DNA of 64,000 bases. It comes from Vogesella indigofera (lineage in GTDB: Bacteria > Pseudomonadota > Gammaproteobacteria > Burkholderiales > Chromobacteriaceae). The stretch is from assembly GCF_003633895.1 (NCBI RefSeq), contig NZ_RBID01000014.1, positions 299,188 to 363,187 of the forward strand, read 5' to 3'. Positions 1 through 64,000 of the stretch are shown piece by piece (within the stretch, counting starts at the first letter, position 1; every line of letters starts with the position of its first letter). Under the pieces are notes generated by a model. That model was given only the letters and a program-made list of their open reading frames with translations. It ran no database searches and had not been told where the DNA came from. The position numbers and the translations under genes are program-made.

Positions 1-3
1 GAA

Positions 4-69
4 AGGCATCAGCCGAGTGCTGAATCAGAATTGACTGATGCCTCGTACATCCGGGGATTGTGTACGAGG
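4..69 (+). other. Two overlapping hairpins at the left edge
   Basis: AGGCATCAG (4-12) pairs with CTGATGCCT (35-43), and CCTCGTACA (41-49) pairs with TGTACGAGG (61-69). The two stems share bases 41-43, so they cannot both form fully. No coding frame is recognisable here. It may be the 3' end of a transcript that begins outside the window and ends at the terminator at 104-131. The function is unknown. Confidence 0.35.
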
Positions 70-103
70 TTTATTCCTTGGATTCCCCTTACGAGCGTTG
101 TTA

Positions 104-131
104 GGCCGGCTTTTTAGCCGGCTATTTTTTT
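104..131 (+). terminator. Rho-independent terminator
   Basis: GCCGGCT (105-111) and AGCCGGC (116-122) form a 7-bp stem with a 4-T loop, followed by TATTTTTTT. It would end a rightward transcript entering from beyond the left edge. It overlaps the stop codon of the leftward cadR gene. Confidence 0.75.
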
Positions 132-566
132 GCCCGTCGCCGGCGGATGGCAGACGCACGGCTCGCCGCTGGAGGCGTCTTCCAGCGTTTTCAGGATGCC
201 GCAATCGGCCAGCGTGTGCGGGCTGTGGCAGCGCCCGCGCAAGGCCAGCAACTGCTGCTCCAGCTGCTGCAGCGTCTCGATCTGGCTGTGCACGCGGCGG
301 ATCTGGTCGTCGATCAGCGCATTGACGCGGTCGCACGGCTCCGGTGCCGGATGCTGGTGATAGTCGGCCAGCTGGCGGATGTCGGCCAGCGACATGCCCA
401 GCGAGCGGCAGTGGCGGATGAAGTTGAGCTGCTCAACATGGCCCGGCTCGTAACGGCGATAACCGCTGGCACTGCGCGCCGGTGCCGGCAGCAGTCCCTC
501 GCGCTCGTAGTAGCGGATGGTTTCCACCTCGCAGCCAGTCTGTCTGGCCAATTCCCCGATTTGCAT
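114..566 (-). CDS. cadR: CadR/PbrR-type MerR-family metal-responsive regulator
   Basis: A 150-residue cytoplasmic MerR-family regulator that senses Cd/Pb/Zn and twists the promoter DNA of its target. The N-terminal winged helix (MQIGELARQTGCEVETIRYY, about 1-40) is followed by the dimerisation coiled coil (about 80-112). Three cysteines, C78, C113 and C122, occupy the positions of the CadR/PbrR metal ligands. The tail is rich in Cys and His (PCVCH), which may add metal affinity. The gene diverges from the metal ATPase at 656, and a 19-bp-spacer promoter with an inner dyad lies between them, the standard MerR arrangement. It therefore most likely controls that pump. Metal specificity is inferred from family pattern only. 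Confidence 0.9.
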   Translation of the reverse strand: MQIGELARQTGCEVETIRYYEREGLLPAPARSASGYRRYEPGHVEQLNFIRHCRSLGMSLADIRQLADYHQHPAPEPCDRVNALIDDQIRRVHSQIETLQQLEQQLLALRGRCHSPHTLADCGILKTLEDASSGEPCVCHPPATGKKIAG

Positions 567-596
567 CAGCCTGCTCCCGCCATCATCAATTCGTGC

Positions 597-627
597 TTGA
601 CCCTATAGTAGCTACAGGGTGTGCAAT
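597..627 (+). promoter_or_regulatory. MerR-type promoter and operator for the metal ATPase
   Basis: The -35 box TTGACC (597-602) and -10 box TGCAAT (622-627) are separated by 19 bp, the overlong spacer typical of MerR-family-activated promoters. The spacer contains a near-perfect dyad, ACCCTATAG and CTACAGGGT around a central TAG. The promoter points toward the ATPase gene and lies just upstream of divergent cadR. Confidence 0.85.
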
Positions 628-655
628 ACACGAATGAAATCTGCGGGAGTCCGCC

Positions 656-2920
656 ATGTCCTCTTGTTGCAAGCACCAGCCCGCCGCCGGCGCGGCCGCA
701 TCCTGCGCCACGCCGGAACACCACGGCCATGACCACAGCGGCCACGATCATGCCGCCCACACCGAGACCCCGCCGCCGGCCAACACCGCCGGCGAGCGTC
801 TGCAGCTGGCGATTCCGGCGATGGATTGCCCCACCGAGGGCCAGCTGATCGCCAAGGTGCTGCGCCCGCTGGCCGGCGTCAACGACCTGTCCTTCAACTA
901 CATCGAGCGAACGGTGACGCTGCACCACGACGGCGTGGTCGAGACCGAGGTGCTGGTGGCACTGTCGGCGATCGGCATGCCCGCCACGCTGCACGCGAGT
1001 GCCGCCCCCGCCGCCGTCGCCACGCACGGGCAAGCCGGCTGGCAGCTGTGGCTGGCCGGTGCTCTGGCGGCACTGGCCGAGGCGCTGGCCTTCGGTGGCG
1101 CCGGCGATGCCAGCGTGCCGGTGGTGGCCTGCGCCGTGCCGGCGATGCTGCTGGCCGGACGCAGCACCGCGCGCAAGGCCTGGTTCGCGCTGAAGACGGC
1201 GACGCTGAACATCTATTTCCTGATGAGCCTGGCGGTGCTCGGCGCGATGCTGCTCGGGCAGTGGCCGGAGGCGGCGATGGTGCTGTTCCTGTTCGCGCTG
1301 TCGGAAAAGCTGGAGGCAAGGGCGCTGGCGCGCGCCGGCGACGCGGTGAAGGCGCTGATGGCGCTGCGGCCGGAAACCGCCTGGGTTGAGCACGGCGACG
1401 GCTGGCAGGAGGTGGCGGTGGCGGCGGTCAAGGTTGGCCGCATCGTGCGCGTGCGCCCCGGCGAGCGGGTGCCGCTGGACGGCGAGATCAGCGCCGGCCA
1501 CAGCCAGTTCAACGAGGCGCCGATCACCGGCGAGAGCCTGCCGCTGGACAAGGGGCCGGGCGACGCGGTGTACGCCGGCGCCATCAACGGCGGTGCGCTG
1601 GTGCAGCTGCGCGTCACCGCGCCGGCCGACGGCAGCGTGCTGGCGCGCATCATCCGCAGCGTGCGCGAGGCGCAGGCCGGCAAGGCGCCGACGCAGCGTT
1701 TCATCGACCGCTTCGCCGCGCGCTACACGCCGCTGGTGGTGGCACTGGCCGTGCTGCTGGCGGTGGCGCTGCCGATGCTGGGGCTGCTGGGCTGGCAGGC
1801 GGCGCTGTACAAGGCGCTGGTGCTGCTGGTGATCGCCTGCCCCTGCGCGCTGGTGATCGCCACCCCGGTGACGCTGGTGTCGGCACTGGCCGCCGCCGCG
1901 CGCCACGGCATGCTGATCAAGGGCGGCGCCGCGCTGGAAGCCGCCGCGCGCATCCGCACCGTGGCACTGGACAAGACCGGCACCCTCACCAGCGGCACGG
2001 TGGCGGTGACGCATGTCGAGCCGCTGGCCGACGGCCACGACGAGGCGACGGTGCTGGCGCTGGCGGCGGCGCTGGAGCAGCACTCCACCCATCCGCTGGC
2101 GCGCGCGGTGTGCCGGCGTGCGGCTGCGGCCAACGTTGCGCCCGCCACGCTGCACGGCGCGGTGACCGAGCTGCCGGGGCAGGGCATGCTGGGCGGTGCC
2201 GGCGGCCGGCAACTGGCGCTGGGCAATCGCCGGCTGGCGCTGGCGCAGGGCGTGCCAGCGGCGCAACTGGACGCACTGCTGGCGCCGCTGGATGAACAGG
2301 GCGAGGGCTATCTGCTGCTGCTGGCCGATGGTGCGCTGCTGGCGCTGCTGCACGTCAACGACACGCTGCGGCCACAGGCAGAACCCACCATTGCCGCCTT
2401 GCAGGCGCAGGGGCTGCGCGTGCTGATGCTGTCCGGTGACCAGCCGGCGGTGGTACGCCGCGTCGCCGCCGCGCTGCGGCTGGACGAGGCGCACGGCGGC
2501 CTGTTGCCGGACGACAAGCTGCAAAGCTTGGCCGCAGCGCAGCGCGAGGGTGGGGTGGCGATGGTCGGCGATGGCGTCAACGATGCGCCGGCGCTGGCGC
2601 AGGCCGATCTCGGCATCGCGATGGGCGCGGCCGGTTCCGACACCGCGCTGGAGACGGCGCAGGTGGCGCTGATGGACGACCGCCTCGACAAGCTGCCGCT
2701 GCTGTTCGCCCACGCGCGGCGCAGCATGGCGGTGCTGCGCGCCAATATCGTGATCGCGCTGGCGATCAAGCTGCTGTTCTTCGTGCTGGCGCTGGCCGGG
2801 GTCGCCACGCTGTGGATGGCAGTGTTCGCCGATGTCGGCGCCAGCCTGCTGGTGATCGGCAACGGCCTGCGCCTGGCGCGGGCGCGGCTGGGCGACAAAC
2901 ATGGAAAGGAGACAACATGA
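656..2920 (+). CDS. cadA: Zn/Cd/Pb-translocating P1B-type ATPase
   Basis: A 754-residue inner-membrane P-type ATPase that exports soft divalent metals using ATP. The N-terminus holds a Cys pair and a His-rich stretch (HHGHDHSGHDHAAH, about 22-35), then an HMA-like domain with MDCPTE rather than the usual MxCxxC. The membrane metal site CPC is at 395-397, the phosphorylation motif DKTGT starts at D439, and the hinge motif GDGVND starts near 638. CPC without a copper-type N-terminal pair, together with a CadR-type regulator, points to the Zn/Cd/Pb (P1B-2) class rather than copper. Its stop overlaps the next start as ATGA. ZntA is an equivalent family name. The exact metal is not shown by sequence. 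Confidence 0.93.
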   Translation: MSSCCKHQPAAGAAASCATPEHHGHDHSGHDHAAHTETPPPANTAGERLQLAIPAMDCPTEGQLIAKVLRPLAGVNDLSFNYIERTVTLHHDGVVETEVLVALSAIGMPATLHASAAPAAVATHGQAGWQLWLAGALAALAEALAFGGAGDASVPVVACAVPAMLLAGRSTARKAWFALKTATLNIYFLMSLAVLGAMLLGQWPEAAMVLFLFALSEKLEARALARAGDAVKALMALRPETAWVEHGDGWQEVAVAAVKVGRIVRVRPGERVPLDGEISAGHSQFNEAPITGESLPLDKGPGDAVYAGAINGGALVQLRVTAPADGSVLARIIRSVREAQAGKAPTQRFIDRFAARYTPLVVALAVLLAVALPMLGLLGWQAALYKALVLLVIACPCALVIATPVTLVSALAAAARHGMLIKGGAALEAAARIRTVALDKTGTLTSGTVAVTHVEPLADGHDEATVLALAAALEQHSTHPLARAVCRRAAAANVAPATLHGAVTELPGQGMLGGAGGRQLALGNRRLALAQGVPAAQLDALLAPLDEQGEGYLLLLADGALLALLHVNDTLRPQAEPTIAALQAQGLRVLMLSGDQPAVVRRVAAALRLDEAHGGLLPDDKLQSLAAAQREGGVAMVGDGVNDAPALAQADLGIAMGAAGSDTALETAQVALMDDRLDKLPLLFAHARRSMAVLRANIVIALAIKLLFFVLALAGVATLWMAVFADVGASLLVIGNGLRLARARLGDKHGKETT

Positions 2921-3378
2921 TGCGCTGGCTGGAGTGTCGTATCCCGCCGCCACTAGTGGGGCTTGCGTGTGCCGCGCTGATGGCGGCGCTGACGTGGTGG
3001 CGGGGTGGCTGGCCGCCGGCGGCGGCGGTGTCGTGGCCGCTCTGGCTGTTGCTGGTGCTGGCCGTGCTGCTCGACAGCAGCGCGGTGCTGGCTTTCGTGC
3101 GCCAGCACACCACCGTCAATCCGCTGACGCCGCAAAACAGCTCGACGCTGGTGGTCAGCGGTTTCTATCGTGTCAGCCGCAATCCGATGTATCTGGGCAT
3201 GCTGTGCCTGTTGCTGGCCTGGGCGTGGTGGCTGCAGCAGTGGCCGGCGCTGCTGGGGCCGCTGCTGTTCGTGCTGTGGCTGAACCGTTTCCAGATCGCG
3301 CCGGAAGAGCGGGCGCTGGCGGCGCGTTTCGGCGAAGAGTATGCCGCCTATTGCCGTCGCGTCAGGCGCTGGTGCTGA
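2917..3378 (+). CDS. Isoprenylcysteine carboxyl methyltransferase-family membrane protein
   Basis: A 153-residue membrane protein of the ICMT/phospholipid-methyltransferase-like family. It has about four hydrophobic segments, then the conserved C-terminal block GFYRVSRNPMYLGM (about 87-100) and the motif NRFQIAPEERALAARFGEEYAAY, the SAM-binding signature of this family. The start at 2917 overlaps the ATPase stop (ATGA) and has GGAG upstream, so the gene is translationally coupled to the metal pump. Bacterial members are often found beside metal-resistance genes, but their substrate is generally unknown. I infer no specific substrate here. Confidence 0.85.
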   Translation: MMRWLECRIPPPLVGLACAALMAALTWWRGGWPPAAAVSWPLWLLLVLAVLLDSSAVLAFVRQHTTVNPLTPQNSSTLVVSGFYRVSRNPMYLGMLCLLLAWAWWLQQWPALLGPLLFVLWLNRFQIAPEERALAARFGEEYAAYCRRVRRWC

Positions 3379-3937
3379 GCAGCAGCCCGCTGGGCAGTGG
3401 CTCGTCGGCGCGGTAGGCGCGTTGCAGCCGGGCCTGTTGCACACTGCCACTGCTGGCGGATTCGGTGGCCCGCAGTTGCTGTTCGGCCTGCTGCGCCATG
3501 CGGGCGGCCTGCTGTGCGACGGCGAGATCCTGTGCCGAGGGCTGCGCCGGTGCCAGTGCCGCGTTGCGGATGGTACGCGCCTTGTCCAGCGTCTGCTGCG
3601 GGGTGCGGCCGGGGCTGACCTCGATGCTGACTTCGCCAGCGACGGCGTAGCGCTGGCCGTCCGGCCCGGTCTGGTACTGGTAGCTGGCACCGCCGCGCGC
3701 CAGCCCGCCGCTGGCGGCCAGATGCGCCTGCTCGTGGCGGCGGACCTCGTCGTCGCGCTGTTGCAGCCGGCTGAGCTGCTGCTGTTCGGCGCGGCTTAAG
3801 GGCTCGCCGGCGCGGTTGCGGCCAACGTTGGCCGCAACGGTCGCCGCCTGGCGCTGGCAGGCCGGGCACGGGCAACCCGCCGCGTGGCGGGAGAGGCTGC
3901 TTGTCGCGTAAGGGGTGCCGGAGCCGGAGATGTCCAT
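3362..3937 (-). CDS. SprA-related putative metalloprotease-like protein
   Basis: A 191-residue protein with the conserved block of the SprA-related family (RHEQAHLAASGG, then YQYQTGPDGQRYAVAGEVSIEVSP). HEQAH at 68-72 matches an HExxH zinc motif. A CPCPAC cluster lies at 22-27 and the C-terminal part is Gln/Ala-rich. I start it at the ATG at 3937: the longer in-frame ATG at 3994 lies inside the terminator of the upstream ABC gene. The last 17 bases overlap the methyltransferase gene on the other strand. A 22-bp copy of the dispersed palindrome (3816-3837) is read through as coding sequence. Protease activity is a family prediction. Confidence 0.8.
   Translation of the reverse strand: MDISGSGTPYATSSLSRHAAGCPCPACQRQAATVAANVGRNRAGEPLSRAEQQQLSRLQQRDDEVRRHEQAHLAASGGLARGGASYQYQTGPDGQRYAVAGEVSIEVSPGRTPQQTLDKARTIRNAALAPAQPSAQDLAVAQQAARMAQQAEQQLRATESASSGSVQQARLQRAYRADEPLPSGLLLSTSA
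3816..3837. repeat. Palindromic copy of the dispersed GCGGCCAAC repeat, inside a gene
   Basis: A perfect 22-bp palindrome, TTGCGGCCAAC followed by its reverse complement. It is the G-variant (AACGTTG) of the dispersed repeat and is translated within the SprA-like gene as part of VAANVGRN. Confidence 0.85.
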
Positions 3938-3971
3938 GAGCGCTGCCCGCCAGACGGATACCGGCTTGCAG

Positions 3972-4004
3972 TATAGAAAACAGCCCGGCGACATGCCGGG
4001 CTGT
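3972..4004 (-). terminator. Terminator of the ABC exporter gene
   Basis: ACAGCCCGGC (3980-3989) pairs perfectly with GCCGGGCTGT (3995-4004) across a 5-base loop. On the minus strand the stem is followed by TTTCTATA. It lies just downstream of the ABC exporter and upstream of the SprA-like gene. Confidence 0.75.
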
Positions 4005-4051
4005 TGTCATGGAAATGGCTGCCGGATCAACGGCTTGCCGTGCTTGGCGGT

Positions 4052-5824
4052 TTACGCAACCTTGTCGGCGCTGCGCTCGCCGGTCTGCAGCCGCCACAGC
4101 GCGGCGTAGCTGCCATCCTGCGCCAGCAGCGTGTCGTGGGTGCCGGACTCGATCAGGCGGCCGTGCTCCATCACGTGGATGCAGTGTGCGTGGCGCACGG
4201 TGGACAGGCGATGCGCGATCACCACCGTGGTGCGGCCGCGCGACACCACGTCCAGCGAGCGCTGGATGGCGGCCTCGGTCTCGTTGTCCACCGCGCTGGT
4301 GGCCTCGTCCAGGATCAGTATCTTCGGGTCTTTCAGGATCGCGCGCGCCAGTGCCAGCCGCTGGCGCTGGCCGCCGGACAGCTTCTGGCCGCGTTCGCCG
4401 ATCGGGGTGTCGTAGCCCAGCGGCAGGCGATCGATGAACTCGTGCGCCTCGGCGGCGCGCGCGGCGGCAACGATGGCGTCGCGGCCAACTTCGGGCATGC
4501 CGTAGGCGATGTTCTGCGCCACGCTGCCGTCGGTCAGGAACACGTCCTGGCTGACGTAGCCGATGGCGCGGCGCAGGTCGGTCAGCGCCAGCTGGCGGAT
4601 GTCCTGGCCGTCGAGGCGGATCTCGCCGTGCTGCGCGTCGTAGAAGCGCAGCAGCAGCTTGACCAGCGTGCTCTTGCCGGAGCCGGTGGCGCCGACAAAG
4701 GCCACCGTGCGCCCCGGCGGGATGGTCAGCGAGATGTCGTGCAGCACGGTGAGGTCGCCGTAGCCGAAGGTCAGGTGGCTGAAGCTCAGCTGGCCGCTGA
4801 CGCTGTCATGCGGCAGCGCACGGCCGTGGTAGTCGATGGAGAGCGGCGCCTGCAGGATGTCCAGTACGCGGTCGACGGCGGTCATCGAGCGCTGGTACAG
4901 GTCGGCGATGTCGGCCAGCCCGGTCAGCGGCCACAGCAGGCGCTGGGTCAGGAACACCAGCACCGAATAGCTGCCGACGCCGATGGCGCCGGTGAGCGCC
5001 AGGTGGCCGCCGTACACCAGCGTCACCACGAAGCCGGACAGGATCGCCATGCGGATCACCGGGATGATGGCCGACGACAGGCGGATGGCAGCGGCGTTGG
5101 TGGCGCGGTAGTGCTCGCTGGCGTCGCGGATGTGCGCCGCCTCGAACGCCTCGGCGGTGAACGCCTTGATGGTGGCGACGCCGAGCAGGTTGTTGTTGAG
5201 GCGGCCGCTGATCACCGCCGCCGCCTCGCGCACTGCGGCGTAGCGCGGCGCGATGCGGCGCTGGAACCAGAAGGTGCCGTACAGGATCAACGGGATCGGC
5301 GCCAGCGCGATCACCGCCAGCGTCGGCGCCAGATAGAAGAACACCGCGCTGACCATCACCGTCGAGCACAGCACCTGGATGATGCTGTTGGCGCCGCCGT
5401 TGAGGAAACGTTCCAGCTGGTTGATGTCGTCGTTGAGCACCGACATCAGCTTGCCGGTGCTCTTGTCCTCGAAGTAGGACAGCGGCAGCTTCTGCATGTG
5501 CTGGTAGGCATCCAGCCGCAGGTCGTGCTGCAGGTTCTGCGCCAGATTGCGCCAGCGCAGCTGGTACAGGTACTCGAACAGCGATTCGCCGCCCCAGATC
5601 AGTACCGTCAGCAGGCCCAGCCACAGCAGCTGGGTAAAGGCATCGGTCACCCCTAGCGCCGCGAGGAAGGACGCGTCGCGGTTGACCACCACGTCCACCG
5701 CCACGCCGATCAGCACCTCGGGCAGGATGTCGAAGAACTTGTTGACCACGGAAAAACAGCTGGCCAGGTACACGTCGCGGCGATAGCGCCGCGCGTACTG
5801 GAACAATCGGGAGAGGGATGACAT
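4052..5824 (-). CDS. MsbA-type ABC exporter, fused permease and ATPase
   Basis: A half-transporter of 590 residues that should dimerise in the inner membrane and export a hydrophobic substrate. The N-terminal six-helix type-1 domain (about 1-310) is followed by the nucleotide-binding domain: Walker [10 protein letters not shown] at about 378, signature LSGGQ at about 482, Walker [11 protein letters not shown], and the switch His in VIAHRLST. The open frame extends upstream to 5983, but the ATG at 5824 ([17 protein letters not shown]) is the family-like start, and the longer version would overlap the divergent thioesterase. The substrate cannot be read from sequence; lipid A (MsbA), lipids or drugs are all possible. 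Confidence 0.85.
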
Positions 5825-5903
5825 GATGGCGACGGAGCAAACAATAGGGTGGGCAACGATTGTACGCTGCCGTGCCACAAAAATGCATAAAGGATAGGAA
5901 GCA

Positions 5904-6386
5904 ATGCTTGAACACACTGTAAACCAGCGCGAACTCACCATGTCGGTGCTGATGACGCCGGACATGGCCAATTTTTCCGGCAACGTGCACGGCGGCGTGC
6001 TGCTGAAACTGCTGGACCAGGTCGCCTACGCCTGCGCCAGCCGCTACGCCGGCTGCTACGTGGTCACGCTGTCGGTCGACCAGGTGCTGTTCAAGCAGCC
6101 GATTCACGTCGGCGAGATGGTGACCTTCCTCGCCAGCGTCAACCACGTTGGCCGCACCTCGATGGAGGTCGGCATCAAGGTGATCGCCGAGGACATCCAG
6201 AAGCGCAGCGTGCGCCACACCAACAGCTGCTACTTCACCATGGTGGCGTTCGACAACGGCAAGGCGATGCCGGTGCCGCCGCTGTCGCTGGACAGCGATA
6301 CCCACAAGAAGCGCTTCCGCGAGGCGGAAATCCGCAAAAAAATGCGCATGGAAGCGGAACAGCACATGCAGGCCGCCGCCGAGTGA
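5904..6386 (+). CDS. Acyl-CoA thioesterase, hotdog fold
   Basis: A 160-residue cytoplasmic hotdog-fold thioesterase that hydrolyses acyl-CoA to free acid and CoA. The block [20 protein letters not shown] (21-40) holds the conserved N27-x-H29-G30-G31 and acidic D38 of the YciA/ACOT group. The C-terminal [18 protein letters not shown] is a basic-acidic helix typical of these proteins. GGAAG precedes the ATG. It diverges from the ABC exporter across about 80 bp and overlaps the following GTG-started acetyltransferase gene. Chain-length preference is unknown. Confidence 0.88.
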
Positions 6387-6829
6387 GCCACGGCGGCGCG
6401 CTGCAGCCCTTGCTGGCCGGCGAGCAGCAGGCCGCCTACGCGCTGTACCGCAACGCGATGATGGCCGGGCTGCGCCGCATCGCGCGCTGGGACGAGGCGC
6501 TGCAACGGCAGCGCTTCGCCGCCAGCCACCAGGCGGCGTCGCTGTTCTGGTTCCAGGATGGCGGCGCCAACCGCGCGCTGCTCAGCCTGCGCCGCGACGA
6601 TGCCGGCCTGATCGTCGACCTGCTGGTGGTGCCGCCGGCGCAGCAGCGTCGCGGCAGTGGCCGCCGCGCGATGCGACTGGTGCACGCGCTATGCCGTCCC
6701 GGCGAGCAGGTGCGCCTGAGCTGCCTGCGCCGCGACCGCCGCGTGCACGCCTTCTATGCCGCGCTCGGCTACCGCATCGAGCACGCCGGCGCCGATTTCC
6801 TCGAGCTGGTGTGGCAGGCTCCGGCCTGA
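6383..6829 (+). CDS. GNAT-family N-acetyltransferase
   Basis: A 148-residue acetyltransferase. Motif A, VVPPAQQRRGSGRRAM (about 75-90), contains the QxxGxG-type acetyl-CoA pyrophosphate loop, and FYAALGYRIEHAGADFLEL is the usual C-terminal GNAT strand and helix. It begins at a GTG overlapping the thioesterase TGA, implying translational coupling. A MITE-like element begins immediately after its TGA stop. The acceptor substrate is unknown. Confidence 0.82.
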   Translation: MSHGGALQPLLAGEQQAAYALYRNAMMAGLRRIARWDEALQRQRFAASHQAASLFWFQDGGANRALLSLRRDDAGLIVDLLVVPPAQQRRGSGRRAMRLVHALCRPGEQVRLSCLRRDRRVHAFYAALGYRIEHAGADFLELVWQAPA

Positions 6830-6980
6830 GAACCTGTTCAAAGTCTCGCGCGCTCACGCGAGACAAGGCGAAAATGGCTGAGGAAGCGGCGTTGAGCTGG
6901 ATATAAACAAGCATGCCGAAGGCGTTTTCAACGCCGTATCACCCCATTGAGATCAGTCGCAGCAGACATTGAACCGGTTC
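6830..6980. repeat. MITE-like element, copy 1 (diverged)
   Basis: About 151 bp bounded by imperfect inverted ends, GAACCTGTTCAA on the left and TTGAACCGGTTC on the right (11 of 12 pair). The interior (GCGAGACAAGGCGAAAA, then GGCTGAGGAAGCGG, then GGCGTTTTCAACGC) matches the reverse complement of the element at 27771-27910. It encodes no protein. Both flanks read TGA, and the left TGA is the stop codon of the GNAT gene. Confidence 0.75.
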
Positions 6981-6987
6981 TGAACCG

Positions 6988-7002
6988 TTGCGGCCAACCT
7001 TG
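6988..7002 (+). repeat. Dispersed repeat, single intergenic copy
   Basis: TTGCGGCCAACCTTG upstream of scpA, just after the MITE-like element. It is an exact match to the core 13-mer. A possible scpA -10 box, TACAAT, lies at 7026-7031. Confidence 0.85.
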
Positions 7003-7063
7003 TTCCGCTCGCGCACCGCTGGTCGTACAATGCCCCCCTTGCCGCCCACCCTTGTCCCCGACC

Positions 7064-7888
7064 ATGACCACACCGCTTGCCGACTTCCAGCTCACCGCGC
7101 CCGAACTGCCGCCGGCCCTGCCGATCGCGCACGTGTTCGGCCAGCCGGTACTGGAAATCCCGCAGGACCTGTTCATCCCGCCCGACGCGCTGCAGGTGAT
7201 CCTGGACAGCTTCGAAGGCCCGCTCGACCTGCTGCTGTACCTGATCCGCAAGCAGAACCTCGACGTGCTCAACATCCCGCTGGCCGAGGTCACCGCGCAG
7301 TACATGAGTTACGTCGAGGTGATGAAGGCCGGCCAGTTCGAGCTGGCGGCGGAATACCTGCTGATGGCGGCGCTGCTGATCGAGATCAAGTCGCGGCTGC
7401 TGCTGCCGCGGCCACCGGTGGAAGGCGAGGACGATCCGGACGACCCGCGCGCCGAGCTGGTGCGCCGGCTGCTGGAGTACGAGCAGATGAAGCTGGCGGC
7501 GCTGGCGCTGGACAAGCTGCCGCAGGCCGACCGCGACTTCGCCTGGCTGGCGGTGCTGGTGGAGCAGTCCGCCGAGCAGCGGCTGCCGGAAGTCAGCGCG
7601 CTGGACCTGCGCCAGGCGTGGCTGTCCATCCTGTCGCGCGCCAAACACAACCGTCACCACAAGGTAAAGCAGGACGAGCTGTCGGTGCGCGAGCAGATGA
7701 GCTGGATCGTGCGCTACCTCGACGGCCGCGACTATGTGGCCTTCGAGGAGCTGTTCGACATCGGCAAGGGCGTCGCCCACCTGGTGGTCAACTTCATCGC
7801 GGTGTTGGAGCTGGTGAAGGAGGGCATGGTCAGGGTCAGCCAGGACGAACCGTACCAGCCTATCTATGTGCGGTTGGCGGTGGTGTAA
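7064..7888 (+). CDS. scpA: Segregation and condensation protein A
   Basis: A 274-residue kleisin subunit of the SMC-ScpAB condensin that compacts and segregates the chromosome. The signature FEGPLDLLLYLIRKQNLDVLNIPL near the N-terminus and the C-terminal winged-helix segment (YLDGRDYVAFEELFD) are clear. The frame is open from 6947, but the ATG at 7064 (MTTPLADFQL) follows the likely promoter and is preferred. Its usual partner scpB is not adjacent: 1.95 kb containing a low-GC minus-strand gene and ynfA separates them. Confidence 0.92.
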   Translation: MTTPLADFQLTAPELPPALPIAHVFGQPVLEIPQDLFIPPDALQVILDSFEGPLDLLLYLIRKQNLDVLNIPLAEVTAQYMSYVEVMKAGQFELAAEYLLMAALLIEIKSRLLLPRPPVEGEDDPDDPRAELVRRLLEYEQMKLAALALDKLPQADRDFAWLAVLVEQSAEQRLPEVSALDLRQAWLSILSRAKHNRHHKVKQDELSVREQMSWIVRYLDGRDYVAFEELFDIGKGVAHLVVNFIAVLELVKEGMVRVSQDEPYQPIYVRLAVV

Positions 7889-7929
7889 GCCACCGCATAG
7901 GGCACTAGGTCCTGCTGCTTGCGCCCTGC

Positions 7930-9306
7930 TTAGGATTCAGCTGGCGTCGTCACCGAAAGTGGTGGCGGAGGTGGAGGCGCTACTGACTCTGGATTTGATT
8001 CTGGTTGTGGTGGTGTTAGGTAGCTAGCCTTATTACTTATTAGCGTCGTATTCAGTTCTTGCTCAGGGATAATATTCCTGAATCTGACATGACTTATGAA
8101 TGTCCCATATCCATTTGCGCCAATCATATCAGCCCCGGTTTTGCTCGGGATGGTGATGATCTCTTTGATATCTTTTTCATCCATATAATCAAGCAAAGGC
8201 ATGATGACGGAAGCAATGATTTCGTTTGTTGCATTCCATGAGCGTGATTCGCTCAAAATTTGAATTGCACGCTTTTTGGTCCAGATACTCAGCTTTTGAT
8301 GACTAATAATCTTTGCCAGCTCTGCCACGGACATACGCAAGATGCGTTGTTCAATAATGGGGTGAAGGTCTGCAAACCTGCAGAGAAAGTTCAGCGAAGG
8401 AAAAATCACCTCTGCGGGTGCAACAGCGAGATGCCGCTCTACTTTATGTCTGGAAGCCTGGTCTAGTAGCTGGAATGCAGAATTTAGCTTTGCAGCAAGG
8501 TACACCACCCAGTCAAAGTCAGCGTCTGCTACGGAGGAAGTTATCTTGTTGATCTGTTTCTGAAGCCGCTCTTCCACAATTCCGGTGTGCAGCTTGTGAA
8601 CGGCATTAATCGCGGTAATGACGGCGTTTTTCCGAAAAAGAGAATGGGATGAATCAATGAAGGCGTACACCAGTTGATCGACCAAAGACCGAATCAGTGC
8701 ATCGGTGGGTTTTCGTAGCCCTGCTTTTTCCAGTTGCAGCACAGCCTCATCCATATCCGTCGGGAAGTATTCGGACTGAATCAGTGTGAATAGTGAGTCC
8801 AGCGCTGCTTTGCCTTGAACCGGCGGCTGTGACAGAACATGCACAATGGCATTTCTGATATGCAGACGTGCCTGTTCTGCAGATGGCCTATAAGGTGTTC
8901 CGTCATTCAGGAATGATGGATGTGCACAGCGATTCCGATCTTCCTTGAGCCGTTCAAGGTCACTGAGCTGGGACTTGTGGAAAAACTGCAGCTTGGTGTG
9001 GCAGCTATCTAGAATGGTACGTTCAAATTCCAGTGCCCGCTTCAAGCCCTCCGGTGAGCCGTTGTTCAACTCTTGCAGGATGTTTTCATGTGTTGTTTCC
9101 AATGATTTGGCATTTGGATCACCGAAAAGTGCTAACTCACGGATCTTGTCAACAAGGTCAAAAACCACCGCAATCCAGGCTCCGACAATGGCTGCACGGT
9201 AGGCGCCTGCGCGGTAAGAAAGGATTGCTTCTGCGATGTAGTCTTTTGACGAGTCGGAGTGGCATCTCAGAGCGAGTGCTTCAATATCTGCAAGAGGTTC
9301 TATCAC
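7930..9306 (-). CDS. Hypothetical protein with a HEPN-like RX4H motif
   Basis: A 458-residue protein I do not recognise by name. It is visibly richer in A/T than its neighbours and lies between scpA and scpB, suggesting later acquisition. The N-terminal part is helical (SYRAGAYRAAIVGAWIAVVF, 30-49) and contains R124-NRCA-H129, an RX4H motif like the catalytic motif of HEPN ribonucleases, within the context EDRNRCAHPSF. The remaining sequence looks helical and repeat-like. The tail is proline-rich (PPQPESNPESVAPPPPPP). No signal peptide or transmembrane helix is evident. HEPN proteins often serve in phage defence or toxin-antitoxin systems, but no partner gene is visible, so any such role is speculation. 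Confidence 0.65.
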   Translation of the reverse strand: MIEPLADIEALALRCHSDSSKDYIAEAILSYRAGAYRAAIVGAWIAVVFDLVDKIRELALFGDPNAKSLETTHENILQELNNGSPEGLKRALEFERTILDSCHTKLQFFHKSQLSDLERLKEDRNRCAHPSFLNDGTPYRPSAEQARLHIRNAIVHVLSQPPVQGKAALDSLFTLIQSEYFPTDMDEAVLQLEKAGLRKPTDALIRSLVDQLVYAFIDSSHSLFRKNAVITAINAVHKLHTGIVEERLQKQINKITSSVADADFDWVVYLAAKLNSAFQLLDQASRHKVERHLAVAPAEVIFPSLNFLCRFADLHPIIEQRILRMSVAELAKIISHQKLSIWTKKRAIQILSESRSWNATNEIIASVIMPLLDYMDEKDIKEIITIPSKTGADMIGANGYGTFISHVRFRNIIPEQELNTTLISNKASYLTPPQPESNPESVAPPPPPPLSVTTPAES

Positions 9307-9443
9307 TATGCATCCCCCGGTTCTTATGGTGAAGGGATTATGCCAGAGAGGAACCGTCCATTTGGACTGCTATGCCTCAGAAATGGCATCATGCAGTGCT
9401 TCTTCCCCTCGCCAACCCACCCACCGTCAGCCGAAAGTCCGTC

Positions 9444-9764
9444 ATGCGCACCTTTTTCCTGTTCGTGCTTACCGCCCTAGCCGAGATCGTCGGCTGCTAT
9501 CTGCCGTGGCTGTGGCTGAAAAAGGGCGCTTCGCCTTGGCTGCTGCTGCCGGCAGCGGCCAGTCTCGCGCTGTTCGCTTGGTTGCTGACGCTGCATCCGG
9601 ACGCGTCGGGACGCATCTATGCCGCCTATGGCGGTGTCTACGTCAGCGTGGCGCTGGCGTGGCTGTGGGCGGTGGATGGCGTGCGGCCAACCTTGTGGGA
9701 TGTGGCCGGGGTCGGGCTGTGTCTGGCCGGCATGGCGGTGATCATGCTGGCGCCGCGCTCGTGA
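9444..9764 (+). CDS. ynfA: YnfA/UPF0060-family small membrane protein
   Basis: A 106-residue inner-membrane protein with four predicted helices. The N-terminal block [19 protein letters not shown], then [18 protein letters not shown] and the final [17 protein letters not shown] are characteristic of YnfA/UPF0060, a small drug-resistance-like family of uncertain function. The start chosen (MRTFF) gives the family's usual length. A copy of the dispersed repeat (9682-9695) is translated here as VRPTL. It lies in the islet that separates scpA from scpB. Confidence 0.9.
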
Positions 9765-9841
9765 ATAAATGCGCGGTTTGGCAAAAAATCGTGTAAAATC
9801 CGCACCTTCCGTTCTGTTGTGCCCGTTGTTCCGGGGCTGTC

Positions 9842-10465
9842 ATGTCGACCATTACCGACCTTAATTACCTCAAGATCGTGCTGGAAACCGCGCTGTTGAC
9901 GGCGCAGGAGCCGCTCACCGTCGGCCAGCTGAAAAAGCTGTTCACCGAAGACGTCAAGGCGGCGCTGATCAATGACATCCTCGACGAGATCCGGCAGAAC
10001 TGGAAGGGCAGGGGCGTGGAGCTGGTCAAGCTCGCCTCCGGCTGGCGCTTTCGGGCGCGTGCCGAGTTCACCCCTTACCTTGCGCGACTGACGCCGGAAA
10101 AACCGCCGCGTTATTCGCGTGCCGTGATGGAAACACTGGCCATCATTGCCTATAAACAGCCGGTCACCCGCGGGGATATCGAATCCATCCGCGGCGTGTC
10201 GGTGTCGACCAGTGTGATGCAGACCCTGCTGGAGCGGGGCTGGATCGAAGTGATCGGGCATAAAGACGTGCCCGGCCGTCCTGGGCTGTACGCCAGCACC
10301 CACAAGTTTCTCGATGATCTGGGTTTCAATACCCTGCGTGACCTGCCGCCGCTGGCGGAGCTGGGCACGCTGGTGTTGCCGGAGCAGCTTGCGGCCAACG
10401 TGGATGAGGACGGTGAAGTGCCCCTCGCTGATGAGGCGCCCCAAAATACTGAACAGGAATCATGA
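9842..10465 (+). CDS. scpB: Segregation and condensation protein B
   Basis: A 207-residue winged-helix partner of ScpA and SMC. The blocks [46 protein letters not shown] and [18 protein letters not shown] are conserved ScpB motifs. The stop overlaps the rluB start (ATGATG), an arrangement seen in many bacteria. The acidic C-terminus is likely disordered. The sequence TTGCGGCCAACGT, a variant of the dispersed repeat, is inside the gene at 10389-10401. Confidence 0.93.
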
Positions 10466-11895
10466 TGTCTAAAGGACAACGCAATCACGCGCGCCAACCC
10501 GTCGCCCGCGTCCGTGGCCAGGAATCCGGCCAATCCCGCAACCCGTCCAGCGATCGGCCGGCTTTCGGCGGCAAACCGCTGCAGCCCAAGGCCCCGGCCA
10601 GCTTCAACCCGCGCAGCACGCCTGCTGCGGCACCAAGCGGCAAGCCGCTGCCGAAAACCGTGATGAAAACCCGTCGTGACGGTAGCACTTACCCCGCCGA
10701 TGCCCGCAACGTGGCACCGGCCGCGCAGAGCCGCCGTGACACAACCGCATCCAATCCCGATGGCCGCCGCGCACCCGCCACCAGCCGTCGTGACGGCAAG
10801 CCGCTGGATCCGGATACCCGTCCGGCCACCCGCCGCGATGGTCAGGCCTTCCACCAGGACGACCGTCGCAATGCCGGTCGTGGCGAAGCCGCGTTCAAGC
10901 ACGAGCGCCAGTTCGGCAACAAGAATTTCGCGGTTCCGGGCGGCGCACCGTCGCCGGACGGCCGCGGCAGCAACGAATTCGGCAAGGCGCGCCGCGAGGC
11001 GCCGGCGGTGAAAGTACCGCGAGCCAAGAAGCTGGCGCTGCGCGCGCCGAAGCAGGAAATCGCCGAGCGTTCCGCCCGTCTGCGCGAAACCCGCGTCGAC
11101 TACAGCAATATCGAGCCGGTACGGCTACAGAAGGCGCTGGCCGCCTCCGGCGTTGGCTCCCGTCGCGAGATGGAAGAGTGGATCGAGGCCGGTTTCATCA
11201 CCGTCAACGGCAAGAAGGCGGCGCTGGGCGACAAGGTCGGTCCGCAGGACCGCGTGACCGCCAAGGGCAACCCGATCAAGCTGAAGTGGGCCGACCGCCT
11301 GCCGCGCGTGATCATGTACCACAAGCAGGAAGGTGAGATCGTGTCGCGTGACGATCCGGGTGGCCGTGTCACCGTGTTCGACCGCCTGCCGCAGGCCAAG
11401 TCCAGCCGCTGGGTGGCGATCGGCCGTCTCGACGTCAACACTTCCGGTCTGCTGCTGGTGACCACCAGTGGCGAGCTGGCCAACCGCATGATGCACCCGA
11501 GCTTCGAGTTCGACCGTGAGTACGCGGTGCGCGTGCTGGGCGAGCTGACCCGCGAGCAGATGAAGGAAATGACCGCCGGCATCGAACTGGAAGACGGCAC
11601 CGCCCACTTCCAGCGCATCAGCGAGCAGGGCGGTGCCGACGAGGGTGCCAACCGCTGGTACAAGGTGGTGATCCGCGAAGGCCGTAACCGCGAAGTGCGC
11701 CGCATGTTCGAGCACTTCGGCATTACCGTCAGCCGCCTGATCCGTGTCCGTTTCGGCAATATCGGCTTGCCACCACGCCTCAAGCGCGGTCAGTATTACG
11801 AGCTGAACGAAGCCGAAGTGGCGGCGGTGATGAAGTGGGCCGGGCTGACCTCCACCGGTCAGATCAAGGTACGCGGCGGCGACGCGGCCAAGTAA
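10462..11895 (+). CDS. rluB: 23S rRNA pseudouridine synthase RluB with a long N-terminal extension
   Basis: A 477-residue enzyme that isomerises uridine 2605 of 23S rRNA. The first ~210 residues are a low-complexity Arg/Pro/Ser/Ala-rich extension with recurring RRDG-like units (TRRDGS, SRRDGK, TRRDGQ). Then comes an S4 RNA-binding domain ([21 protein letters not shown], about 215-270) and the catalytic domain with [11 protein letters not shown], whose aspartate is D324, and the C-terminal [12 protein letters not shown]. The family core is about 250-290 residues, so the tail is a large addition, probably a disordered RNA-binding region. It is translationally coupled to scpB. Confidence 0.92.
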
Positions 11896-11912
11896 GCCTG
11901 TTGTCGACCATC

Positions 11913-11945
11913 AACGCCTCCTGCTCCGGCCGGGGGCGTTTTTTA
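11913..11945 (+). terminator. Rho-independent terminator after rluB
   Basis: AACGCC at the left pairs with GGCGTT at the right, flanking a GC-rich inner stem-loop, and is followed by a run of T. It closes the scpB-rluB transcript just before greB. Confidence 0.75.
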
Positions 11946-11961
11946 TTCCGGGATCTCCATC

Positions 11962-12519
<558 letters not shown>

Positions 12520-12535
12520 GCGTCGGGGTGGGGCG

Positions 12536-12557
12536 TTGCGGCCAACGTTGGCCGCAA
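12536..12557. repeat. Palindromic intergenic copy of the dispersed repeat
   Basis: A perfect 22-bp palindrome, TTGCGGCCAAC plus its reverse complement, between the converging ends of greB and the marR-family gene. No T-run follows. It could act as a weak bidirectional terminator. Confidence 0.85.
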
Positions 12558-12562
12558 GCGCG

Positions 12563-13036
12563 TCAGCTGCGCGGGATGTCGGACTTGCTGAGCAGGCTCA
12601 TCGCCTGGTTGACCTTGAGCCAGCCTTCGGTGGCGTCCTGGCCGGCCTCGGCAAACGCCTGCATCAGCAGGCGCGCCTGTTCGCGGTGCAGCGCTTCTTC
12701 CAGCTTGCGGCCTTCCTCGGTCAGGCGCAGCTCCTTCACCCGCTTGTCGTGGCTGGCGGTGTCGGTGGCGATCAGCCCCATCTCGATCAGCTGCCGTAGC
12801 GGGATGTTGATCGCCTGTTTGGTGACATCGAGACAGGCCAGCAGGTCCTTGATCGACAGCGCGGGATACAGTGCCACGAAGAACAGGATGCGGTGATGCA
12901 CCCGCGCCAGGCCGCGCCGCGCCAGCATTTCGTCCGGCTTGTCGGTAAAGGCCTGGTAGGCATGAAAAAACGCCTTCATGGCGTCGCGCAAAACAAAGGA
13001 ATCTGGCAAGGAAATCATGGTTGACGTAAAGGTCAT
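12563..13036 (-). CDS. MarR-family transcriptional regulator
   Basis: A 157-residue winged-helix regulator. The DNA-binding region LSIKDLLACLDVTKQAINIPLRQLIEMGLI (about 60-90) is followed by the wing with SHDKRVKELRLTEEGRKL. An in-frame ATG at 13018 is a plausible alternative start. It diverges from a PLP-dependent aminotransferase, and a 21-bp dyad lies between the two genes (13048-13068), so it probably represses itself and that enzyme. The ligand is unknown. Confidence 0.88.
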   Translation of the reverse strand: MTFTSTMISLPDSFVLRDAMKAFFHAYQAFTDKPDEMLARRGLARVHHRILFFVALYPALSIKDLLACLDVTKQAINIPLRQLIEMGLIATDTASHDKRVKELRLTEEGRKLEEALHREQARLLMQAFAEAGQDATEGWLKVNQAMSLLSKSDIPRS

Positions 13037-13047
13037 TAAGCGTTAAG

Positions 13048-13068
13048 TTGGTCAAACAATTTGACTAA
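13048..13068. promoter_or_regulatory. Candidate MarR operator
   Basis: TTGGTCAAA (13048-13056) and TTTGACTAA (13060-13068) form an inverted repeat with 8 of 9 pairs around CAA. It sits in the 61-bp gap between the divergent marR-family and aminotransferase genes, close to both starts, the expected place for a MarR operator. Confidence 0.7.
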
Positions 13069-13097
13069 TAAAAACCTGTCTTCCAGAGGAGAGTAAC

Positions 13098-14249
13098 ATG
13101 TTTTCAGAGCGCGTCGAACGCCTGTCCGGTTCACTGATCCGCGAGATCCTGGCTGCGGCACAACGCCCGGAAGTGATCTCGTTTGCCGGCGGCCTGCCGG
13201 CCGCGGATTGCCTGCCGGCACTGGATTTCAAGGGCGTACCGCCAGCACTGGCGCAGTACGGCACCAGCGAAGGCGAACCGGAACTGCGCGAGCAGATCAC
13301 CCGTGAAGCGGCCCGTATCGGCCTGCAGTGCGACCCGTCGCAGGTGCTGGTGCTGTCCGGCTCGCAGCAGGCGCTGGACCTCGCCGCCAAGTTGTTCATC
13401 GATCCGGGTACACCGGTCATCACCGAAGGCCCGACCTATCTCGCGGCGCTGCAGGTATTCAAGCTGTTCGGTGCCGACATCACCACCGTGCAGCAGGTTG
13501 ACGGCCAGCTGCCGGCGGCCACGCTGGCTGCGGCACTGGACAGCAGCAAGGCACGCCTTGCCTACCTGATCCCGACCTTCCAGAACCCGTCCGGCGCCTG
13601 TTACAGCGTGGAGACACGTCAGGCGCTGGCCGAGGTGATCGACGCCGCCGGCACCGTGCTGATCGAGGATGACCCGTACCGCGCGCTGTCCTACGATGGC
13701 GACGCGCCGGCGCCCATGGTGACGCACCTGAAGTCGGCGTCGTGGATCTACTGCGGCTCCTTCTCCAAGACGCTGGCACCGGGCCTGCGCATCGGCTACC
13801 TGATCGCCTCGCCGGACCTGATGCCCTACCTGCTGAAGCTGAAGCAGGCGGTGGATCTGCACTCCAATCGTCTCGGCCAGTGGTTCATCAGCGAATGGCT
13901 GAAAAGCGGCAACTACCCGGCGCACCTGGCCGGGCTGCAGGCCAAGTACAAGGTTGGCCGCGACGCGATGCAGACCGCGCTGGAAAAACACTTTGCCGAT
14001 TTGGCCGACTGGCAGGTACCGCAGGGTGGCCTGTTCTTCTGGCTGAAGCTGAAAACCACGCGCGACACCCGCGAACTGCTGAAGGTGGCGCTGGGCGAGC
14101 ACAACGTGGCGTTCATGCCCGGCGAGCCGTTCTACGCCAACCAGGCTGACGGCATTGGCCGCCTGCGACTGAACTTCAGCCACGCCACGCCGGATCGCAT
14201 CGAGGAAGGCGTTGCCCGACTCGCCAAGCTGATTCGCGACACGCAATAA
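13098..14249 (+). CDS. PLP-dependent class I/II aminotransferase
   Basis: A 383-residue cytoplasmic fold-type I aminotransferase. The pyridoxal-phosphate lysine is K224 within YCGSFSKTLAPGLRIGY. Other conserved features are ISFAGGLPA near the N-terminus, YLIPTFQNPSG (the asparagine contacts PLP) and the arginine-containing GIGRLRLNFSH near the C-terminus. It resembles the LysN / 2-aminoadipate and valine-pyruvate aminotransferase group. AGAGGAGAG gives a good ribosome site. The substrate is not determined. Divergence from a MarR regulator suggests induction by a ligand. A copy of the dispersed repeat at 13949-13961 encodes KVGR. Confidence 0.9.
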   Translation: MFSERVERLSGSLIREILAAAQRPEVISFAGGLPAADCLPALDFKGVPPALAQYGTSEGEPELREQITREAARIGLQCDPSQVLVLSGSQQALDLAAKLFIDPGTPVITEGPTYLAALQVFKLFGADITTVQQVDGQLPAATLAAALDSSKARLAYLIPTFQNPSGACYSVETRQALAEVIDAAGTVLIEDDPYRALSYDGDAPAPMVTHLKSASWIYCGSFSKTLAPGLRIGYLIASPDLMPYLLKLKQAVDLHSNRLGQWFISEWLKSGNYPAHLAGLQAKYKVGRDAMQTALEKHFADLADWQVPQGGLFFWLKLKTTRDTRELLKVALGEHNVAFMPGEPFYANQADGIGRLRLNFSHATPDRIEEGVARLAKLIRDTQ

Positions 14250-14280
14250 GCGCCAGCCGCGCCGCCACGGCGGCCAGCAA

Positions 14281-14308
14281 AAAAGGCACCCGGACGGGTG
14301 CCTTTTTC
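14281..14308. terminator. Bidirectional terminator
   Basis: AAGGCACCCG and CGGGTGCCTT form a 10-bp stem with a short loop, flanked by A-run and T-run, so it can serve both the aminotransferase (+) and cysB (-) transcripts, which converge here. Confidence 0.85.
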
Positions 14309-14309
14309 T

Positions 14310-14324
14310 TTGCGGCCAACCTTT
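14310..14324 (+). repeat. Dispersed repeat, single intergenic copy
   Basis: TTGCGGCCAACCTTT directly downstream of the bidirectional terminator and 13 bp from the cysB stop. It differs from the 13-mer core only in the final base. Confidence 0.75.
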
Positions 14325-14336
14325 GGAGGTGGCGGC

Positions 14337-15275
14337 TTATTCCTCGTCGTCGCCGTGGTGCAGCGCGGCGTCCACTTCCTTGCGGTGCAGATGCGGTGCG
14401 AACAGCTCGATGAAGGTGTAGGCGTAGCCGCGCAGGTAGGCATCCTTGCGCAGCCCGATCTTGGTCACCGAGGCGTCGAACAGGTGGCTGGCGTCGCGCG
14501 CCTGCAGCCCGATGTCGCGTTCGGTCTCGAAGGCCATGCTGGCGATGATGCCGATGCCGAGGCCAAGCTTGACGTAGGTCTTGATCACGTCGGTGTCGAT
14601 CGCGGTCAGCACCACGTTCGGCGTCTTGCCGATGCTGGTGAAGGCCTGGTTGATCTTGGAGCGGCCGGCAAAGGCGAAATCGTAGGTGATGATCGGGTGC
14701 GCGACGATGTCGTCCAGCGTTAGCGGCCGCTGCAGCGCCAACAGCGGGTGGCCGTCCGGCGCCACGATGCTGCGGTTCCACTCGTAGCAGGGCAGCATCG
14801 CCAGTTCCTTGTACAGCGAGATGCCTTCGGTAGCGATGGCAAGGTCGGCCTCGCCGGACACCACCATGTCGCAGATCTGCGTCGGGCTGCCTTGCTTGAT
14901 CGACAGCCGTACCTTCGGGTAGCGCTGTACGAATTCGGCGATCACCTTGGGTAGCGCGTAGCGGGCCTGGGTGTGGGTGGTGGCGATGGTGAGCGCACCT
15001 TCCGCTTCCTTGGAGAATTCGTCGCCGACGCGCTTGAGGTTCTGTGCCTCGCGCAGGATGCGCTCCGAGATGCGCAGCACTTCCTTGCCCGGCTCCGACA
15101 CCGCGACCACGCGCTTGCCGTTGCGGATGAACACCTGGATGCCGAGTTCGTCTTCCAGCAGGCGGATCTGCTTGGAGATGCCCGGCTGCGAGGTGTGCAG
15201 CTTTTCGGCCGCCTCGGACACGTTCAGGCCCTGCTTGGCGACTTCGACCAGATAGCGTAACTGCTGGAGTTTCAT
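14337..15275 (-). CDS. cysB: LysR-type regulator of sulfur assimilation CysB
   Basis: A 312-residue LysR-family activator that senses acetylserine and turns on sulfate assimilation. The N-terminal HTH (MKLQQLRYLVEVAKQGLNVS, 1-20, with EKLHTSQPGISKQIRLLE) is almost diagnostic of CysB/Cbl. The effector domain contains TTHTQARYALPKVI and KQGSPTQICDMV, the sulfate/acetylserine pocket region. AAGGAG precedes the ATG. It is divergent from cysH-cysI, its expected target operon. Confidence 0.93.
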   Translation of the reverse strand: MKLQQLRYLVEVAKQGLNVSEAAEKLHTSQPGISKQIRLLEDELGIQVFIRNGKRVVAVSEPGKEVLRISERILREAQNLKRVGDEFSKEAEGALTIATTHTQARYALPKVIAEFVQRYPKVRLSIKQGSPTQICDMVVSGEADLAIATEGISLYKELAMLPCYEWNRSIVAPDGHPLLALQRPLTLDDIVAHPIITYDFAFAGRSKINQAFTSIGKTPNVVLTAIDTDVIKTYVKLGLGIGIIASMAFETERDIGLQARDASHLFDASVTKIGLRKDAYLRGYAYTFIELFAPHLHRKEVDAALHHGDDEE

Positions 15276-15388
15276 CGTGCGCTCCTTAAAACCTAAAGTA
15301 ATTAAATACTAACACAATATTCTTTTCGGCTTTAAAGGCTTTCGCTACCATGGCAGACTTCAGACCGAACGCCCATGGAGGCCCCACG
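15276..15388. promoter_or_regulatory. Divergent cysB/cysH control region
   Basis: An AT-rich 113-bp gap (TTAAAACCTAAAGTAATTAA at 15293-15312 and TTTAAAGGCTTT at 15331-15342) between cysB and cysH. CysB sites are too degenerate to place by eye. A strong ribosome site GGAGG (15377-15381) supports the cysH start at 15389. Confidence 0.55.
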
Positions 15389-16096
15389 ATGAGCCTTGCC
15401 GACAAGCTAGCGCATACCGAAGCCCTGCTCGATACCATCGCCCGCGACCACGCGCCCGTTGCGCTGGCCAACAGCTTTGGTGCGGAAGACATGGTGCTGA
15501 TGCACCTGATCGCCAGCCGCAACCTGCCGATCGGCATTTTCAGCCTCGATACCGGGCGCCTGCCGGTGGAAACCTACACCCTGATGCAGCAGGTCGGCGA
15601 ACGCTATCCCGGCCATCCGATCCGTGTTTACTATCCGGATGCGACGGCGCTGGAAGCCTACGTCAACAGCAATGGTATCAATGCCTTCTACCAGAGCGTG
15701 GAGCTACGCAAGTCCTGTTGCCATATCCGCAAGATCGAGCCGCTGAAACGCGCGCTGGGCGGCCTGTCGGCGTGGATCACCGGCCTGCGCCGCGAACAGT
15801 CGCCGACGCGGCAGGATCTCACCGATCGCGAGTTCGACGCCGACAACGGCCTGATGAAGTTCAACCCGCTGATCGAGTGGACCGAAAAAGAAGTGTGGGA
15901 ATATATCCGCGCCAACGACGTGCCCTACAACAGCCTGCACGACAAGCATGTGCCGTCCATCGGCTGTGCGCCCTGTACCCGGCCGATTTCCGTCGGCGAG
16001 GACATCCGTGCCGGTCGCTGGTGGTGGGAAAACCCGGAATCCAAGGAATGTGGCCTGCACGTGAAGGCCAGTCCGCTGAAACGCCCGAATGCCTGA
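15389..16096 (+). CDS. cysH: Assimilatory adenylyl-sulfate reductase (CysH, APS-type)
   Basis: A 235-residue enzyme reducing adenylyl sulfate to sulfite. The PAPS-reductase fold shows SFGAEDMVLMHL and SLDTGRLPVETY. Cysteine pairs C110-C111 and C193/C196 are the [4Fe-4S] ligands that mark the APS reductase class, and C221 in ECGLH is the catalytic cysteine. The frame extends upstream to 15350, but GGAGG spaced 7 bp from the ATG at 15389 decides the start. It is followed by cysI, and a copy of the dispersed repeat lies directly after its stop. Confidence 0.93.
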   Translation: MSLADKLAHTEALLDTIARDHAPVALANSFGAEDMVLMHLIASRNLPIGIFSLDTGRLPVETYTLMQQVGERYPGHPIRVYYPDATALEAYVNSNGINAFYQSVELRKSCCHIRKIEPLKRALGGLSAWITGLRREQSPTRQDLTDREFDADNGLMKFNPLIEWTEKEVWEYIRANDVPYNSLHDKHVPSIGCAPCTRPISVGEDIRAGRWWWENPESKECGLHVKASPLKRPNA

Positions 16097-16111
16097 CAAG
16101 GTTGGCCGCAA
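16097..16111 (-). repeat. Dispersed repeat between cysH and cysI
   Basis: CAAGGTTGGCCGCAA immediately after the cysH stop codon, with a partial inverted half (TGCGGCC) 6 bp downstream. It lies inside a probable operon, so it is unlikely to be a complete terminator. Confidence 0.8.
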
Positions 16112-16146
16112 GCACTGCGGCCATGACCGTTTGAGGAAACAGAAGC

Positions 16147-17805
16147 ATGTACAAGTACGATGAAGTGGATCACCGCCTGGTGCGCGAGCGCGTCGAGCAG
16201 TTCCGCGACCAGACCCGCCGCTACCTGGCCGGCGAGCTGTCGGAAGACGAATTCCGCCCGCTGCGGCTGATGAATGGCCTCTATGTGCAGCGCCACGCGC
16301 CGATGCTGCGCGTCGCCATTCCCTATGGCCACCTGTCCAGCACCCAGCTGCGCAAGCTGTCCCACATCGCCCGTACCTACGATCGCGGCTATGGTCACCT
16401 GACCACGCGCCAGAACATCCAGTTCAACTGGCCGGCGCTGGAGCGGGTGCCCGACATCCTCGCCGAGCTGGCCGAGGTCGAGATGCACGCGATCCAGACT
16501 TCCGGCAACTGTGTGCGCAACACCACCACCGACGCCTTTGCCGGTGTTGCCGCCGACGAGTATCTGGATGGCCGCGCTTACTGCGAAATCATCCGCCAGT
16601 GGAGCACGCTGCACCCGGAATTCGCCTACCTGCCGCGCAAATTCAAGATCGCCGTCTCCGGCAGTGCTGACGACCGTGCCGCCACCCAGGTGCACGACAT
16701 CGGCCTGCACGTGGTGAAGAACGATGCCGGTGAAGTCGGCTTCAAGGTCATCGTCGGCGGCGGCCTCGGCCGCACCCCGCTGGTCGGCAAGACCATCCGC
16801 GAGTTCCTGCCGACCCGCCACCTGCTGACCTACCTCGACGCCGTGCTGCGTGTCTATAACCGCTTCGGCCGTCGTGACAACAAGTACAAGGCGCGCATCA
16901 AGATCCTGGTGCAGGCGATGACGCCGGAAGCTTTCGCCGCCAAGGTGGAAGACGAGTGGGCGCACCTGAAGGACGGCCCGGCGACGCTGCGCGACGAGGA
17001 CGTGGCGCACTACGCCAGCTTCTTTACCGACCCAGCCTACGAGCAGCTGGCCGCCAACCCGGAAGCGTTCACCGTGCCGCTGGTCAGCGACGCGGCGTTC
17101 GCCAAGTGGGTGGCGCGCAATACCCGCAGCCACAAGCGGACCGGTTACCGCTCGGTGGTGCTGTCGCTGAAGAAGACCGGCGTGCCGCCGGGTGACATCA
17201 CGGCCGAACAGATGGACGCCGCCGCCGACTGGGCCGACCGTTTCGGCTTTGGCGAGCTGCGCGTGGCGCACGAACAGAACCTGATCCTGCCGGACGTGAA
17301 GGAAAGCGACCTGTATGAGGTATGGCAGCTGGCACGCCAGCACGGTTTCGCTACCCCGAACGTCGGCCTGCTGACCGACATCATCTGCTGTCCGGGCGGC
17401 GACTTCTGCTCGCTGGCCAATGCCCGTTCCATTCCGGTGGCGGAAGCGATCCAGCTGAAGTTCGACAACCTCGACTACCTGTTCGACCTCGGCGACATTG
17501 ACTGCAACTTCTCCGGCTGCATGAATGCCTGTGGTCACCATCACATCGGCAACATCGGTATTCTTGGCGTCGACAAGAACGGCGAAGAGTGGTACCAGAT
17601 CACCCTCGGCGGCAGCCAGGGCAACCACACCGCCATCGGCAAGGTGATCGGGCCGTCGTTTGCGCAGGCCGACGTGCCGCTGGCGTTCGAGAAGATCATG
17701 AACCTGTATGTGGAGCAACGCTTGGCTGGCGAACGCTTTATCGAGACCGTACGCCGTATCGGGCTGGAGCCATTCAAGGAGCGCGTTTATGCAAAATCTC
17801 ATTAA
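16147..17805 (+). CDS. cysI: Sulfite reductase hemoprotein subunit / nitrite-sulfite reductase
   Basis: A 552-residue siroheme and [4Fe-4S] enzyme that reduces sulfite to sulfide. It shows the two-fold ferredoxin-like half-domains with TTRQNIQFNW, NTRSHKRTGYRSV, and the cluster ligands C415-x5-C421 (CCPGGDFC) and C458-x3-C462 (GCMNAC). It sits between cysH and a DUF934 gene, and its last 17 bases overlap the latter. No flavoprotein CysJ is nearby; the electron donor may be ferredoxin. Nitrite activity cannot be excluded by sequence, but the sulfur context favours sulfite. Confidence 0.92.
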   Translation: MYKYDEVDHRLVRERVEQFRDQTRRYLAGELSEDEFRPLRLMNGLYVQRHAPMLRVAIPYGHLSSTQLRKLSHIARTYDRGYGHLTTRQNIQFNWPALERVPDILAELAEVEMHAIQTSGNCVRNTTTDAFAGVAADEYLDGRAYCEIIRQWSTLHPEFAYLPRKFKIAVSGSADDRAATQVHDIGLHVVKNDAGEVGFKVIVGGGLGRTPLVGKTIREFLPTRHLLTYLDAVLRVYNRFGRRDNKYKARIKILVQAMTPEAFAAKVEDEWAHLKDGPATLRDEDVAHYASFFTDPAYEQLAANPEAFTVPLVSDAAFAKWVARNTRSHKRTGYRSVVLSLKKTGVPPGDITAEQMDAAADWADRFGFGELRVAHEQNLILPDVKESDLYEVWQLARQHGFATPNVGLLTDIICCPGGDFCSLANARSIPVAEAIQLKFDNLDYLFDLGDIDCNFSGCMNACGHHHIGNIGILGVDKNGEEWYQITLGGSQGNHTAIGKVIGPSFAQADVPLAFEKIMNLYVEQRLAGERFIETVRRIGLEPFKERVYAKSH

Positions 17806-18280
17806 GAACGACGCGGTCACGGAAGATGCATGGCGCCTGATCCGCAGCGAGGACGAAAGTTATGACGCGGCGGAGGATGTCATCCTGCCGCTGGCCGCCT
17901 GGCTGGCGCTGGATCCTGCGGCCCGCAGCGGCCAGACCGCGGTATGGCTGGCACCGGATGCCGACCTGACCGTGCTGTGGCCGGCGCTGGCGCAGTTGCC
18001 GCTGATCGCCATTGATTTCCCTGCCTTTACCGATGGCCGCGGCTATAGCCTTGCCCGATTGCTGCGCGAGCGCTACGGTTATCAGGGAGAGTTGCGTGCC
18101 ATTGGCGACGTGCAGCGCGATCAGCTGGCCTACCTGGCACGGGTCGGTTTCACCGTGTTCGCGATTCGCGACGACCGTCCGGCCGAGGCGGCACTGGATG
18201 GGCTGCGCGATTTCAGCGACCAGTATCAGGCCACTGTACTGCAGCCGGAGCCGTTGTTTAAAAGACGCACTCAGCGCTAA
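17789..18280 (+). CDS. DUF934 family protein associated with sulfite reductase
   Basis: A 163-residue DUF934 protein. The conserved middle is IDFPAFTDGRGYSLARLLRERYGYQGELRAIGDVQRDQLAYLARVGFTVF. It begins at an ATG (17789) inside the end of cysI with AAGGAG before it, so it is translationally coupled. Genes of this family regularly follow cysI in proteobacteria and are thought to assist sulfite reduction; the biochemical role is not established. Confidence 0.9.
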   Translation: MQNLIKNDAVTEDAWRLIRSEDESYDAAEDVILPLAAWLALDPAARSGQTAVWLAPDADLTVLWPALAQLPLIAIDFPAFTDGRGYSLARLLRERYGYQGELRAIGDVQRDQLAYLARVGFTVFAIRDDRPAEAALDGLRDFSDQYQATVLQPEPLFKRRTQR

Positions 18281-18371
18281 ATTGTTGCTTGTTAGCAACT
18301 GAAAGTGTGGTGTTTCGATAGAATGGTCCGCTTTTGTGTTGCTTTTTTTGTCGCATTCCATTGAGCTAAAG

Positions 18372-18401
18372 TTGACATGGTGGTGATCGACTACCTATAG
18401 T
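18372..18401 (+). promoter_or_regulatory. Strong sigma-70 promoter for the OmpA-like gene
   Basis: TTGACA (18372-18377), an 18-bp spacer, then TATAGT (18396-18401), about 115 bp upstream of the outer-membrane protein gene. A perfect -35 and near-consensus -10 fit an abundant protein. Confidence 0.75.
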
Positions 18402-18517
18402 CACTCCAACTATCTGGCAACGGATGAATTTCGCGTTTGTCTTAAAGCTTGACGTGCTGTGCTTGTCATGAGCAGTTTTGCGAAGCTGGTAGACTTATCC
18501 AACAAAGAGGAAATGCT

Positions 18518-19156
18518 ATGAATAAATCGATCAAACTGAGCGCACTGGTTGTTGCCATGATGCTGTCCAGCGGCGCTTTCGCTGCCAAGGCTGGCTACGC
18601 GACTGACGGCGTGCTGGACAACGTGGCTCGCAACGCCTACGGCGAATGCTGGAAAGACGGCTACTTCAACAAGGCAACTGACGGCCTGGTTGAGTGCGGC
18701 GACAAGGAAGCTCCGAAGCCGGTTGCTGTAGCGCCAGTTGCTCCGGCTCCTGCCGTGGTTTCCCAGATCAAGTCCTTCACCCTGTCGGCTGCCGGCCTGT
18801 TCGCCTTCGACAAGACCGTGATCACTTCCGGCAACGCAGCGCTGGACGGCGTGGTTGCGGAACTGAAGGGCGACAAGTACCTGAAGTCGGTTGCCATCGT
18901 TGGTCACACTGACTACATGGGCGCCGAAGCCTACAACCAGAAACTGTCCGAGCGTCGTGCCAACGCCGTGAAGGACTACCTGGTTGCTGGCGGCATCCCT
19001 GCCGAGAAGATCTCCGCTTCCGGCGCTGGCGAATCGCAAGCCAAGCTGACCGAGCAGTGCTCGAAGATCAAGGCTCGCACTCAGCGTATCGCCTGCCTGG
19101 AGCCGGATCGTCGCTTCGAAGTGACTGTAGAAACTGCCAAAGAAGTGAAGATGTAA
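18518..19156 (+). CDS. RmpM-like OmpA-family outer-membrane/peptidoglycan linker
   Basis: A 212-residue periplasmic protein. The signal peptide MNKSIKLSALVVAMMLSSGAFA is probably cut before AKAG. Then come a short GECWKDGYF region, a Pro/Ala/Val-rich linker (about 65-85) and a C-terminal OmpA-like peptidoglycan-binding domain (VGHTDYMGAEAYNQKLSERRANAV, GAGESQA). It lacks the beta-barrel of E. coli OmpA. Layout and the NAYGECWKD motif match neisserial RmpM (class 4 protein), which stabilises porin complexes. The frame extends upstream, but AGAGGAAA before the ATG at 18518 and the signal peptide decide the start. It has its own strong promoter and terminator. Confidence 0.88.
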   Translation: MNKSIKLSALVVAMMLSSGAFAAKAGYATDGVLDNVARNAYGECWKDGYFNKATDGLVECGDKEAPKPVAVAPVAPAPAVVSQIKSFTLSAAGLFAFDKTVITSGNAALDGVVAELKGDKYLKSVAIVGHTDYMGAEAYNQKLSERRANAVKDYLVAGGIPAEKISASGAGESQAKLTEQCSKIKARTQRIACLEPDRRFEVTVETAKEVKM

Positions 19157-19173
19157 GTCTCGCTTCTTGCCAG

Positions 19174-19206
19174 AAAGCCCCGGCTCCTGCCGGGGCTTTT
19201 GTTTTT
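19174..19206 (+). terminator. Rho-independent terminator after the OmpA-like gene
   Basis: AAAGCCCCGG and CCGGGGCTTT form a strong 10-bp stem with a 6-base loop, followed by TGTTTTTT. Confidence 0.9.
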
Positions 19207-19278
19207 TGGCTTTGGGCTGGCGCGGCTCAGGGTGGCTGGTTAAAATCACCGTTTGTTTCTTTTCGAGCACGACTGCCC

Positions 19279-20214
19279 ATGCGAGCGTTTCTGGGCGACC
19301 CGCGTCGCCATGATTTGTTGCCCTGTGCGCTGACCATCGGTAATTTCGACGGTGTCCACCTCGGCCATCAGAAGATGCTGGCCCGCTTGCGGCACGAGGC
19401 TGCCGCCCGTGGCCTGCCTACCGCGCTGCTGACTTTCGAGCCGCACCCGCGCGAGTTCTTTGCCCGCAGCCAGCCGCCGGCGCGGCTGTCGGTGCTGCGC
19501 GACAAGCTGCAATTCCTGGCGGAAGAAGAACGGGTCGACTATGTGTTTGTCTACCGTTTCAACCACGCCTTTTCGCGCATGCCGGCCGAGTTGTTCATGC
19601 GCGAGGTGTTGCTGCAGCAATTGCAGACCCGTTATCTGCTGATCGGCGATGATTTCCAGTTTGGTGCCGACCGCAAGGGCAATTTCGAGTTGCTCAGTGC
19701 CTGTCCCGATTTTGTCACCGAAGCGATGCCGTCGGTGCTGGTGGCCGGTGAGCGCGCCTCCAGCACCCTGGTGCGCGATACCTTGGCCGCCGGCGACCTG
19801 CAACGCGCGGCTACCTTGCTGGGGCGGCCGTACCAGATCAGTGGCAAGGTGATGCACGGCCAGAAACTGGGGCGCACCATCGGTTTCCCGACCGCCAACG
19901 TGCATCTGCCGCATCTGCGCCCGGCGCTGCAGGGGGTGTTCGTGGTGGAAGTCGATACGCCGCAGGGGCGTCTCGGCGGCGTGGCCAGCCTCGGCAAGAA
20001 CCCGACGGTCACCGATAGCCAGCATTACAAGCTGGAAGTGCATTTGTTCGATTTTCACGGTGATCTGTATGGCCAGCGTGTTTCGGTGCACTTTCTGAAA
20101 AAATTGCGCGATGAAGCGCGTTATGATGATTTGAACGAGCTGGTGGCGCAGATTGAACGCGACGCCGCCAGCGCCAAGACCTATTTGACCAGTTTGCAAC
20201 GAGATCAGGCATGA
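19279..20214 (+). CDS. ribF: Bifunctional riboflavin kinase / FAD synthetase
   Basis: A 311-residue enzyme converting riboflavin to FMN and FAD. The FAD-synthetase domain contains [13 protein letters not shown] (about 20-32), and the riboflavin-kinase domain contains [10 protein letters not shown] and [15 protein letters not shown]. The open frame runs back through the preceding gene, but the ATG at 19279 (MRAFLGDPR) lies after the upstream terminator and gives the standard length. Its stop overlaps the ileS start as ATGA, and ribF-ileS-lspA-ispH forms the usual cluster. Confidence 0.93.
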
Positions 20215-22991
20215 GCATCGACTATCGCAAGACCGTAAACCTGCTGGATACCCCGTTCCCGATGCGGGGTGATCTGGCCAAACGTGAACCCGCTTGGCTC
20301 AAGCGCTGGACCGAACAGCAGCGCTACCAGAAACTGCGTAAAGTCGCTGCCGGCCGTCCCAAGTTCATCCTGCACGACGGCCCACCGTACGCCAACGGCG
20401 ATATCCATATCGGTCATGCCGTCAACAAGGTGCTGAAGGACATCATTGTCCGCTCCAAGACGCTGTCCGGCTTCGACGCGCCGTACGTACCGGGCTGGGA
20501 CTGCCACGGCCTGCCGATCGAGCTGATGGTGGAAAAACTGCACGGCAAGGACATTCCGGCCGCCAAGTTCCGCGAACTGTGCCGCGAATACGCGCACGAG
20601 CAGATCGCGCGCCAGAAGAAGGACTTCATCCGTCTGGGCGTGCTGGGTGACTGGGACAACCCGTACCTGACCATGGATTTCAAGACCGAGGCCGACATCG
20701 TGCGCACCCTCGGCAAGATTTACGAGAACGGCTACCTGTTCAAGGGCGAGAAGCCGGTGCACTGGTGCATCGAGTGCGGCTCGGCGCTGGCCGAGGCGGA
20801 AGTTGAGTACGAAGACAAGACCTCGCCGGCGATCGACGTCGGCTTCAAGGTGCTGGAAGGCGACAAGCTGGCCGCAGCGTTTGGTCTTGCGGCCAACGTT
20901 GACGATGCCCGTGCCGTGATCTGGACCACCACGCCGTGGACGCTGCCGGCCAACCAGGCGGTATCGGTCAATGCCAAGCTGGTGTACCAGCTGCTGGACA
21001 CCGCCAAGGGCAAGCTGATCCTGGCCAAGGACCTGGCCGAAGTGACCCTCAAGCGCTACGGCGTGGACGGCACCGTGCTGGCGGAAACCAGCGGCGACAA
21101 GCTGGAGCTGATCCGTTTGCAGCACCCGTTCTACGACCGTCAGGTGCCGATCATCTGCGGCGAGCACGTGACCACCGACGCCGGTACCGGCCTGGTGCAC
21201 ACCGCGCCGGCGCACGGTCTGGAAGACTTCCAGGTCGGCCAGCAGTACGGCATCCCGGTGGACAACCCGGTGGCCGACAACGGCCGCTACAAGTCCACCA
21301 CCGAGCTGTACGCCGGCCTGTCGGTGTGGGAAGCCAATCCGAAAGTGATCGAGACACTGGTCGAGCAGGGCGCGCTGATCCATCAGGAAAAGCTGCTGCA
21401 CAGCTACCCGCACTGCTGGCGTCACAAGACGCCGATCATCTTCCGCGCCACCGCGCAGTGGTTCATTGGCATGGACAAGTCCGGCAAGGACAGCGAAGTG
21501 CTGCGCGAGCGCGCCAAGCACGCGGTGGACAGCACCGAGTTCTTTCCGGCCTGGGGCCGTGCCCGTCTGGAAGCGATGATCAGCAACCGCCCGGACTGGT
21601 GCGTATCGCGCCAGCGTAACTGGGGCGTGCCGATGACCTTCTTCGTGCACAAGGAAAGCGGCGAGCTGCATCCGGATTCCGCCGCGCTGCTGGAACAGGT
21701 GGCATTGCGCATCGAGCAGCAGGGTATCGAAGGCTGGTTCAGCCTCGACGCTGCCGAACTGCTGGGTGACGATGCGGCCAACTACCGCAAGCTGAGCGAC
21801 ACCCTCGACGTGTGGTTCGACTCCGGTTCCACCCACTTCGCGGTGCTGAAACAGCGTCCGGAGCTGGCGTGGCCGGCCGACCTCTACCTGGAAGGCTCCG
21901 ACCAGCATCGCGGCTGGTTCCAGTCGTCCTTGCTCACCGGCTGCGCCACCATCGGTCGCGCGCCGTACCAGCAACTGCTGACCCACGGCTTCGTGGTCGA
22001 CGGCAAGGGCCTGAAGATGTCCAAGTCCAAGGGCAACGTGGTGGCGCCGCAGAAGGTCAACGACAGCCTCGGCGCCGACATCCTGCGCCTGTGGGTAGCC
22101 TCCACCGACTACTCCGGCGAGCTGGCGATCTCCGACGAGATCCTCAAGCGCGTCACCGAGAGCTACCGCCGCCTGCGTAATACCTTCCGCTTCCTGCTGG
22201 CCAACCTGTCGGACTTCGATCCGATGGAGCACGCGGTGCCGTTCGGCAACCTGCTGGAGATCGACCGCTACGCGCTGCTGATGGCCAAGGAAATGCAGGA
22301 AAAGGTGACCGGCGAGCTGTATCCGCGCTACGCCTTCCACCACGCGGTGCAGGAAATCGTCAACTACTGCTCCGAGGATCTTGGCGCCTTCTACCTCGAC
22401 ATCCTCAAGGACCGCCTGTACACCACCCAGGCGGGCAGCCACGCGCGCCGCAGTGCGCAGACCGCGCTGTACCACATCACCCGCAGCCTGCTGCTGCTGG
22501 TGTCGCCGATCCTGTGCTTCACCGCCGACGAGGCGTGGGAAGTGCTGGTCGGCAGCGACGAGGAATCGCCGCTGTTCCACGTGTGGCACGAGTTCCCGCT
22601 CACCGGCGAACAGCAGGAAGCGGACCTGGTCGGCAAGTGGCAGGCCATTCGCGCCTTCCGCGCACAGCTGAACAAGGATATCGAGGCACTGCGCAGTGCC
22701 GAGCAGCTCGGTTCCGCACTGCAGGCCGAGGTCGATGTCGTGGCCGACGAAGTGCTGTTCCCGCTCTTGGCCAGCCTGGGCGACGATCTCAAGTTCGTGC
22801 TGATGGTATCGCGCATCAGCGTCAGCGAAGGCTCCGCGCTGAGCATCACCGTCACGCCGTCGGCGCATGCCAAGTGTGACCGTTGCTGGCACTATCGCAG
22901 CGACGTCGGCAGCCATGCCGGCCACGGCAATGTCTGCGGCCGCTGCGTCGACAACATCGATGGTAAAGGTGAGGCCCGTGTCCACGCCTGA
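20211..22991 (+). CDS. ileS: Isoleucyl-tRNA synthetase
   Basis: A 926-residue class I aminoacyl-tRNA synthetase. HIGH is at 66-69 ([12 protein letters not shown]) and KMSKS at 602-606. The CP1 editing domain is present ([26 protein letters not shown]). The C-terminal zinc finger [24 protein letters not shown] is of the bacterial type. It overlaps ribF upstream, and the lspA GTG start lies inside its 3' end, so all are coupled. A variant of the dispersed repeat (TTGCGGCCAACGTTG, 20887-20901) is translated within the editing region. Confidence 0.95.
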
Positions 22992-23499
22992 GGTCGAACT
23001 GCAAACGGCAGGGCCGGCCACGGCCCTGCGTGACAGCCTGAAGTGGTTCCTGCTGGCGCTGCTGATCATCGTGATCGACCAGCTCAGCAAGATCCATTTC
23101 AATACCACCTACCAGTTCGGCGAGTACCGCGCGGTGATCCCGGGTTATTTCGGCTTCACCCTGCTGTACAACCCGGGGGCGGCGTTCAGCTTCCTCGCCG
23201 ATGCCGGCGGCTGGCAGAAGTTCTTCTTCACCGCGCTGGCCTTCGCCGTCTCCGGCTGGCTGGGCTGGCAGATGGTGAAAGGACGCTTCAGCACGGTGAT
23301 GAGCCTGGCGGCGTCGTTCATCATCGGTGGGGCGCTGGGCAATGTGATCGACCGGCTGCTGCACGGCCACGTCATCGACTTCATCCAGGTGCACTACTAC
23401 AACAGCTGGTACTACCCGGCGTTCAACCTCGCCGACAGCTTCATCTGCGTCGGTGCCGTGCTGATGGTGATCGACAGCTTCCGCCACCCGCAACCATGA
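22978..23499 (+). CDS. lspA: Lipoprotein signal peptidase II
   Basis: A 173-residue inner-membrane aspartyl protease that removes lipoprotein signal peptides. Four hydrophobic helices are evident. The catalytic aspartates are D125 in GNVIDRL and D153 in FNLADSF; VIDQLSK near the N-terminus is also conserved. I chose the GTG at 22978, preceded by AAGGTGAG, which overlaps the end of ileS; an ATG at 22960 is an alternative. Its place after ileS and before ispH is the usual one. Confidence 0.92.
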
Positions 23500-23502
23500 C
23501 GA

Positions 23503-23534
23503 CAACGTTGGCCGCAGCCTTGCGGCCAACCTTT
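23503..23534. repeat. Inverted pair of dispersed repeats between lspA and ispH
   Basis: CAACGTTGGCCGCA (23503-23516) and TTGCGGCCAACCTT (23520-23533) face each other and can form an 11-bp or longer stem. It begins 3 bp after the lspA stop and lies inside the ribF-ileS-lspA-ispH gene string, so it may lower or separate ispH transcription. Confidence 0.85.
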
Positions 23535-23555
23535 TAGCTACTGAAGGATATCCCG

Positions 23556-24506
23556 ATGACGAAGACCATCATGCTGGCCAACCCGCGCGGTTTCTGCGCC
23601 GGCGTCGACCGTGCCATCGCCATCGTCGAGCGCGCGCTGGAAATCTACGGCGCCCCGATCTATGTCCGCCACGAGGTGGTGCACAACCGCTTCGTGGTCG
23701 ACAACCTGCGCGACAAGGGCGCCATCTTCATCGAGGAGCTGCAGGACGTGCCGCCCGGCGCCACCCTGATCTACTCGGCGCACGGCGTGCCGCAATCGGT
23801 GCGCCTGGAGGCGGAAGCCCGCGGCCTGACGGTGTATGACGCCACCTGTCCGCTGGTGACCAAGGTGCACGTCGAGGTCAAGCGCATGCACCAGGCCGGC
23901 ATGAGCATCATCATGATCGGTCACAAGGGCCACCCCGAGGTGGAAGGCACCATGGGCCAGGTCGAGCACGGCATGTACCTGGTGGAAACGGTCGACGATG
24001 TCGCCACGCTGCAGCTGCCGGATGAATCGCGGCTGTCCTATGTCAGCCAGACCACGCTGTCGGTGGACGAGACCCGCGACATCATCAATGCGCTGAAGGC
24101 GCGCTTCCCGCAGATCACCAGCCCGAAGAAGGACGACATCTGCTACGCCACGCAGAATCGCCAGGATGCGGTGAAGCTGTTGTCCGACGAGTGCGATATC
24201 GTGATCGTGGTCGGCTCGCCGAACAGCTCCAACTCCAACCGCCTGCGCGAAGTGGCGGCCTTGCGCGGCGTGACCGCCTACATGGTCGACAACGCCACCC
24301 TGCTGCAGCAGGCATGGTTCGACGGCAAGCAGCGTGTCGGCGTCACCGCCGGCGCCAGCGCGCCGGAGGTGTTGGTGCAGGCGGTGATCGAGCAGATCCG
24401 CCTGTTTGGCGCCACCAGCGTCAGCGAGCTGAACGGCGTGGAGGAGAGCATCGTGTTCGCGCTGCCGCCCGGCCTGCGCGAGAAAAAGGGCGGCGCCAGC
24501 GCCTGA
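23556..24506 (+). CDS. ispH: 4-hydroxy-3-methylbut-2-enyl diphosphate reductase
   Basis: A 316-residue iron-sulfur enzyme, last step of the MEP isoprenoid pathway, giving IPP and DMAPP. The three cluster cysteines are C14 ([12 protein letters not shown]), C98 (YDATCPLV) and C196 ([11 protein letters not shown]). [10 protein letters not shown] and [10 protein letters not shown] are substrate-pocket motifs. It ends just before a rho-independent terminator. Confidence 0.95.
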
Positions 24507-24527
24507 CGCGTGCATCCGCCCACCCGC

Positions 24528-24558
24528 AACCCGGCCACCGACAGGAGCCGGGTTTTTT
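24528..24558 (+). terminator. Rho-independent terminator after ispH
   Basis: AACCCGGC (24528-24535) pairs with GCCGGGTT (24547-24554), followed by TTTT. It ends the ribF-ileS-lspA-ispH cluster. Confidence 0.85.
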
Positions 24559-24588
24559 CATGGCCGCGGCCGCCCGCGCCGGCCGGCT

Positions 24589-24616
24589 CTTGAAGAATCT
24601 GCACCTGCCGCCATCT
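24589..24616 (+). promoter_or_regulatory. Candidate sigma-32 heat-shock promoter for htpG
   Basis: CTTGAA (24589-24594), 14 bp, then CGCCATCT (24609-24616), one mismatch from the sigma-32 consensus elements CTTGAA and CCCCATNT at their usual spacing. It lies 37 bp upstream of the htpG start, as expected for a heat-shock chaperone. Confidence 0.7.
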
Positions 24617-24652
24617 TGTCCTCTGTTATCAACTCTTCATTCAGACATAGCC

Positions 24653-26557
24653 ATGAGCGCACAGAAAGAAACCCTGGGTTTTCAGACCGAAGTCAAACAG
24701 CTGCTGAAACTGATGATCCATTCCTTGTACTCCAACAAGGAAATCTTCCTGCGTGAGCTGGTGTCCAACGCCAGCGATGCGGCCGACAAGCTGCGTTTCG
24801 AGGGGCTGAACAATGCCGCCCTGTTCGAGAATGATCCCGAGCTGAAAATCCGCATCAGCGTCGACAAGGATGCCAAGACCATCACCATCACCGACAACGG
24901 CATCGGCATGAGCCGCGACGAGGTGATCGCCAACATCGGTACCATCGCCAAGTCCGGCACCAAGGCCTTCTTCGAGCAGCTGTCGGGCGATGCCAAGAAG
25001 GACGCCAACCTGATCGGCCAGTTCGGTGTCGGCTTCTACTCCGCCTTCATCGTCGCCGACAAGGTGACGCTGACCACCCGCCGCGCCGGCGCCGCTGCCA
25101 GCGAAGGCGTGCGCTGGGAGTCGGCCGGCGAGGGCGACTTCACCCTGGAGCCAGTGGACAAGGTTGGCCGCGGCACCGAGATCGTGCTGCACCTGAAAGA
25201 CGGCAACGACGACTTTCTCAACGACTGGTCGCTGAAGCGCATCGTGCGCACCTATTCCGACCACATTTCGATCCCGATCGAGATGAAGAAGGGCAACAGC
25301 TACGGCGAGAACGGCGAAGTGATCGTCAGCGATGATTTCGAAGTGGTCAACGAAGCCTCCGCGCTGTGGACGCGCAGCAAGAACGACATCACCGAAGAGC
25401 AGTACCAGGAATTCTACAAGCACGTGGCGCATGACTTTACCGAGCCGCTGGCATGGAGCCACGCCCGCGTCGAAGGCCGCCAGGAGTACACCGAACTGCT
25501 GTACATCCCGTCGCGCGCCCCGTTCGACATGTGGGATCGCGAGCGCAAGCAGGGTGTGAAGCTGTACGTGCGCCGCGTGTTCATCATGGAAGACAGCAAC
25601 AAGCTGATGCCGCAGTACCTGCGCTTCGTGCGCGGCGTGATCGACAGCAACGACCTGCCGCTGAACGTGTCGCGCGAGATCCTGCAGGAATCGAAAGACA
25701 TCGACGCCATTCGCGCCGGCTGCGTGAAGAAGGTACTGGGCCTGCTGGACGACCTCGCCGCCAACGAGCAGGACAAGTACGCCGCGTTCTGGAAGGAATT
25801 CGGCCAGGTGCTGAAGGAAGGCGTCGGCGAAGACTTCGCCAACAAGGAGCGCATCGCCAAGCTGCTGCGCTTCGTGTCCACCGCATCGGAAGGCGACGTG
25901 CCTGACGTGTCGCTGGCCGACTACGTTGGCCGCATGAAGGAAGGCCAGGACAAGATCTACTTCATCACCGCCGACAGCCTGTCCGCGGCGCGCAACAGCC
26001 CGCACCTGGAAGTGTTCAAGAAGAAGGGCGTGGAAGTGCTGCTGCTCACCGACCGTGTCGACGAGTGGGTGACCGGTTCGCTGACCGAGTTCGACGGCAA
26101 GCAGCTGCAGTCGGTGGCCAAGGGGGCACTGGATCTGGGCGCGCTGGAAGACGACGCCGACAAGGAAGCGCAGAAGCAGGTGGAAGAAGCCGCCAAGCCG
26201 GTAGTAGAGCTGGTGCAGAAGGCGCTGGGCGAGCGCGTGAAAGACGTGCGTGCCACCGCGCGGCTGACCGACAGCCCGGCCTGCCTGGTGGTAGGCGAGC
26301 ACGAAATGAGCGCGCATCTGGAGCGCATGCTGAAAGCCGCCGGCCAGCCGGTGCCGGAAGGCAGCAAGCCGACACTGGAGATCAATCCGGAACACGTGCT
26401 GGTCAAGCGTCTGGCGGCGGAAAGTGACGACAGCCGCCGCGAAGACCTGGCACACGTGTTGTACGATCAGGCATTGCTGGCGGAAGGTGGCAAACTGGAA
26501 GACCCGGCCACCTTCGTGAAGCGGATCAACAAGCTGATGCTGGAGTTGTCTGTCTGA
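24653..26557 (+). CDS. htpG: Molecular chaperone HtpG (bacterial Hsp90)
   Basis: A 634-residue cytoplasmic ATP-dependent chaperone. The N-terminal GHKL ATPase domain contains REL(V)[18 protein letters not shown] and [11 protein letters not shown]. The middle domain has [25 protein letters not shown] and [19 protein letters not shown]; the C-terminal dimerisation domain follows. The open frame extends far upstream in the ispH region, but [21 protein letters not shown] is the family start. A heat-shock promoter precedes it. Intragenic repeat copies occur at 25159 and 25923. Confidence 0.96.
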
Positions 26558-26566
26558 CCCGGAGCA

Positions 26567-26587
26567 TTGCGGCCAACGTTGGCCGCA
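26567..26587. repeat. Palindromic intergenic copy of the dispersed repeat
   Basis: TTGCGGCCAACGTTGGCCGC plus a final A: a near-perfect palindrome 9 bp after the htpG stop, upstream of a conventional terminator. Confidence 0.85.
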
Positions 26588-26603
26588 GTGGCTTGCCCGT
26601 TAC

Positions 26604-26637
26604 AAACCGTCCTGCCCAGTGGCAGGGCGGTTTTTTA
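26604..26637 (+). terminator. Rho-independent terminator after htpG
   Basis: An AAACCG-CCTGCC stem pairs with GGCAGG-CGGTTT with one bulged base on each side and a 4-base loop, followed by TTTTTATT. It is a conventional terminator downstream of the palindromic repeat. Confidence 0.85.
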
Positions 26638-26693
26638 TTGGGGGGCCATCCGGTAGTGGGTGCTGCGTTGGCAGCGTGTGGCAGTCGGCGCGC

Positions 26694-26876
26694 TTAGCGA
26701 GCCGCGGCGATGTAGGCATCGCCCTGATAGTGTGCACTGGACAATCCCAGTGCCGAGTTGAAAGTCACCATGAAGCGGCGGCCAACCTGGCGGATGGCAA
26801 TGACTTCGTAGGCAACAGTGTGGTCAAGACGTTGTTCGGTGATGCGATCACCTGGTTGCAATTCCTGGATTTTCAT
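26694..26876 (-). CDS. Small conserved-looking hypothetical protein downstream of infA
   Basis: A 60-residue protein, MKIQELQPGDRITEQRLDHT onward, ending in HYQGDAYIAAAR. The beginning LQPGDRI and the following VAYEVIAIRQVGRRFMVTF look like a small beta-barrel (KOW/SH3-like). It has no signal or membrane segment. It follows infA by 25 bp on the same strand and is likely co-transcribed. The function is unknown; the link to a translation factor is only positional. Confidence 0.6.
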   Translation of the reverse strand: MKIQELQPGDRITEQRLDHTVAYEVIAIRQVGRRFMVTFNSALGLSSAHYQGDAYIAAAR

Positions 26877-26901
26877 TAAATTCCTTGTTCAATTCTCAAT
26901 A

Positions 26902-27159
26902 TCAGCGGCGGTAGTGCTGCGGAGCACCTTCCGGACGCGCTGTCGGGTGGCGGAAGTTGATCCGTCCCTTGCTCAAATCATACGGTGACATTTCTACGGT
27001 GACGCGGTCGCCCATCAGCACGCGGATGCGGTGCATGCGCATTTTGCCGGAGCCGTAGGCGAGGATTTCCACGCCGTTGTCCAGCAGTACACGAAAGCGC
27101 GATTCAGGCAGCATTTCGGTAACGACACCTTGCAGTTCGATCATATCTTCTTTAGACAT
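26902..27159 (-). CDS. infA: Translation initiation factor IF-1 (additional copy)
   Basis: An 85-residue OB-fold protein that binds the 30S A site. [24 protein letters not shown] and [39 protein letters not shown] are the IF-1 signature. The C-terminal tail ([15 protein letters not shown]) is longer than the 72-residue form, typical of the second infA found in Betaproteobacteria; the usual copy lies with the ribosomal-protein operon and is not in this window. A well-placed promoter at 27349-27377 gives a leader of roughly 180 nt. Confidence 0.92.
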
Positions 27160-27343
27160 TGTATTCTTTCGGGTAGCTGGTTCCGTGCCCGGTCATCAGA
27201 CCATGCACCAAGGCCCGTTCATAAGCAGCATGAACGGGAAAGAAATGTGAAACCGTGTTGGGGAGTGTCGCCTGCGAGGTAGGGCAGGGCAGGCAAAAAC
27301 AGACGGCAGCAGTACGAAAACTGTGCCAGCAAGACGGAAACAG
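27160..27343 (-). promoter_or_regulatory. Long structured leader of infA
   Basis: The stretch between the likely infA promoter and its start is about 180 nt and holds no gene. It contains a 9-bp hairpin, CCCGTTCAT (27213-27221) with ATGAACGGG (27229-27237). IF-1 genes can be cold-regulated through long leaders; such a role here is inference. Confidence 0.45.
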
Positions 27344-27348
27344 ACAGT

Positions 27349-27377
27349 ACTATACCGCTAAATCCATGATTTGTCAG
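27349..27377 (-). promoter_or_regulatory. Sigma-70 promoter for infA
   Basis: Read on the minus strand: CTGACA (27377-27372), a 17-bp spacer, then TATAGT (27354-27349). Both boxes are close to consensus and the spacing is ideal. It points toward infA. Confidence 0.75.
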
Positions 27378-27427
27378 TTTTTTCGTGCCACAGGACGACA
27401 AGCCCCAGTCAGCGATCGCAGGCCAGC

Positions 27428-27459
27428 TAAAAAGCAGGCGGATGCCGTGCTGGCATCCG
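27428..27459 (-). terminator. Terminator after the small HTH gene
   Basis: CGGATGCC and GGCATCCG (27439-27446 and 27452-27459) form an 8-bp stem. On the minus strand it is followed after CCTGC by TTTTTAG. It separates the HTH gene from infA. Confidence 0.6.
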
Positions 27460-27480
27460 GCCGCTTTTGACGGACTGGCT

Positions 27481-27672
27481 TTAGCTGGATAGCTGCTTCA
27501 TTGCACTGCGAAAGCGCGCATGCGCGCGTGAAACGGTAGAGAGACTGATATCGAGTTGGCGCGAGGCAGCATAACCGGTCATGCCGTCGATCTCCATCAG
27601 GCAGACTGCTTCACGGGACTTTTTCTTCAGGCCGATCATGTCCGCGATGCGTTTCATTTGTTCCAACCGCAT
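27481..27672 (-). CDS. Small helix-turn-helix protein
   Basis: A 63-residue protein starting MRLEQMKRIADMIGLKKKSR. The segment CLMEIDGMTGYAASRQLDISLSTVSRAHARF is a clear helix-turn-helix resembling TrfB/KorA-type or sigma-region-4-like domains. AAGGAG lies at a good distance before the ATG at 27672; upstream in-frame ATGs lack this. Base composition is lower in GC than its surroundings. It stands alone next to a MITE-like element, so it may be a remnant of mobile DNA. The target is unknown. Confidence 0.65.
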   Translation of the reverse strand: MRLEQMKRIADMIGLKKKSREAVCLMEIDGMTGYAASRQLDISLSTVSRAHARFRSAMKQLSS

Positions 27673-27770
27673 GATGATTCTCCTTGCTGGATAACAGGCG
27701 ACAGCGCATGCCTGATATAAGCTTAGACCGTATTGCCCGAATTGCCATGCTGCATGGCACAAGCCGCTTA

Positions 27771-27910
27771 GAGCCTATTCACGATCTGCTGCGCTTCGGC
27801 GATACCGCGTTGAAAACGGCTTCGGAATGCTCATTTACCACTTATAAACTCCGCTTCCTCAGCCGTTTTCGCCTTGTCTCGCTCTAGCTCGCGAAATCGT
27901 GAACAGGCTC
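27771..27910. repeat. MITE-like element, copy 2 (well preserved)
   Basis: 140 bp bounded by GAGCCTATTCACGAT and ATCGTGAACAGGCTC, 15-bp terminal inverted repeats with 14 of 15 pairs. TA flanks both ends, as in target duplications of IS630/mariner-type elements. It has no coding capacity. Its interior matches the element at 6830-6980 in inverse orientation. The right-hand TA belongs to the GST stop codon. Confidence 0.8.
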
Positions 27911-28518
27911 TACGCTGGCGGCAGCGTGTCACTGAAGCTGGCGCGCTGCTGTAGCCGTTGTGCCAGACTGGCCAGATTCGGATGCAGCGTGCGCCAGTCG
28001 AGATCGGCAAAGCGGAAGTCGAGGTAACCCAGGCAGCAACCGACGCTGATGTCGGCAATGCCGTAGCTGTCGGCGCAGCACCAGTTGCGCTCGCCGAGGT
28101 CGTGCGCCAGGGCGGCCAGGCCGCGGATGACCTTGTCGTGCTGGCGGTTGATCCAGTCGGCGCTTTGCAGTGCCGGCGGGCGGCGCTGTTCGATCACGAT
28201 ATTGGCGGCGGCATCGCAGATGCCATCGGCCAGCGCCTCCCAGCGGCGGGCTTCGATCAGCTGGCGGCGTTCCTGCGGGAACAGCCGTGCCACCGGGGAA
28301 ATGCTGTCCAGATATTCGACGATGACGCGGGAATCAAACAGCGCGCTGCCGTCGTCCAGCAGCAATACCGGCACCTTGCCCAGCGGGTTGAACTCGGCGA
28401 CCCGGCTGCCGGCCTCCCAGGGCAGGTCCAGTTCCAGCGGGCAGTCGATCTTTTTCTCGGCCAGCACCACGCGCACCTTGCGGGCAAACGGGCTGGTCAG
28501 TGAGGCAATCAGTTTCAT
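27910..28518 (-). CDS. Glutathione S-transferase family protein
   Basis: A 202-residue cytosolic GST-fold protein. The thioredoxin-like N-terminus has SLTSPFARKVRVVLAEK (catalytic Ser or Thr region, 6-22), the cis-proline segment GKVPVLLLDD and the glutathione-binding DSRVIVEYL. The all-helical C-terminal domain has SYGIADISVGCCLGYLDFR. The stop codon overlaps the right edge of the MITE-like element, so the extreme C-terminus may have been altered by insertion. The substrate is unknown. Confidence 0.9.
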   Translation of the reverse strand: MKLIASLTSPFARKVRVVLAEKKIDCPLELDLPWEAGSRVAEFNPLGKVPVLLLDDGSALFDSRVIVEYLDSISPVARLFPQERRQLIEARRWEALADGICDAAANIVIEQRRPPALQSADWINRQHDKVIRGLAALAHDLGERNWCCADSYGIADISVGCCLGYLDFRFADLDWRTLHPNLASLAQRLQQRASFSDTLPPA

Positions 28519-28623
28519 GATGGTGTGTGTGCTTGGCGGCTTGTTTCGCGGGAGTGCGATATTGTAAGCGCAGTATCAGCAACGGCGGGATGAGCGTCAA
28601 TCGCGCCGTTGCCGGGCCGGGCC

Positions 28624-29331
28624 TTATTGCAGCTCGATACGGCCGCTGACATTGAGCTGGATGGTGCTTTTACCCGGTTGCCATTCCGGCGTGGTCACCT
28701 CGGCCACCGCGTCGGCCGTCATCGCCTTGGCGCGCATCATCAGCGGCGGCATGTTCGGCTGGCTTTCGCCGATGGTCAGCTCGCGCACCTGCTGTTGCGG
28801 CTTGCCCAGCGCCTTGCCGGCGGCGGTGGCCTGGTGCTGCAGCAGGGCAATCGCTTCCGGGATCAGTGTCTGCTCGGTGGCCTTGCGCGTGCTGTCGGCG
28901 ACGCTGAACTGCACCCCTTCCAGCAGCATGTATTTCTGCAGCTGGGCGATCAGCTCGGCGGCGGCGGTAAAGTCGCGGCTGTGCAGGCGGATGTCGGCGC
29001 GGCCCTGCCAGCCATTGATCTTGCCGTTCTTGTCGTAGCTGGGCCAGCTATTGTAGTTGCCGCTGCTGATGGTCACTTTCGGGTAGCCGGCGGCATCGGC
29101 CTTGGCGCGGTTGAGGGCGCGGTTCAGCTTGTCGGCCAGCTGCGCCGCCTGTGGCTGCCGTTCCTGGATGTACAGCGTCGCGTTCAGCTGGTCATTCGGC
29201 AACTCGCGTTGGGCGCTGGCGCTGAGGTTGAGGACGGTGGCGGGCTCGGCCGCCTGGGCCGGTGCCAGCTGGCTCAGCAGCAGGGTGACGCCGAGCAGCA
29301 AGGGACGGGAAGAACGCAGGAACAGGGACAT
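28624..29331 (-). CDS. SIMPL-domain (DUF541) periplasmic protein
   Basis: A 235-residue protein with signal peptide MSLFLRSSRPLLLGVTLLLS ending near AQA and the SIMPL/DUF541 fold: VLNLSASAQRELPNDQLNATLYIQ, a variable middle, and LTIGESQ with a C-terminal beta strand STIQLNVSGRIEL. Related proteins (E. coli YggE, mammalian SIMPL) are linked to oxidative stress or secreted channels, but the activity is not defined. It stands alone between GST and an ABC operon. Confidence 0.85.
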   Translation of the reverse strand: MSLFLRSSRPLLLGVTLLLSQLAPAQAAEPATVLNLSASAQRELPNDQLNATLYIQERQPQAAQLADKLNRALNRAKADAAGYPKVTISSGNYNSWPSYDKNGKINGWQGRADIRLHSRDFTAAAELIAQLQKYMLLEGVQFSVADSTRKATEQTLIPEAIALLQHQATAAGKALGKPQQQVRELTIGESQPNMPPLMMRAKAMTADAVAEVTTPEWQPGKSTIQLNVSGRIELQ

Positions 29332-29499
29332 GATGGGACCTTTCGCGGTGAAAACAGCGCTGTGACTGTGGCGATGCGTGATGGTTGCAATCGTACCGGC
29401 TAATTATGGCCGTTGAATGTAACGCTGTCGCGCGGCGGGCGAGCGGGCATGAAAAAGCACGACCCGCGGGCCGTGCTGTGTGTGGGGCGCTTGCCGGCT

Positions 29500-30294
29500 T
29501 CAGCCCAGCAGCAGCGCGTCGTCGTCGATCTGTTCGCCGCGGGTCTTCTCGAACATCGCCAGCAGGTCGCTGACCTGCATCTGCTTGCGCTCGTCGCCGC
29601 TGACATCCAGCACCACGCGGCCCTGATGCAGCATCACGGTGCGGTGGCCGTGATCCAGCGCCTGGCGCATGGAGTGGGTGACCATCATCGCGGTGAGCTT
29701 GTTCTCCTGCACGATGCGGTCGGTCAGCTCCAGCACGAAGGCGGCGGTTTTCGGGTCCAGCGCGGCGGTGTGCTCGTCCAGCAGCAGAATGCGCGACGGC
29801 TGCAGCGAGGCCATCAGCAGGCTGACCGCCTGGCGCTGGCCGCCGGAGAGCAGGTCGATGCGGTCGGCGAGGCGGTTTTCCAGCCCCAGCTTCAGCATCG
29901 CCAGCTTGTCACGGAACAGCTCGCGCTGCTCGACGCGGATGGCGCGGCCAAAGCCGCGGCTGCGGCCACGGTGCCACGCCAGCGCCATGTTTTCCTCGAT
30001 GCTGAGGCCTTCGCAGGTGCCAGCCATCGGGTCCTGGAACACGCGCGCCACCATGCCGGCGCGTTGCCAGGCCGGCACGCGGGTGACGTCCTGCTCGTCG
30101 ATGTGCAGGCTGCCGCGGTCGACGAACAGGTCGCCGGAGATGGCATTCAGCAGCGTGGATTTGCCGGCGCCGTTGCTGCCGATCACGGTCACGAACTGGC
30201 CGGATTCGATGGTCAGCGACAGGCCGCGCAGCACCGGATTCTCGATCGGGGTGCCGGGGTTGAAGGTCTTGAACAGATTGTCGGCGCGCAGCAT
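29500..30294 (-). CDS. ABC transporter ATP-binding protein
   Basis: A 264-residue ATPase of an importer. Walker A GSNGAGKST (about 39-47), signature LLSGGQRQAVSLLMA, Walker B RILLLDEHTAALDP and the switch His VTHSM are all present; Walker B shows DEHTAAL instead of the usual DEPTxxL. It overlaps the permease stop by one base (TGATG). With the permease and the upstream binding protein it forms the DUF534/TrpXYZ-like importer type that carries aromatic amino acids in some bacteria. The substrate is not known here. Confidence 0.88.
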   Translation of the reverse strand: MLRADNLFKTFNPGTPIENPVLRGLSLTIESGQFVTVIGSNGAGKSTLLNAISGDLFVDRGSLHIDEQDVTRVPAWQRAGMVARVFQDPMAGTCEGLSIEENMALAWHRGRSRGFGRAIRVEQRELFRDKLAMLKLGLENRLADRIDLLSGGQRQAVSLLMASLQPSRILLLDEHTAALDPKTAAFVLELTDRIVQENKLTAMMVTHSMRQALDHGHRTVMLHQGRVVLDVSGDERKQMQVSDLLAMFEKTRGEQIDDDALLLG

Positions 30295-31193
30295 CAGTGC
30301 TTTCCTCCGGCCTTGCGGGAAAATTTCGCTTTCAGTTTCGGCAATACCAGGGCAAAGCCCACCAGCAGCGCGGTGATCAGGTTCAGGTCCTGTGCCTGCA
30401 GGCCGATGAAGTCGGCGTTCAGCGCCACCGCGATCAGCAGGCGGTACAGCAGCGCGCCGATGATGGTGGCCAGCGTGATCACCCACAGCTTGCGCGACGG
30501 CAGCAGGGTTTCGCCGATGATCACCGCGGCGAGGCCGACCACGATGGTGCCGACGCCCATCGACACGTCGGCGCCGCCCTGGGTCTGCACGTACAGCGCG
30601 CCGGCCAGCGCGATCAGCGCATTGGACAGCGCCATGCCGGACAGCACCATGCGCTCGGTGGCCACGCCCTGGGCGCGGGCCATGCGCGGGTTGGCGCCGG
30701 TGGCGCGCATCGCGAGTCCGGTCTGCGAGGCAAAGAACAGGTCCAGCGCGATCTTGGTGACGACGATGATCACCGCCAGCACCGCCGGCTGCACCAGCCA
30801 GCTGTTTTCCAGCGCCTCGCCGATGAACGGGGCGAACACCGTCGGCGAGCCGATCAGCGGCATATTGGGCGCGCCCATGATGCGCAGGTTGATCGAGTAC
30901 AGCGCGATCATCACCAGGATGCTGGCCAGCAACTGCAGGATGTTGAGACGCACGTGCAGCCAGGCGGTGACCAGGCCGGATGCGGCGCCGGCCAGCGCGC
31001 CGAAGGCGCAGGCCAGCCACGGGTCGTGGCCGCCGGCGATCAGGGTGGCGGCGACGGCGCCGCCCAGCGGGAAGCTGCCGTCGGCGGTGAGGTCGGGGAA
31101 GTCAAGGATGCGGAAGGAAATCAGCACGCCCAGCGCCACCAGCGCAAAGATCAGACCGATTTCCAGGGCACCCATCAATGCGATAGGGGTCAT
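30294..31193 (-). CDS. ABC transporter permease
   Basis: A 299-residue inner-membrane protein with about eight to nine hydrophobic segments of the branched-chain amino acid/LivH-like permease family: LISFRILDFPDLTADGSFPLGGAV, GLAMRATGANPRMARAQGV (the EAA-like loop) and VSMGVGTIVVGLAAVIIGE. It belongs with the ATPase downstream and the binding protein upstream. About 108 bp containing an inverted repeat pair separate it from the binding-protein gene. Confidence 0.88.
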   Translation of the reverse strand: MTPIALMGALEIGLIFALVALGVLISFRILDFPDLTADGSFPLGGAVAATLIAGGHDPWLACAFGALAGAASGLVTAWLHVRLNILQLLASILVMIALYSINLRIMGAPNMPLIGSPTVFAPFIGEALENSWLVQPAVLAVIIVVTKIALDLFFASQTGLAMRATGANPRMARAQGVATERMVLSGMALSNALIALAGALYVQTQGGADVSMGVGTIVVGLAAVIIGETLLPSRKLWVITLATIIGALLYRLLIAVALNADFIGLQAQDLNLITALLVGFALVLPKLKAKFSRKAGGKH

Positions 31194-31262
31194 AGCTTAC
31201 CTGCAATAACAAGCGCTCCTGTGCGCCAATCGGTAATCGGGCATCGCGGAGCGCGGGGTGAA

Positions 31263-31298
31263 CAAGGTTGGCCGCAACGGTGGCTGCGGCCAACGTTG
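31263..31298. repeat. Inverted repeat pair inside the ABC operon
   Basis: CAAGGTTGGCCGCAA (31263-31277) faces TGCGGCCAACGTTGG (31284-31298), able to form a stem of about 13 bp with one mismatch. It lies 4 bp downstream of the binding-protein stop and upstream of the permease, where it could reduce read-through or protect the upstream mRNA. Confidence 0.85.
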
Positions 31299-31301
31299 GC
31301 A

Positions 31302-32270
31302 TTACTTGATGATTTCCTTGGCTTCCTTCAGCAGCGCCGGCGACAGGGTGACGCCCTGTTTCTGCGCCGCGCCCTGGTTCAGCGTCAGCGACAGCTTCTC
31401 GCCGACTTGCGGCGCGATGGCGGCGGCTTTCTCGCCTTTCAGGATGCGCACCACCAGCTTGCCGGTCTGGCGGCCGATGTCGTAGTAGTTCTGGCCCAGT
31501 GCTGCGGTGGCGCCACGCTTCACCGAATCGGTATCGGCGGCCACCAGCGGGATCTTGGCCTGCTGCGCCATGCCGACCAGCGACTCGTAGGTCGACACCA
31601 CGTTGTTGTCGGTGCTGGTGTAGATCACGTCGACCTTGCCGATCAGGCTCTTGGCGGCCGGGGCCACGTCCACGGTGCGTGCCGCCGGTGCTTCCACCAG
31701 CGTCATGCCGCGCTTGGCCAGCTCGGCCTTCAGCTCCTTGGCCACGATCACCGAGTTGACTTCACCCGGGCTGTACACCATGCCGACGCGCTTGGCGCCC
31801 GGCTTCACCTTGCTGATCAGGTCAACCTGCGACGACAGCTTCAGCATGTCGGAAACGCCGGTGACGTTGCCGTTGCCGGCTTTCCAGCTTTTCACCAGCT
31901 TGGCGGCGACCGGATCGGTGACCGCGGTGAACACCACCGGAATGCTGCGGGTGCCGGCGACGGCGGCCTGCGCGCTCGGCGTGGCGATGGCCACGATCAC
32001 GTCCGGCGCGTCACCGATGAACTTGCGGGCGATCTGCGCGGCGGTGGCCGGGTTGCCCTGCGCGCTCTGGTACTGGTACTTGATCTGCTTGCCGGCCTCG
32101 AAGCCGGCCGCCTTCAGTTCGTCTTCCACGCCCTTGCGCGCGGCATCCAGCGCCGGGTGATCCACAATGGCGGTGACGGCGACCGATTTCATGTCGGCGG
32201 CAGTGGCGAACGGGCTGAGGCTGGCGGCCAGCAGCGCGGCCAGGACGGTGCGGCGAGGGAAGTTCATCAT
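31302..32270 (-). CDS. ABC transporter substrate-binding protein (DUF534 type)
   Basis: A 322-residue periplasmic binding protein. The signal peptide MMNFPRRTVLAALLAASLSP ends near ATA-AD. Conserved pieces are VTAIVDHPALDAARKGVEDELKAAGF, IPVVFTAVTDPVAAKLV, VGMVYSPGEVNS and IYTSTDNNVVSTYESL, characteristic of the DUF534 (TrpX-like) family. Followed by permease and ATPase genes. The second ATG could be the start. The ligand is unresolved; aromatic amino acids are a family-based possibility. Confidence 0.88.
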   Translation of the reverse strand: MMNFPRRTVLAALLAASLSPFATAADMKSVAVTAIVDHPALDAARKGVEDELKAAGFEAGKQIKYQYQSAQGNPATAAQIARKFIGDAPDVIVAIATPSAQAAVAGTRSIPVVFTAVTDPVAAKLVKSWKAGNGNVTGVSDMLKLSSQVDLISKVKPGAKRVGMVYSPGEVNSVIVAKELKAELAKRGMTLVEAPAARTVDVAPAAKSLIGKVDVIYTSTDNNVVSTYESLVGMAQQAKIPLVAADTDSVKRGATAALGQNYYDIGRQTGKLVVRILKGEKAAAIAPQVGEKLSLTLNQGAAQKQGVTLSPALLKEAKEIIK

Positions 32271-32429
32271 GGCGATACCTTTGTTCCGGATGGTATTGTT
32301 GACTTGGTAATGCAGCTTTCGCGCAATGATATTGCAAAGCCACGCTTATTTCAGTTTGTGCGAAGCAATAATATTTCAAATATTGTATCCATGGGAAGCA
32401 ATCTGCCACCGCTTGGTGCATTGCGAAAT

Positions 32430-32452
32430 GAAAAGGCCCCATAACGGGGCCT
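32430..32452 (-). terminator. Terminator after aceB
   Basis: AGGCCCC (32434-32440) pairs with GGGGCCT (32446-32452) across a 5-base loop, and on the minus strand TTTTC follows. It separates aceB from the ABC operon. Confidence 0.75.
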
Positions 32453-32489
32453 AGGCGCTGTTTGCTATCAAAATGGGCAGGGCGGCGGC

Positions 32490-34085
<1,596 letters not shown>

Positions 34086-34249
34086 GGCTGTTCTCTCCTG
34101 TGCTTGTCGGGTGGTGGCGGCAAGTTTCTGTTTTTATTTGCGATCTTGCTTAGCAACTGCTTGCTTTGCGGTGCAGTTTAGCATGTGGCAGTGTGGGAAA
34201 ATCCGGTAATATCGCGAAACATATTTTACTTTTTGTGAGGTAATGCCCG

Positions 34250-35140
34250 GTGCTGAAGCAGATGGAAACCTTTGTCGCGGTGGTCAATCTGGGCAGCCTG
34301 TCGGCGGCGGCGCGACAGGAGGGGGTGGTGGCGGCGATGATCGGGCGGCGGCTGGATGCGCTGGAAGAGCGGCTGGGGGTCAAGCTGCTGGTGCGAACCA
34401 CGCGCAGTGTGACGCTGACGCAGGAGGGCACTGCCTTTTTCGAGGATTGCCAGCGCATCCTGGCCGAACTGGCCGAGGCCGAGGCGGCGGTGGCCTCCGG
34501 CAGTGGCCGGGCCCGTGGCCACCTGCGGCTGTCGGCGCCGGCCGGTTTTGGCCGCCGCCACGTCGCGCCGCACATCGCCTCCTTCCAGCAGGCGCATCCC
34601 GATCTGCGCGTCACGCTGGACCTGTCCGACCGGCTGGTGGATCTGGCGCGCGACCGCATCGACTGCGCCATCCGCATTTCCGATCTCGCCGATTCCTCGC
34701 TGGTGGCGGTGCGGCTGGCGGAAAACCGCCGCGTGGTGGTGGCGGCGCCGGCCTATCTGGCGCGGCACGGCATCCCGCGCACGCTGGAGGACCTGACCGG
34801 CCACAACTGCCTGTCGCTGGGCGAGAGCCAGAGCCGCGGCTGGACTTTCAAGGTCGACGGCGAGCTGCTCAACCTGCGCGTGCGCGGCGTGCTGGAGTGC
34901 AATGACGGCGCGGTGCTGCACGACTGGGCGCTGGCCGGGTTGGGGCTGGCGTGGCGTTCGCTGTGGGAGGTGAAGGACGACCTGTCCGATGGCCGGCTGG
35001 TGACGGTGCTGGAGCGTTTTTCGTCGCCGGATTATCCGGTGTACGCGGTGGTGCCGCAGCGGCGCTTCCTGCCCGGGCGGGTACGGCTGTTCATCGACCA
35101 CCTGAAGGCTTGCTACAGCAGCCCCGGCTATTGGGACTAG
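34250..35140 (+). CDS. LysR-family transcriptional regulator
   Basis: A 296-residue LysR regulator. HTH: METFVAVVNLGSLSAAARQEGVVAAMIGRRLDALEERLGVKLLVRTTRSVTLTQEG. The effector domain continues to the end with GLGLAWRSLWEV. The likely start is the GTG at 34250, nine bases after GAGG; an ATG at 34262 is an alternative. It diverges from aceB over an AT-rich region, so aceB is a candidate target. The co-inducer is unknown. Confidence 0.88.
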   Translation: MLKQMETFVAVVNLGSLSAAARQEGVVAAMIGRRLDALEERLGVKLLVRTTRSVTLTQEGTAFFEDCQRILAELAEAEAAVASGSGRARGHLRLSAPAGFGRRHVAPHIASFQQAHPDLRVTLDLSDRLVDLARDRIDCAIRISDLADSSLVAVRLAENRRVVVAAPAYLARHGIPRTLEDLTGHNCLSLGESQSRGWTFKVDGELLNLRVRGVLECNDGAVLHDWALAGLGLAWRSLWEVKDDLSDGRLVTVLERFSSPDYPVYAVVPQRRFLPGRVRLFIDHLKACYSSPGYWD

Positions 35141-35150
35141 CGGCGCCGGC

Positions 35151-35165
35151 TTGCGGCCAACCTTG
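35151..35165 (+). repeat. Dispersed repeat, single intergenic copy
   Basis: TTGCGGCCAACCTTG, an exact core copy 11 bp after the LysR stop in the gap before the convergent diguanylate cyclase gene. Confidence 0.85.
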
Positions 35166-35272
35166 GGGTAGCTGGTCCGCGATTGGGAGACTATCTAGTG
35201 GCGGCGCCAGAGTGTGCGACGGGGAGTGGGCAGGCGGGCGGCACGTACTGACGTGGCCGCCCGCCGGGCAGG

Positions 35273-37066
35273 CTAGGGGGTTTCCGCCGACAGGGTGCGG
35301 TTCTTGCCGGCCAGCTTGGCGCGGTACATGGCGCTGTCGGCACGTTCGATCACGTCGGTATCGCACTCGCCGAGGTGCCACAGCGCGACACCGGCGCTGA
35401 AGGTCACCACCAGCCGGTCCTGGTTGGCGAGGTAGAAGTTCTTGGTCAGCTCGCGCTGCAGGCGCTGAACCAGCTCGACCGCCTCGTTGATGCCGGTGTC
35501 CGGCAGCAGTACCACGAACTCCTCGCCGCCGAAGCGGGCGACGATGTCGGAGCTGCGCATCGAGCGGTGCATCAGCTCCACCAGATACTTCAGCACGTCG
35601 TCACCGGTCAGGTGGCCGTAACGGTCGTTCAGCTGCTTGAAGTTGTCGACGTCGATCAGCGCCACCGACAGCGGTTGGCCGCTGCGCTTGGCGCGGCTGA
35701 TCTCGCGCTCGAAGTGTTCTTCCAGGCCGCGGCGGTTGTAGGCGCCGGTGAGCTGGTCTTCCTTGATCTTGGCGCTGGCCGCTTCCAGCGCGTGTTCCAG
35801 CTCGCTGATGCGCTGCTGCGCGCTGTGCACCTCGTTGCGGGCCGCCAGCAGTTCGCCGTGCGATTCGCTGAGGTTGGTCTGCATGTTGGCGGTATCGCTC
35901 AGCAGCAGTTGCAGGATGTCGTTCAGCTGGTTGACGTCCTGGGTGCCGCGGATGCTCTCGCTGTGGCTGTGCAGGCGTTGCTGGAAGTCGCCGGTGCTGC
36001 TGCTCATCAATGACAGCTTGTCGAGGAAGGTGTCCAGCAGCGCGCGCAGGGAGCTGGTGGCCTCGTCCAGCGAGTGTTTCAGCGTGCCCTGCTTGTGGAT
36101 CACTTCCTTGAGGCTGGCTTCCAGCTGGTAGATGTGCTGGATCGAGATGTTCGGCTGCGCCAGGATCTGCTGCAGGCCGCTGATCTGGCCGACCAGATAG
36201 CTGTCGGACTGGTTCAGCTCGGCGACATTCTGCAGCATCAGCTGCATCAGGTTGGACAGGCCGGTGACCAGTCGTTCGTCGTCCTGCGACTGCAGCTCGA
36301 GGCGGATCAGGAAGCTGCGCAGCTGCGGGAAGAAATTGTCGACATCGTGGCTGTTGTGGATGCTGCCCAGCGCGTTGCGGGTGTCACTGAAGTGTTGTGA
36401 CAGTTCTGGATAGTGCACCAGTCGCGGCTCGATGCCGAACTTGAGGGTGTAGTCGAAGACATCCTTCCACACCTGGCAGCGGTCGCCGTCGTCCGCCTCG
36501 TCGGCAGCGGCTGTCGGGCTTGGCACCGGCGCGCTGCTGGCGAGCGTGGTGTCGGCGTCCGCTTGTGCGGGCTGGCCGGCTGCCGGCTGCAGCCAGCTTT
36601 TCACCAGGTTGTGCAGCTTTTCGTTGAGTTCGTCCGGGGTGTTGCCGAAGGACAGCAGCACCCGTTCCAGTGCCGACTGCTTGTAGTTCTGGCTCAGGGC
36701 CGGATTGCGGATTTCCCAGGCCTTCATCAGGTCCTGGATCAGGCTGCCCCAGTTTTGCGCCAGCTGGCGGTTGCGGCCGTTGAGTTCGGCCAGTTCCAGC
36801 GTCAGCTGTGGCACCAGCTCCCATTTTTCATCGTCGATGGCACGGCGCAGCTTGGCGATGGCAATCTTGCTGCTGGCTTCTTCCGCCGGCAGGCTCTCGT
36901 AGGCGCGCAGCAGCAGGTCGGCCAGCTTGTTGCTGCGGGCCTCGGCGGGCACACCCATGATTTCGCTGTAAACGCGTTCGAAATTGTCCGGTGTCGGGAG
37001 GAGTTTGCGCAGCGTCAGCTGTTTCAGCGTCTCGCGCGCGGTGTCGATTGGATTGTGCGTCGTCAT
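35273..37066 (-). CDS. Diguanylate cyclase (GGDEF domain) with a long helical N-terminus
   Basis: A 597-residue protein making cyclic di-GMP. The first ~420 residues are soluble and helical, with coiled-coil segments (SESHGELLAARNEVHSAQQRISELEHALEAA) and no transmembrane helix. The GGDEF domain carries GGEEF at 513-517, and the product-inhibition I-site RSSD is at 504-507, exactly five residues before it, so an active, feedback-controlled enzyme is predicted. The start at 37066 (MTTHNPIDTARETLKQ) has AGGG before it; an ATG at 37099 without a ribosome site is the alternative. It lies downstream of eno-ftsB on the same strand. Confidence 0.9.
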   Translation of the reverse strand: MTTHNPIDTARETLKQLTLRKLLPTPDNFERVYSEIMGVPAEARSNKLADLLLRAYESLPAEEASSKIAIAKLRRAIDDEKWELVPQLTLELAELNGRNRQLAQNWGSLIQDLMKAWEIRNPALSQNYKQSALERVLLSFGNTPDELNEKLHNLVKSWLQPAAGQPAQADADTTLASSAPVPSPTAAADEADDGDRCQVWKDVFDYTLKFGIEPRLVHYPELSQHFSDTRNALGSIHNSHDVDNFFPQLRSFLIRLELQSQDDERLVTGLSNLMQLMLQNVAELNQSDSYLVGQISGLQQILAQPNISIQHIYQLEASLKEVIHKQGTLKHSLDEATSSLRALLDTFLDKLSLMSSSTGDFQQRLHSHSESIRGTQDVNQLNDILQLLLSDTANMQTNLSESHGELLAARNEVHSAQQRISELEHALEAASAKIKEDQLTGAYNRRGLEEHFEREISRAKRSGQPLSVALIDVDNFKQLNDRYGHLTGDDVLKYLVELMHRSMRSSDIVARFGGEEFVVLLPDTGINEAVELVQRLQRELTKNFYLANQDRLVVTFSAGVALWHLGECDTDVIERADSAMYRAKLAGKNRTLSAETP

Positions 37067-37141
37067 GGACCAGACCCTGGAGCTTTTATGAGCAGCCATT
37101 ATGTTTTTTTGAGCCTGCAGTGAAGGTCAGAACCGGTGCGG

Positions 37142-37435
37142 TTATGGAGTCTCCGAGGCGGTGCTATTGTCCAGCAGCTGGAAAAACACCTCGTTGTTCC
37201 GGATCATACCAAGTTCATTACGCGCACGCTCTTCGATTGCGGCAGAACCTTGCTTCAGGTCACGCACTTCGGCGTCGAGTGCGGCGTTGCGGCCAACCAG
37301 GACTGCGTTGGCCGCACGTTGTTCCTCGACCTGGGAGTCGAGTTGCCAGACCCTGAGCCAGCTGCCCTTGCCTAGCCAGAGTGGCCATTGCAGGGCAGCG
37401 ATCAGGACAATCAGCGTCAGGGTCAGCCAGCGCAT
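37142..37435 (-). CDS. ftsB: Cell division protein FtsB
   Basis: A 97-residue bitopic membrane protein of the divisome that pairs with FtsL and FtsQ. One N-terminal transmembrane helix ([19 protein letters not shown]) is followed by a coiled coil ([29 protein letters not shown]) and [20 protein letters not shown], the DivIC/FtsB signature. It follows eno by 3 bp, the usual eno-ftsB arrangement. Two halves of the dispersed repeat (37287-37298 and 37307-37316) are translated within the coiled coil. Confidence 0.92.
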
Positions 37436-37438
37436 TGC

Positions 37439-38800
<1,362 letters not shown>

Positions 38801-38808
38801 TCAACCTG

Positions 38809-39660
38809 TTACAGCGTTTGTTCGGCAAACGGCTGGCCCTTGACCAGCGCATCGATCTGCTTGAGCGTGTGCAGCAGCTCTTTCATGCGCGGCAGTGGCC
38901 AGGCGTTGGGGCCGTCGGACATGGCTTTGGCCGGGTCCGGATGGGTCTCCATGAACAGGCCGGCGATGCCGGTGGCCACTGCGGCACGCGCCAGTACCGG
39001 TACGAATTCGCGCTGGCCGCCGGAGCTGGTGCCCTGGCCGCCGGGTAGTTGTACCGAGTGGGTGGCGTCGTACACCACCGGGCAGCCGGTTTCGCGCATG
39101 ATCGCCAGCGAGCGCATGTCGGAGACCAGATTGTTGTAGCCGAAGGAGGCGCCGCGTTCGCAGGCCATGAAGCTGTCCGGGTCGAGGCCGGCTTCCAGCG
39201 CGGCTTCGCGCGCCTTGTCGATCACGTGTTTCATGTCGCCCGGCGCCATGAACTGGCCCTTCTTGATGTTCACCGGCTTGCCGCACACGGCGACGGCGCG
39301 GATGAAGTCGGTCTGGCGCGCAAGGAAGGCCGGGGTCTGCAGCACGTCGACGACGGCGGCGACGTGCGGTACCTGTTCTTCGGTGTGCACGTCGGTCAGC
39401 ACCGGCACGCCGATCTGGCGGCGTACTTCGGCCAGGATGCGCAGGCCTTGTTCCATGCCGAAGCCGCGGAACGACTTGCCGGAGGAGCGGTTGGCCTTGT
39501 CGAAACTGGACTTGTAGATGAAGTTGATGCCCAGTTCGCTGGTGATTTCCTTCAGCTGACCGGCGGTATCCAGCGCCATCTGTTCGCTCTCGATCACGCA
39601 GGGACCGGCGATCAGGAACAGCGGGTGGTCAAGACCGACTTCGAATCCGGCGAGTTTCAT
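38809..39660 (-). CDS. kdsA: 3-deoxy-D-manno-octulosonate 8-phosphate synthase
   Basis: A 283-residue enzyme joining arabinose 5-phosphate and phosphoenolpyruvate to Kdo 8-phosphate for lipopolysaccharide. [51 protein letters not shown] and [12 protein letters not shown] are diagnostic. It sits between pyrG and eno, separated from each by an inverted copy pair of the dispersed repeat. Confidence 0.96.
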
Positions 39661-39683
39661 GGTGTGTGTCCTTCAGCTGGAAA

Positions 39684-39715
39684 CAGGGTTGGCCGCAGTG
39701 CTGCGGCCAACCCTG
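39684..39715. repeat. Perfect inverted repeat pair between pyrG and kdsA
   Basis: CAGGGTTGGCCGCAG (39684-39698) and CTGCGGCCAACCCTG (39701-39715) are perfect reverse complements separated by 2 bp. Both halves carry the same CCTG variant end, as if one was copied from or corrected to the other. It begins 7 bp after the pyrG stop. Confidence 0.9.
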
Positions 39716-39722
39716 GATGGCA

Positions 39723-41710
<1,988 letters not shown>

Positions 41711-41944
41711 ATGGCGCGTGTTTGCAAAGTCACCGGCAAGCGTCCGATGACCGGGAACAATGTGTCCCACGCCAATAACAAGACTAAGCGTCGTTTTCTG
41801 CCTAACCTGCAATATCGCAAGTTCTGGGTAGAGAGCGAAAATCGTTGGGTGCGTCTGCGTATTTCTAACGCAGCACTGCGTACCATCGATAAGGTAGGCA
41901 TCGACGCCGTTCTGGCCGACCTGCGTGCTCGCGGCGAGCTGTAA
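41711..41944 (+). CDS. rpmB: 50S ribosomal protein L28
   Basis: A 77-residue ribosomal protein. [34 protein letters not shown] and the following [20 protein letters not shown] are typical of L28. GGGAGTG lies before the ATG. rpmG follows at 36 bp in the same transcript. Confidence 0.96.
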
Positions 41945-41980
41945 TTTTTCGACCGACGAAATCGACAATAAGGAATAGCC

Positions 41981-42136
41981 ATGCGCGACAAGATCAAGCT
42001 GGAATCGACCGCAGGTACCGGTCACTTCTACACTACCACCAAGAACAAGCGTACGATGCCTGAGAAAATGGAGATCAAAAAGTTTGATCCCGTTGCTCGC
42101 AAGCATGTTCTGTACAAGGAAATCAAACTGAAGTAA
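41981..42136 (+). CDS. rpmG: 50S ribosomal protein L33
   Basis: A 51-residue ribosomal protein, [20 protein letters not shown] onward, ending [11 protein letters not shown]. It lacks the zinc cysteines, so it is the zinc-independent L33 form. AAGGAATAG precedes the ATG. It is paired with rpmB and followed by a strong terminator. Confidence 0.95.
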
Positions 42137-42158
42137 TTCAGTCTGGTTGCCTTGTTGA

Positions 42159-42190
42159 AAAAAGCCCTTTGATTCGTCAAAGGGCTTTTT
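42159..42190 (+). terminator. Rho-independent terminator after rpmG
   Basis: AAAAAGCCCTTTGA and TCAAAGGGCTTTTT form a 14-bp A/T-flanked stem with a 4-base loop and trailing Ts. Confidence 0.92.
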
Positions 42191-42233
42191 GTTTGGCTGC
42201 TGCCGTTGTGCGGTGGTGTTGATGTGCTGCGAC

Positions 42234-42248
42234 CAGGGTTGGCCGCAG
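42234..42248 (-). repeat. Dispersed repeat, single intergenic copy
   Basis: CAGGGTTGGCCGCAG, the CCTG-ended variant, 8 bp from the ubiF stop in the convergent gap after rpmG. Confidence 0.75.
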
Positions 42249-42256
42249 CGGGTTGT

Positions 42257-43477
42257 TCATTTGCCGGGCAGGGCGATGCGCAGGCCGCGCGCCAGCGGGG
42301 ACAGGCCCAGTGCGTAGCGCACCACCTCCTGTTTCAGCCTGCCGGGGCGGTTGGCCAGCTTCAGCGCCAGATTGCGCAGCAGGCGCAGCGGCGGGGCGCT
42401 GTTGCCAAAGCCGTAGCAGAAGGCATCCATCAGCCGCTGCATGGCGTGGTTGGGCAGCATACGCTGGCGCTGGTAGCGTTGCAGCAGCGCCGGTGCCGCC
42501 GGGTCCTGCCCCAGGCGGAAGGCCTCGTGCAGCAGCGCGGACAGCGCCTGCACATCCTGGAAGCCAAGGTTGACGCCCTGGCCAGCCAGCGGATGGATGG
42601 TGTGCGCGGCATCGCCGGCCAGCACCACGCGGCCGCGATGGTAGCGTTGCGCGTGGCGGCGGGTGAGGGCGAAGCTGCCGCGGCTGACCAGCTGGCGCAG
42701 CACCGGCAGCCGGGCGGGGAATTCACGCTGGAAGGCGGCAATCAGTGCCGCTTCGCTGAGGGTTTCCAGCTCGCGTACCCGTGCCGGCTGGTGATACCAC
42801 ACCAGCGAGGCGTAGTCGCCGGGCAGCGGCAGCAGCGATTGCGGGCCGGTGGCGGTGAATTGCTGCCAGGTGATGTCGCGCTCGCCGCCCTCGATGGCGA
42901 AGGTGGCGACAAAGGCGTGCATCGGGTAGTCGTGGCTGTTGATGCCGATGCCGGCCAGCCGGCGCGCGGCGGACTGGGCGCCGTCGGCGGCGACCACCAG
43001 CCTGGCGGCAAACTGGCGACCGCTGCCCAGCGTCACCAGGCAGTGATCACCCTGTTCGCTCAGCGATTGCAGCAGGTCGGGGCAGATCAGCTCGATATTG
43101 TCATGCTGCGCCAGCGCTTGCTGGCAGGCCAGCTGCACGATGCGGTTCTCGATAATGTGGCCCAGTTCGGTCTCGCCCAGCTCGGCGGCGTCGAACAGCG
43201 TGCCTTCCTGCTCGTCGTTTTCCCACACCAGCATGCGCTGGTACGGCGCGCTGCGCATCGCCTCGATATACGGCCAGGCGCCGATGCGCTGCAGCAGTTG
43301 CCGCGATGCCGGGCTGATGGCGGACACGCGCAAATCCGGCGCGCTGGCCGGATCGAAGGCGGCGGGCGCCTGTTGTTCCAGCACCACGATACGGCGGCCG
43401 CTGTCGGCCAGTGCCGCGGCCAGTGCCGCCCCGACCATGCCGCCCCCGACGATGAACAGATCAGCTTGTTCGACCAT
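42257..43477 (-). CDS. ubiF: UbiF-type FAD-dependent ubiquinone-biosynthesis hydroxylase
   Basis: A 406-residue flavin monooxygenase acting on a demethoxyubiquinone intermediate. N-terminal FAD motif DLFIVGGGMVGAALAAALADSG, the middle motif DLRVSAISPASRQLLQRIGAW, VVAADGAQSAARRLAGIGI, and the second FAD motif VLAGDAAHTIHPLAGQGVNLGFQDV are conserved in the UbiF/UbiH/UbiI family, with closest resemblance by eye to UbiF. The start at 43477 (MVEQADLF) is preferred over a 20-residue extension. Which ring position it hydroxylates is inferred from resemblance only. Confidence 0.85.
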   Translation of the reverse strand: MVEQADLFIVGGGMVGAALAAALADSGRRIVVLEQQAPAAFDPASAPDLRVSAISPASRQLLQRIGAWPYIEAMRSAPYQRMLVWENDEQEGTLFDAAELGETELGHIIENRIVQLACQQALAQHDNIELICPDLLQSLSEQGDHCLVTLGSGRQFAARLVVAADGAQSAARRLAGIGINSHDYPMHAFVATFAIEGGERDITWQQFTATGPQSLLPLPGDYASLVWYHQPARVRELETLSEAALIAAFQREFPARLPVLRQLVSRGSFALTRRHAQRYHRGRVVLAGDAAHTIHPLAGQGVNLGFQDVQALSALLHEAFRLGQDPAAPALLQRYQRQRMLPNHAMQRLMDAFCYGFGNSAPPLRLLRNLALKLANRPGRLKQEVVRYALGLSPLARGLRIALPGK

Positions 43478-43527
43478 GTTTAGCCTCTTGTACCGAATAA
43501 AGTCGGGGCCGACTGTAGCAGTACGCC

Positions 43528-43542
43528 TTGCGGCCAACCTTG
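43528..43542 (+). repeat. Dispersed repeat, single intergenic copy
   Basis: TTGCGGCCAACCTTG between the LysR gene (43550) and ubiF, 7 bp from the LysR stop. Confidence 0.85.
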
Positions 43543-43549
43543 GTCTGGG

Positions 43550-44467
43550 TCAAATCCCGTCCAGCGCCGCCTGCAGCCGCGGGATGATGAAGGAGATGAA
43601 AGCCTGGTGCTTGCGCGGCATCGGCTGGTGGTAGGCAAATACCAGGAACACCGGCCAGCCGGCGGCACGCCACTGCGGCAGTACCGCGACGATGTCGCCT
43701 TTTTCCAGCAGCGGCTTGGCCATGTAGCTGGGCAACAGGCCGATGCCGTGTCCCGCCTGGATGATGCTGGACACCACCGCGTACTGATCCACCACCAGCG
43801 ACGGGCAGATATTGAGGGTGGCGCTGGTGTCGTCGCAGGCCAGCCGCCATTCGCTGCCCTGCTTGCTGTAGTAGGCGTTGCTGATCAGGCGGTGCTGGTG
43901 CAGCTGCTCGGTACTGGCCGGTGCCGGATGCTGCGCCAGATAGGCCGGGCTGGCGTACAGCGCCTCCCACACCAGCCCCACCGGGCGCGCCACCAGCCGG
44001 TCGTCGTGGACATTGCGCGTGCGCAGGGTAAAATCCAGCCCCTCGCCGACCGGGTCCTGGATGCGGTTCTCCACTTTCAGCTCGATGCACAGCGCCGGGT
44101 ACAGCATCGCCATTTCCGCCAGCAGCGGCCCCAGCAGCTGTTGCGCGAGGCCGGCGGAGCAGCCGATGCGCAGCACGCCTTCCACGCTGTCGCGCGCCTG
44201 TTCGATGTCGTGACGCACGCTGTCCAGCAGTTCGCGCAGGCGGGTGGCGTGCGCGGCCAGGCGCTGCCCGCTTTCGGTGAGCGCCACGCGGCGGGTATTG
44301 CGCAGCACCAGCACGGTGCCCAGCTCCTGTTCCAGTTCCTTGATCAGCTGGCTGATGCGGCTCTTGGCGCAGTGCAGCGCCTCGGCGGCGGCGGTAAAGC
44401 TGCCGTGGCGGGCGAGGGCGTCGAAAGCAAGTAGCGCGTCAGGCGAAAGGGTTGGCGTTGTTTTCAT
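43550..44467 (-). CDS. LysR-family transcriptional regulator
   Basis: A 305-residue LysR regulator with HTH LLAFDALARHGSFTAAAEALHCAKSRISQLIKELEQELGTVLVLRNTRRVALTESG. Effector domain shows HRLISNAYYSKQGSEWRL and VSSIIQAGHGIGLLPSYMA. It diverges from the EamA transporter gene across about 180 bp, so the transporter is a candidate target. The ligand is unknown. Confidence 0.88.
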   Translation of the reverse strand: MKTTPTLSPDALLAFDALARHGSFTAAAEALHCAKSRISQLIKELEQELGTVLVLRNTRRVALTESGQRLAAHATRLRELLDSVRHDIEQARDSVEGVLRIGCSAGLAQQLLGPLLAEMAMLYPALCIELKVENRIQDPVGEGLDFTLRTRNVHDDRLVARPVGLVWEALYASPAYLAQHPAPASTEQLHQHRLISNAYYSKQGSEWRLACDDTSATLNICPSLVVDQYAVVSSIIQAGHGIGLLPSYMAKPLLEKGDIVAVLPQWRAAGWPVFLVFAYHQPMPRKHQAFISFIIPRLQAALDGI

Positions 44468-44651
44468 TGCAGAACAATCTGTTTAGCATTATGTGGTGTT
44501 CAGTAGTGTAACGCGGGATTAAGCTGTCGTTCACCTCGCTGTCATGGTTTCGCAACCTGCGCGACGGTTGATGCACTCCAGTGTGACCTATGGCCGACCG
44601 CCCATGTCGGCCATTTTTTTTGCAGCCACGCCGGCTGCCAGACGGAAAATC

Positions 44652-45530
44652 ATGTTGCCTTATATCGCCTTGACCACGGCCATGCTGCTGTGGGCCAGTT
44701 CCTTCATCGCCCTGAAAATCGTGTTCCAGGTGTTTGACCCGCTGTTCGTGCTGTTCTGCCGCATGGTGATCGCCACCGCGCTACTGCTGCCGCTGATGGC
44801 GTGGCAGGGCTCACGCTGGCACTACCGCGCCGGTGACTGGAAGTGGATCCTGCTGCTCGGCCTGTGCGAGCCGTGCCTGTATTTCCTGTTCGAGGCGCAG
44901 GCGCTGCTGTACACCAGCGCCTCGCAGGCCGGGTTGATCACCGCCACGTTGCCGGTGCTGGCCGCGCTCGGCGCGCTGCTGTTCCTGCGCGAGCGCCTTG
45001 GCCGGCGCGCCTGGTACGGCATTGCCATCTCGCTGCTGGGCGTGGCGTGGCTGACGCTGACCAGCGAATCCTCGGCCGCGGCACCGAATCCGCTGCTGGG
45101 CAATACGCTGGAATTCCTGGCCATGGTCTGCGCCACCGGTTACGTGTTGATGGCGAAGAAGCTGTCCAGCCGCTATTCGGCGCTGGCGATTACCGCGATC
45201 CAGACGGTGATGGGCTGTGTCTGGTTCGGCGTCAGCCTGCTGACGCCGTGGGCCAGCTGGCCGCAGGCGTTCCCGGCCGACGCGGTGTTCTGGGTGGTGT
45301 ACCTCGGCGCCTTCATCACCCTTGGCGCCTACGGCCTGTACACCTGGTCGGTGTCCAAGGTGCCGGTGGCGATGGCGGCGGCGTTCATCAACCTGATCCC
45401 GGTGTTCACCCTGCTGCTGGCCGGCCTGTTGCTGGACGAGCGCCTCAACGGCTGGCAATGGCTGGCCTGCCTGCTGGTATTGGGCGGGGTGATGCTGAGC
45501 CAGAGCAAGCGCCCTGCGACGGCGGCTTGA
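44652..45530 (+). CDS. EamA/DMT-superfamily transporter
   Basis: A 292-residue inner-membrane protein with about ten hydrophobic helices forming two EamA repeats (ALTTAMLLWASSFIALKIV, 4-22, and the second half from about 145). The loops and lengths fit the drug/metabolite transporter superfamily. I start at ATG 44652, directly before the first helix; in-frame ATGs upstream (44604, 44544) would add a non-hydrophobic leader. It is divergent from a LysR gene. The substrate is unknown. Confidence 0.87.
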   Translation: MLPYIALTTAMLLWASSFIALKIVFQVFDPLFVLFCRMVIATALLLPLMAWQGSRWHYRAGDWKWILLLGLCEPCLYFLFEAQALLYTSASQAGLITATLPVLAALGALLFLRERLGRRAWYGIAISLLGVAWLTLTSESSAAAPNPLLGNTLEFLAMVCATGYVLMAKKLSSRYSALAITAIQTVMGCVWFGVSLLTPWASWPQAFPADAVFWVVYLGAFITLGAYGLYTWSVSKVPVAMAAAFINLIPVFTLLLAGLLLDERLNGWQWLACLLVLGGVMLSQSKRPATAA

Positions 45531-45592
45531 GTTTGCCGCCGGGCGATAGTGTATTACCCTTGCGCTTTGGCATTATTCACCGGTGGCTTTTT

Positions 45593-46489
45593 ATGACGTC
45601 TTCTCTCGCGGCACTCGCCGCCGCTTGTTGCCTGCTGCTACCGGCGCTGTCCCTGGCTCAGACCCAGACGCCGGCCATCGCGCATGGCGCGGCCGAAGCG
45701 GCCACACCGGCCGCCACTGCCCACGAGGCGCCACACGAGAAACTGTCCCCGTCGATGCGACCGCTGTCGCCGCCGGTGCGGGTCAATCATCCGCCGCGAC
45801 GCCTGCCGCAACAGGCGGCGCCCTACGCCAGGCCGGCAGTCAGGCATCCCCAGCCGCACGCGCCAGCGCACCGGCAGCCGGCGATGGCGGCGCCCTTGCG
45901 TGCCGCCGCCGCCCTGGCTAGCCGGCTGTTGCCGCGCGGCCAACATGGCGACAAGTCGCCGCGGCTGACGGTGCTGGCCTGCGCCGACGGTGCGCCGCGC
46001 CACGGCGCGCAGGGTGCGCTGTACCTGGTGCAGAACCCCGGCAACCAGCTGCTGCTGGGCGAGGCGGGCGTCAGCCACGCGGTGCGCCAGCTGCGCACGC
46101 CGCTGCTGCTGGTGCTGGCCAGTGCCGACTGCAAGGCGGTCAACACCGCGCGCAGCGATTTTTCGGCGCTGCCGCTGGCCGAGCAGCGCACGCTGCTGAG
46201 CATCAATGTCGACAAGGGCGGCACGCCGCTCTCAGCGCAGCTGGACAACCTCGACAACCAGGTCGAGGCGGCGGTGCTGCACTACGGCGGCGAGGTCGAG
46301 GCCGGCCGGCTGTCGGTGATTGGTGCCTATTACGATGCCGCCGGCCAGCTGGGCAAACGCGGGCAGCTGGTGGTGACCAGCATCAACGGCGAACGCGACA
46401 AGGCCACTATTGCACGCCTGCTGCGGCAGCGGGCGGTGTTCAATGCCGCCACCGGCATCGGCACGCCACTGGCCAGCAGCAGTCACTGA
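45593..46489 (+). CDS. Secreted, degenerate beta-carbonic-anhydrase homologue
   Basis: A 298-residue protein with signal peptide MTSSLAALAAACCLLLPALS ending near LAQ, then a Pro/Ala/His-rich linker (about 30-115). The remainder follows the beta-carbonic anhydrase pattern: VLACADGAPR (zinc C130, D132), LYLVQNPGN, then LLLVLASADCKAV (zinc C180) and VEAAVLHYGGEVEAGRLSVIGAYYD. The third zinc ligand, normally His in GHxxC, is S177, and the Arg of the Asp-Arg dyad (CSDSR) is Ala. Activity is therefore doubtful. It may be a repurposed zinc or anion-binding protein. Family assignment is by eye. Confidence 0.6.
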   Translation: MTSSLAALAAACCLLLPALSLAQTQTPAIAHGAAEAATPAATAHEAPHEKLSPSMRPLSPPVRVNHPPRRLPQQAAPYARPAVRHPQPHAPAHRQPAMAAPLRAAAALASRLLPRGQHGDKSPRLTVLACADGAPRHGAQGALYLVQNPGNQLLLGEAGVSHAVRQLRTPLLLVLASADCKAVNTARSDFSALPLAEQRTLLSINVDKGGTPLSAQLDNLDNQVEAAVLHYGGEVEAGRLSVIGAYYDAAGQLGKRGQLVVTSINGERDKATIARLLRQRAVFNAATGIGTPLASSSH

Positions 46490-46507
46490 TTCTTCTGCGC
46501 TATTACG

Positions 46508-46544
46508 ATTGCGGCCAACCTTGCAGGACAAGGTTGGCCGCAAT
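46508..46544. repeat. Perfect inverted pair of dispersed repeats
   Basis: ATTGCGGCCAACCTTG (46508-46523) and CAAGGTTGGCCGCAAT (46529-46544) are perfect reverse complements around CAGGA. A 16-bp stem without a T-run, 19 bp after the carbonic-anhydrase-like gene. It is the clearest example of the paired form. Confidence 0.92.
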
Positions 46545-46646
46545 GCCTTGTGGCGTGCGCGGCCAGTTGCGCCGCCGCGCATCGCGCCTGCCGTGACGGC
46601 GCGGCTGTACTACGCTACACAGCAACAGCCTGTCGAAAGTCGCGCC

Positions 46647-47444
46647 ATGTCCGCCTCTGCCCGCCGCATCCTGAAACGCCGCCTTGCCCGCTATCGCCGC
46701 GACATCCTGCTGGCACGGCAGCAGCTGAGCGCAGCCGACAATGGCGAGGCGCTGCACCAGTTGCGCATCGGCCTGCGCCAGTTGCGCAGCCTGCTGCGCG
46801 GCCTCGGTGCCTTGCCTGGTGCGGCGCCGCTGCTGCGGCTGTCGGCACAGTTGCGTCAGCTGGCCGCTGCCGGCAATGACTGGCGCGATCGTGAAGTAAG
46901 ACTGGCGCTGCTGCAACAGGCGGCCGGCGAGGCCGACAGCCAGGCCTTTGCCGCCTGGCGTCGGCGCGAGGTGATGGCGCTGCAGGCCGGGCGGCTGGAT
47001 TTGCAGCAGCAGGCGATGGTGCTGGACCAGCTGCTGCCGGCCTTGCGGCGCGCCTGTGCGCCGCTGCTGGCGCACCGCAACCGGCGGCTGCGGCGCACAC
47101 TGCGGCGGGCGCTGTTGCAGACGCGCCGCCGCTACCGCCGCGCCCGGCGTGACTGGCAGCGGCAGCCGGGCGATGCCTTGCTGGCGCACCGGCTACGGCT
47201 GCTGGCCAAGCGGCTGCGTTACCAGATCGAGGCCGGCGGCAAGCTGCTGGGCCAGCGCTGGCGGCGGCGGGCGCAGCGTGCCCGCGACTGGCAGCAGCAG
47301 CTGGGTGACGAACGCGACCGGCAGTTGCTGCTGCAAAGCATCGCGCGCGATCGCATTCCGCTGCCGGTGGCGGCGCGGCGCTGGCTGGAGCAGGGCGCCA
47401 GCGCCAACCTTGGCCGCCTGCTGCAGGCGGCCAGCGCGTTCTGA
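46647..47444 (+). CDS. CHAD-domain protein
   Basis: A 265-residue, very arginine-rich helical protein. The CHAD family pattern shows EALHQLRIGLRQLRSLLRGL (histidine and basic residues for polyphosphate binding, about 34-53) and LLAHRLRLLAKRLRYQIEAGGKLL (about 185-210). CHAD proteins bind inorganic polyphosphate. The ATG at 46647 has no clear ribosome site, so the start is uncertain. No neighbouring polyphosphate gene or CYTH domain is present. Confidence 0.82.
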   Translation: MSASARRILKRRLARYRRDILLARQQLSAADNGEALHQLRIGLRQLRSLLRGLGALPGAAPLLRLSAQLRQLAAAGNDWRDREVRLALLQQAAGEADSQAFAAWRRREVMALQAGRLDLQQQAMVLDQLLPALRRACAPLLAHRNRRLRRTLRRALLQTRRRYRRARRDWQRQPGDALLAHRLRLLAKRLRYQIEAGGKLLGQRWRRRAQRARDWQQQLGDERDRQLLLQSIARDRIPLPVAARRWLEQGASANLGRLLQAASAF

Positions 47445-47698
47445 GCGCGCGGCCTTGCCGGTTGCGGCGGTGATTTGTCTGCGGCCAAGCTTGCTGCGCA
47501 CGCGTCGCCAACAGCGGCGGCCGCGGCAGATGGCGAACTGGCGACGTATCGCCTGGCGCGGCTGCACACATCGCGGGCTGCCGCCATCTCATCCCAACGC
47601 TGGCCAACCCAATTACGCCCAATCCAACCCGGCTCAATCCCAGCCGGCTCAATCCCAGCCGGCGTGCACCATGCCGCCGGCGCGCCGCTATCCTGCAG
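47445..47698. repeat. Intergenic stretch with a 15-bp tandem duplication
   Basis: 254 bp without a gene I can support. GGCTCAATCCCAGCC occurs twice head-to-tail at 47631-47645 and 47646-47660, preceded by degenerate copies (CCCAATCCAACCC). It lies downstream of the ClpP-like gene. Confidence 0.65.
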
Positions 47699-48334
47699 TC
47701 ACTCGCTTTTCCTGGTGCGCGGCTTGCGTGGCGCGGTGGTCGGCAGTCCTTGCTGGATGCGGTGCAGACGGCGGCGGATGTCGTCGGTATCGAGCCAGAT
47801 GTCCTCGCCGCGGAAGATGCGCTCCAGCTCCTCCGCGCTGAGGAAGGGCATGCACACGTGGCGCATCACCTTCTCGAACCACTTGCCGCTGGCCATCACC
47901 TGTGCCTGCTGCTCGTTGCCCTTGCCGATCAGCGCCGACGAGTAGTTGTGGAACATCAGCTGGCAGGTGTCGTGCACGATCAGCTCGTCGCCGGCAAGAA
48001 AGATCAGCGCGCCCATCGAGTAGGCGCGCGCCTCCAGGATGGTGATCACGTGCGCCGGGCTGGCGGCGATGTTGTTGATGATCTGCAGCCCGGTATCGAA
48101 ATTGCCGCCCTGGGTGTTGAGGTGCAGGAAAATGATGTCGGATTCGCTGGTGCTGCGCATCGTGTACAGCAGGTCGGTGTAGTGGATCGGCGCGCCGATC
48201 TCGCCGGACAGGTAGAACGAGATCTGGCGGATCACGCCCTGGGTTTCGTAGCGGCGGAACAGCGGCACCTTCTTGCTGTCGTCGTCTTCATCTTCTTCCA
48301 GCGCGGCGCTTGGGATGATGTGTGGCTGGTGCAT
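47699..48334 (-). CDS. ClpP-like serine protease, stand-alone
   Basis: A 211-residue protein of the ClpP/crotonase fold. The catalytic serine is S106 in EARAYSMGALIFLAG and the histidine is H129 in QLMFHNYSS, with HLNTQGGNFDTGLQIINNI the oxyanion strand region. The N-terminus is acidic (LEEDEDDDS) and the C-terminus basic (PRKPRTRKSE). The start at 48334 is set by AAGGAG seven bases before. Unlike clpP it is not next to clpX or tig, so it may act without the standard unfoldase. Function unknown. Confidence 0.78.
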   Translation of the reverse strand: MHQPHIIPSAALEEDEDDDSKKVPLFRRYETQGVIRQISFYLSGEIGAPIHYTDLLYTMRSTSESDIIFLHLNTQGGNFDTGLQIINNIAASPAHVITILEARAYSMGALIFLAGDELIVHDTCQLMFHNYSSALIGKGNEQQAQVMASGKWFEKVMRHVCMPFLSAEELERIFRGEDIWLDTDDIRRRLHRIQQGLPTTAPRKPRTRKSE

Positions 48335-48494
48335 CGCGGCTCCTTGGGGTGCGGCAGCAGGGACGGCTTTATCTGGATAGTAGCCGGCGGCACGCGCTTT
48401 TGTCGGCGAGCTGCGGGCTGCTGGCGGCAACGCCGCTTACAACACGGACACACGGCGGCGTGATGCTGCGGCTTACACTGCGGCTGAGCACGCG

Positions 48495-48509
48495 CTGCGG
48501 CCAACCCTG
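48495..48509 (+). repeat. Dispersed repeat, single intergenic copy (CCTG variant)
   Basis: CTGCGGCCAACCCTG in the 281-bp divergent gap between the ClpP-like and solute-binding-like genes. Confidence 0.75.
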
Positions 48510-48615
48510 CTGCGCAGCGGCAATGACTGGCGAATCTGGCGGCAGGTAGTAAGCTGAACCATGTCGGCCGCATTTTATGCGACCATGCTTGACCGGATGG
48601 CGGATGAGGGACGGG

Positions 48616-49362
48616 ATGAAACAGACATTGCGGCACGGCTGGTCGCTGCTGCTGGCCATGGCGTCGTGGCCGGTGGCGGCACAACCGCCGATCACGCTGC
48701 ACTACTACGAGCGGCCGCCATTCATGGTGCGGCAGGATAGCGGAGGGACCAGTGGTCTGACCGCCGATCGCGCGCGGCGGGCTTTTGCCCGCGCCGGCAT
48801 CCCGATCCACTGGGCGCTGACGCCGGCCAAGCGCCAGCTTGCCCTGTTGCGCGCCAATGGCGGCCACGACTGCGCCGTCGGCTGGTTCCGCACCCCGCAG
48901 CGGCAGGCTTACGCGCTGTTCAGTCGCGCCATCTACCAGGATCGTGGCGTGGTGCTGATCGCGCGCAGCCAGTGGCTGCCGCCGGCCGGCAGCACGCTGG
49001 AACAGCTGCTGGCCAATGACCGCCTGCACCTGCTGTACAAGGACGGGCTGACCTACGGCAGCTACGTGCAGAGCAAGCTGGGCATGGCCAAGGCCGACAT
49101 CAACTACAGCACCATGGAACAGCCGCAGCTGCTGCGCATGGTGGCGGCCGGCCGTGCCGATGCCATGTTCGCCACCCGCGAAGAGGCGGAAATGCTGCTC
49201 ACCAGTGGTGAATCCGGCCACGGCGCGTTGCAGCTGCTGGCGTTTCCCGACGTCGGCGCCGGCGACACGCGCCACATCCTGTGCAGCCGCCGCGTCGGCG
49301 ACGCACTGATGCGGCGGCTGGATGCCGCCATCGCCAGCGAGATCCGGCCGGTACTGCGCTGA
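48616..49362 (+). CDS. Periplasmic solute-binding-like protein (SBP_bac_3 type)
   Basis: A 248-residue secreted protein. Signal peptide MKQTLRHGWSLLLAMASWPV ending AA before QPPITLHYYERPPFM, the typical start of amino-acid-binding-protein domains. LTADRARRAFARAGIPI and CAVGWFRTPQRQAYALFSRAIYQDRGVVLIAR also fit. GAGGGACGGG precedes ATG 48616. No transporter gene is adjacent, so it may be an orphan sensor or binding protein. The ligand is unknown. Confidence 0.8.
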   Translation: MKQTLRHGWSLLLAMASWPVAAQPPITLHYYERPPFMVRQDSGGTSGLTADRARRAFARAGIPIHWALTPAKRQLALLRANGGHDCAVGWFRTPQRQAYALFSRAIYQDRGVVLIARSQWLPPAGSTLEQLLANDRLHLLYKDGLTYGSYVQSKLGMAKADINYSTMEQPQLLRMVAAGRADAMFATREEAEMLLTSGESGHGALQLLAFPDVGAGDTRHILCSRRVGDALMRRLDAAIASEIRPVLR

Positions 49363-49365
49363 ATG

Positions 49366-49401
49366 CCTGCGGCCAACCTTGTATCAAAGGTTGGCCGCAG
49401 G
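49366..49401. repeat. Perfect inverted pair of dispersed repeats
   Basis: CCTGCGGCCAACCTT (49366-49380) and AAGGTTGGCCGCAGG (49387-49401) form a perfect 15-bp stem with a 6-base loop. It starts 4 bp after the solute-binding gene stop and lies before the convergent EAL gene, an ideal bidirectional terminator position. Confidence 0.9.
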
Positions 49402-49423
49402 TGGTGGTGATGGCTCGTGAGGC

Positions 49424-50200
49424 TCAGGCCGCGGGTGTGCCGCTGGCCGGCCAGTTGATGGCCGGCAACTGTTCAAAGCCCGGCTTGGCGAACAGGTAGC
49501 CCTGATACAGGTGCACCGCCTGTGTCTGCAGCCAGGCTAGCTCGTCCTCGCTTTCCACGCCCTCGGCGATGATCTCGATGTGCAGCGCTTGGCACACACC
49601 GATGATCCCCTTCACGATCGCCTGTCGCACCAGATCAAGGTGAATGTTGCGCACCAGCGCCATGTCCAGCTTGATGATGTCCGGCTGGAATTCCGCCAGC
49701 AGATTGAGCCCGGAATAGCCGGCGCCAAAATCGTCGATCGCGGTCTGGAAACCCTGGCGCTTGTACTCGGCCATGATGCTTTTCAGGTGCGCCTTGTCCA
49801 CCAGCTGCTCGCTCTCGGTGATCTCGAACAGCAGGCGGTTGGTGGGAAAATTGAAACGCTGCGCCGCCGCGAGCGTGGTGCGGATGCAGGTCGCGGCCTG
49901 ATACACCGCATTGGGCAGGAAGTTGATGCTGACAAAACAGGGAATCGCCAGCTTGGCCGCCAGCTCCACCGCTTTCACGCGGCAGGACTGGTCGAACACG
50001 TAGCGGTTGTGCTCGTTGACCTGCTGCAGGATGCTGGCCGCGCCGCTACCGTCACGCCCGCGCACCAGTGCCTCATAGGCAAACACGCTGCGATCGCGCA
50101 TATCGACAATCGGCTGGAACGCCATGGTGAAGTCAAAGCCCAGCGGCGGTGCGTCGTGGCAGGCGTGGCAGGGCTTGATGTCGGGCGGGGCGGTCTGCAT
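49424..50200 (-). CDS. EAL-domain cyclic-di-GMP phosphodiesterase
   Basis: A 258-residue cytoplasmic protein that should hydrolyse cyclic di-GMP. EALVRG at 43-48, NFLPNAVY, FEITESEQ, IDDFGAGYSGLN, DIIKLDM and EGVES are all present, so the active site appears complete. A CHACH (CxxCH) motif at 11-15 just before the domain could bind heme or metal. There is no signal peptide or membrane helix. The start at 50200 is set by AGGAG upstream. Confidence 0.88.
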   Translation of the reverse strand: MQTAPPDIKPCHACHDAPPLGFDFTMAFQPIVDMRDRSVFAYEALVRGRDGSGAASILQQVNEHNRYVFDQSCRVKAVELAAKLAIPCFVSINFLPNAVYQAATCIRTTLAAAQRFNFPTNRLLFEITESEQLVDKAHLKSIMAEYKRQGFQTAIDDFGAGYSGLNLLAEFQPDIIKLDMALVRNIHLDLVRQAIVKGIIGVCQALHIEIIAEGVESEDELAWLQTQAVHLYQGYLFAKPGFEQLPAINWPASGTPAA

Positions 50201-50516
50201 GTAGGGGACTCCTGGAGAAGGGCTGGCCCGGCGGGGCCGGCTGGCGGGGAAACGGCCGCGCGGTGGCGGCGCAGGCGTCACATTATGGCACCGTTTCAAA
50301 CGCCGGTTCCGGATTGCCGCAGCCGGGCCGCATCGTCACCGTGATTGCGCCTGTTCCTTGCCGTCGGCACGCGGCTAGCCGCAGCTCCGCAGCAATGCCT
50401 GTCGCGCAACACGCAGGCGTGCGGCGGGGCGGGGCAGGCAATGGGACAAACAATTGCGGCCAACCTTGGCAACAAGGTTGGCCGCAAGCATGGCTGCCGC
50501 GTCGAATGGGGCGCGG
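50201..50516. other. Gap between the EAL and Ysc84 genes
   Basis: 316 bp without a supportable gene. It holds the paired dispersed repeat at 50454-50487. I cannot place a promoter for the EAL gene with confidence. Confidence 0.5.
50454..50487. repeat. Perfect inverted pair of dispersed repeats
   Basis: TTGCGGCCAACCTTG (50454-50468) and CAAGGTTGGCCGCAA (50473-50487) are perfect reverse complements around GCAA, giving a 15-bp stem 30 bp after the Ysc84 lipoprotein stop. Both arms carry the exact core. Confidence 0.92.
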
Positions 50517-51113
50517 CTACATGTCCAGCTTGGTGATGCGGGTGCCTTCCAGCGTCAGGTTGGCCATCAGCCCGCTGTTGGTCATCACGAAGCCGACCAC
50601 CGGCTGCATCGCGGTATTGAGGTCGATCTCGCCGTTGGCGCCGACATTGAGCAGCGCGACGGAGGCATCGGCCCCCACGGTCCAGCCGCTGCCGGTGCGG
50701 AATTTGTTGAGCGCATCCTGGGTCATGAACAGGAAGATCACCGCCTTGGATTGCGCGCCGATCTGCCAGCCGAAGGAGCCGCTGACGGTCTGGTAGTAGC
50801 CGGCGGGTTTGCCTTCCATGCGCAGTGCGCCCTTGCCGTATTCGGCGCCCACCACCAGCCCGGCGGCGATCACCGACGGGAACACCAGCACGCCCTTGGC
50901 CTTGGCCACCAGCTCCTGCGAGCCGCGCGCGTTGCCGTACAGCCGTGTCAGGGTGCTGTCGTAGGCGCTGTCGATCTCGCGTTTTTCGTTGGCGATGCTG
51001 GTGGCGTCGCGGTTGGCCTGCGTGGTGGTGAGATGGCCGCCGCCGGTGGTGGTGCAGCCGGCCAGTAGCGACACGGCGACGCCGAGTGCGACGCCCAGTT
51101 TGCGAACTTGCAT
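50517..51113 (-). CDS. Ysc84/SYLF-domain lipoprotein
   Basis: A 198-residue lipoprotein. The signal MQVRKLGVALGVAVSLLAGC ends in lipobox LAGC (C20). The Ysc84 (SYLF) domain shows AKGVLVFPSVIAAGLVVGAEYGKGAL, SFGWQIGAQSKAVIFLFMT and GWTVGADASVALLNVGANGEIDL. Bacterial members are periplasmic-facing lipoproteins of unclear role. The open frame runs upstream to 51395, but the signal peptide sets the start. Confidence 0.87.
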   Translation of the reverse strand: MQVRKLGVALGVAVSLLAGCTTTGGGHLTTTQANRDATSIANEKREIDSAYDSTLTRLYGNARGSQELVAKAKGVLVFPSVIAAGLVVGAEYGKGALRMEGKPAGYYQTVSGSFGWQIGAQSKAVIFLFMTQDALNKFRTGSGWTVGADASVALLNVGANGEIDLNTAMQPVVGFVMTNSGLMANLTLEGTRITKLDM

Positions 51114-51604
51114 GATGTTCTCCTGTTGACTTGCCATTCGGCTCACGGCTGCACGCAATGTGGTGCGCATTGTTGCCGTGGGGCGGCCGGCGCTGCGGGA
51201 ACGGGGGCAAGGTCGGTGCCGCTGGCGGATCAGGCCGGGCAACAGGGTGATGATGGCGTGGGGATGAAAGGTAAACGGCTCTCCATGATGGGTGTGGAAT
51301 GACACCCGCCCGGCCACCCGAGCACGAGCGGCATGACGCGGCATAAGGGAGAAGTGGCTCACGGCTGGCGGCTGGGTGCTGTCGGACGGGTGCATTCCTT
51401 CCGTCGTTATAGGCGATGCTGGCAGCTGCTAGCCTTTTGATTAGGCAAACAATTCATTGCGAGTGCGTTGTTTTGCATTTCATGCCTTATCGCTAAAAAA
51501 GCGCCTGTTCGGGTCTTGGCTGGCGGGTGGTGACGCCCAAAAGCCTTGCGGCCAACCCCGGTGACAAGGTTGGCCGCAAGGGGCTGCTACACGCCGGTGC
51601 CGGC
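51114..51604. other. Intergenic region between the Ysc84 gene and mfd
   Basis: 491 bp without a supportable gene. 51420-51500 is AT-rich and may hold a leftward promoter for the lipoprotein. The paired repeat at 51545-51580 lies at the mfd end. I see nothing else I can name. Confidence 0.45.
51545..51580. repeat. Inverted pair of dispersed repeats after mfd
   Basis: CTTGCGGCCAACC (51545-51557) pairs with GGTTGGCCGCAAG (51568-51580) around 10 bases. The right arm is an exact core, the left is the CCCCG variant. It sits 25 bp downstream of the mfd stop. Confidence 0.88.
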
Positions 51605-54600
51605 TCAGCCCAGCTCTTTCAGCAGCTCCTTCACCCGCACGATGCGCATCGCCACGTCCGGGATGCTGCTTTCCACCCGCAGCTTGTCCTGGCCGGCCAG
51701 CCGGTAGTTACGCTTGGTCTGGATCAGCTGGATGATCTTCATCGGGTCGATGGGCGGGTTCTTGATGAAGGTGAGCTGTAGCGCCACCTCGCTGGCGTCC
51801 AGCTTCTGGATGCCGATCACCTTCGCCGCCAGCCGCAGGCGGTGGCTTTCGATCAGCGTCTTCACGCTTTGCGGCGGCAGGCCGAAGCGGTCGATCAGCT
51901 CTTCGTGGATGGTGTCGATCTCGTCGTCGGCGTCGCAGGTGGCGAGGCGCTTGTAGATGATCAGCCGCTCGTGCACGCCGGGGCAGTACTCGTCCGGCAG
52001 CAGCGCCGGGCTGTGCAGGTTGATTTCGGTGGTGACGCCCAGCGGCGCGTCCAGATCCGGCTCGCGCCCCTTTTTCAGGTCGCGCACCGCCTGTTTCAGC
52101 ATCTCGGTGAACAGGCTGAAACCGACCTCCTGCATCTCGCCGGACTGACCCTCGCCCAGCACCTCGCCGGCACCGCGGATTTCCAGATCGTGCATCGCCA
52201 GATAGAAGCCGGCGCCCAGTTCTTCCGAGGCCTGGATCGCTTCCAGCCGTTTCTGCGCGTCGCGGGTCATGCCGTCGCCGGACAGCAGGTAGGCGTAGGC
52301 CTGGTGGTGGCTGCGGCCAACCCGGCCGCGCAGCTGGTGCAGCTGGGCCAGGCCGAACTTGTCGGCGCGGTTGATGAGAATGGTGTTGGCGTTGGGGATG
52401 TCGATGCCGGTCTCGATGATGGTGGAGCACAGCAGCACGTTGAAGCGCTGCTGCAGGAAATCGCGCATCACCTGCTCCAGCTCGCGCTCGCGCAGCTGGC
52501 CGTGGGCGACGGCGATGCGCGCCTCCGGCACCAGCTCGGCCAGCTTCTCGCGCATGTTTTCGATGGTGTCGACCTCGTTGTGCAGGAAGAACACCTGCCC
52601 GCCGCGCTTGAATTCGCGCAGCATCGCCTCGCGGATGATGCCGTTGCTGATCGGGCTGACGAAGGTTTTCACCGCCAGCCGGCGCGACGGCGCGGTGGTG
52701 ATGGCGGAGAACTCGCGCAGCCCTTCCAGCGCCATCGACAGCGTGCGCGGGATCGGCGTCGCGGTCAGCGTCAGCACGTCGACGTTGGCGCGCAGCCGTT
52801 TCAGCTGCTCCTTCTGCCGCACGCCGAAGCGGTGCTCCTCGTCGATGATCACCAGTCCGAGGTTGTGGAAGCTGACATCCGGCTGCACCAGCTTGTGGGT
52901 GCCGATCACGATGTCGATGCTGCCGGCGGCCAGGCCTTCCATCGCCTGCTTCACCTCTTTCGCACTCTTGAAGCGCGACAGCTCGGCGATGCGCACTGGC
53001 CAGTCGGCAAAGCGGTCGGAGAAGTTCTGGAAGTGCTGTTCGGCCAAGAGCGTGGTCGGCACCAGCACCGCCACCTGCTTGCCGCCCATCACCGCGACGA
53101 AGGCGGCGCGCAGCGCGACTTCGGTCTTGCCGAAGCCGACGTCGCCGCACACCAGCCGGTCCATCGGCCGGCCGCTGGTCATGTCGCCGATCACCGCCTC
53201 GATCGCCGCCGCCTGGTCGACGGTTTCCTCGAAGCCGAAGCCGGCGGCGAAGGCGTCGTAGTCGTGGTGGCTGAGGGCGAAGGCGTGGCCCTCGCGCGCG
53301 GCGCGCTGCGCGTACAGGTTGAGCAGCTCGGCGGCGGTGTCGCGCGCCTTCTCGGCGGCCTTTTTCTTGGCCTTCTCCCACGCCGGGTTGCCCAGCCGGT
53401 GCAGCTGCACGTCGTCGCTGGCGCGGCCGGCGTAGCGGCTGATCAGCTGCAGCTGCGCCACCGGCACGTACAGCGTGGCGCCTTCGGCGTACTCCAGCTG
53501 CATCATCTCGGTCTGGCCGTCGCCGAGGTCGATCGACACCAGCCCCATGTAGCGGCCGATGCCGTGCGCCTCGTGCACCACCGGATCGCCAACCTTGACC
53601 TCGGCCAGGTCACGCAGCATGGCGTCGGAGCTGGCCGCGCTCTTGCGGCGCTTGCCGTGGCTGCGCGCGATGTGCTGGTACAGCTCGGCCTCGGTGACGA
53701 TGGCGATGGCGGCGTGGTGCAGCTCGAAGCCGTTGAACAGCGGCGTGGCGGCCAGCGCCAGCGGCTGCCGGCCGTCGGCAAATTGCTGCCAGTTGTCCAC
53801 CGGCTGCGGCTGGATGCCGTTGTCGCGCAGGAACTGGAACAGCGTCTCGCGGCGGCCGAGGCTCTCGGCGGCGATCAGTACCCGGCCGCCGTAGCGGCGC
53901 AGGAACAGGTCGAGCTTGGCCAGCGGGTTGTCGGCGCGGCGCTCGACACCGAGATCGGGCAGCGGCAGGTAGTCGCCCGGCGGCTCGCCGTCGTTGGCCA
54001 GCTCGATGCGCGGGTACGGCTTCAGCGCCCCCATCAGCTCGTCCGGGCGCAGGAACAGCTCGCCCGGCGGCAGTACCGGCCGTTCCGGATTGCCGCCGGC
54101 CATGTTGTAGCGGCTCTGCGCGTCGCGCCAGAAGCCTTCCGCCTCGGCCAGCACGTCGCCGTGCACGATCACGTTGGCCGCAGTGCCTAGGTAGTCGAAC
54201 AGCGTGGCGCTGTGCTCGAAGAACAGCGGCAGGTAGTACTCGATGCCGGCCGGCCACAGGTTGGCGGAGACATCCTTGTAGATGCGGCTCTTGCTCGGGT
54301 CGCCCTCCATCTTCTCGCGGTAGTGCTGGCGGAAGGCGGTGACGCCGGCCTCGTCGGTGGGGTACTCGCGCGCCGGCAGCAGGCGGATCTCCGGCACCGG
54401 GTACAGCGTGCGCTGGGTGTCCGGGTCGAAGGTCTTCAGGGTGTCGATCTCGTCATCGAACAGGTCGATGCGGTACGGCAGCGTGCTGCCCATCGGGAAC
54501 AGGTCGATCAGGCCGCCGCGCAGCGAAAACTCGCCGGGGGCGACCACTTGCGATACGTGCTGGTAGCCGCCGGTGACCAGGTCGGCGCGCAGCTTGTCCA

Positions 54601-55006
54601 CGTCCAGCCGCTGCTTCTGCTTCAGCCAGAAGGTGCGCGACAGCAGGAAGCTGACCGGCGACAGGCGGGTGATGACGGTGGACACCGGCGCGATCACCAC
54701 GTCGCACTCGCCATTGCGGATTTGCCACAGCGTGGCCAGCCGTTCCGATACCAGGTCGCTGTGCGGCGAGAAGTGGTCATAGGGCAGCGTTTCCCAGTCC
54801 GGCAGCAGGGCGATGCGCAGCTCGGGGCGGAAGAACGGCAGCTCGGCCTGCAGCCGCTGCGCGTCCTGTGCGCTGGCGGTGAGGATCAAAACCGGTTGTC
54901 CCGGATGCGGCAGCGCAGCAATGAGCGCGCTGTCGGCACTGCCCGCCGGCCGTGCCAGCCGGGTTCTTTGCCCGCTGGCGGGCCACGATCGCAAAGAGGA
55001 GGTCAT
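51605..55006 (-). CDS. mfd: Transcription-repair coupling factor Mfd
   Basis: A 1133-residue ATP-dependent translocase that removes stalled RNA polymerase and recruits UvrA. N-terminal UvrB-like region (QPVLILTASAQDAQRLQAELPFF, LPDWETLPYDHFSPH), the RNA-polymerase interaction domain (VGDPVVHEAHGIGRYMGL), helicase motifs GDVGFGKTEVALRAAF and IIDEEHRFGVRQKE, TLTATPIPRTL, and the TRG motif region. The start is uncertain: ATG 55006 is chosen, with 55018 and 55102 also in frame. It diverges from the GGDEF-EAL gene. Confidence 0.94.
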   Translation of the reverse strand: MTSSLRSWPASGQRTRLARPAGSADSALIAALPHPGQPVLILTASAQDAQRLQAELPFFRPELRIALLPDWETLPYDHFSPHSDLVSERLATLWQIRNGECDVVIAPVSTVITRLSPVSFLLSRTFWLKQKQRLDVDKLRADLVTGGYQHVSQVVAPGEFSLRGGLIDLFPMGSTLPYRIDLFDDEIDTLKTFDPDTQRTLYPVPEIRLLPAREYPTDEAGVTAFRQHYREKMEGDPSKSRIYKDVSANLWPAGIEYYLPLFFEHSATLFDYLGTAANVIVHGDVLAEAEGFWRDAQSRYNMAGGNPERPVLPPGELFLRPDELMGALKPYPRIELANDGEPPGDYLPLPDLGVERRADNPLAKLDLFLRRYGGRVLIAAESLGRRETLFQFLRDNGIQPQPVDNWQQFADGRQPLALAATPLFNGFELHHAAIAIVTEAELYQHIARSHGKRRKSAASSDAMLRDLAEVKVGDPVVHEAHGIGRYMGLVSIDLGDGQTEMMQLEYAEGATLYVPVAQLQLISRYAGRASDDVQLHRLGNPAWEKAKKKAAEKARDTAAELLNLYAQRAAREGHAFALSHHDYDAFAAGFGFEETVDQAAAIEAVIGDMTSGRPMDRLVCGDVGFGKTEVALRAAFVAVMGGKQVAVLVPTTLLAEQHFQNFSDRFADWPVRIAELSRFKSAKEVKQAMEGLAAGSIDIVIGTHKLVQPDVSFHNLGLVIIDEEHRFGVRQKEQLKRLRANVDVLTLTATPIPRTLSMALEGLREFSAITTAPSRRLAVKTFVSPISNGIIREAMLREFKRGGQVFFLHNEVDTIENMREKLAELVPEARIAVAHGQLRERELEQVMRDFLQQRFNVLLCSTIIETGIDIPNANTILINRADKFGLAQLHQLRGRVGRSHHQAYAYLLSGDGMTRDAQKRLEAIQASEELGAGFYLAMHDLEIRGAGEVLGEGQSGEMQEVGFSLFTEMLKQAVRDLKKGREPDLDAPLGVTTEINLHSPALLPDEYCPGVHERLIIYKRLATCDADDEIDTIHEELIDRFGLPPQSVKTLIESHRLRLAAKVIGIQKLDASEVALQLTFIKNPPIDPMKIIQLIQTKRNYRLAGQDKLRVESSIPDVAMRIVRVKELLKELG

Positions 55007-55197
55007 ATCGCTATACATTCGCAAAGAGGCGGGTATTATAGCAACGCCACCGGATGAGGGCCGCGCAAGACGGTCAATCAATATCAATAAAGTCCGGGGC
55101 ATTACCCGCGTACGTTTTCACTCAGGAAACACTGTTTTCCCGGCCCTTTGCCGGGCGGGCAGGCTATACGCCATCAGCTGATAAGGGTAGGGGAGCA

Positions 55198-58100
55198 GTG
55201 GAGAGACAGACTCGGAACGCCTTGCTGGCGTTCGCCGTTTTCGTGGCCGGCATTTATGCGTGGCCCGCGCAGTTGGCCGCGCCCTTGTTGCCGGCGATGT
55301 TCCTGTCGCACGGGGCGCTGGCGTGGCGTGCCGGCAGTGCCGGCCTGCGCGCCGGGCTGGTCTGGTGTGCGCTGGGCGCCGCCGCCGCGTTTTGGCTGTT
55401 GCCGCCGTTGCCGGCGCTGCTGTGGAGCGCCACGCTGTGCCTGCCGCTGCTGGTGTTGCGCCAGGTGCTGCCGCCGCGCCATTTCCGCCTGTATAGCGCC
55501 TTCGGCATCGAGCGCCTGATGCTGCGCCTGTGTCTGCCGGCGCTGTTGATCGTGCTGCCGCTGGTATTGGCGTCAATGGCGCCGCCGCTGCAGTGGCTGG
55601 GCTGGTTTGCGCTGGCGTGGCTGTCGCTGCTGCTGTTCTGCGGTTTGCTGTTCACGCCGGCGCCGAGCAGCGCGATGCAGTTGCGCACGCTGTGGCTGGG
55701 CGCGCTGATGACCGGCGGCTTTGCGCTGCTGTGGTTGCCGTTTGGCCAGCCGCAGCTGCTGTACAGTCTGATCCTGTTGCTGCCGCTGCTGGTGTTCGCC
55801 GCGCCGCGCTACGGCAGCGTCGGCCAGAGCGGGCTGCTGGCGCTGGGATTGCTGCTGCTGTCGCTGCCCTTGCGCCTGGGCGTGCCGGGCTGGGCCGCGC
55901 TGCACGACACCCAGGCGGCGCTGACCATGGCGCTGTGCGCCGGCCTGCTGTGCGGCGTGGCGGTGATGGGCGATCTCTACCGTCGCCGCGAACGCCTGCT
56001 GCGCGACGTGCGCGCGCAGTTCGAATCCCTGCTCAACCAGAGCACCAGCCTGATGACGCTGAAGGACACCAACGGCCGCTACCTGCTGGTGAACCTCAAC
56101 TTTGCCCGCCTGTTCGGCCTGCCGGCCGAGCACTTCAAGGGCAAGACCTCGCGCGACGTGTTCGACGCCGACGAGGCGGCCCGCATCAACAGTCATGATC
56201 AGCAGGTGATGCACAGCCTGGAGTCGCGCCAGTTCGAGCAGCGCATCAGCAGCGGCGGCAAGCACTACCTGATGCTGTCCAGCGTGTTCCCGCTGTTCGA
56301 CAGCGACGGCCTGCCGGCCGGCGTCGGCAGCATCTCGGTCGACATCAGCCAGCGCGAGGAAGAGGAACGCCAGCGCCACGAGGCGATGGAGAAGTACCGC
56401 GCGGTGGTGGAGCAGTCGCTGATCGGCATCTACATCGTGCAGGGCGACACCCTGGTCTACGTCAATCCCAAGCTGTCCGACCTGGTCGGCTACGCGGCGG
56501 AGGACTTGCTCGGCCGCTCGATCACCTCGGTGCTGGTGGCAGGCGAGGACGAGCGCATCCGCCAGCAGATCCGCCGCCGCATGCGCGAGAACATCCTGGT
56601 GATGCACTACACCACGCGGCTGCTGCACCAGAGCGGCGACATCGTCGATGTCGAGATCCACAGCCGGTTGTTCGACTACCAGGGCAAGAAGGCGATCATC
56701 GGCGTGGTGATGGACATTTCCGAGCGCGTGGCCGCCAGTGCCGAGCTGAGGTTGGCCGCAACGGTATTCGACAACGCCACCGAAGGCATCCTGGTCACCG
56801 ACGGCGACGGCGCGGTGGTGATGGTCAACAAGGCCTTTACCCGCATCACCGGCTTTGCCTCCGACGAGGCCATCGGCCGCACCTCGCGCATGCTGAAAAC
56901 CGCCAACCGCGAGCGCAACAAGCCGCTGATCGACGCCCTCAACCAGCAGGGCTTCTGGAAGGGCGAGATGTTCGACCGCCGCAAGTGCGGCGAGCCGTAC
57001 ACCGCCGAGCTGTCGATCAGCGCGGTGCGTGACGGTCACGGCGCGCTGTCGCACTACGTCGGCGTATTCTCCGACATCACCGGCCGCAAGCAGGCGGAAG
57101 ACCGGCTGCAGTTCCTCGCCAGCCACGACCCGCTGACGCGGCTGCCGAACCGCTCGGCGCTGATCGAGGCGCTGGACAGTGCCATCGCCAGCCCGGACGA
57201 GGCGCTGCCGACCATGGCGCTGATGTTCATCGACCTCGACCGTTTCAAGCTGATCAACGACTCCTTCGGCCATCAGGCCGGCGACGAGGTGCTGCACGAG
57301 ATCGCGGCGCGCCTGCTGCAGGCGGCGGAGCGTTTCGGCATGGTGGCGCGCCTCGGTGGCGACGAATTCACCCTGCTGGTACGCGATTTCGACAACCACG
57401 AGACGCTGGCGCGGATGGCGGAAGAGGTGCTGCACGCGCTGGCGCGGCCGATGCGGGTGGAAAGCCACGAGGTATTCGTCAGCGGCAGCATCGGCATCAG
57501 CGTCTACCCCAACGACGGTGTCGACGCCGTCGCACTGCTGAAGAATGCCGACGCCGCGATGTACCGTGCCAAGGAAGCCGGCAAGAACACCTACCAGTTC
57601 TTCGACGCGCAGATGAACGCGCAGACCTTCGAGCGGCTGCTGATGGAAAGCGGCCTGCGCCAGGCGCTGGAGCGCGGCGAGTTCGAGCTGCACTACCAGC
57701 CACAGGTGGCCGGCGACGATCACCAGTTGCTCGGGGTCGAGGCGCTGATCCGCTGGCGCCATCCGCATCTGGGGCTGGTGTCGCCGGCGCGCTTCATCCC
57801 GCTGGCGGAGGAAACCGGCCTGATCAAGCCGATCGGCGCCTGGGTGCTGCGCGAGGCCTGTCGCCAGATGATGGCGTGGGATGCGCAGGGGCTGGCCATT
57901 CCGCGGCTGGCGGTCAACCTGTCGGCGCGCCAGTTCGAACAGCAGAGCCTGCTGCACGACGTGGCCGAGGTGCTGGCCAACACCGGGCTGGAGCCGGCGC
58001 GGCTGGATCTGGAAATTACCGAGAGCATGCTGATGCAGAATCCGCAGGAAGCGGTGCTGCTGCTGGGCGAGCTGAAGGCGCTGGGGGTGAAGCTGTCGAT

Positions 58101-58425
58101 CGACGACTTCGGCACCGGCTACTCTTCGTTGTCTAACCTGAAGCGCTTCCCGCTGGACTATCTGAAGATCGACCGCTCCTTCATCGAGGGCCTGCCCGGC
58201 GACGAGGACAGTGCCGCCATCACCGAGGCCATCATCGCCATGGCGCGCAAGCTGCACTACACCGTGATCGCCGAAGGCGTGGAGACCGCGGAGCAGGGCG
58301 CCTTCCTGCGCCTCAACGGCTGTGCCATCCTGCAGGGCTACTACTTCAGCAAGCCGCTGCCGGCGGCCAACCTTGCCGGCTGGCTGCTCAAGCACCAGCA
58401 GCGCTGCCAGGCCAGTCTGGCCTGA
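55198..58425 (+). CDS. Membrane PAS-GGDEF-EAL cyclic-di-GMP protein
   Basis: A 1075-residue inner-membrane signalling protein. About eight hydrophobic helices (1-275) form a sensor region, followed by three PAS domains (about 290-390, 400-515, 520-640), then GGDEF at 720-724 in RLGGDEFTLLV and EAL at 848-850 in EALIRWRHP, IDDFGTGYSS, KIDRSF, EGVET. Both catalytic signatures look intact. The I-site position reads RFGM, so product inhibition is probably absent. The GTG at 55198 with AGGGGA just upstream is the preferred start. The net activity, synthesis or breakdown, cannot be told. Confidence 0.9.
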   Translation: MERQTRNALLAFAVFVAGIYAWPAQLAAPLLPAMFLSHGALAWRAGSAGLRAGLVWCALGAAAAFWLLPPLPALLWSATLCLPLLVLRQVLPPRHFRLYSAFGIERLMLRLCLPALLIVLPLVLASMAPPLQWLGWFALAWLSLLLFCGLLFTPAPSSAMQLRTLWLGALMTGGFALLWLPFGQPQLLYSLILLLPLLVFAAPRYGSVGQSGLLALGLLLLSLPLRLGVPGWAALHDTQAALTMALCAGLLCGVAVMGDLYRRRERLLRDVRAQFESLLNQSTSLMTLKDTNGRYLLVNLNFARLFGLPAEHFKGKTSRDVFDADEAARINSHDQQVMHSLESRQFEQRISSGGKHYLMLSSVFPLFDSDGLPAGVGSISVDISQREEEERQRHEAMEKYRAVVEQSLIGIYIVQGDTLVYVNPKLSDLVGYAAEDLLGRSITSVLVAGEDERIRQQIRRRMRENILVMHYTTRLLHQSGDIVDVEIHSRLFDYQGKKAIIGVVMDISERVAASAELRLAATVFDNATEGILVTDGDGAVVMVNKAFTRITGFASDEAIGRTSRMLKTANRERNKPLIDALNQQGFWKGEMFDRRKCGEPYTAELSISAVRDGHGALSHYVGVFSDITGRKQAEDRLQFLASHDPLTRLPNRSALIEALDSAIASPDEALPTMALMFIDLDRFKLINDSFGHQAGDEVLHEIAARLLQAAERFGMVARLGGDEFTLLVRDFDNHETLARMAEEVLHALARPMRVESHEVFVSGSIGISVYPNDGVDAVALLKNADAAMYRAKEAGKNTYQFFDAQMNAQTFERLLMESGLRQALERGEFELHYQPQVAGDDHQLLGVEALIRWRHPHLGLVSPARFIPLAEETGLIKPIGAWVLREACRQMMAWDAQGLAIPRLAVNLSARQFEQQSLLHDVAEVLANTGLEPARLDLEITESMLMQNPQEAVLLLGELKALGVKLSIDDFGTGYSSLSNLKRFPLDYLKIDRSFIEGLPGDEDSAAITEAIIAMARKLHYTVIAEGVETAEQGAFLRLNGCAILQGYYFSKPLPAANLAGWLLKHQQRCQASLA

Positions 58426-58492
58426 GCACGGCTGTCATGCGCGGGCGAATAAAGCGCTACAATGCGCGCTTGATTTTTACTGGTGATGCCTC

Positions 58493-59239
58493 ATGAGCAA
58501 CAAGAAACTCATTCACGGCTTCCATGCCGTCAATGCCCGCCTGTGGCAAAACCCGAAAAGCGTACTGGAAATCTTTCTGGCCGGCGGCCGTCAGGACGTG
58601 CGCGCGCAGGCGGTGCTGGAGAAAGCCGCCGCCGAGGGCGTGAAAGCGCACATCGTCGACAAGGAACGCCTGGACAGCATGACCGGCAAGGCGCGCCATC
58701 AGGGCGTGGTGGCGATGATCGACGCCAACCAGAACTTCGTCACCCTCGACGACGTGCTGGAAAACCTGTCCGAGCCGCCGCTGCTGCTGATCCTTGACGG
58801 CGTCACCGACCCGCACAACCTCGGCGCCTGCCTGCGCGTGGCCGACGCGATGGGCGCGCACGCGGTGATCGCGCCGAAGGACCGCTCCGCGACGCTGAAC
58901 GCGACGGTATCGAAAGTAGCCTGCGGCGCCGCCGAGGTGGTGCCCTACATCACCGTCACCAACCTCGCGCGCACGTTGCGCGACCTGAAGGACGCCGGGG
59001 TGTGGATCGCCGGCACCGACATGGAAGGCAGCACCGACCTGTACCACTTCGACGGCAGCGGCCCGCTGGCGTGGGTGATGGGGGCCGAGGGCGAGGGCAT
59101 GCGCCGCCTGACGCGCGAACACTGCGACGTGCTGGTGTCGATCCCGATGTTCGGCACCGTCGAGAGCCTGAACGTGTCGGTGTCCGCCGGCATGGTGCTC
59201 AGCGAAAGCCGCCGCCAGCGGGTGCTGAAGGCGTCGTAA
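58493..59239 (+). CDS. rlmB: 23S rRNA (guanosine-2251-2'-O)-methyltransferase
   Basis: A 248-residue SPOUT enzyme methylating G2251 of 23S rRNA. N-terminal substrate-binding domain ([20 protein letters not shown]) and knot region [60 protein letters not shown] and [22 protein letters not shown] match RlmB. A probable -10 TACAAT at 58458-58463 precedes it. It ends shortly before a terminator made from a dispersed repeat. Confidence 0.94.
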
Positions 59240-59258
59240 GCCGCGCAGCCGCGTGCGA

Positions 59259-59297
59259 CAAGGTTGGCCGCAACGTGCAAGCGTTGCGGCCTTTTTA
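59259..59297 (+). terminator. Terminator built on the dispersed repeat, after rlmB
   Basis: The core CAAGGTTGGCCGC (59259-59271) runs into a stem GGCCGCAACG (59266-59275) with CGTTGCGGCC (59282-59291), loop TGCAAG, then TTTTTATT. A repeat copy has been built into a conventional terminator. Confidence 0.85.
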
Positions 59298-59358
59298 TTG
59301 CCTTGTCTTGCACGACTGGCCTGTCGCGTGCCCGAACTTGTTTCCGCGCGCACGGTCA

Positions 59359-59386
59359 TTGCCTATATACCTTATGGGGGTATAAG
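59359..59386 (+). promoter_or_regulatory. Promoter with a candidate CsoR operator
   Basis: TTGCCT (59359-59364), 16 bp, TATAAG (59381-59386). The spacer and -10 carry the near-palindrome TATACCTTATGGGGGTATA (59366-59384), the A/T-flanked G-C tract type recognised by CsoR-family repressors. The csoR gene lies downstream in the same operon. Confidence 0.65.
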
Positions 59387-59413
59387 ATAATGGCCATTGA
59401 ACAGGAGCCAGTC

Positions 59414-60925
59414 ATGGAGCGTCGCTTTTTCCTGCAGGCCGGCAGTGTGCTGGCCGGCCTGCCGTTTGTCAGCCGTGGCGCGTGGGCCGACAGCAGCGTG
59501 CCCGATCACGCCGCCGTGGATCACGCCGCCATGGGCCACAGCATGGCACCAGCCGCCACCGCCAGGAGCGGCAGCGGCCCGAGCCTGCCGCGCGGCGAGC
59601 CGTTGCCGGCCTTGCAGCCACTGGCCAACCAGGCCGCCGCTGCCGGGCAGTTTTCCGGCCGCCTGCGCGCCGCACCGGTATCGGTGGGCTTGTGGGGTGA
59701 CCAGCGCCGCACCGCGTTCTGGGCTTACAACGACAGCGTGCCCGGCCCGTTGCTGGAGCTGTGGGAGGGCGATGAAGTCGAGCTTGCCTTCGACAACCGG
59801 CTGCCGCAGCCGACCACCATCCACTGGCATGGCATGCCGGTGCCGCCGGCGCAGGACGGCAATCCGCACGACCCGGTGCCACCCGGCGGCAGCCGCCGTT
59901 ACCGTTTCCGCCTGCCGGACGATTGCGCCGGCAGCTACTGGTATCACCCGCATCCGCACGGCCATACCGCGGAACAGGCGTATCGCGGCCTGGCCGGCGC
60001 GGTCATCATCCGCAGCAAGCGCGATCCGCTGCGCCACCTGCCGGAAAAACACCTGCTGCTGTCCGACCTCAAGCTGGACGACAACGGCCAGATTGCGGCC
60101 AACGACATGGCCGACCTGCACGACGGCCGCGAAGGCCAGTTCCTGCTGATCAACGGCGCGTGGCAGCCGCAGATCGCGCTGGCCCGCGGCGAGCGCCAGC
60201 GCTGGCGCATCTGGAACGCCAGCAGCAGCCGCATCATCAAACTGGCGCTGCCGGCGCACGAACTGCAGCTAGTCGGCAGCGATGGCGGCCTGCTGGCCGC
60301 GCCGCGCGACATCGACAGTCTGCTGTTGTCGCCGGGCGAGCGCGCCGAGGTGGTGGTTACCGGCCGTTTTCACGCCGGCAAGCCGGCCGGCCTCATCAGC
60401 CAGCCCTATGTGCGCGGCAAGCGCATGCACGCGGAACAGACGCAGGACGAGACGCTGGCCAGCGTCGTCGAGCACGGCATGCGGCCAACCCTGGCACTGC
60501 CGGCCACGCTGCGCGACATCGCACCGCTGGGTACGCCCGGCCACCGCCGCCGCATCGTGCTGTCTGAAAACATGGCCGACGCCCGCGCCCCGTTTCTGAT
60601 CAACGGCCGCAGCTACGACATGCACCGCATCGACGGCACCGGCGAGGTTGGCCGCATCGAGGAGTGGGAGGTGGTGGCCGACGCGCACATGGACCATCCC
60701 TTCCACCTGCACGGTACCCAGTTCCAGGTGCTGGCGCGCAGCGTGGACGGCATCTGGGAAGACGAGCCCTTCCTCGCCTGGCGCGACGTGGTCAACGTGC
60801 CGGCCGGCGAGATGGTGCGCTTGCGCTTCGTGCAGGCGCTGCCCGGCCTGCGCATGTATCACTGCCACATCCTGGAGCACGAAGACCAGGGCATGATGGC
60901 GCAAATCGATTTTTTGCCGAGGTAA
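59414..60925 (+). CDS. Multicopper oxidase (CueO/CopA type), Tat-exported
   Basis: A 503-residue periplasmic oxidase that should oxidise Cu(I). The start MERRFFLQAGSVLAGLPFV is a twin-arginine signal (RRFFLQ). Three cupredoxin domains are indicated by HWHG at 137-140, YHPHPHGHTAEQAYRGLAGA, HPFHLHGTQFQVL and the T1 site YHCHILEHEDQGMM, with H483-C484-H485. A His/Met-rich segment follows the signal (DHAAVDHAAMGHSM). AGGAG before ATG 59414 decides the start over 59390. csoR and copZ follow, forming a copper-response operon. Confidence 0.92.
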   Translation: MERRFFLQAGSVLAGLPFVSRGAWADSSVPDHAAVDHAAMGHSMAPAATARSGSGPSLPRGEPLPALQPLANQAAAAGQFSGRLRAAPVSVGLWGDQRRTAFWAYNDSVPGPLLELWEGDEVELAFDNRLPQPTTIHWHGMPVPPAQDGNPHDPVPPGGSRRYRFRLPDDCAGSYWYHPHPHGHTAEQAYRGLAGAVIIRSKRDPLRHLPEKHLLLSDLKLDDNGQIAANDMADLHDGREGQFLLINGAWQPQIALARGERQRWRIWNASSSRIIKLALPAHELQLVGSDGGLLAAPRDIDSLLLSPGERAEVVVTGRFHAGKPAGLISQPYVRGKRMHAEQTQDETLASVVEHGMRPTLALPATLRDIAPLGTPGHRRRIVLSENMADARAPFLINGRSYDMHRIDGTGEVGRIEEWEVVADAHMDHPFHLHGTQFQVLARSVDGIWEDEPFLAWRDVVNVPAGEMVRLRFVQALPGLRMYHCHILEHEDQGMMAQIDFLPR

Positions 60926-60928
60926 GCC

Positions 60929-61231
60929 ATGGACGACTCTCAACATGACTGCTGCAGCGACAAGCGTGTGGTGCAGCCGGACAAGGCAGCGCTGCTGAAA
61001 CGGCTGGCGCGGCTGGAAGGGCAGGTGCGCGGCGTGGCCGGCATGATCGACGCCGACCGCTACTGCGTCGACGTGCTGACCCAGATCGCCGCCGCACGCT
61101 CGGCGCTGGACGCGGTGGCGCAGCAGCTGCTGGAAAGCCACCTCAAGGGCTGCGTGGCCCGTGCAGTGAACGAAGGCAACAGCGACGAGGCCATCGCCGA
61201 GGTGATGGCCCTGCTCAAGAAAATGCGTTAA
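60929..61231 (+). CDS. csoR: CsoR-family copper-sensing repressor
   Basis: A 100-residue all-helical DNA-binding repressor that releases DNA on binding Cu(I). The conserved LLKRLARLEGQVRGVAGMIDADRYCVDVLTQIAAARSAL contains C46; H71 and C75 in ESHLKGC complete the Cys-His-Cys site characteristic of CsoR rather than RcnR or FrmR. It begins 3 bp after the oxidase stop. The extra N-terminal CC (8-9) may aid metal capture. Confidence 0.9.
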   Translation: MDDSQHDCCSDKRVVQPDKAALLKRLARLEGQVRGVAGMIDADRYCVDVLTQIAAARSALDAVAQQLLESHLKGCVARAVNEGNSDEAIAEVMALLKKMR

Positions 61232-61258
61232 CGCACACCATCTGAACTGGAGAACGAT

Positions 61259-61465
61259 ATGGCAAACCTGATTCTGACCGTCGATGGCATGACCTGCGGC
61301 GGCTGCGCCAACAGCATCAAGAAGGCACTGGCCGGCGTGCCCGGTGTGGCCGAGGTGGAGGTCGATCTCGCCAGCAAGCGCGTCAGCGTGCAGCACGACG
61401 GCAATGCCGACGAAAGCGCGCTGCGCAGCGCCATCGAAAACGCCGGTTTCGACGTGATCGGCTGA
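61259..61465 (+). CDS. copZ: CopZ-type copper chaperone
   Basis: A 68-residue HMA-domain metallochaperone. LTVDGMTCGGCANSIKKAL carries the copper-binding C13 and C16, and the domain ends with AIENAGFDVIG. GGAGAACG precedes the ATG. It likely passes Cu(I) to CsoR or to an exporter; no copper ATPase is within the window. Confidence 0.92.
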   Translation: MANLILTVDGMTCGGCANSIKKALAGVPGVAEVEVDLASKRVSVQHDGNADESALRSAIENAGFDVIG

Positions 61466-61515
61466 GCGCTTTGCCACAGATGGCACGGCAAAAGCGCGCA
61501 ATACGTGCCGCGACA

Positions 61516-61544
61516 TTGCGGCACGGCGCATAAATCCGTACAAT
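61516..61544 (+). promoter_or_regulatory. Promoter for the rpsF operon
   Basis: TTGCGG (61516-61521), a 17-bp spacer and TACAAT (61539-61544), about 70 bp upstream of rpsF. A 7-bp inverted repeat, GTGCCGC/GCGGCAC, spans the -35. Confidence 0.65.
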
Positions 61545-61563
61545 CTTCAGCTTTTAACCCTTG

Positions 61564-61594
61564 CCCTTCGCTATTACGCATGACGAAGGGTTTT
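61564..61594 (+). promoter_or_regulatory. Hairpin in the rpsF leader
   Basis: CCCTTCG (61564-61570) and CGAAGGG (61584-61590) form a 7-bp stem followed by TTTTA, between the promoter and rpsF. It may be an attenuator or an S6-S18 autoregulatory site. Neither is shown. Confidence 0.5.
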
Positions 61595-61613
61595 ATAGCC
61601 ACAAGGAGTTCAC

Positions 61614-61991
61614 ATGCGGCACTACGAAATCGTGTTCATCGTCCATCCGGATCAGAGCGAACAGGTTGGCGCCATGGTCGAGCGTTACAAGGGCATGGTC
61701 CTGAACGCTGGCGGTCAGATTCACCGTCTGGAAGACTGGGGCCGTCGTCAACTGGCTTACCCGATCCAGAAAGTTCACAAAGCTCACTACGTGCTGATGA
61801 ACGTTGAATGCGAACCGGCGACCCTGGCTGAAATCGAACACGCCTTCAAGTTCAACGACGCCGTTCTGCGTCACCTGACCATCAAGATGAATCACGCTAT
61901 CACCGAAGCATCCCCGATGATGAAGGACGAAAAGGCGAAGAGCTTGCTGGAAAACCAGGCAGCTGCAGCCGAGGCTGAAGTTTCTGCCTAA
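61614..61991 (+). CDS. rpsF: 30S ribosomal protein S6
   Basis: A 125-residue ribosomal protein that pairs with S18. [57 protein letters not shown] and [13 protein letters not shown] are S6 signatures; the acidic C-terminal tail is typical. First gene of rpsF-priB-rpsR-rplI. AAGGAG lies before the ATG. Confidence 0.97.
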
Positions 61992-62009
61992 TTGGCAGGT
62001 AACGGATCC

Positions 62010-62309
62010 TTGCAGAACCGAATTGAACTGACCGCTACGGTCGAACGCGAAGACTCGCTGAGATGCACGCCCGCCGGCTTGCCGGTGCTGGAAATGTGGC
62101 TCAGACATCAATCCCGCCAGAGTGCGGCCAACCTTGAACGTGATGTGGTCTGTGAAATACAGGCTGTGCTGCTGGGGGAGGGTGCCAGAAAGATGGCAGG
62201 AAAGATGGCAGGAAATGTGGTGCAGTGCACCGGTTTTCTCAGTCAGCGCAGTTTACGTAATCCCCGGTTGGTTCTGCATATCGAACACGTTGAATTTGTA
62301 AAAGGTTAA
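62010..62309 (+). CDS. priB: Primosomal replication protein PriB
   Basis: A 99-residue OB-fold, single-strand-DNA-binding protein of the replication restart primosome. [32 protein letters not shown] and [28 protein letters not shown] are PriB features. No ATG fits: the TTG at 62010 has AGGTAAC ten bases upstream and gives the family length; a TTG at 61992 lacks a ribosome site. Its location between rpsF and rpsR is standard for Neisseriales and enterics. The repeat core at 62124-62136 is translated here. Confidence 0.92.
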
Positions 62310-62313
62310 CCAA

Positions 62314-62541
62314 ATGGCACGTCAACTCTTCAAGCGCAAGAAGTTCTGCCGCTTCACCGCGGAAGGCATCAAAGTAATCGACTACAAGTCTGTCGATCTG
62401 CTGAAGGACTTCATCGCCGAAAACGGCAAAATCATCCCGGCTCGTATCACCGGCACCAAGGCTGGCTACCAGCGTCAACTGACAGAAGCTATCAAGCGCG
62501 CGCGCTTCCTGGCTTTCCTGCCATTCACTGACCAGCACTAA
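62314..62541 (+). CDS. rpsR: 30S ribosomal protein S18
   Basis: A 75-residue ribosomal protein. [65 protein letters not shown] is an unmistakable S18. It begins 4 bp after priB and is followed by rplI. Confidence 0.97.
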
Positions 62542-62562
62542 GACCGGGAAAGGACCGACAAG

Positions 62563-63012
62563 ATGCAAATCATTCTGCTCGAACAAGTCGCCAACCTGGG
62601 TACCCTGGGTGACGTGGTAAACGTGAAGAACGGCTACGCCCGTAACTTCCTGATCCCGCAAGGCAAAGCCAAGCGTGCAACTGAAGCCAACCTGAAAGAA
62701 TTCGAAGCTCGCCGTGCCGAGCTGGAAGCCAAACAGGCTGAAATTCTGGCAGACGCCAAAGTCCGCGCTGAAAAACTGAACGAAGCTACTGTTACCATCG
62801 CGCAAAAAGCCGGTGTTGACGGTCGCCTGTTCGGCTCCGTGACCAACGTTGACATCGCTGAAGCGGTTACTGCTTCCGGCGTTGCCATCAAGCGTTTCGA
62901 AGTTCGTCTGCCAAACGGCCAGCTGAAGGCCATCGGCGAGTACGACGTTGAAATCGCCCTGCACCACGACGTTGTGGTTGCGATCAAGGTTGTGGTTGTT
63001 CCTGCCGTTTAA
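62563..63012 (+). CDS. rplI: 50S ribosomal protein L9
   Basis: A 149-residue ribosomal protein. The N-terminal domain [36 protein letters not shown], a central charged helix, and the C-terminal domain with [16 protein letters not shown] are standard. Last gene of the operon, followed by a strong terminator. Confidence 0.97.
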
Positions 63013-63040
63013 GCAAGACAGCACTGCCCGCAACACAGAA

Positions 63041-63066
63041 AAGCCGCCCTCGGGCGGCTTTTTTCA
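63041..63066 (+). terminator. Rho-independent terminator after rplI
   Basis: AAGCCGCCC and GGGCGGCTT form a 9-bp stem with a minimal loop, followed by TTTT. Confidence 0.92.
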
Positions 63067-63181
63067 TGGCCGCCTGCCGGCGAAGCCGTGTTATGTCGCA
63101 TTGCACAACGTCAATGTCCTGTTCTCGAACGCCCGTTTGCCTGTGTTGGCGCATAATGCCAATAGATCAATGGAGGGCGCG

Positions 63182-63364
63182 ATGATGGAACTGGTAATTG
63201 CTGCAGTATTGTTATTATTCTTTGTTTTTCCGCTGTTTGGTGGCGTGCTGGCCTTTGTCAGCGGCGCGATCCGGCCGCGTTTTCACGGTGGCAAGGTGCT
63301 GTCCGGCTGGCATCCGCTGAACCCGTACTACAAGTTGTCGCCGTATCACTTCGGCAAACGCTAG
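63182..63364 (+). CDS. Small single-helix membrane protein, hypothetical
   Basis: A 60-residue protein, MMELVIAAVLLLFFVFPLFG then a basic soluble tail ending KLSPYHFGKR. One transmembrane helix at the N-terminus. GGAGG lies before the first ATG at 63182; the ATG at 63185 or at 63170 are alternatives. No family recognised. Confidence 0.55.
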   Translation: MMELVIAAVLLLFFVFPLFGGVLAFVSGAIRPRFHGGKVLSGWHPLNPYYKLSPYHFGKR

Positions 63365-63388
63365 ACCGATACCGTCTGCTGCAGAATG

Positions 63389-63415
63389 GCCCCGCCCGCG
63401 CGGGGCTTTTGTTTT
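63389..63415 (+). terminator. Rho-independent terminator
   Basis: GCCCCGC (63389-63395) pairs with GCGGGGC (63400-63406), followed by TTTTGTTTT. It ends the small membrane-protein transcript; a palindromic repeat copy starts within its T-run. Confidence 0.75.
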
Positions 63416-63434
63416 GCGGCCAACCTTGGCCGCA
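63414..63434. repeat. Palindromic intergenic copy of the dispersed repeat
   Basis: TGCGGCCAA and TTGGCCGCA around CC (63415-63434), including an exact core at 63416-63428. It lies just after the terminator and before a convergent gene. Confidence 0.85.
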
Positions 63435-63450
63435 GTCACCGCCGACCGTA

Positions 63451-63846
63451 TCAATCCCGTTGCCCGTCCCCCAGTCGGCGCGCCTCCACCTCGAACGGGT
63501 TGTCCCGGTACGGCCGCTTGCCTCGCAGCCACAGCCACAGGCTGGCGGCGGGGTAGGCCAGCAACAGCAGCACGCCCCAGCGCTGGTACTGGCGCACGTG
63601 TACCTGCTCGTGCGCGCGCAGCCGTGCCAGCAGCAGCCGGTTCTGGCCGATGATCACGTGGCCGAAGGTGATGGCGGCGAACGGCAGGCGTCGTACTTTG
63701 TCATCCGGCCACAACGCGATTTCCAGCGCGCCGCGCTGCCGGCTGGCACGAGCGCCGCACAGCAGCAGCGGCAGCGCCAGCAGCAGGCCTAGCAGTGAGC
63801 AGGGTGCCGCCCACAGATAGGCGGCGAGGCGACGCAGGCTGCACAT
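63451..63846 (-). CDS. Membrane-associated HExxH protein, hypothetical
   Basis: A 131-residue protein with a hydrophobic helix at about 9-30 and a second at about 91-108. LRAHEQVHVRQYQRWG contains the zinc-protease-like HEQVH (79-83), and the later EVEAR could provide the third ligand. The family is unnamed to me, but the motif recurs in small membrane proteins. It lies 1 bp from the stop of the gene upstream on the same strand. Confidence 0.65.
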   Translation of the reverse strand: MCSLRRLAAYLWAAPCSLLGLLLALPLLLCGARASRQRGALEIALWPDDKVRRLPFAAITFGHVIIGQNRLLLARLRAHEQVHVRQYQRWGVLLLLAYPAASLWLWLRGKRPYRDNPFEVEARRLGDGQRD

Positions 63847-63847
63847 G

Positions 63848-64000
63848 CTACTTGACTGCCCGCGCCATCAGCAGGCAGTCGTGATAGGCGCCATGGCGCA
63901 AGCCGTCGCCGCGCAGCGTGGCCTCGCGGACAAAGCCGTATTTTTCATACAGCGCGATGGCCGGCGCGTTGTCGCTGAACACTTTCAGCTGCAGCCGGCG
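63848..64000 (-). CDS. GNAT-family N-acetyltransferase (3' part, cut by window edge)
   Basis: The last 50 codons of a leftward gene that begins outside the window. LKVFSDNAPAIALYEKYGFV matches the last GNAT motif (NxxAIxLYEKxGF), followed by REATLRGDGLRHGAYHDCLL and the ending MARAVK. It abuts the HExxH gene and probably forms an operon with it. Confidence 0.8.
   Translation of the reverse strand, partial: RRLQLKVFSDNAPAIALYEKYGFVREATLRGDGLRHGAYHDCLLMARAVK

Follow-up and report, generated by a model that had tools for sequence, protein, structure and literature searches.

The closest described systems are the DNA uptake sequences (DUS) of the Neisseriaceae, for which Frye et al. (2013, PMC3630211) describe eight dialects, all of which keep CTG at positions +6 to +8. 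The DD region of the Neisseria pilin ComP is reported to be held by two disulfides (PMC4906244), and the way in which ComP reads DNA was called enigmatic in a modelling paper of 2025 (PMC12061091). The Pasteurellaceae USS (AAGTGCGGT) is described as another short word that is dispersed and forms terminator pairs (PMC1852404), and its predicted receptor is a different pilin, ComN (PMC12616744). The USS belongs to a distant lineage and is unrelated in sequence to the word considered here.

The present study concerns a 64,000-nucleotide stretch of the Vogesella indigofera genome (the window), in which an initial annotation had counted 21 exact copies of a 13-mer. All 21 were recovered at the positions and on the strands claimed (12 plus, 9 minus). 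The accompanying statement that composition cannot explain this number stands, but the chance figure of 0.002 does not: 100 dinucleotide shuffles gave a mean of 0.02 copies per window, about ten times more. Near-copies were likewise found in the window, GCGGCCAACGTTG ten times and GCGGCCAACCCTG five times. Three 18-bp palindromes (GCGGCCAACGTTGGCCGC), each composed of two cores in head-to-head overlap, account with their two arms for six of the ten AACGTTG copies. The 3.62-Mb genome contains 709 copies of the 13-mer and none of the reversed word.

What is conserved as the unit of the repeat is not the 13-mer but the 10-mer TGCGGCCAAC, which reads GTTGGCCGCA on the opposite strand; only 17 of the 21 13-mers in the window possess all ten core letters. 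The full word, AG-GTTGGCCGCA, consists of a rigid 10-bp core and a softer AG; exact AGGTTGGCCGCA was found 143 times, compared with 0-13 occurrences for any single change within the ten core letters. The core occurs 47 times in the window (about 0.5 expected) and 2,057 times genome-wide (9 for the reversed control), and 281 cores were observed against a Markov order-4 expectation of 6.3. The GGCC within the word and the 64% GC content of the genome could suggest a compositional or codon-usage artefact, or else the remnant of a restriction-site bias. This reading is refuted by the shuffle, reversed-word and Markov controls, and the word is absent from sister genera of similar GC, such that its probability is practically nil. 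The sites are collected in Table 1.

Table 1. Uptake-word sites in the window. Strands of single cores refer to the DUS orientation, opposite to the strands of the 13-mer list in the initial annotation; the last column gives the start of the corresponding 13-mer.
Feature	Position	Strand	13-mer
Inverted core pair, overlapping palindrome, within predicted gene	3817..3836		
Inverted pair, palindrome, intergenic (own gene model)	12537..12556		
Inverted pair, intergenic hairpin	23507..23530		
Inverted pair, palindrome, intergenic	26568..26587		
Inverted pair, intergenic hairpin	31267..31294		31263 (contains most of it)
Inverted pair, intergenic hairpin	37288..37316		
Inverted pair, intergenic hairpin	39688..39711		
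Inverted pair, intergenic hairpin	46510..46542		46511, 46529
Inverted pair, intergenic hairpin	49368..49399		49369
Inverted pair, intergenic hairpin	50455..50486		50456, 50473
Inverted pair, intergenic hairpin	51547..51578		51565
Single core GTTGGCCGCA	1433..1442	+	1429
Single core	2125..2134	-	
Single core	6147..6156	+	
Single core	6989..6998	-	6990
Single core	9682..9691	-	9683
Single core	10390..10399	-	
Single core	14311..14320	-	
Single core	16101..16110	+	16097
Single core	20888..20897	-	
Single core	21773..21782	-	
Single core	25925..25934	+	
Single core	35152..35161	-	35153
Single core, then imperfect second arm	38768..38777	-	38769
Single core	42238..42247	+	
Single core	43529..43538	-	43530
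Single core	48496..48505	-	
Single core	52312..52321	-	
Single core	54173..54182	+	
Single core	56751..56760	+	
Single core	59263..59272	+	59259
Single core	60094..60103	-	
Single core	60480..60489	-	
Single core	60647..60656	+	
Single core	62123..62132	-	62124
Single core	63415..63424	-	63416
13-mer without last core letter (+10)	13949..13961	- (13-mer strand)	13949
13-mer without last core letter (+10)	25159..25171	- (13-mer strand)	25159
13-mer without last core letter (+10)	33471..33483	+ (13-mer strand)	33471
13-mer without last core letter (+10)	58363..58375	+ (13-mer strand)	58363

Examination of 464 kb revealed 35 inverted pairs of cores and, among neighbouring cores no more than 60 bp apart, no direct pairs. 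Both pair orientations are represented (14 +- and 21 -+), unlike Neisseria, where nearly all pairs share one orientation (226 versus 5). According to our own gene model, 64 of the 70 paired sites are intergenic, none of these 64 being located in a divergent gap. A gene 3' end lies within 45 bp of 27 of the 35 pairs, and a T-run is found at 12 of them, compared with a background of 13%. The inverted pairs 3' of genes are terminator-like hairpins, and copies of the word are enriched in intergenic DNA. Such an arrangement would suit intrinsic terminators or a REP-like hairpin family propagating as whole units, without any part in uptake. We consider this very improbable, since 211 of the 281 cores are unpaired, 142 of them inside predicted genes. 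Moreover, a terminator has no need of a fixed ten-letter word throughout a genus, and its stem would tolerate compensatory changes, whereas the core seldom shows a single change.

The history of individual sites was assessed among nine Vogesella or Vogesella-like comP regions, the pairs of which are not independent. Of 403 motif cases, 65% were identical at the orthologous position, versus 24% of 3,862 control 10-mers; a gap was present in 2.7% versus 4.6%, respectively. Between species the word has changed through substitutions and not through insertion of a unit, and it is kept better than its neighbourhood, which again argues against REP- or MITE-like elements that are gained and lost as units. 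No core was found across a single 26-kb low-GC transposon island that harbours TniA-like, TniB and TniQ proteins; low-GC windows are generally poorer in copies, and the empty island is therefore one case of a wider trend.

The initial annotation had also offered an architectural DNA signal as an alternative. Polarised chromosome-maintenance signals of the Chi or KOPS type are likewise short, genus-specific, dispersed and over-represented words, so that such a signal, or the site of another architectural protein, could account for these properties of the repeat. The 13-mer, however, is divided 344/365 between the strands of the genome, and 159 versus 142 sites over 524 kb lie in the two directions relative to the local G-rich strand, local GC skew having stood in for a mapped origin. 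Owing to this lack of polarity the alternative finds no support, and we know of no Chi- or KOPS-type signals that occur as inverted pairs at gene ends; we regard it as exceedingly improbable.

The repeat is very probably the DUS of Vogesella, of the dialect AG-GTTGGCCGCA. Judged from sequence, the lineage-specific uptake sequence first proposed is well supported by the count, the dispersal, the absence of polarity and the terminator-like pairs, and further by the island devoid of the word, the origin by point change and the presence of a ComP-like pilin in the genome. By this explanation, ComP, carried on a type IV pilus, would bind the word in free DNA; after retraction of the pilus, ComEC would carry one DNA strand inward. 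Recombination would then retain word-bearing alleles, and the word would consequently accumulate through biased uptake.

The word is both genus-wide and genus-specific. The 13-mer occurs 709, 698, 642 and 262 times in the four sampled Vogesella genomes and never more than three times in any of the 345 remaining genomes among the 349 of the order. The 10-mer TGCGGCCAAC is present in 1,871-2,895 copies per genome in all 13 Vogesella genomes and in no more than 58 in the remaining 48 of the 61 Chromobacteriaceae genomes. A second dialect, AG-GTTGGCCGAA, is abundant in Gulbenkiania, Pseudogulbenkiania and further Chromobacteriaceae genera. Its 10-mer, TTCGGCCAAC, appears 183-2,168 times in 8 of the 61 genomes, from five other genera, and 77-78 times in two more. 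The two dialects differ at one position, +9. Among the 61 genomes, neither is abundant in Chromobacterium or in 9 of the 10 genomes of the genus Aquitalea, and no DUS-like word emerged de novo from Chromobacterium and Aquitalea samples of 20-107 kb.

The initial annotation considered the repeat unrelated to GCCGTCTGAA. This is probably wrong, because the reverse complement, in DUS register, matches the Neisseriaceae simDUS at 8 of 12 positions and the sister dialect matches it at 9 of 12, with the AG prefix common to all three. Over all registers and strands, about 5% of random 12-mers reach 8/12 and about 0.65% reach 9/12. Like the Neisseriaceae DUS as described in the published accounts, the Chromobacteriaceae word is 12 bp long, with ten rigid and two softer 5' letters, and has G at +1 and +8, C at +6 and A at +10, as well as G at +4 (eikDUS excepted). 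The AG prefix is that of most Neisseriaceae dialects compared (PMC3630211), and position +9, A or C here, varies as it does between kingDUS and king3DUS. The two families further share a ComP-like pilin, terminator-like inverted pairs and unpolarised copies in their thousands. The differences reside in positions +2, +3 and +5 (T, T and G), in the host family, and in the CCG of both Chromobacteriaceae dialects in place of CTG at +6 to +8. A core with +7 changed to T was found 0 times versus 143 exact, and neither GTTGGCTGAA nor GTTGGCTGCA occurs in 22 loci.

The DUS of the two families probably go back to a common origin, their cores reading CTG in Neisseriaceae and CCG in Chromobacteriaceae; a single later change at +9 in Vogesella and loss in Chromobacterium and most Aquitalea would complete this history. 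The ComEC tree permits an ancestral +9A dialect in the Chromobacteriaceae. Alternatively, the word may be a true uptake sequence that arose independently, its likeness to the Neisseriaceae DUS reflecting chance or convergence on a related ComP; this is a sub-case of the DUS explanation, and its weight is not additional to that given above. The likeness of just 8-9 of 12 letters (P about 0.05 and 0.0065), the CTG core that is not kept and the ComP without a second disulfide would be in keeping with such an origin. Nevertheless, length, AG prefix, register and a variable +9 are all equal in the two families, and the candidate receptors are related; we therefore consider an independent origin unlikely.

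A ComP-like pilin, the candidate receptor, was found in the V. indigofera genome itself. This pilin (C11, positions 94256-94504) shows sequence matches to the ComP structures 2nba, 2m3k and 5hz7 across its globular part. The top scores of the search belong to major pilins, by virtue of the common N-terminal helix. The ComP chains do not include that helix and are found at ranks 5, 11 and 13 of 23. For the predicted fold of the V. alkaliphila orthologue, the best PDB matches are 5hz7, 2m3k and 2nba (ranks 1-3 of 196), of which only the first is below E 0.001. In both ComP and the ComP-like pilins, two cysteines bound the C-terminal region. The pair C76-C125 of the DD region in Neisseria ComP is missing in all 21 ComP-like sequences, each of which has only two globular cysteines. 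Next to the first C-terminal cysteine, Vogesella has TQTGI in place of DQDGN. This change happened once, on a single branch, and the loci were retrieved by a peptide-pattern scan that left little room for other residues there. ComEC was found in 29 of 29 genomes queried and also in 10 of 14 control genomes. ComP-like pilins and ComEC occur as well in genera without the word, and their presence is therefore not predictive of it.

Another candidate for ComP, C5, the genome's first pilin with PF16732, was rejected: it matched no ComP structure, unlike C11, and it precedes genes that by eye resemble fimT, pilW, pilX and pilV. PF16732 by itself does not separate ComP from the remaining pilins. Neither C5 nor C11 is named by any NCBIfam model, all scores except that of the general prepilin signal being below cut-off.

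Taken jointly, these observations allow a tentative scenario, to which we give slightly less than an even chance: uptake-sequence-guided transformation would predate the Neisseriaceae, having been present in an ancestor common with Chromobacteriaceae, and in the latter family the core regarded as essential, CTG, would be represented by CCG, along with a one-disulfide ComP. The +9 change from A to C in Vogesella would have accompanied that from DQDGN to TQTGI, and the word would have been lost in Chromobacterium, most Aquitalea and two other genera, the ComP-like pilin being kept at least in Chromobacterium and Aquitalea. With the repeat as a DUS, uptake-sequence specificity would extend to a second family, sister to the Neisseriaceae, from which the tag was earlier reported absent in the few genomes examined, and a central core letter thought to be fixed would be altered in the Vogesella word. 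If the system works, a CTG-less dialect and a ComP without the DD disulfide would provide natural sequence pairs for the study of how ComP reads DNA. Since ComP-like pilins occur in genera with and without the word, gain and loss of specificity become testable.

In the literature searched, outside of which most subscription journals lie, GCGGCCAACCTTG was not found, nor was any report of an uptake sequence in Vogesella or of natural competence in Pseudogulbenkiania; for an uptake sequence in the latter, only Frye et al. (2013) was found. Among the matches listed for GTTGGCCGAA, the titles are unrelated to uptake. Table S1D of Frye et al. is described as containing over-represented 10-mers of five genomes designated as having no DUS (PMC3630211), among which the 10-mer may have been published before, though not as a DUS. 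The genome of Lutiella nitroferrum 2002 (since renamed Pseudogulbenkiania ferrooxidans 2002) was published as lacking an obvious DUS; we found 1,149 copies of TKCGGCCAAC in it, which contradicts that description of the strain.

The degenerate pattern GGNNGNCYGMA was compared with its reversed control in a weak survey of 150 genomes of the order. An approximately 2-fold excess in G074, G133, G111, G043 and G142 is indistinguishable from composition, and an excess of at least 3-fold was observed only in G000 and G117 (3.4-3.7), in G044 (3.2) and in G130 (13). G044 and G130 are both f44.

All 21 exact copies of the dispersed 13-mer described in the initial annotation are present where it placed them (0.02 expected from 100 shuffles), and across the 3.62-Mb, 20-contig Vogesella indigofera genome the word occurs 344 times forward and 365 times reverse, the word read backwards occurring 0 times. 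Word statistics were computed for the window and for a 464-kb sample made up of the window and twenty further 20-kb stretches; they identify as the repeat unit a 10-mer core, TGCGGCCAAC / GTTGGCCGCA, which the sample holds 281 times where an order-4 Markov model predicts 6.3. There AGGTTGGCCGCA, the core (positions +1 to +10) with its prefix (-2 and -1), has 143 copies and most single core-letter changes have 0-1, the commonest being 9 at +1 and 9 and 13 at +10. The prefix is softer (G 67% or C 27% at -1, A 81% at -2, A and C beyond these). Given this rigid ten-letter core and softer flank, the 13-mer is the core without its last letter plus CAA-G ahead; its copies stand, but not its status as the unit, the full core being present in only 17 of the 21. 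The window holds 47 cores (20 plus, 27 minus).

The 13-mer is abundant only in the window's genus: among 349 genomes of the order, four of that genus carry 709, 698, 642 and 262 copies, and the remaining 345 carry no more than 3 each. Among 61 family genomes, TGCGGCCAAC reaches 1,871-2,895 copies in 13/13 of the genus and at most 58 elsewhere. Several other Chromobacteriaceae genera carry a sister word that differs at +9 only (A).

Genome-wide copies of the sister word and of a pattern covering both dialects, the latter counted in the genomes behind 16 of 22 named comP loci fetched via a ComP scan
Word	Genomes	Copies
TTCGGCCAAC	genus g150	579 and 2,168
TTCGGCCAAC	genus g4	1,245
TTCGGCCAAC	genus g152	1,851
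TTCGGCCAAC	genus g153	1,104, 183 and 893
TTCGGCCAAC	genus g3 (Aquitalea), 1/10 genomes (G074)	1,368
TTCGGCCAAC	genus g149, two genomes	77 and 78
TTCGGCCAAC	remaining 51 family genomes	8-62 (reversed controls 4-31)
TKCGGCCAAC	Vogesella, 7 genomes	1,944-2,473
TKCGGCCAAC	P. subflava	935
TKCGGCCAAC	P. ferrooxidans 2002	1,149
TKCGGCCAAC	G. mobilis	1,265
TKCGGCCAAC	six Chromobacterium, Aquitalea and AP218F genomes	40-73 (reversed controls 20-41)

The named loci show the same division. All seven Vogesella or Vogesella-like loci hold 9-15 copies of GTTGGCCGCA and none of GTTGGCCGAA; the latter occurs 6 times in P. subflava, 7 in P. ferrooxidans 2002 and 10 in Gulbenkiania mobilis, with no GTTGGCCGCA in these three. 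A short (7.8 kb) Pseudogulbenkiania MAG locus has neither word, and of the 11 loci from Chromobacterium, Aquitalea and Xenophilus sp. AP218F two, both Aquitalea, hold one GTTGGCCGCA and none holds GTTGGCCGAA. In 194 genomes outside the family the 12-mer TKCGGCCAACCT occurs at most 7 times per genome. Four genomes of other families, G133 (f49), G111 (f21), G043 (f43) and G142 (f10), show an approximately 2-fold excess of GGNNGNCYGMA over reversed controls (e.g., 2,570 vs 1,276), possibly a matter of composition. Separately, genome G386 (stretches L107-L109) carries the palindrome TGCTTAAGCA, unrelated to the uptake word, at 5 places in 60 kb (both-strand count 10 vs 0.2 expected).

The canonical DNA uptake sequence (DUS) GCCGTCTGAA has 3 copies in the V. 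indigofera genome against 7 for its control. Of eight family f44 genomes, six hold 247-4,285 copies and two hold 4 and 2; from these counts we infer that f44 is Neisseriaceae. According to PMC3630211, all eight published DUS dialects keep CTG at +6 to +8 and A at +10; because the CTG core, looked for in the Vogesella word, is absent, this word is not a canonical Neisseriaceae dialect. In the NEISSERIACEAE DUS comparison, the Vogesella and sister words were aligned in the same register over 12 positions.

Identities of the two words with DUS dialects
Dialect	Vogesella AGGTTGGCCGCA	Sister AGGTTGGCCGAA
simDUS AGGCTGCCTGAA	8/12	9/12
AG-DUS	7/12	8/12
king3DUS AAGCAGCCTGCA	7/12	6/12
AT-DUS	6/12	7/12

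Over all registers, both strands and five dialects, 8 identities are reached by 4.9% and 9 by 0.65% of random 12-mers of equal GC. The +9 A/C split is moreover that between kingDUS and king3DUS as described in PMC3630211. The Chromobacteriaceae words would form a sister set of dialects, alike in kind to the Neisseriaceae DUS and probably sharing their descent. PMC3630211 reports "no obvious DUS" for Laribacter hongkongensis, Lutiella nitroferrum 2002 (taxonomically P. ferrooxidans 2002), Pseudogulbenkiania sp. NH8B and two Chromobacterium genomes.

A ComP-like pilin, proposed as a check in the initial annotation, does occur: PF16732 (ComP_DUS) matches pilins in 11/11 Chromobacteriaceae genomes searched and in 0/14 controls. 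Two such pilins are encoded by V. indigofera. That on contig C11 matches all three solved ComP chains over its globular part (2nba, E 8e-10; 2m3k, 4e-7; 5hz7, 2e-6), major pilins outscoring these via the shared N-terminal helix; the other matched no ComP chain. In a fold model of the 94% identical V. alkaliphila orthologue (21-sequence alignment, mean pLDDT 84.9), 5hz7, 2m3k and 2nba rank 1-3, only 5hz7 falling below E 0.001. All 21 aligned orthologues have exactly two globular cysteines, unlike Neisseria ComP, for which PMC4906244 and PMC12061091 describe four, the second bond holding the DD region. Ahead of the first C-terminal cysteine, TQTGI occurs in 7/7 Vogesella or Vogesella-like loci and DQDGN in 14/14 others, these loci coming from a scan whose peptide pattern covers that same site. 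The PF16732-found set, obtained without this pattern, has TQTGI in 3/4 Vogesella sequences (STGI in G312) and DQDGN in 6/7 others (NQDGN in G074, a +9A-word genome). ComEC was found in 29/29 genomes searched and also in 10/14 controls. We consider it very likely that the Vogesella repeat works like an uptake sequence, as a putative DUS. ComP-like pilins are also kept in Chromobacterium and Aquitalea (loci L090-L100), genera without the uptake word.

A midpoint-rooted ComEC tree (one gene, 29 rows, five of 26 inner forks weak) sets three f44 rows apart from the family and unites five Vogesella rows in one clade. The +9A dialect is scattered over g4, g153, g150 and g152 and also occurs in the g3 row that branches deepest among the five, its clustering barely exceeding that of shuffled labels (51/500 equally low). 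Read most simply, the tree would make +9A the ancestral dialect, which switched once in Vogesella and was lost several times. In it the other four g3 rows group to the exclusion of G074, the sole +9A-word genome among ten Aquitalea; perhaps, then, the remaining members of this genus have lost the word.

Between species, 403 core-site comparisons over nine Vogesella or Vogesella-like comP regions gave 65% identical, 11% with one difference, 21% with more and 2.7% gaps, against 24%, 27%, 44% and 4.6% for 3,862 control 10-mers taken in phase from these alignments; since species pairs are non-independent, these figures are descriptive and carry no statistical test. Alignment of core sites to other genera succeeded in only 2 of 1,010 comparisons. 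Strand polarity was absent (159 vs 142 sites).

Among neighbouring cores in the 464-kb sample there are 35 inverted pairs with starts at most 25 bp apart, and no direct pairs within 60 bp. By our simple codon-usage gene model (388 genes, 82.5% coding), single cores lie 142 within and 69 between genes and paired cores 6 within and 64 between, which places 47% of cores in the 17.5% called intergenic. The intergenic paired cores fall in tandem (44) and convergent (20) gaps, with none in divergent gaps, where three single cores occur. For 27 pairs the start is no more than 45 bp from the 3' end of a gene, for 4 the distance is 61-215 bp, and 4 have no such end in the searched range. A four-T run lies within 22 bp to a side of 12/35 pairs, against 13% of random intergenic places, and the hairpins have a median energy of -26.9 kcal/mol. 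This placement matches the DUS and USS pairs reported as terminators in PMC1852404; almost all Neisseria pairs described there share one orientation, whereas the two arrangements number 14 and 21 here. Two near-identical inverted pairs on contig C2, 389 bp apart, suggest a duplicated stretch including its hairpin.

Coordinates of the features discussed
Feature	Contig position	Position in stretch	Strand
Window	contig 3, 299,188-363,187		
Core-free 26-kb island	C1:367,352-393,541		
2,563-aa open frame	C1:371,632-379,323	L111:11632-19323	+
Second core-free low-GC stretch (GC 0.59)	C1:512,001-520,000	L043, 12,001 to end	
Twin inverted pairs	C2 near 68.5 kb	L046, 18538 and 18927	

The 26-kb island contains no core against about 16 expected from the sample density. 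Its GC content is 0.52-0.60 (2-kb windows), and the six proteins searched include a DDE transposase, a TniA-like protein (rve + Mu-transpos_C), TniB and TniQ. Core density is 0.75-0.85 per 4 kb below 60% GC (17 windows, six from this island) and 2.1-2.8 above; as low-GC windows are generally poor in cores and a second empty stretch exists, the support for the uptake reading comes from one characterised island. The 2,563-aa frame, which shares the island with the TniA-like, TniB and TniQ genes, encodes a primase-like protein of unusual size, in which a CHC2 primase zinc finger and Toprim are accompanied by a reverse-transcriptase match (RVT_1, E 1e-5) below the Pfam cut-off.
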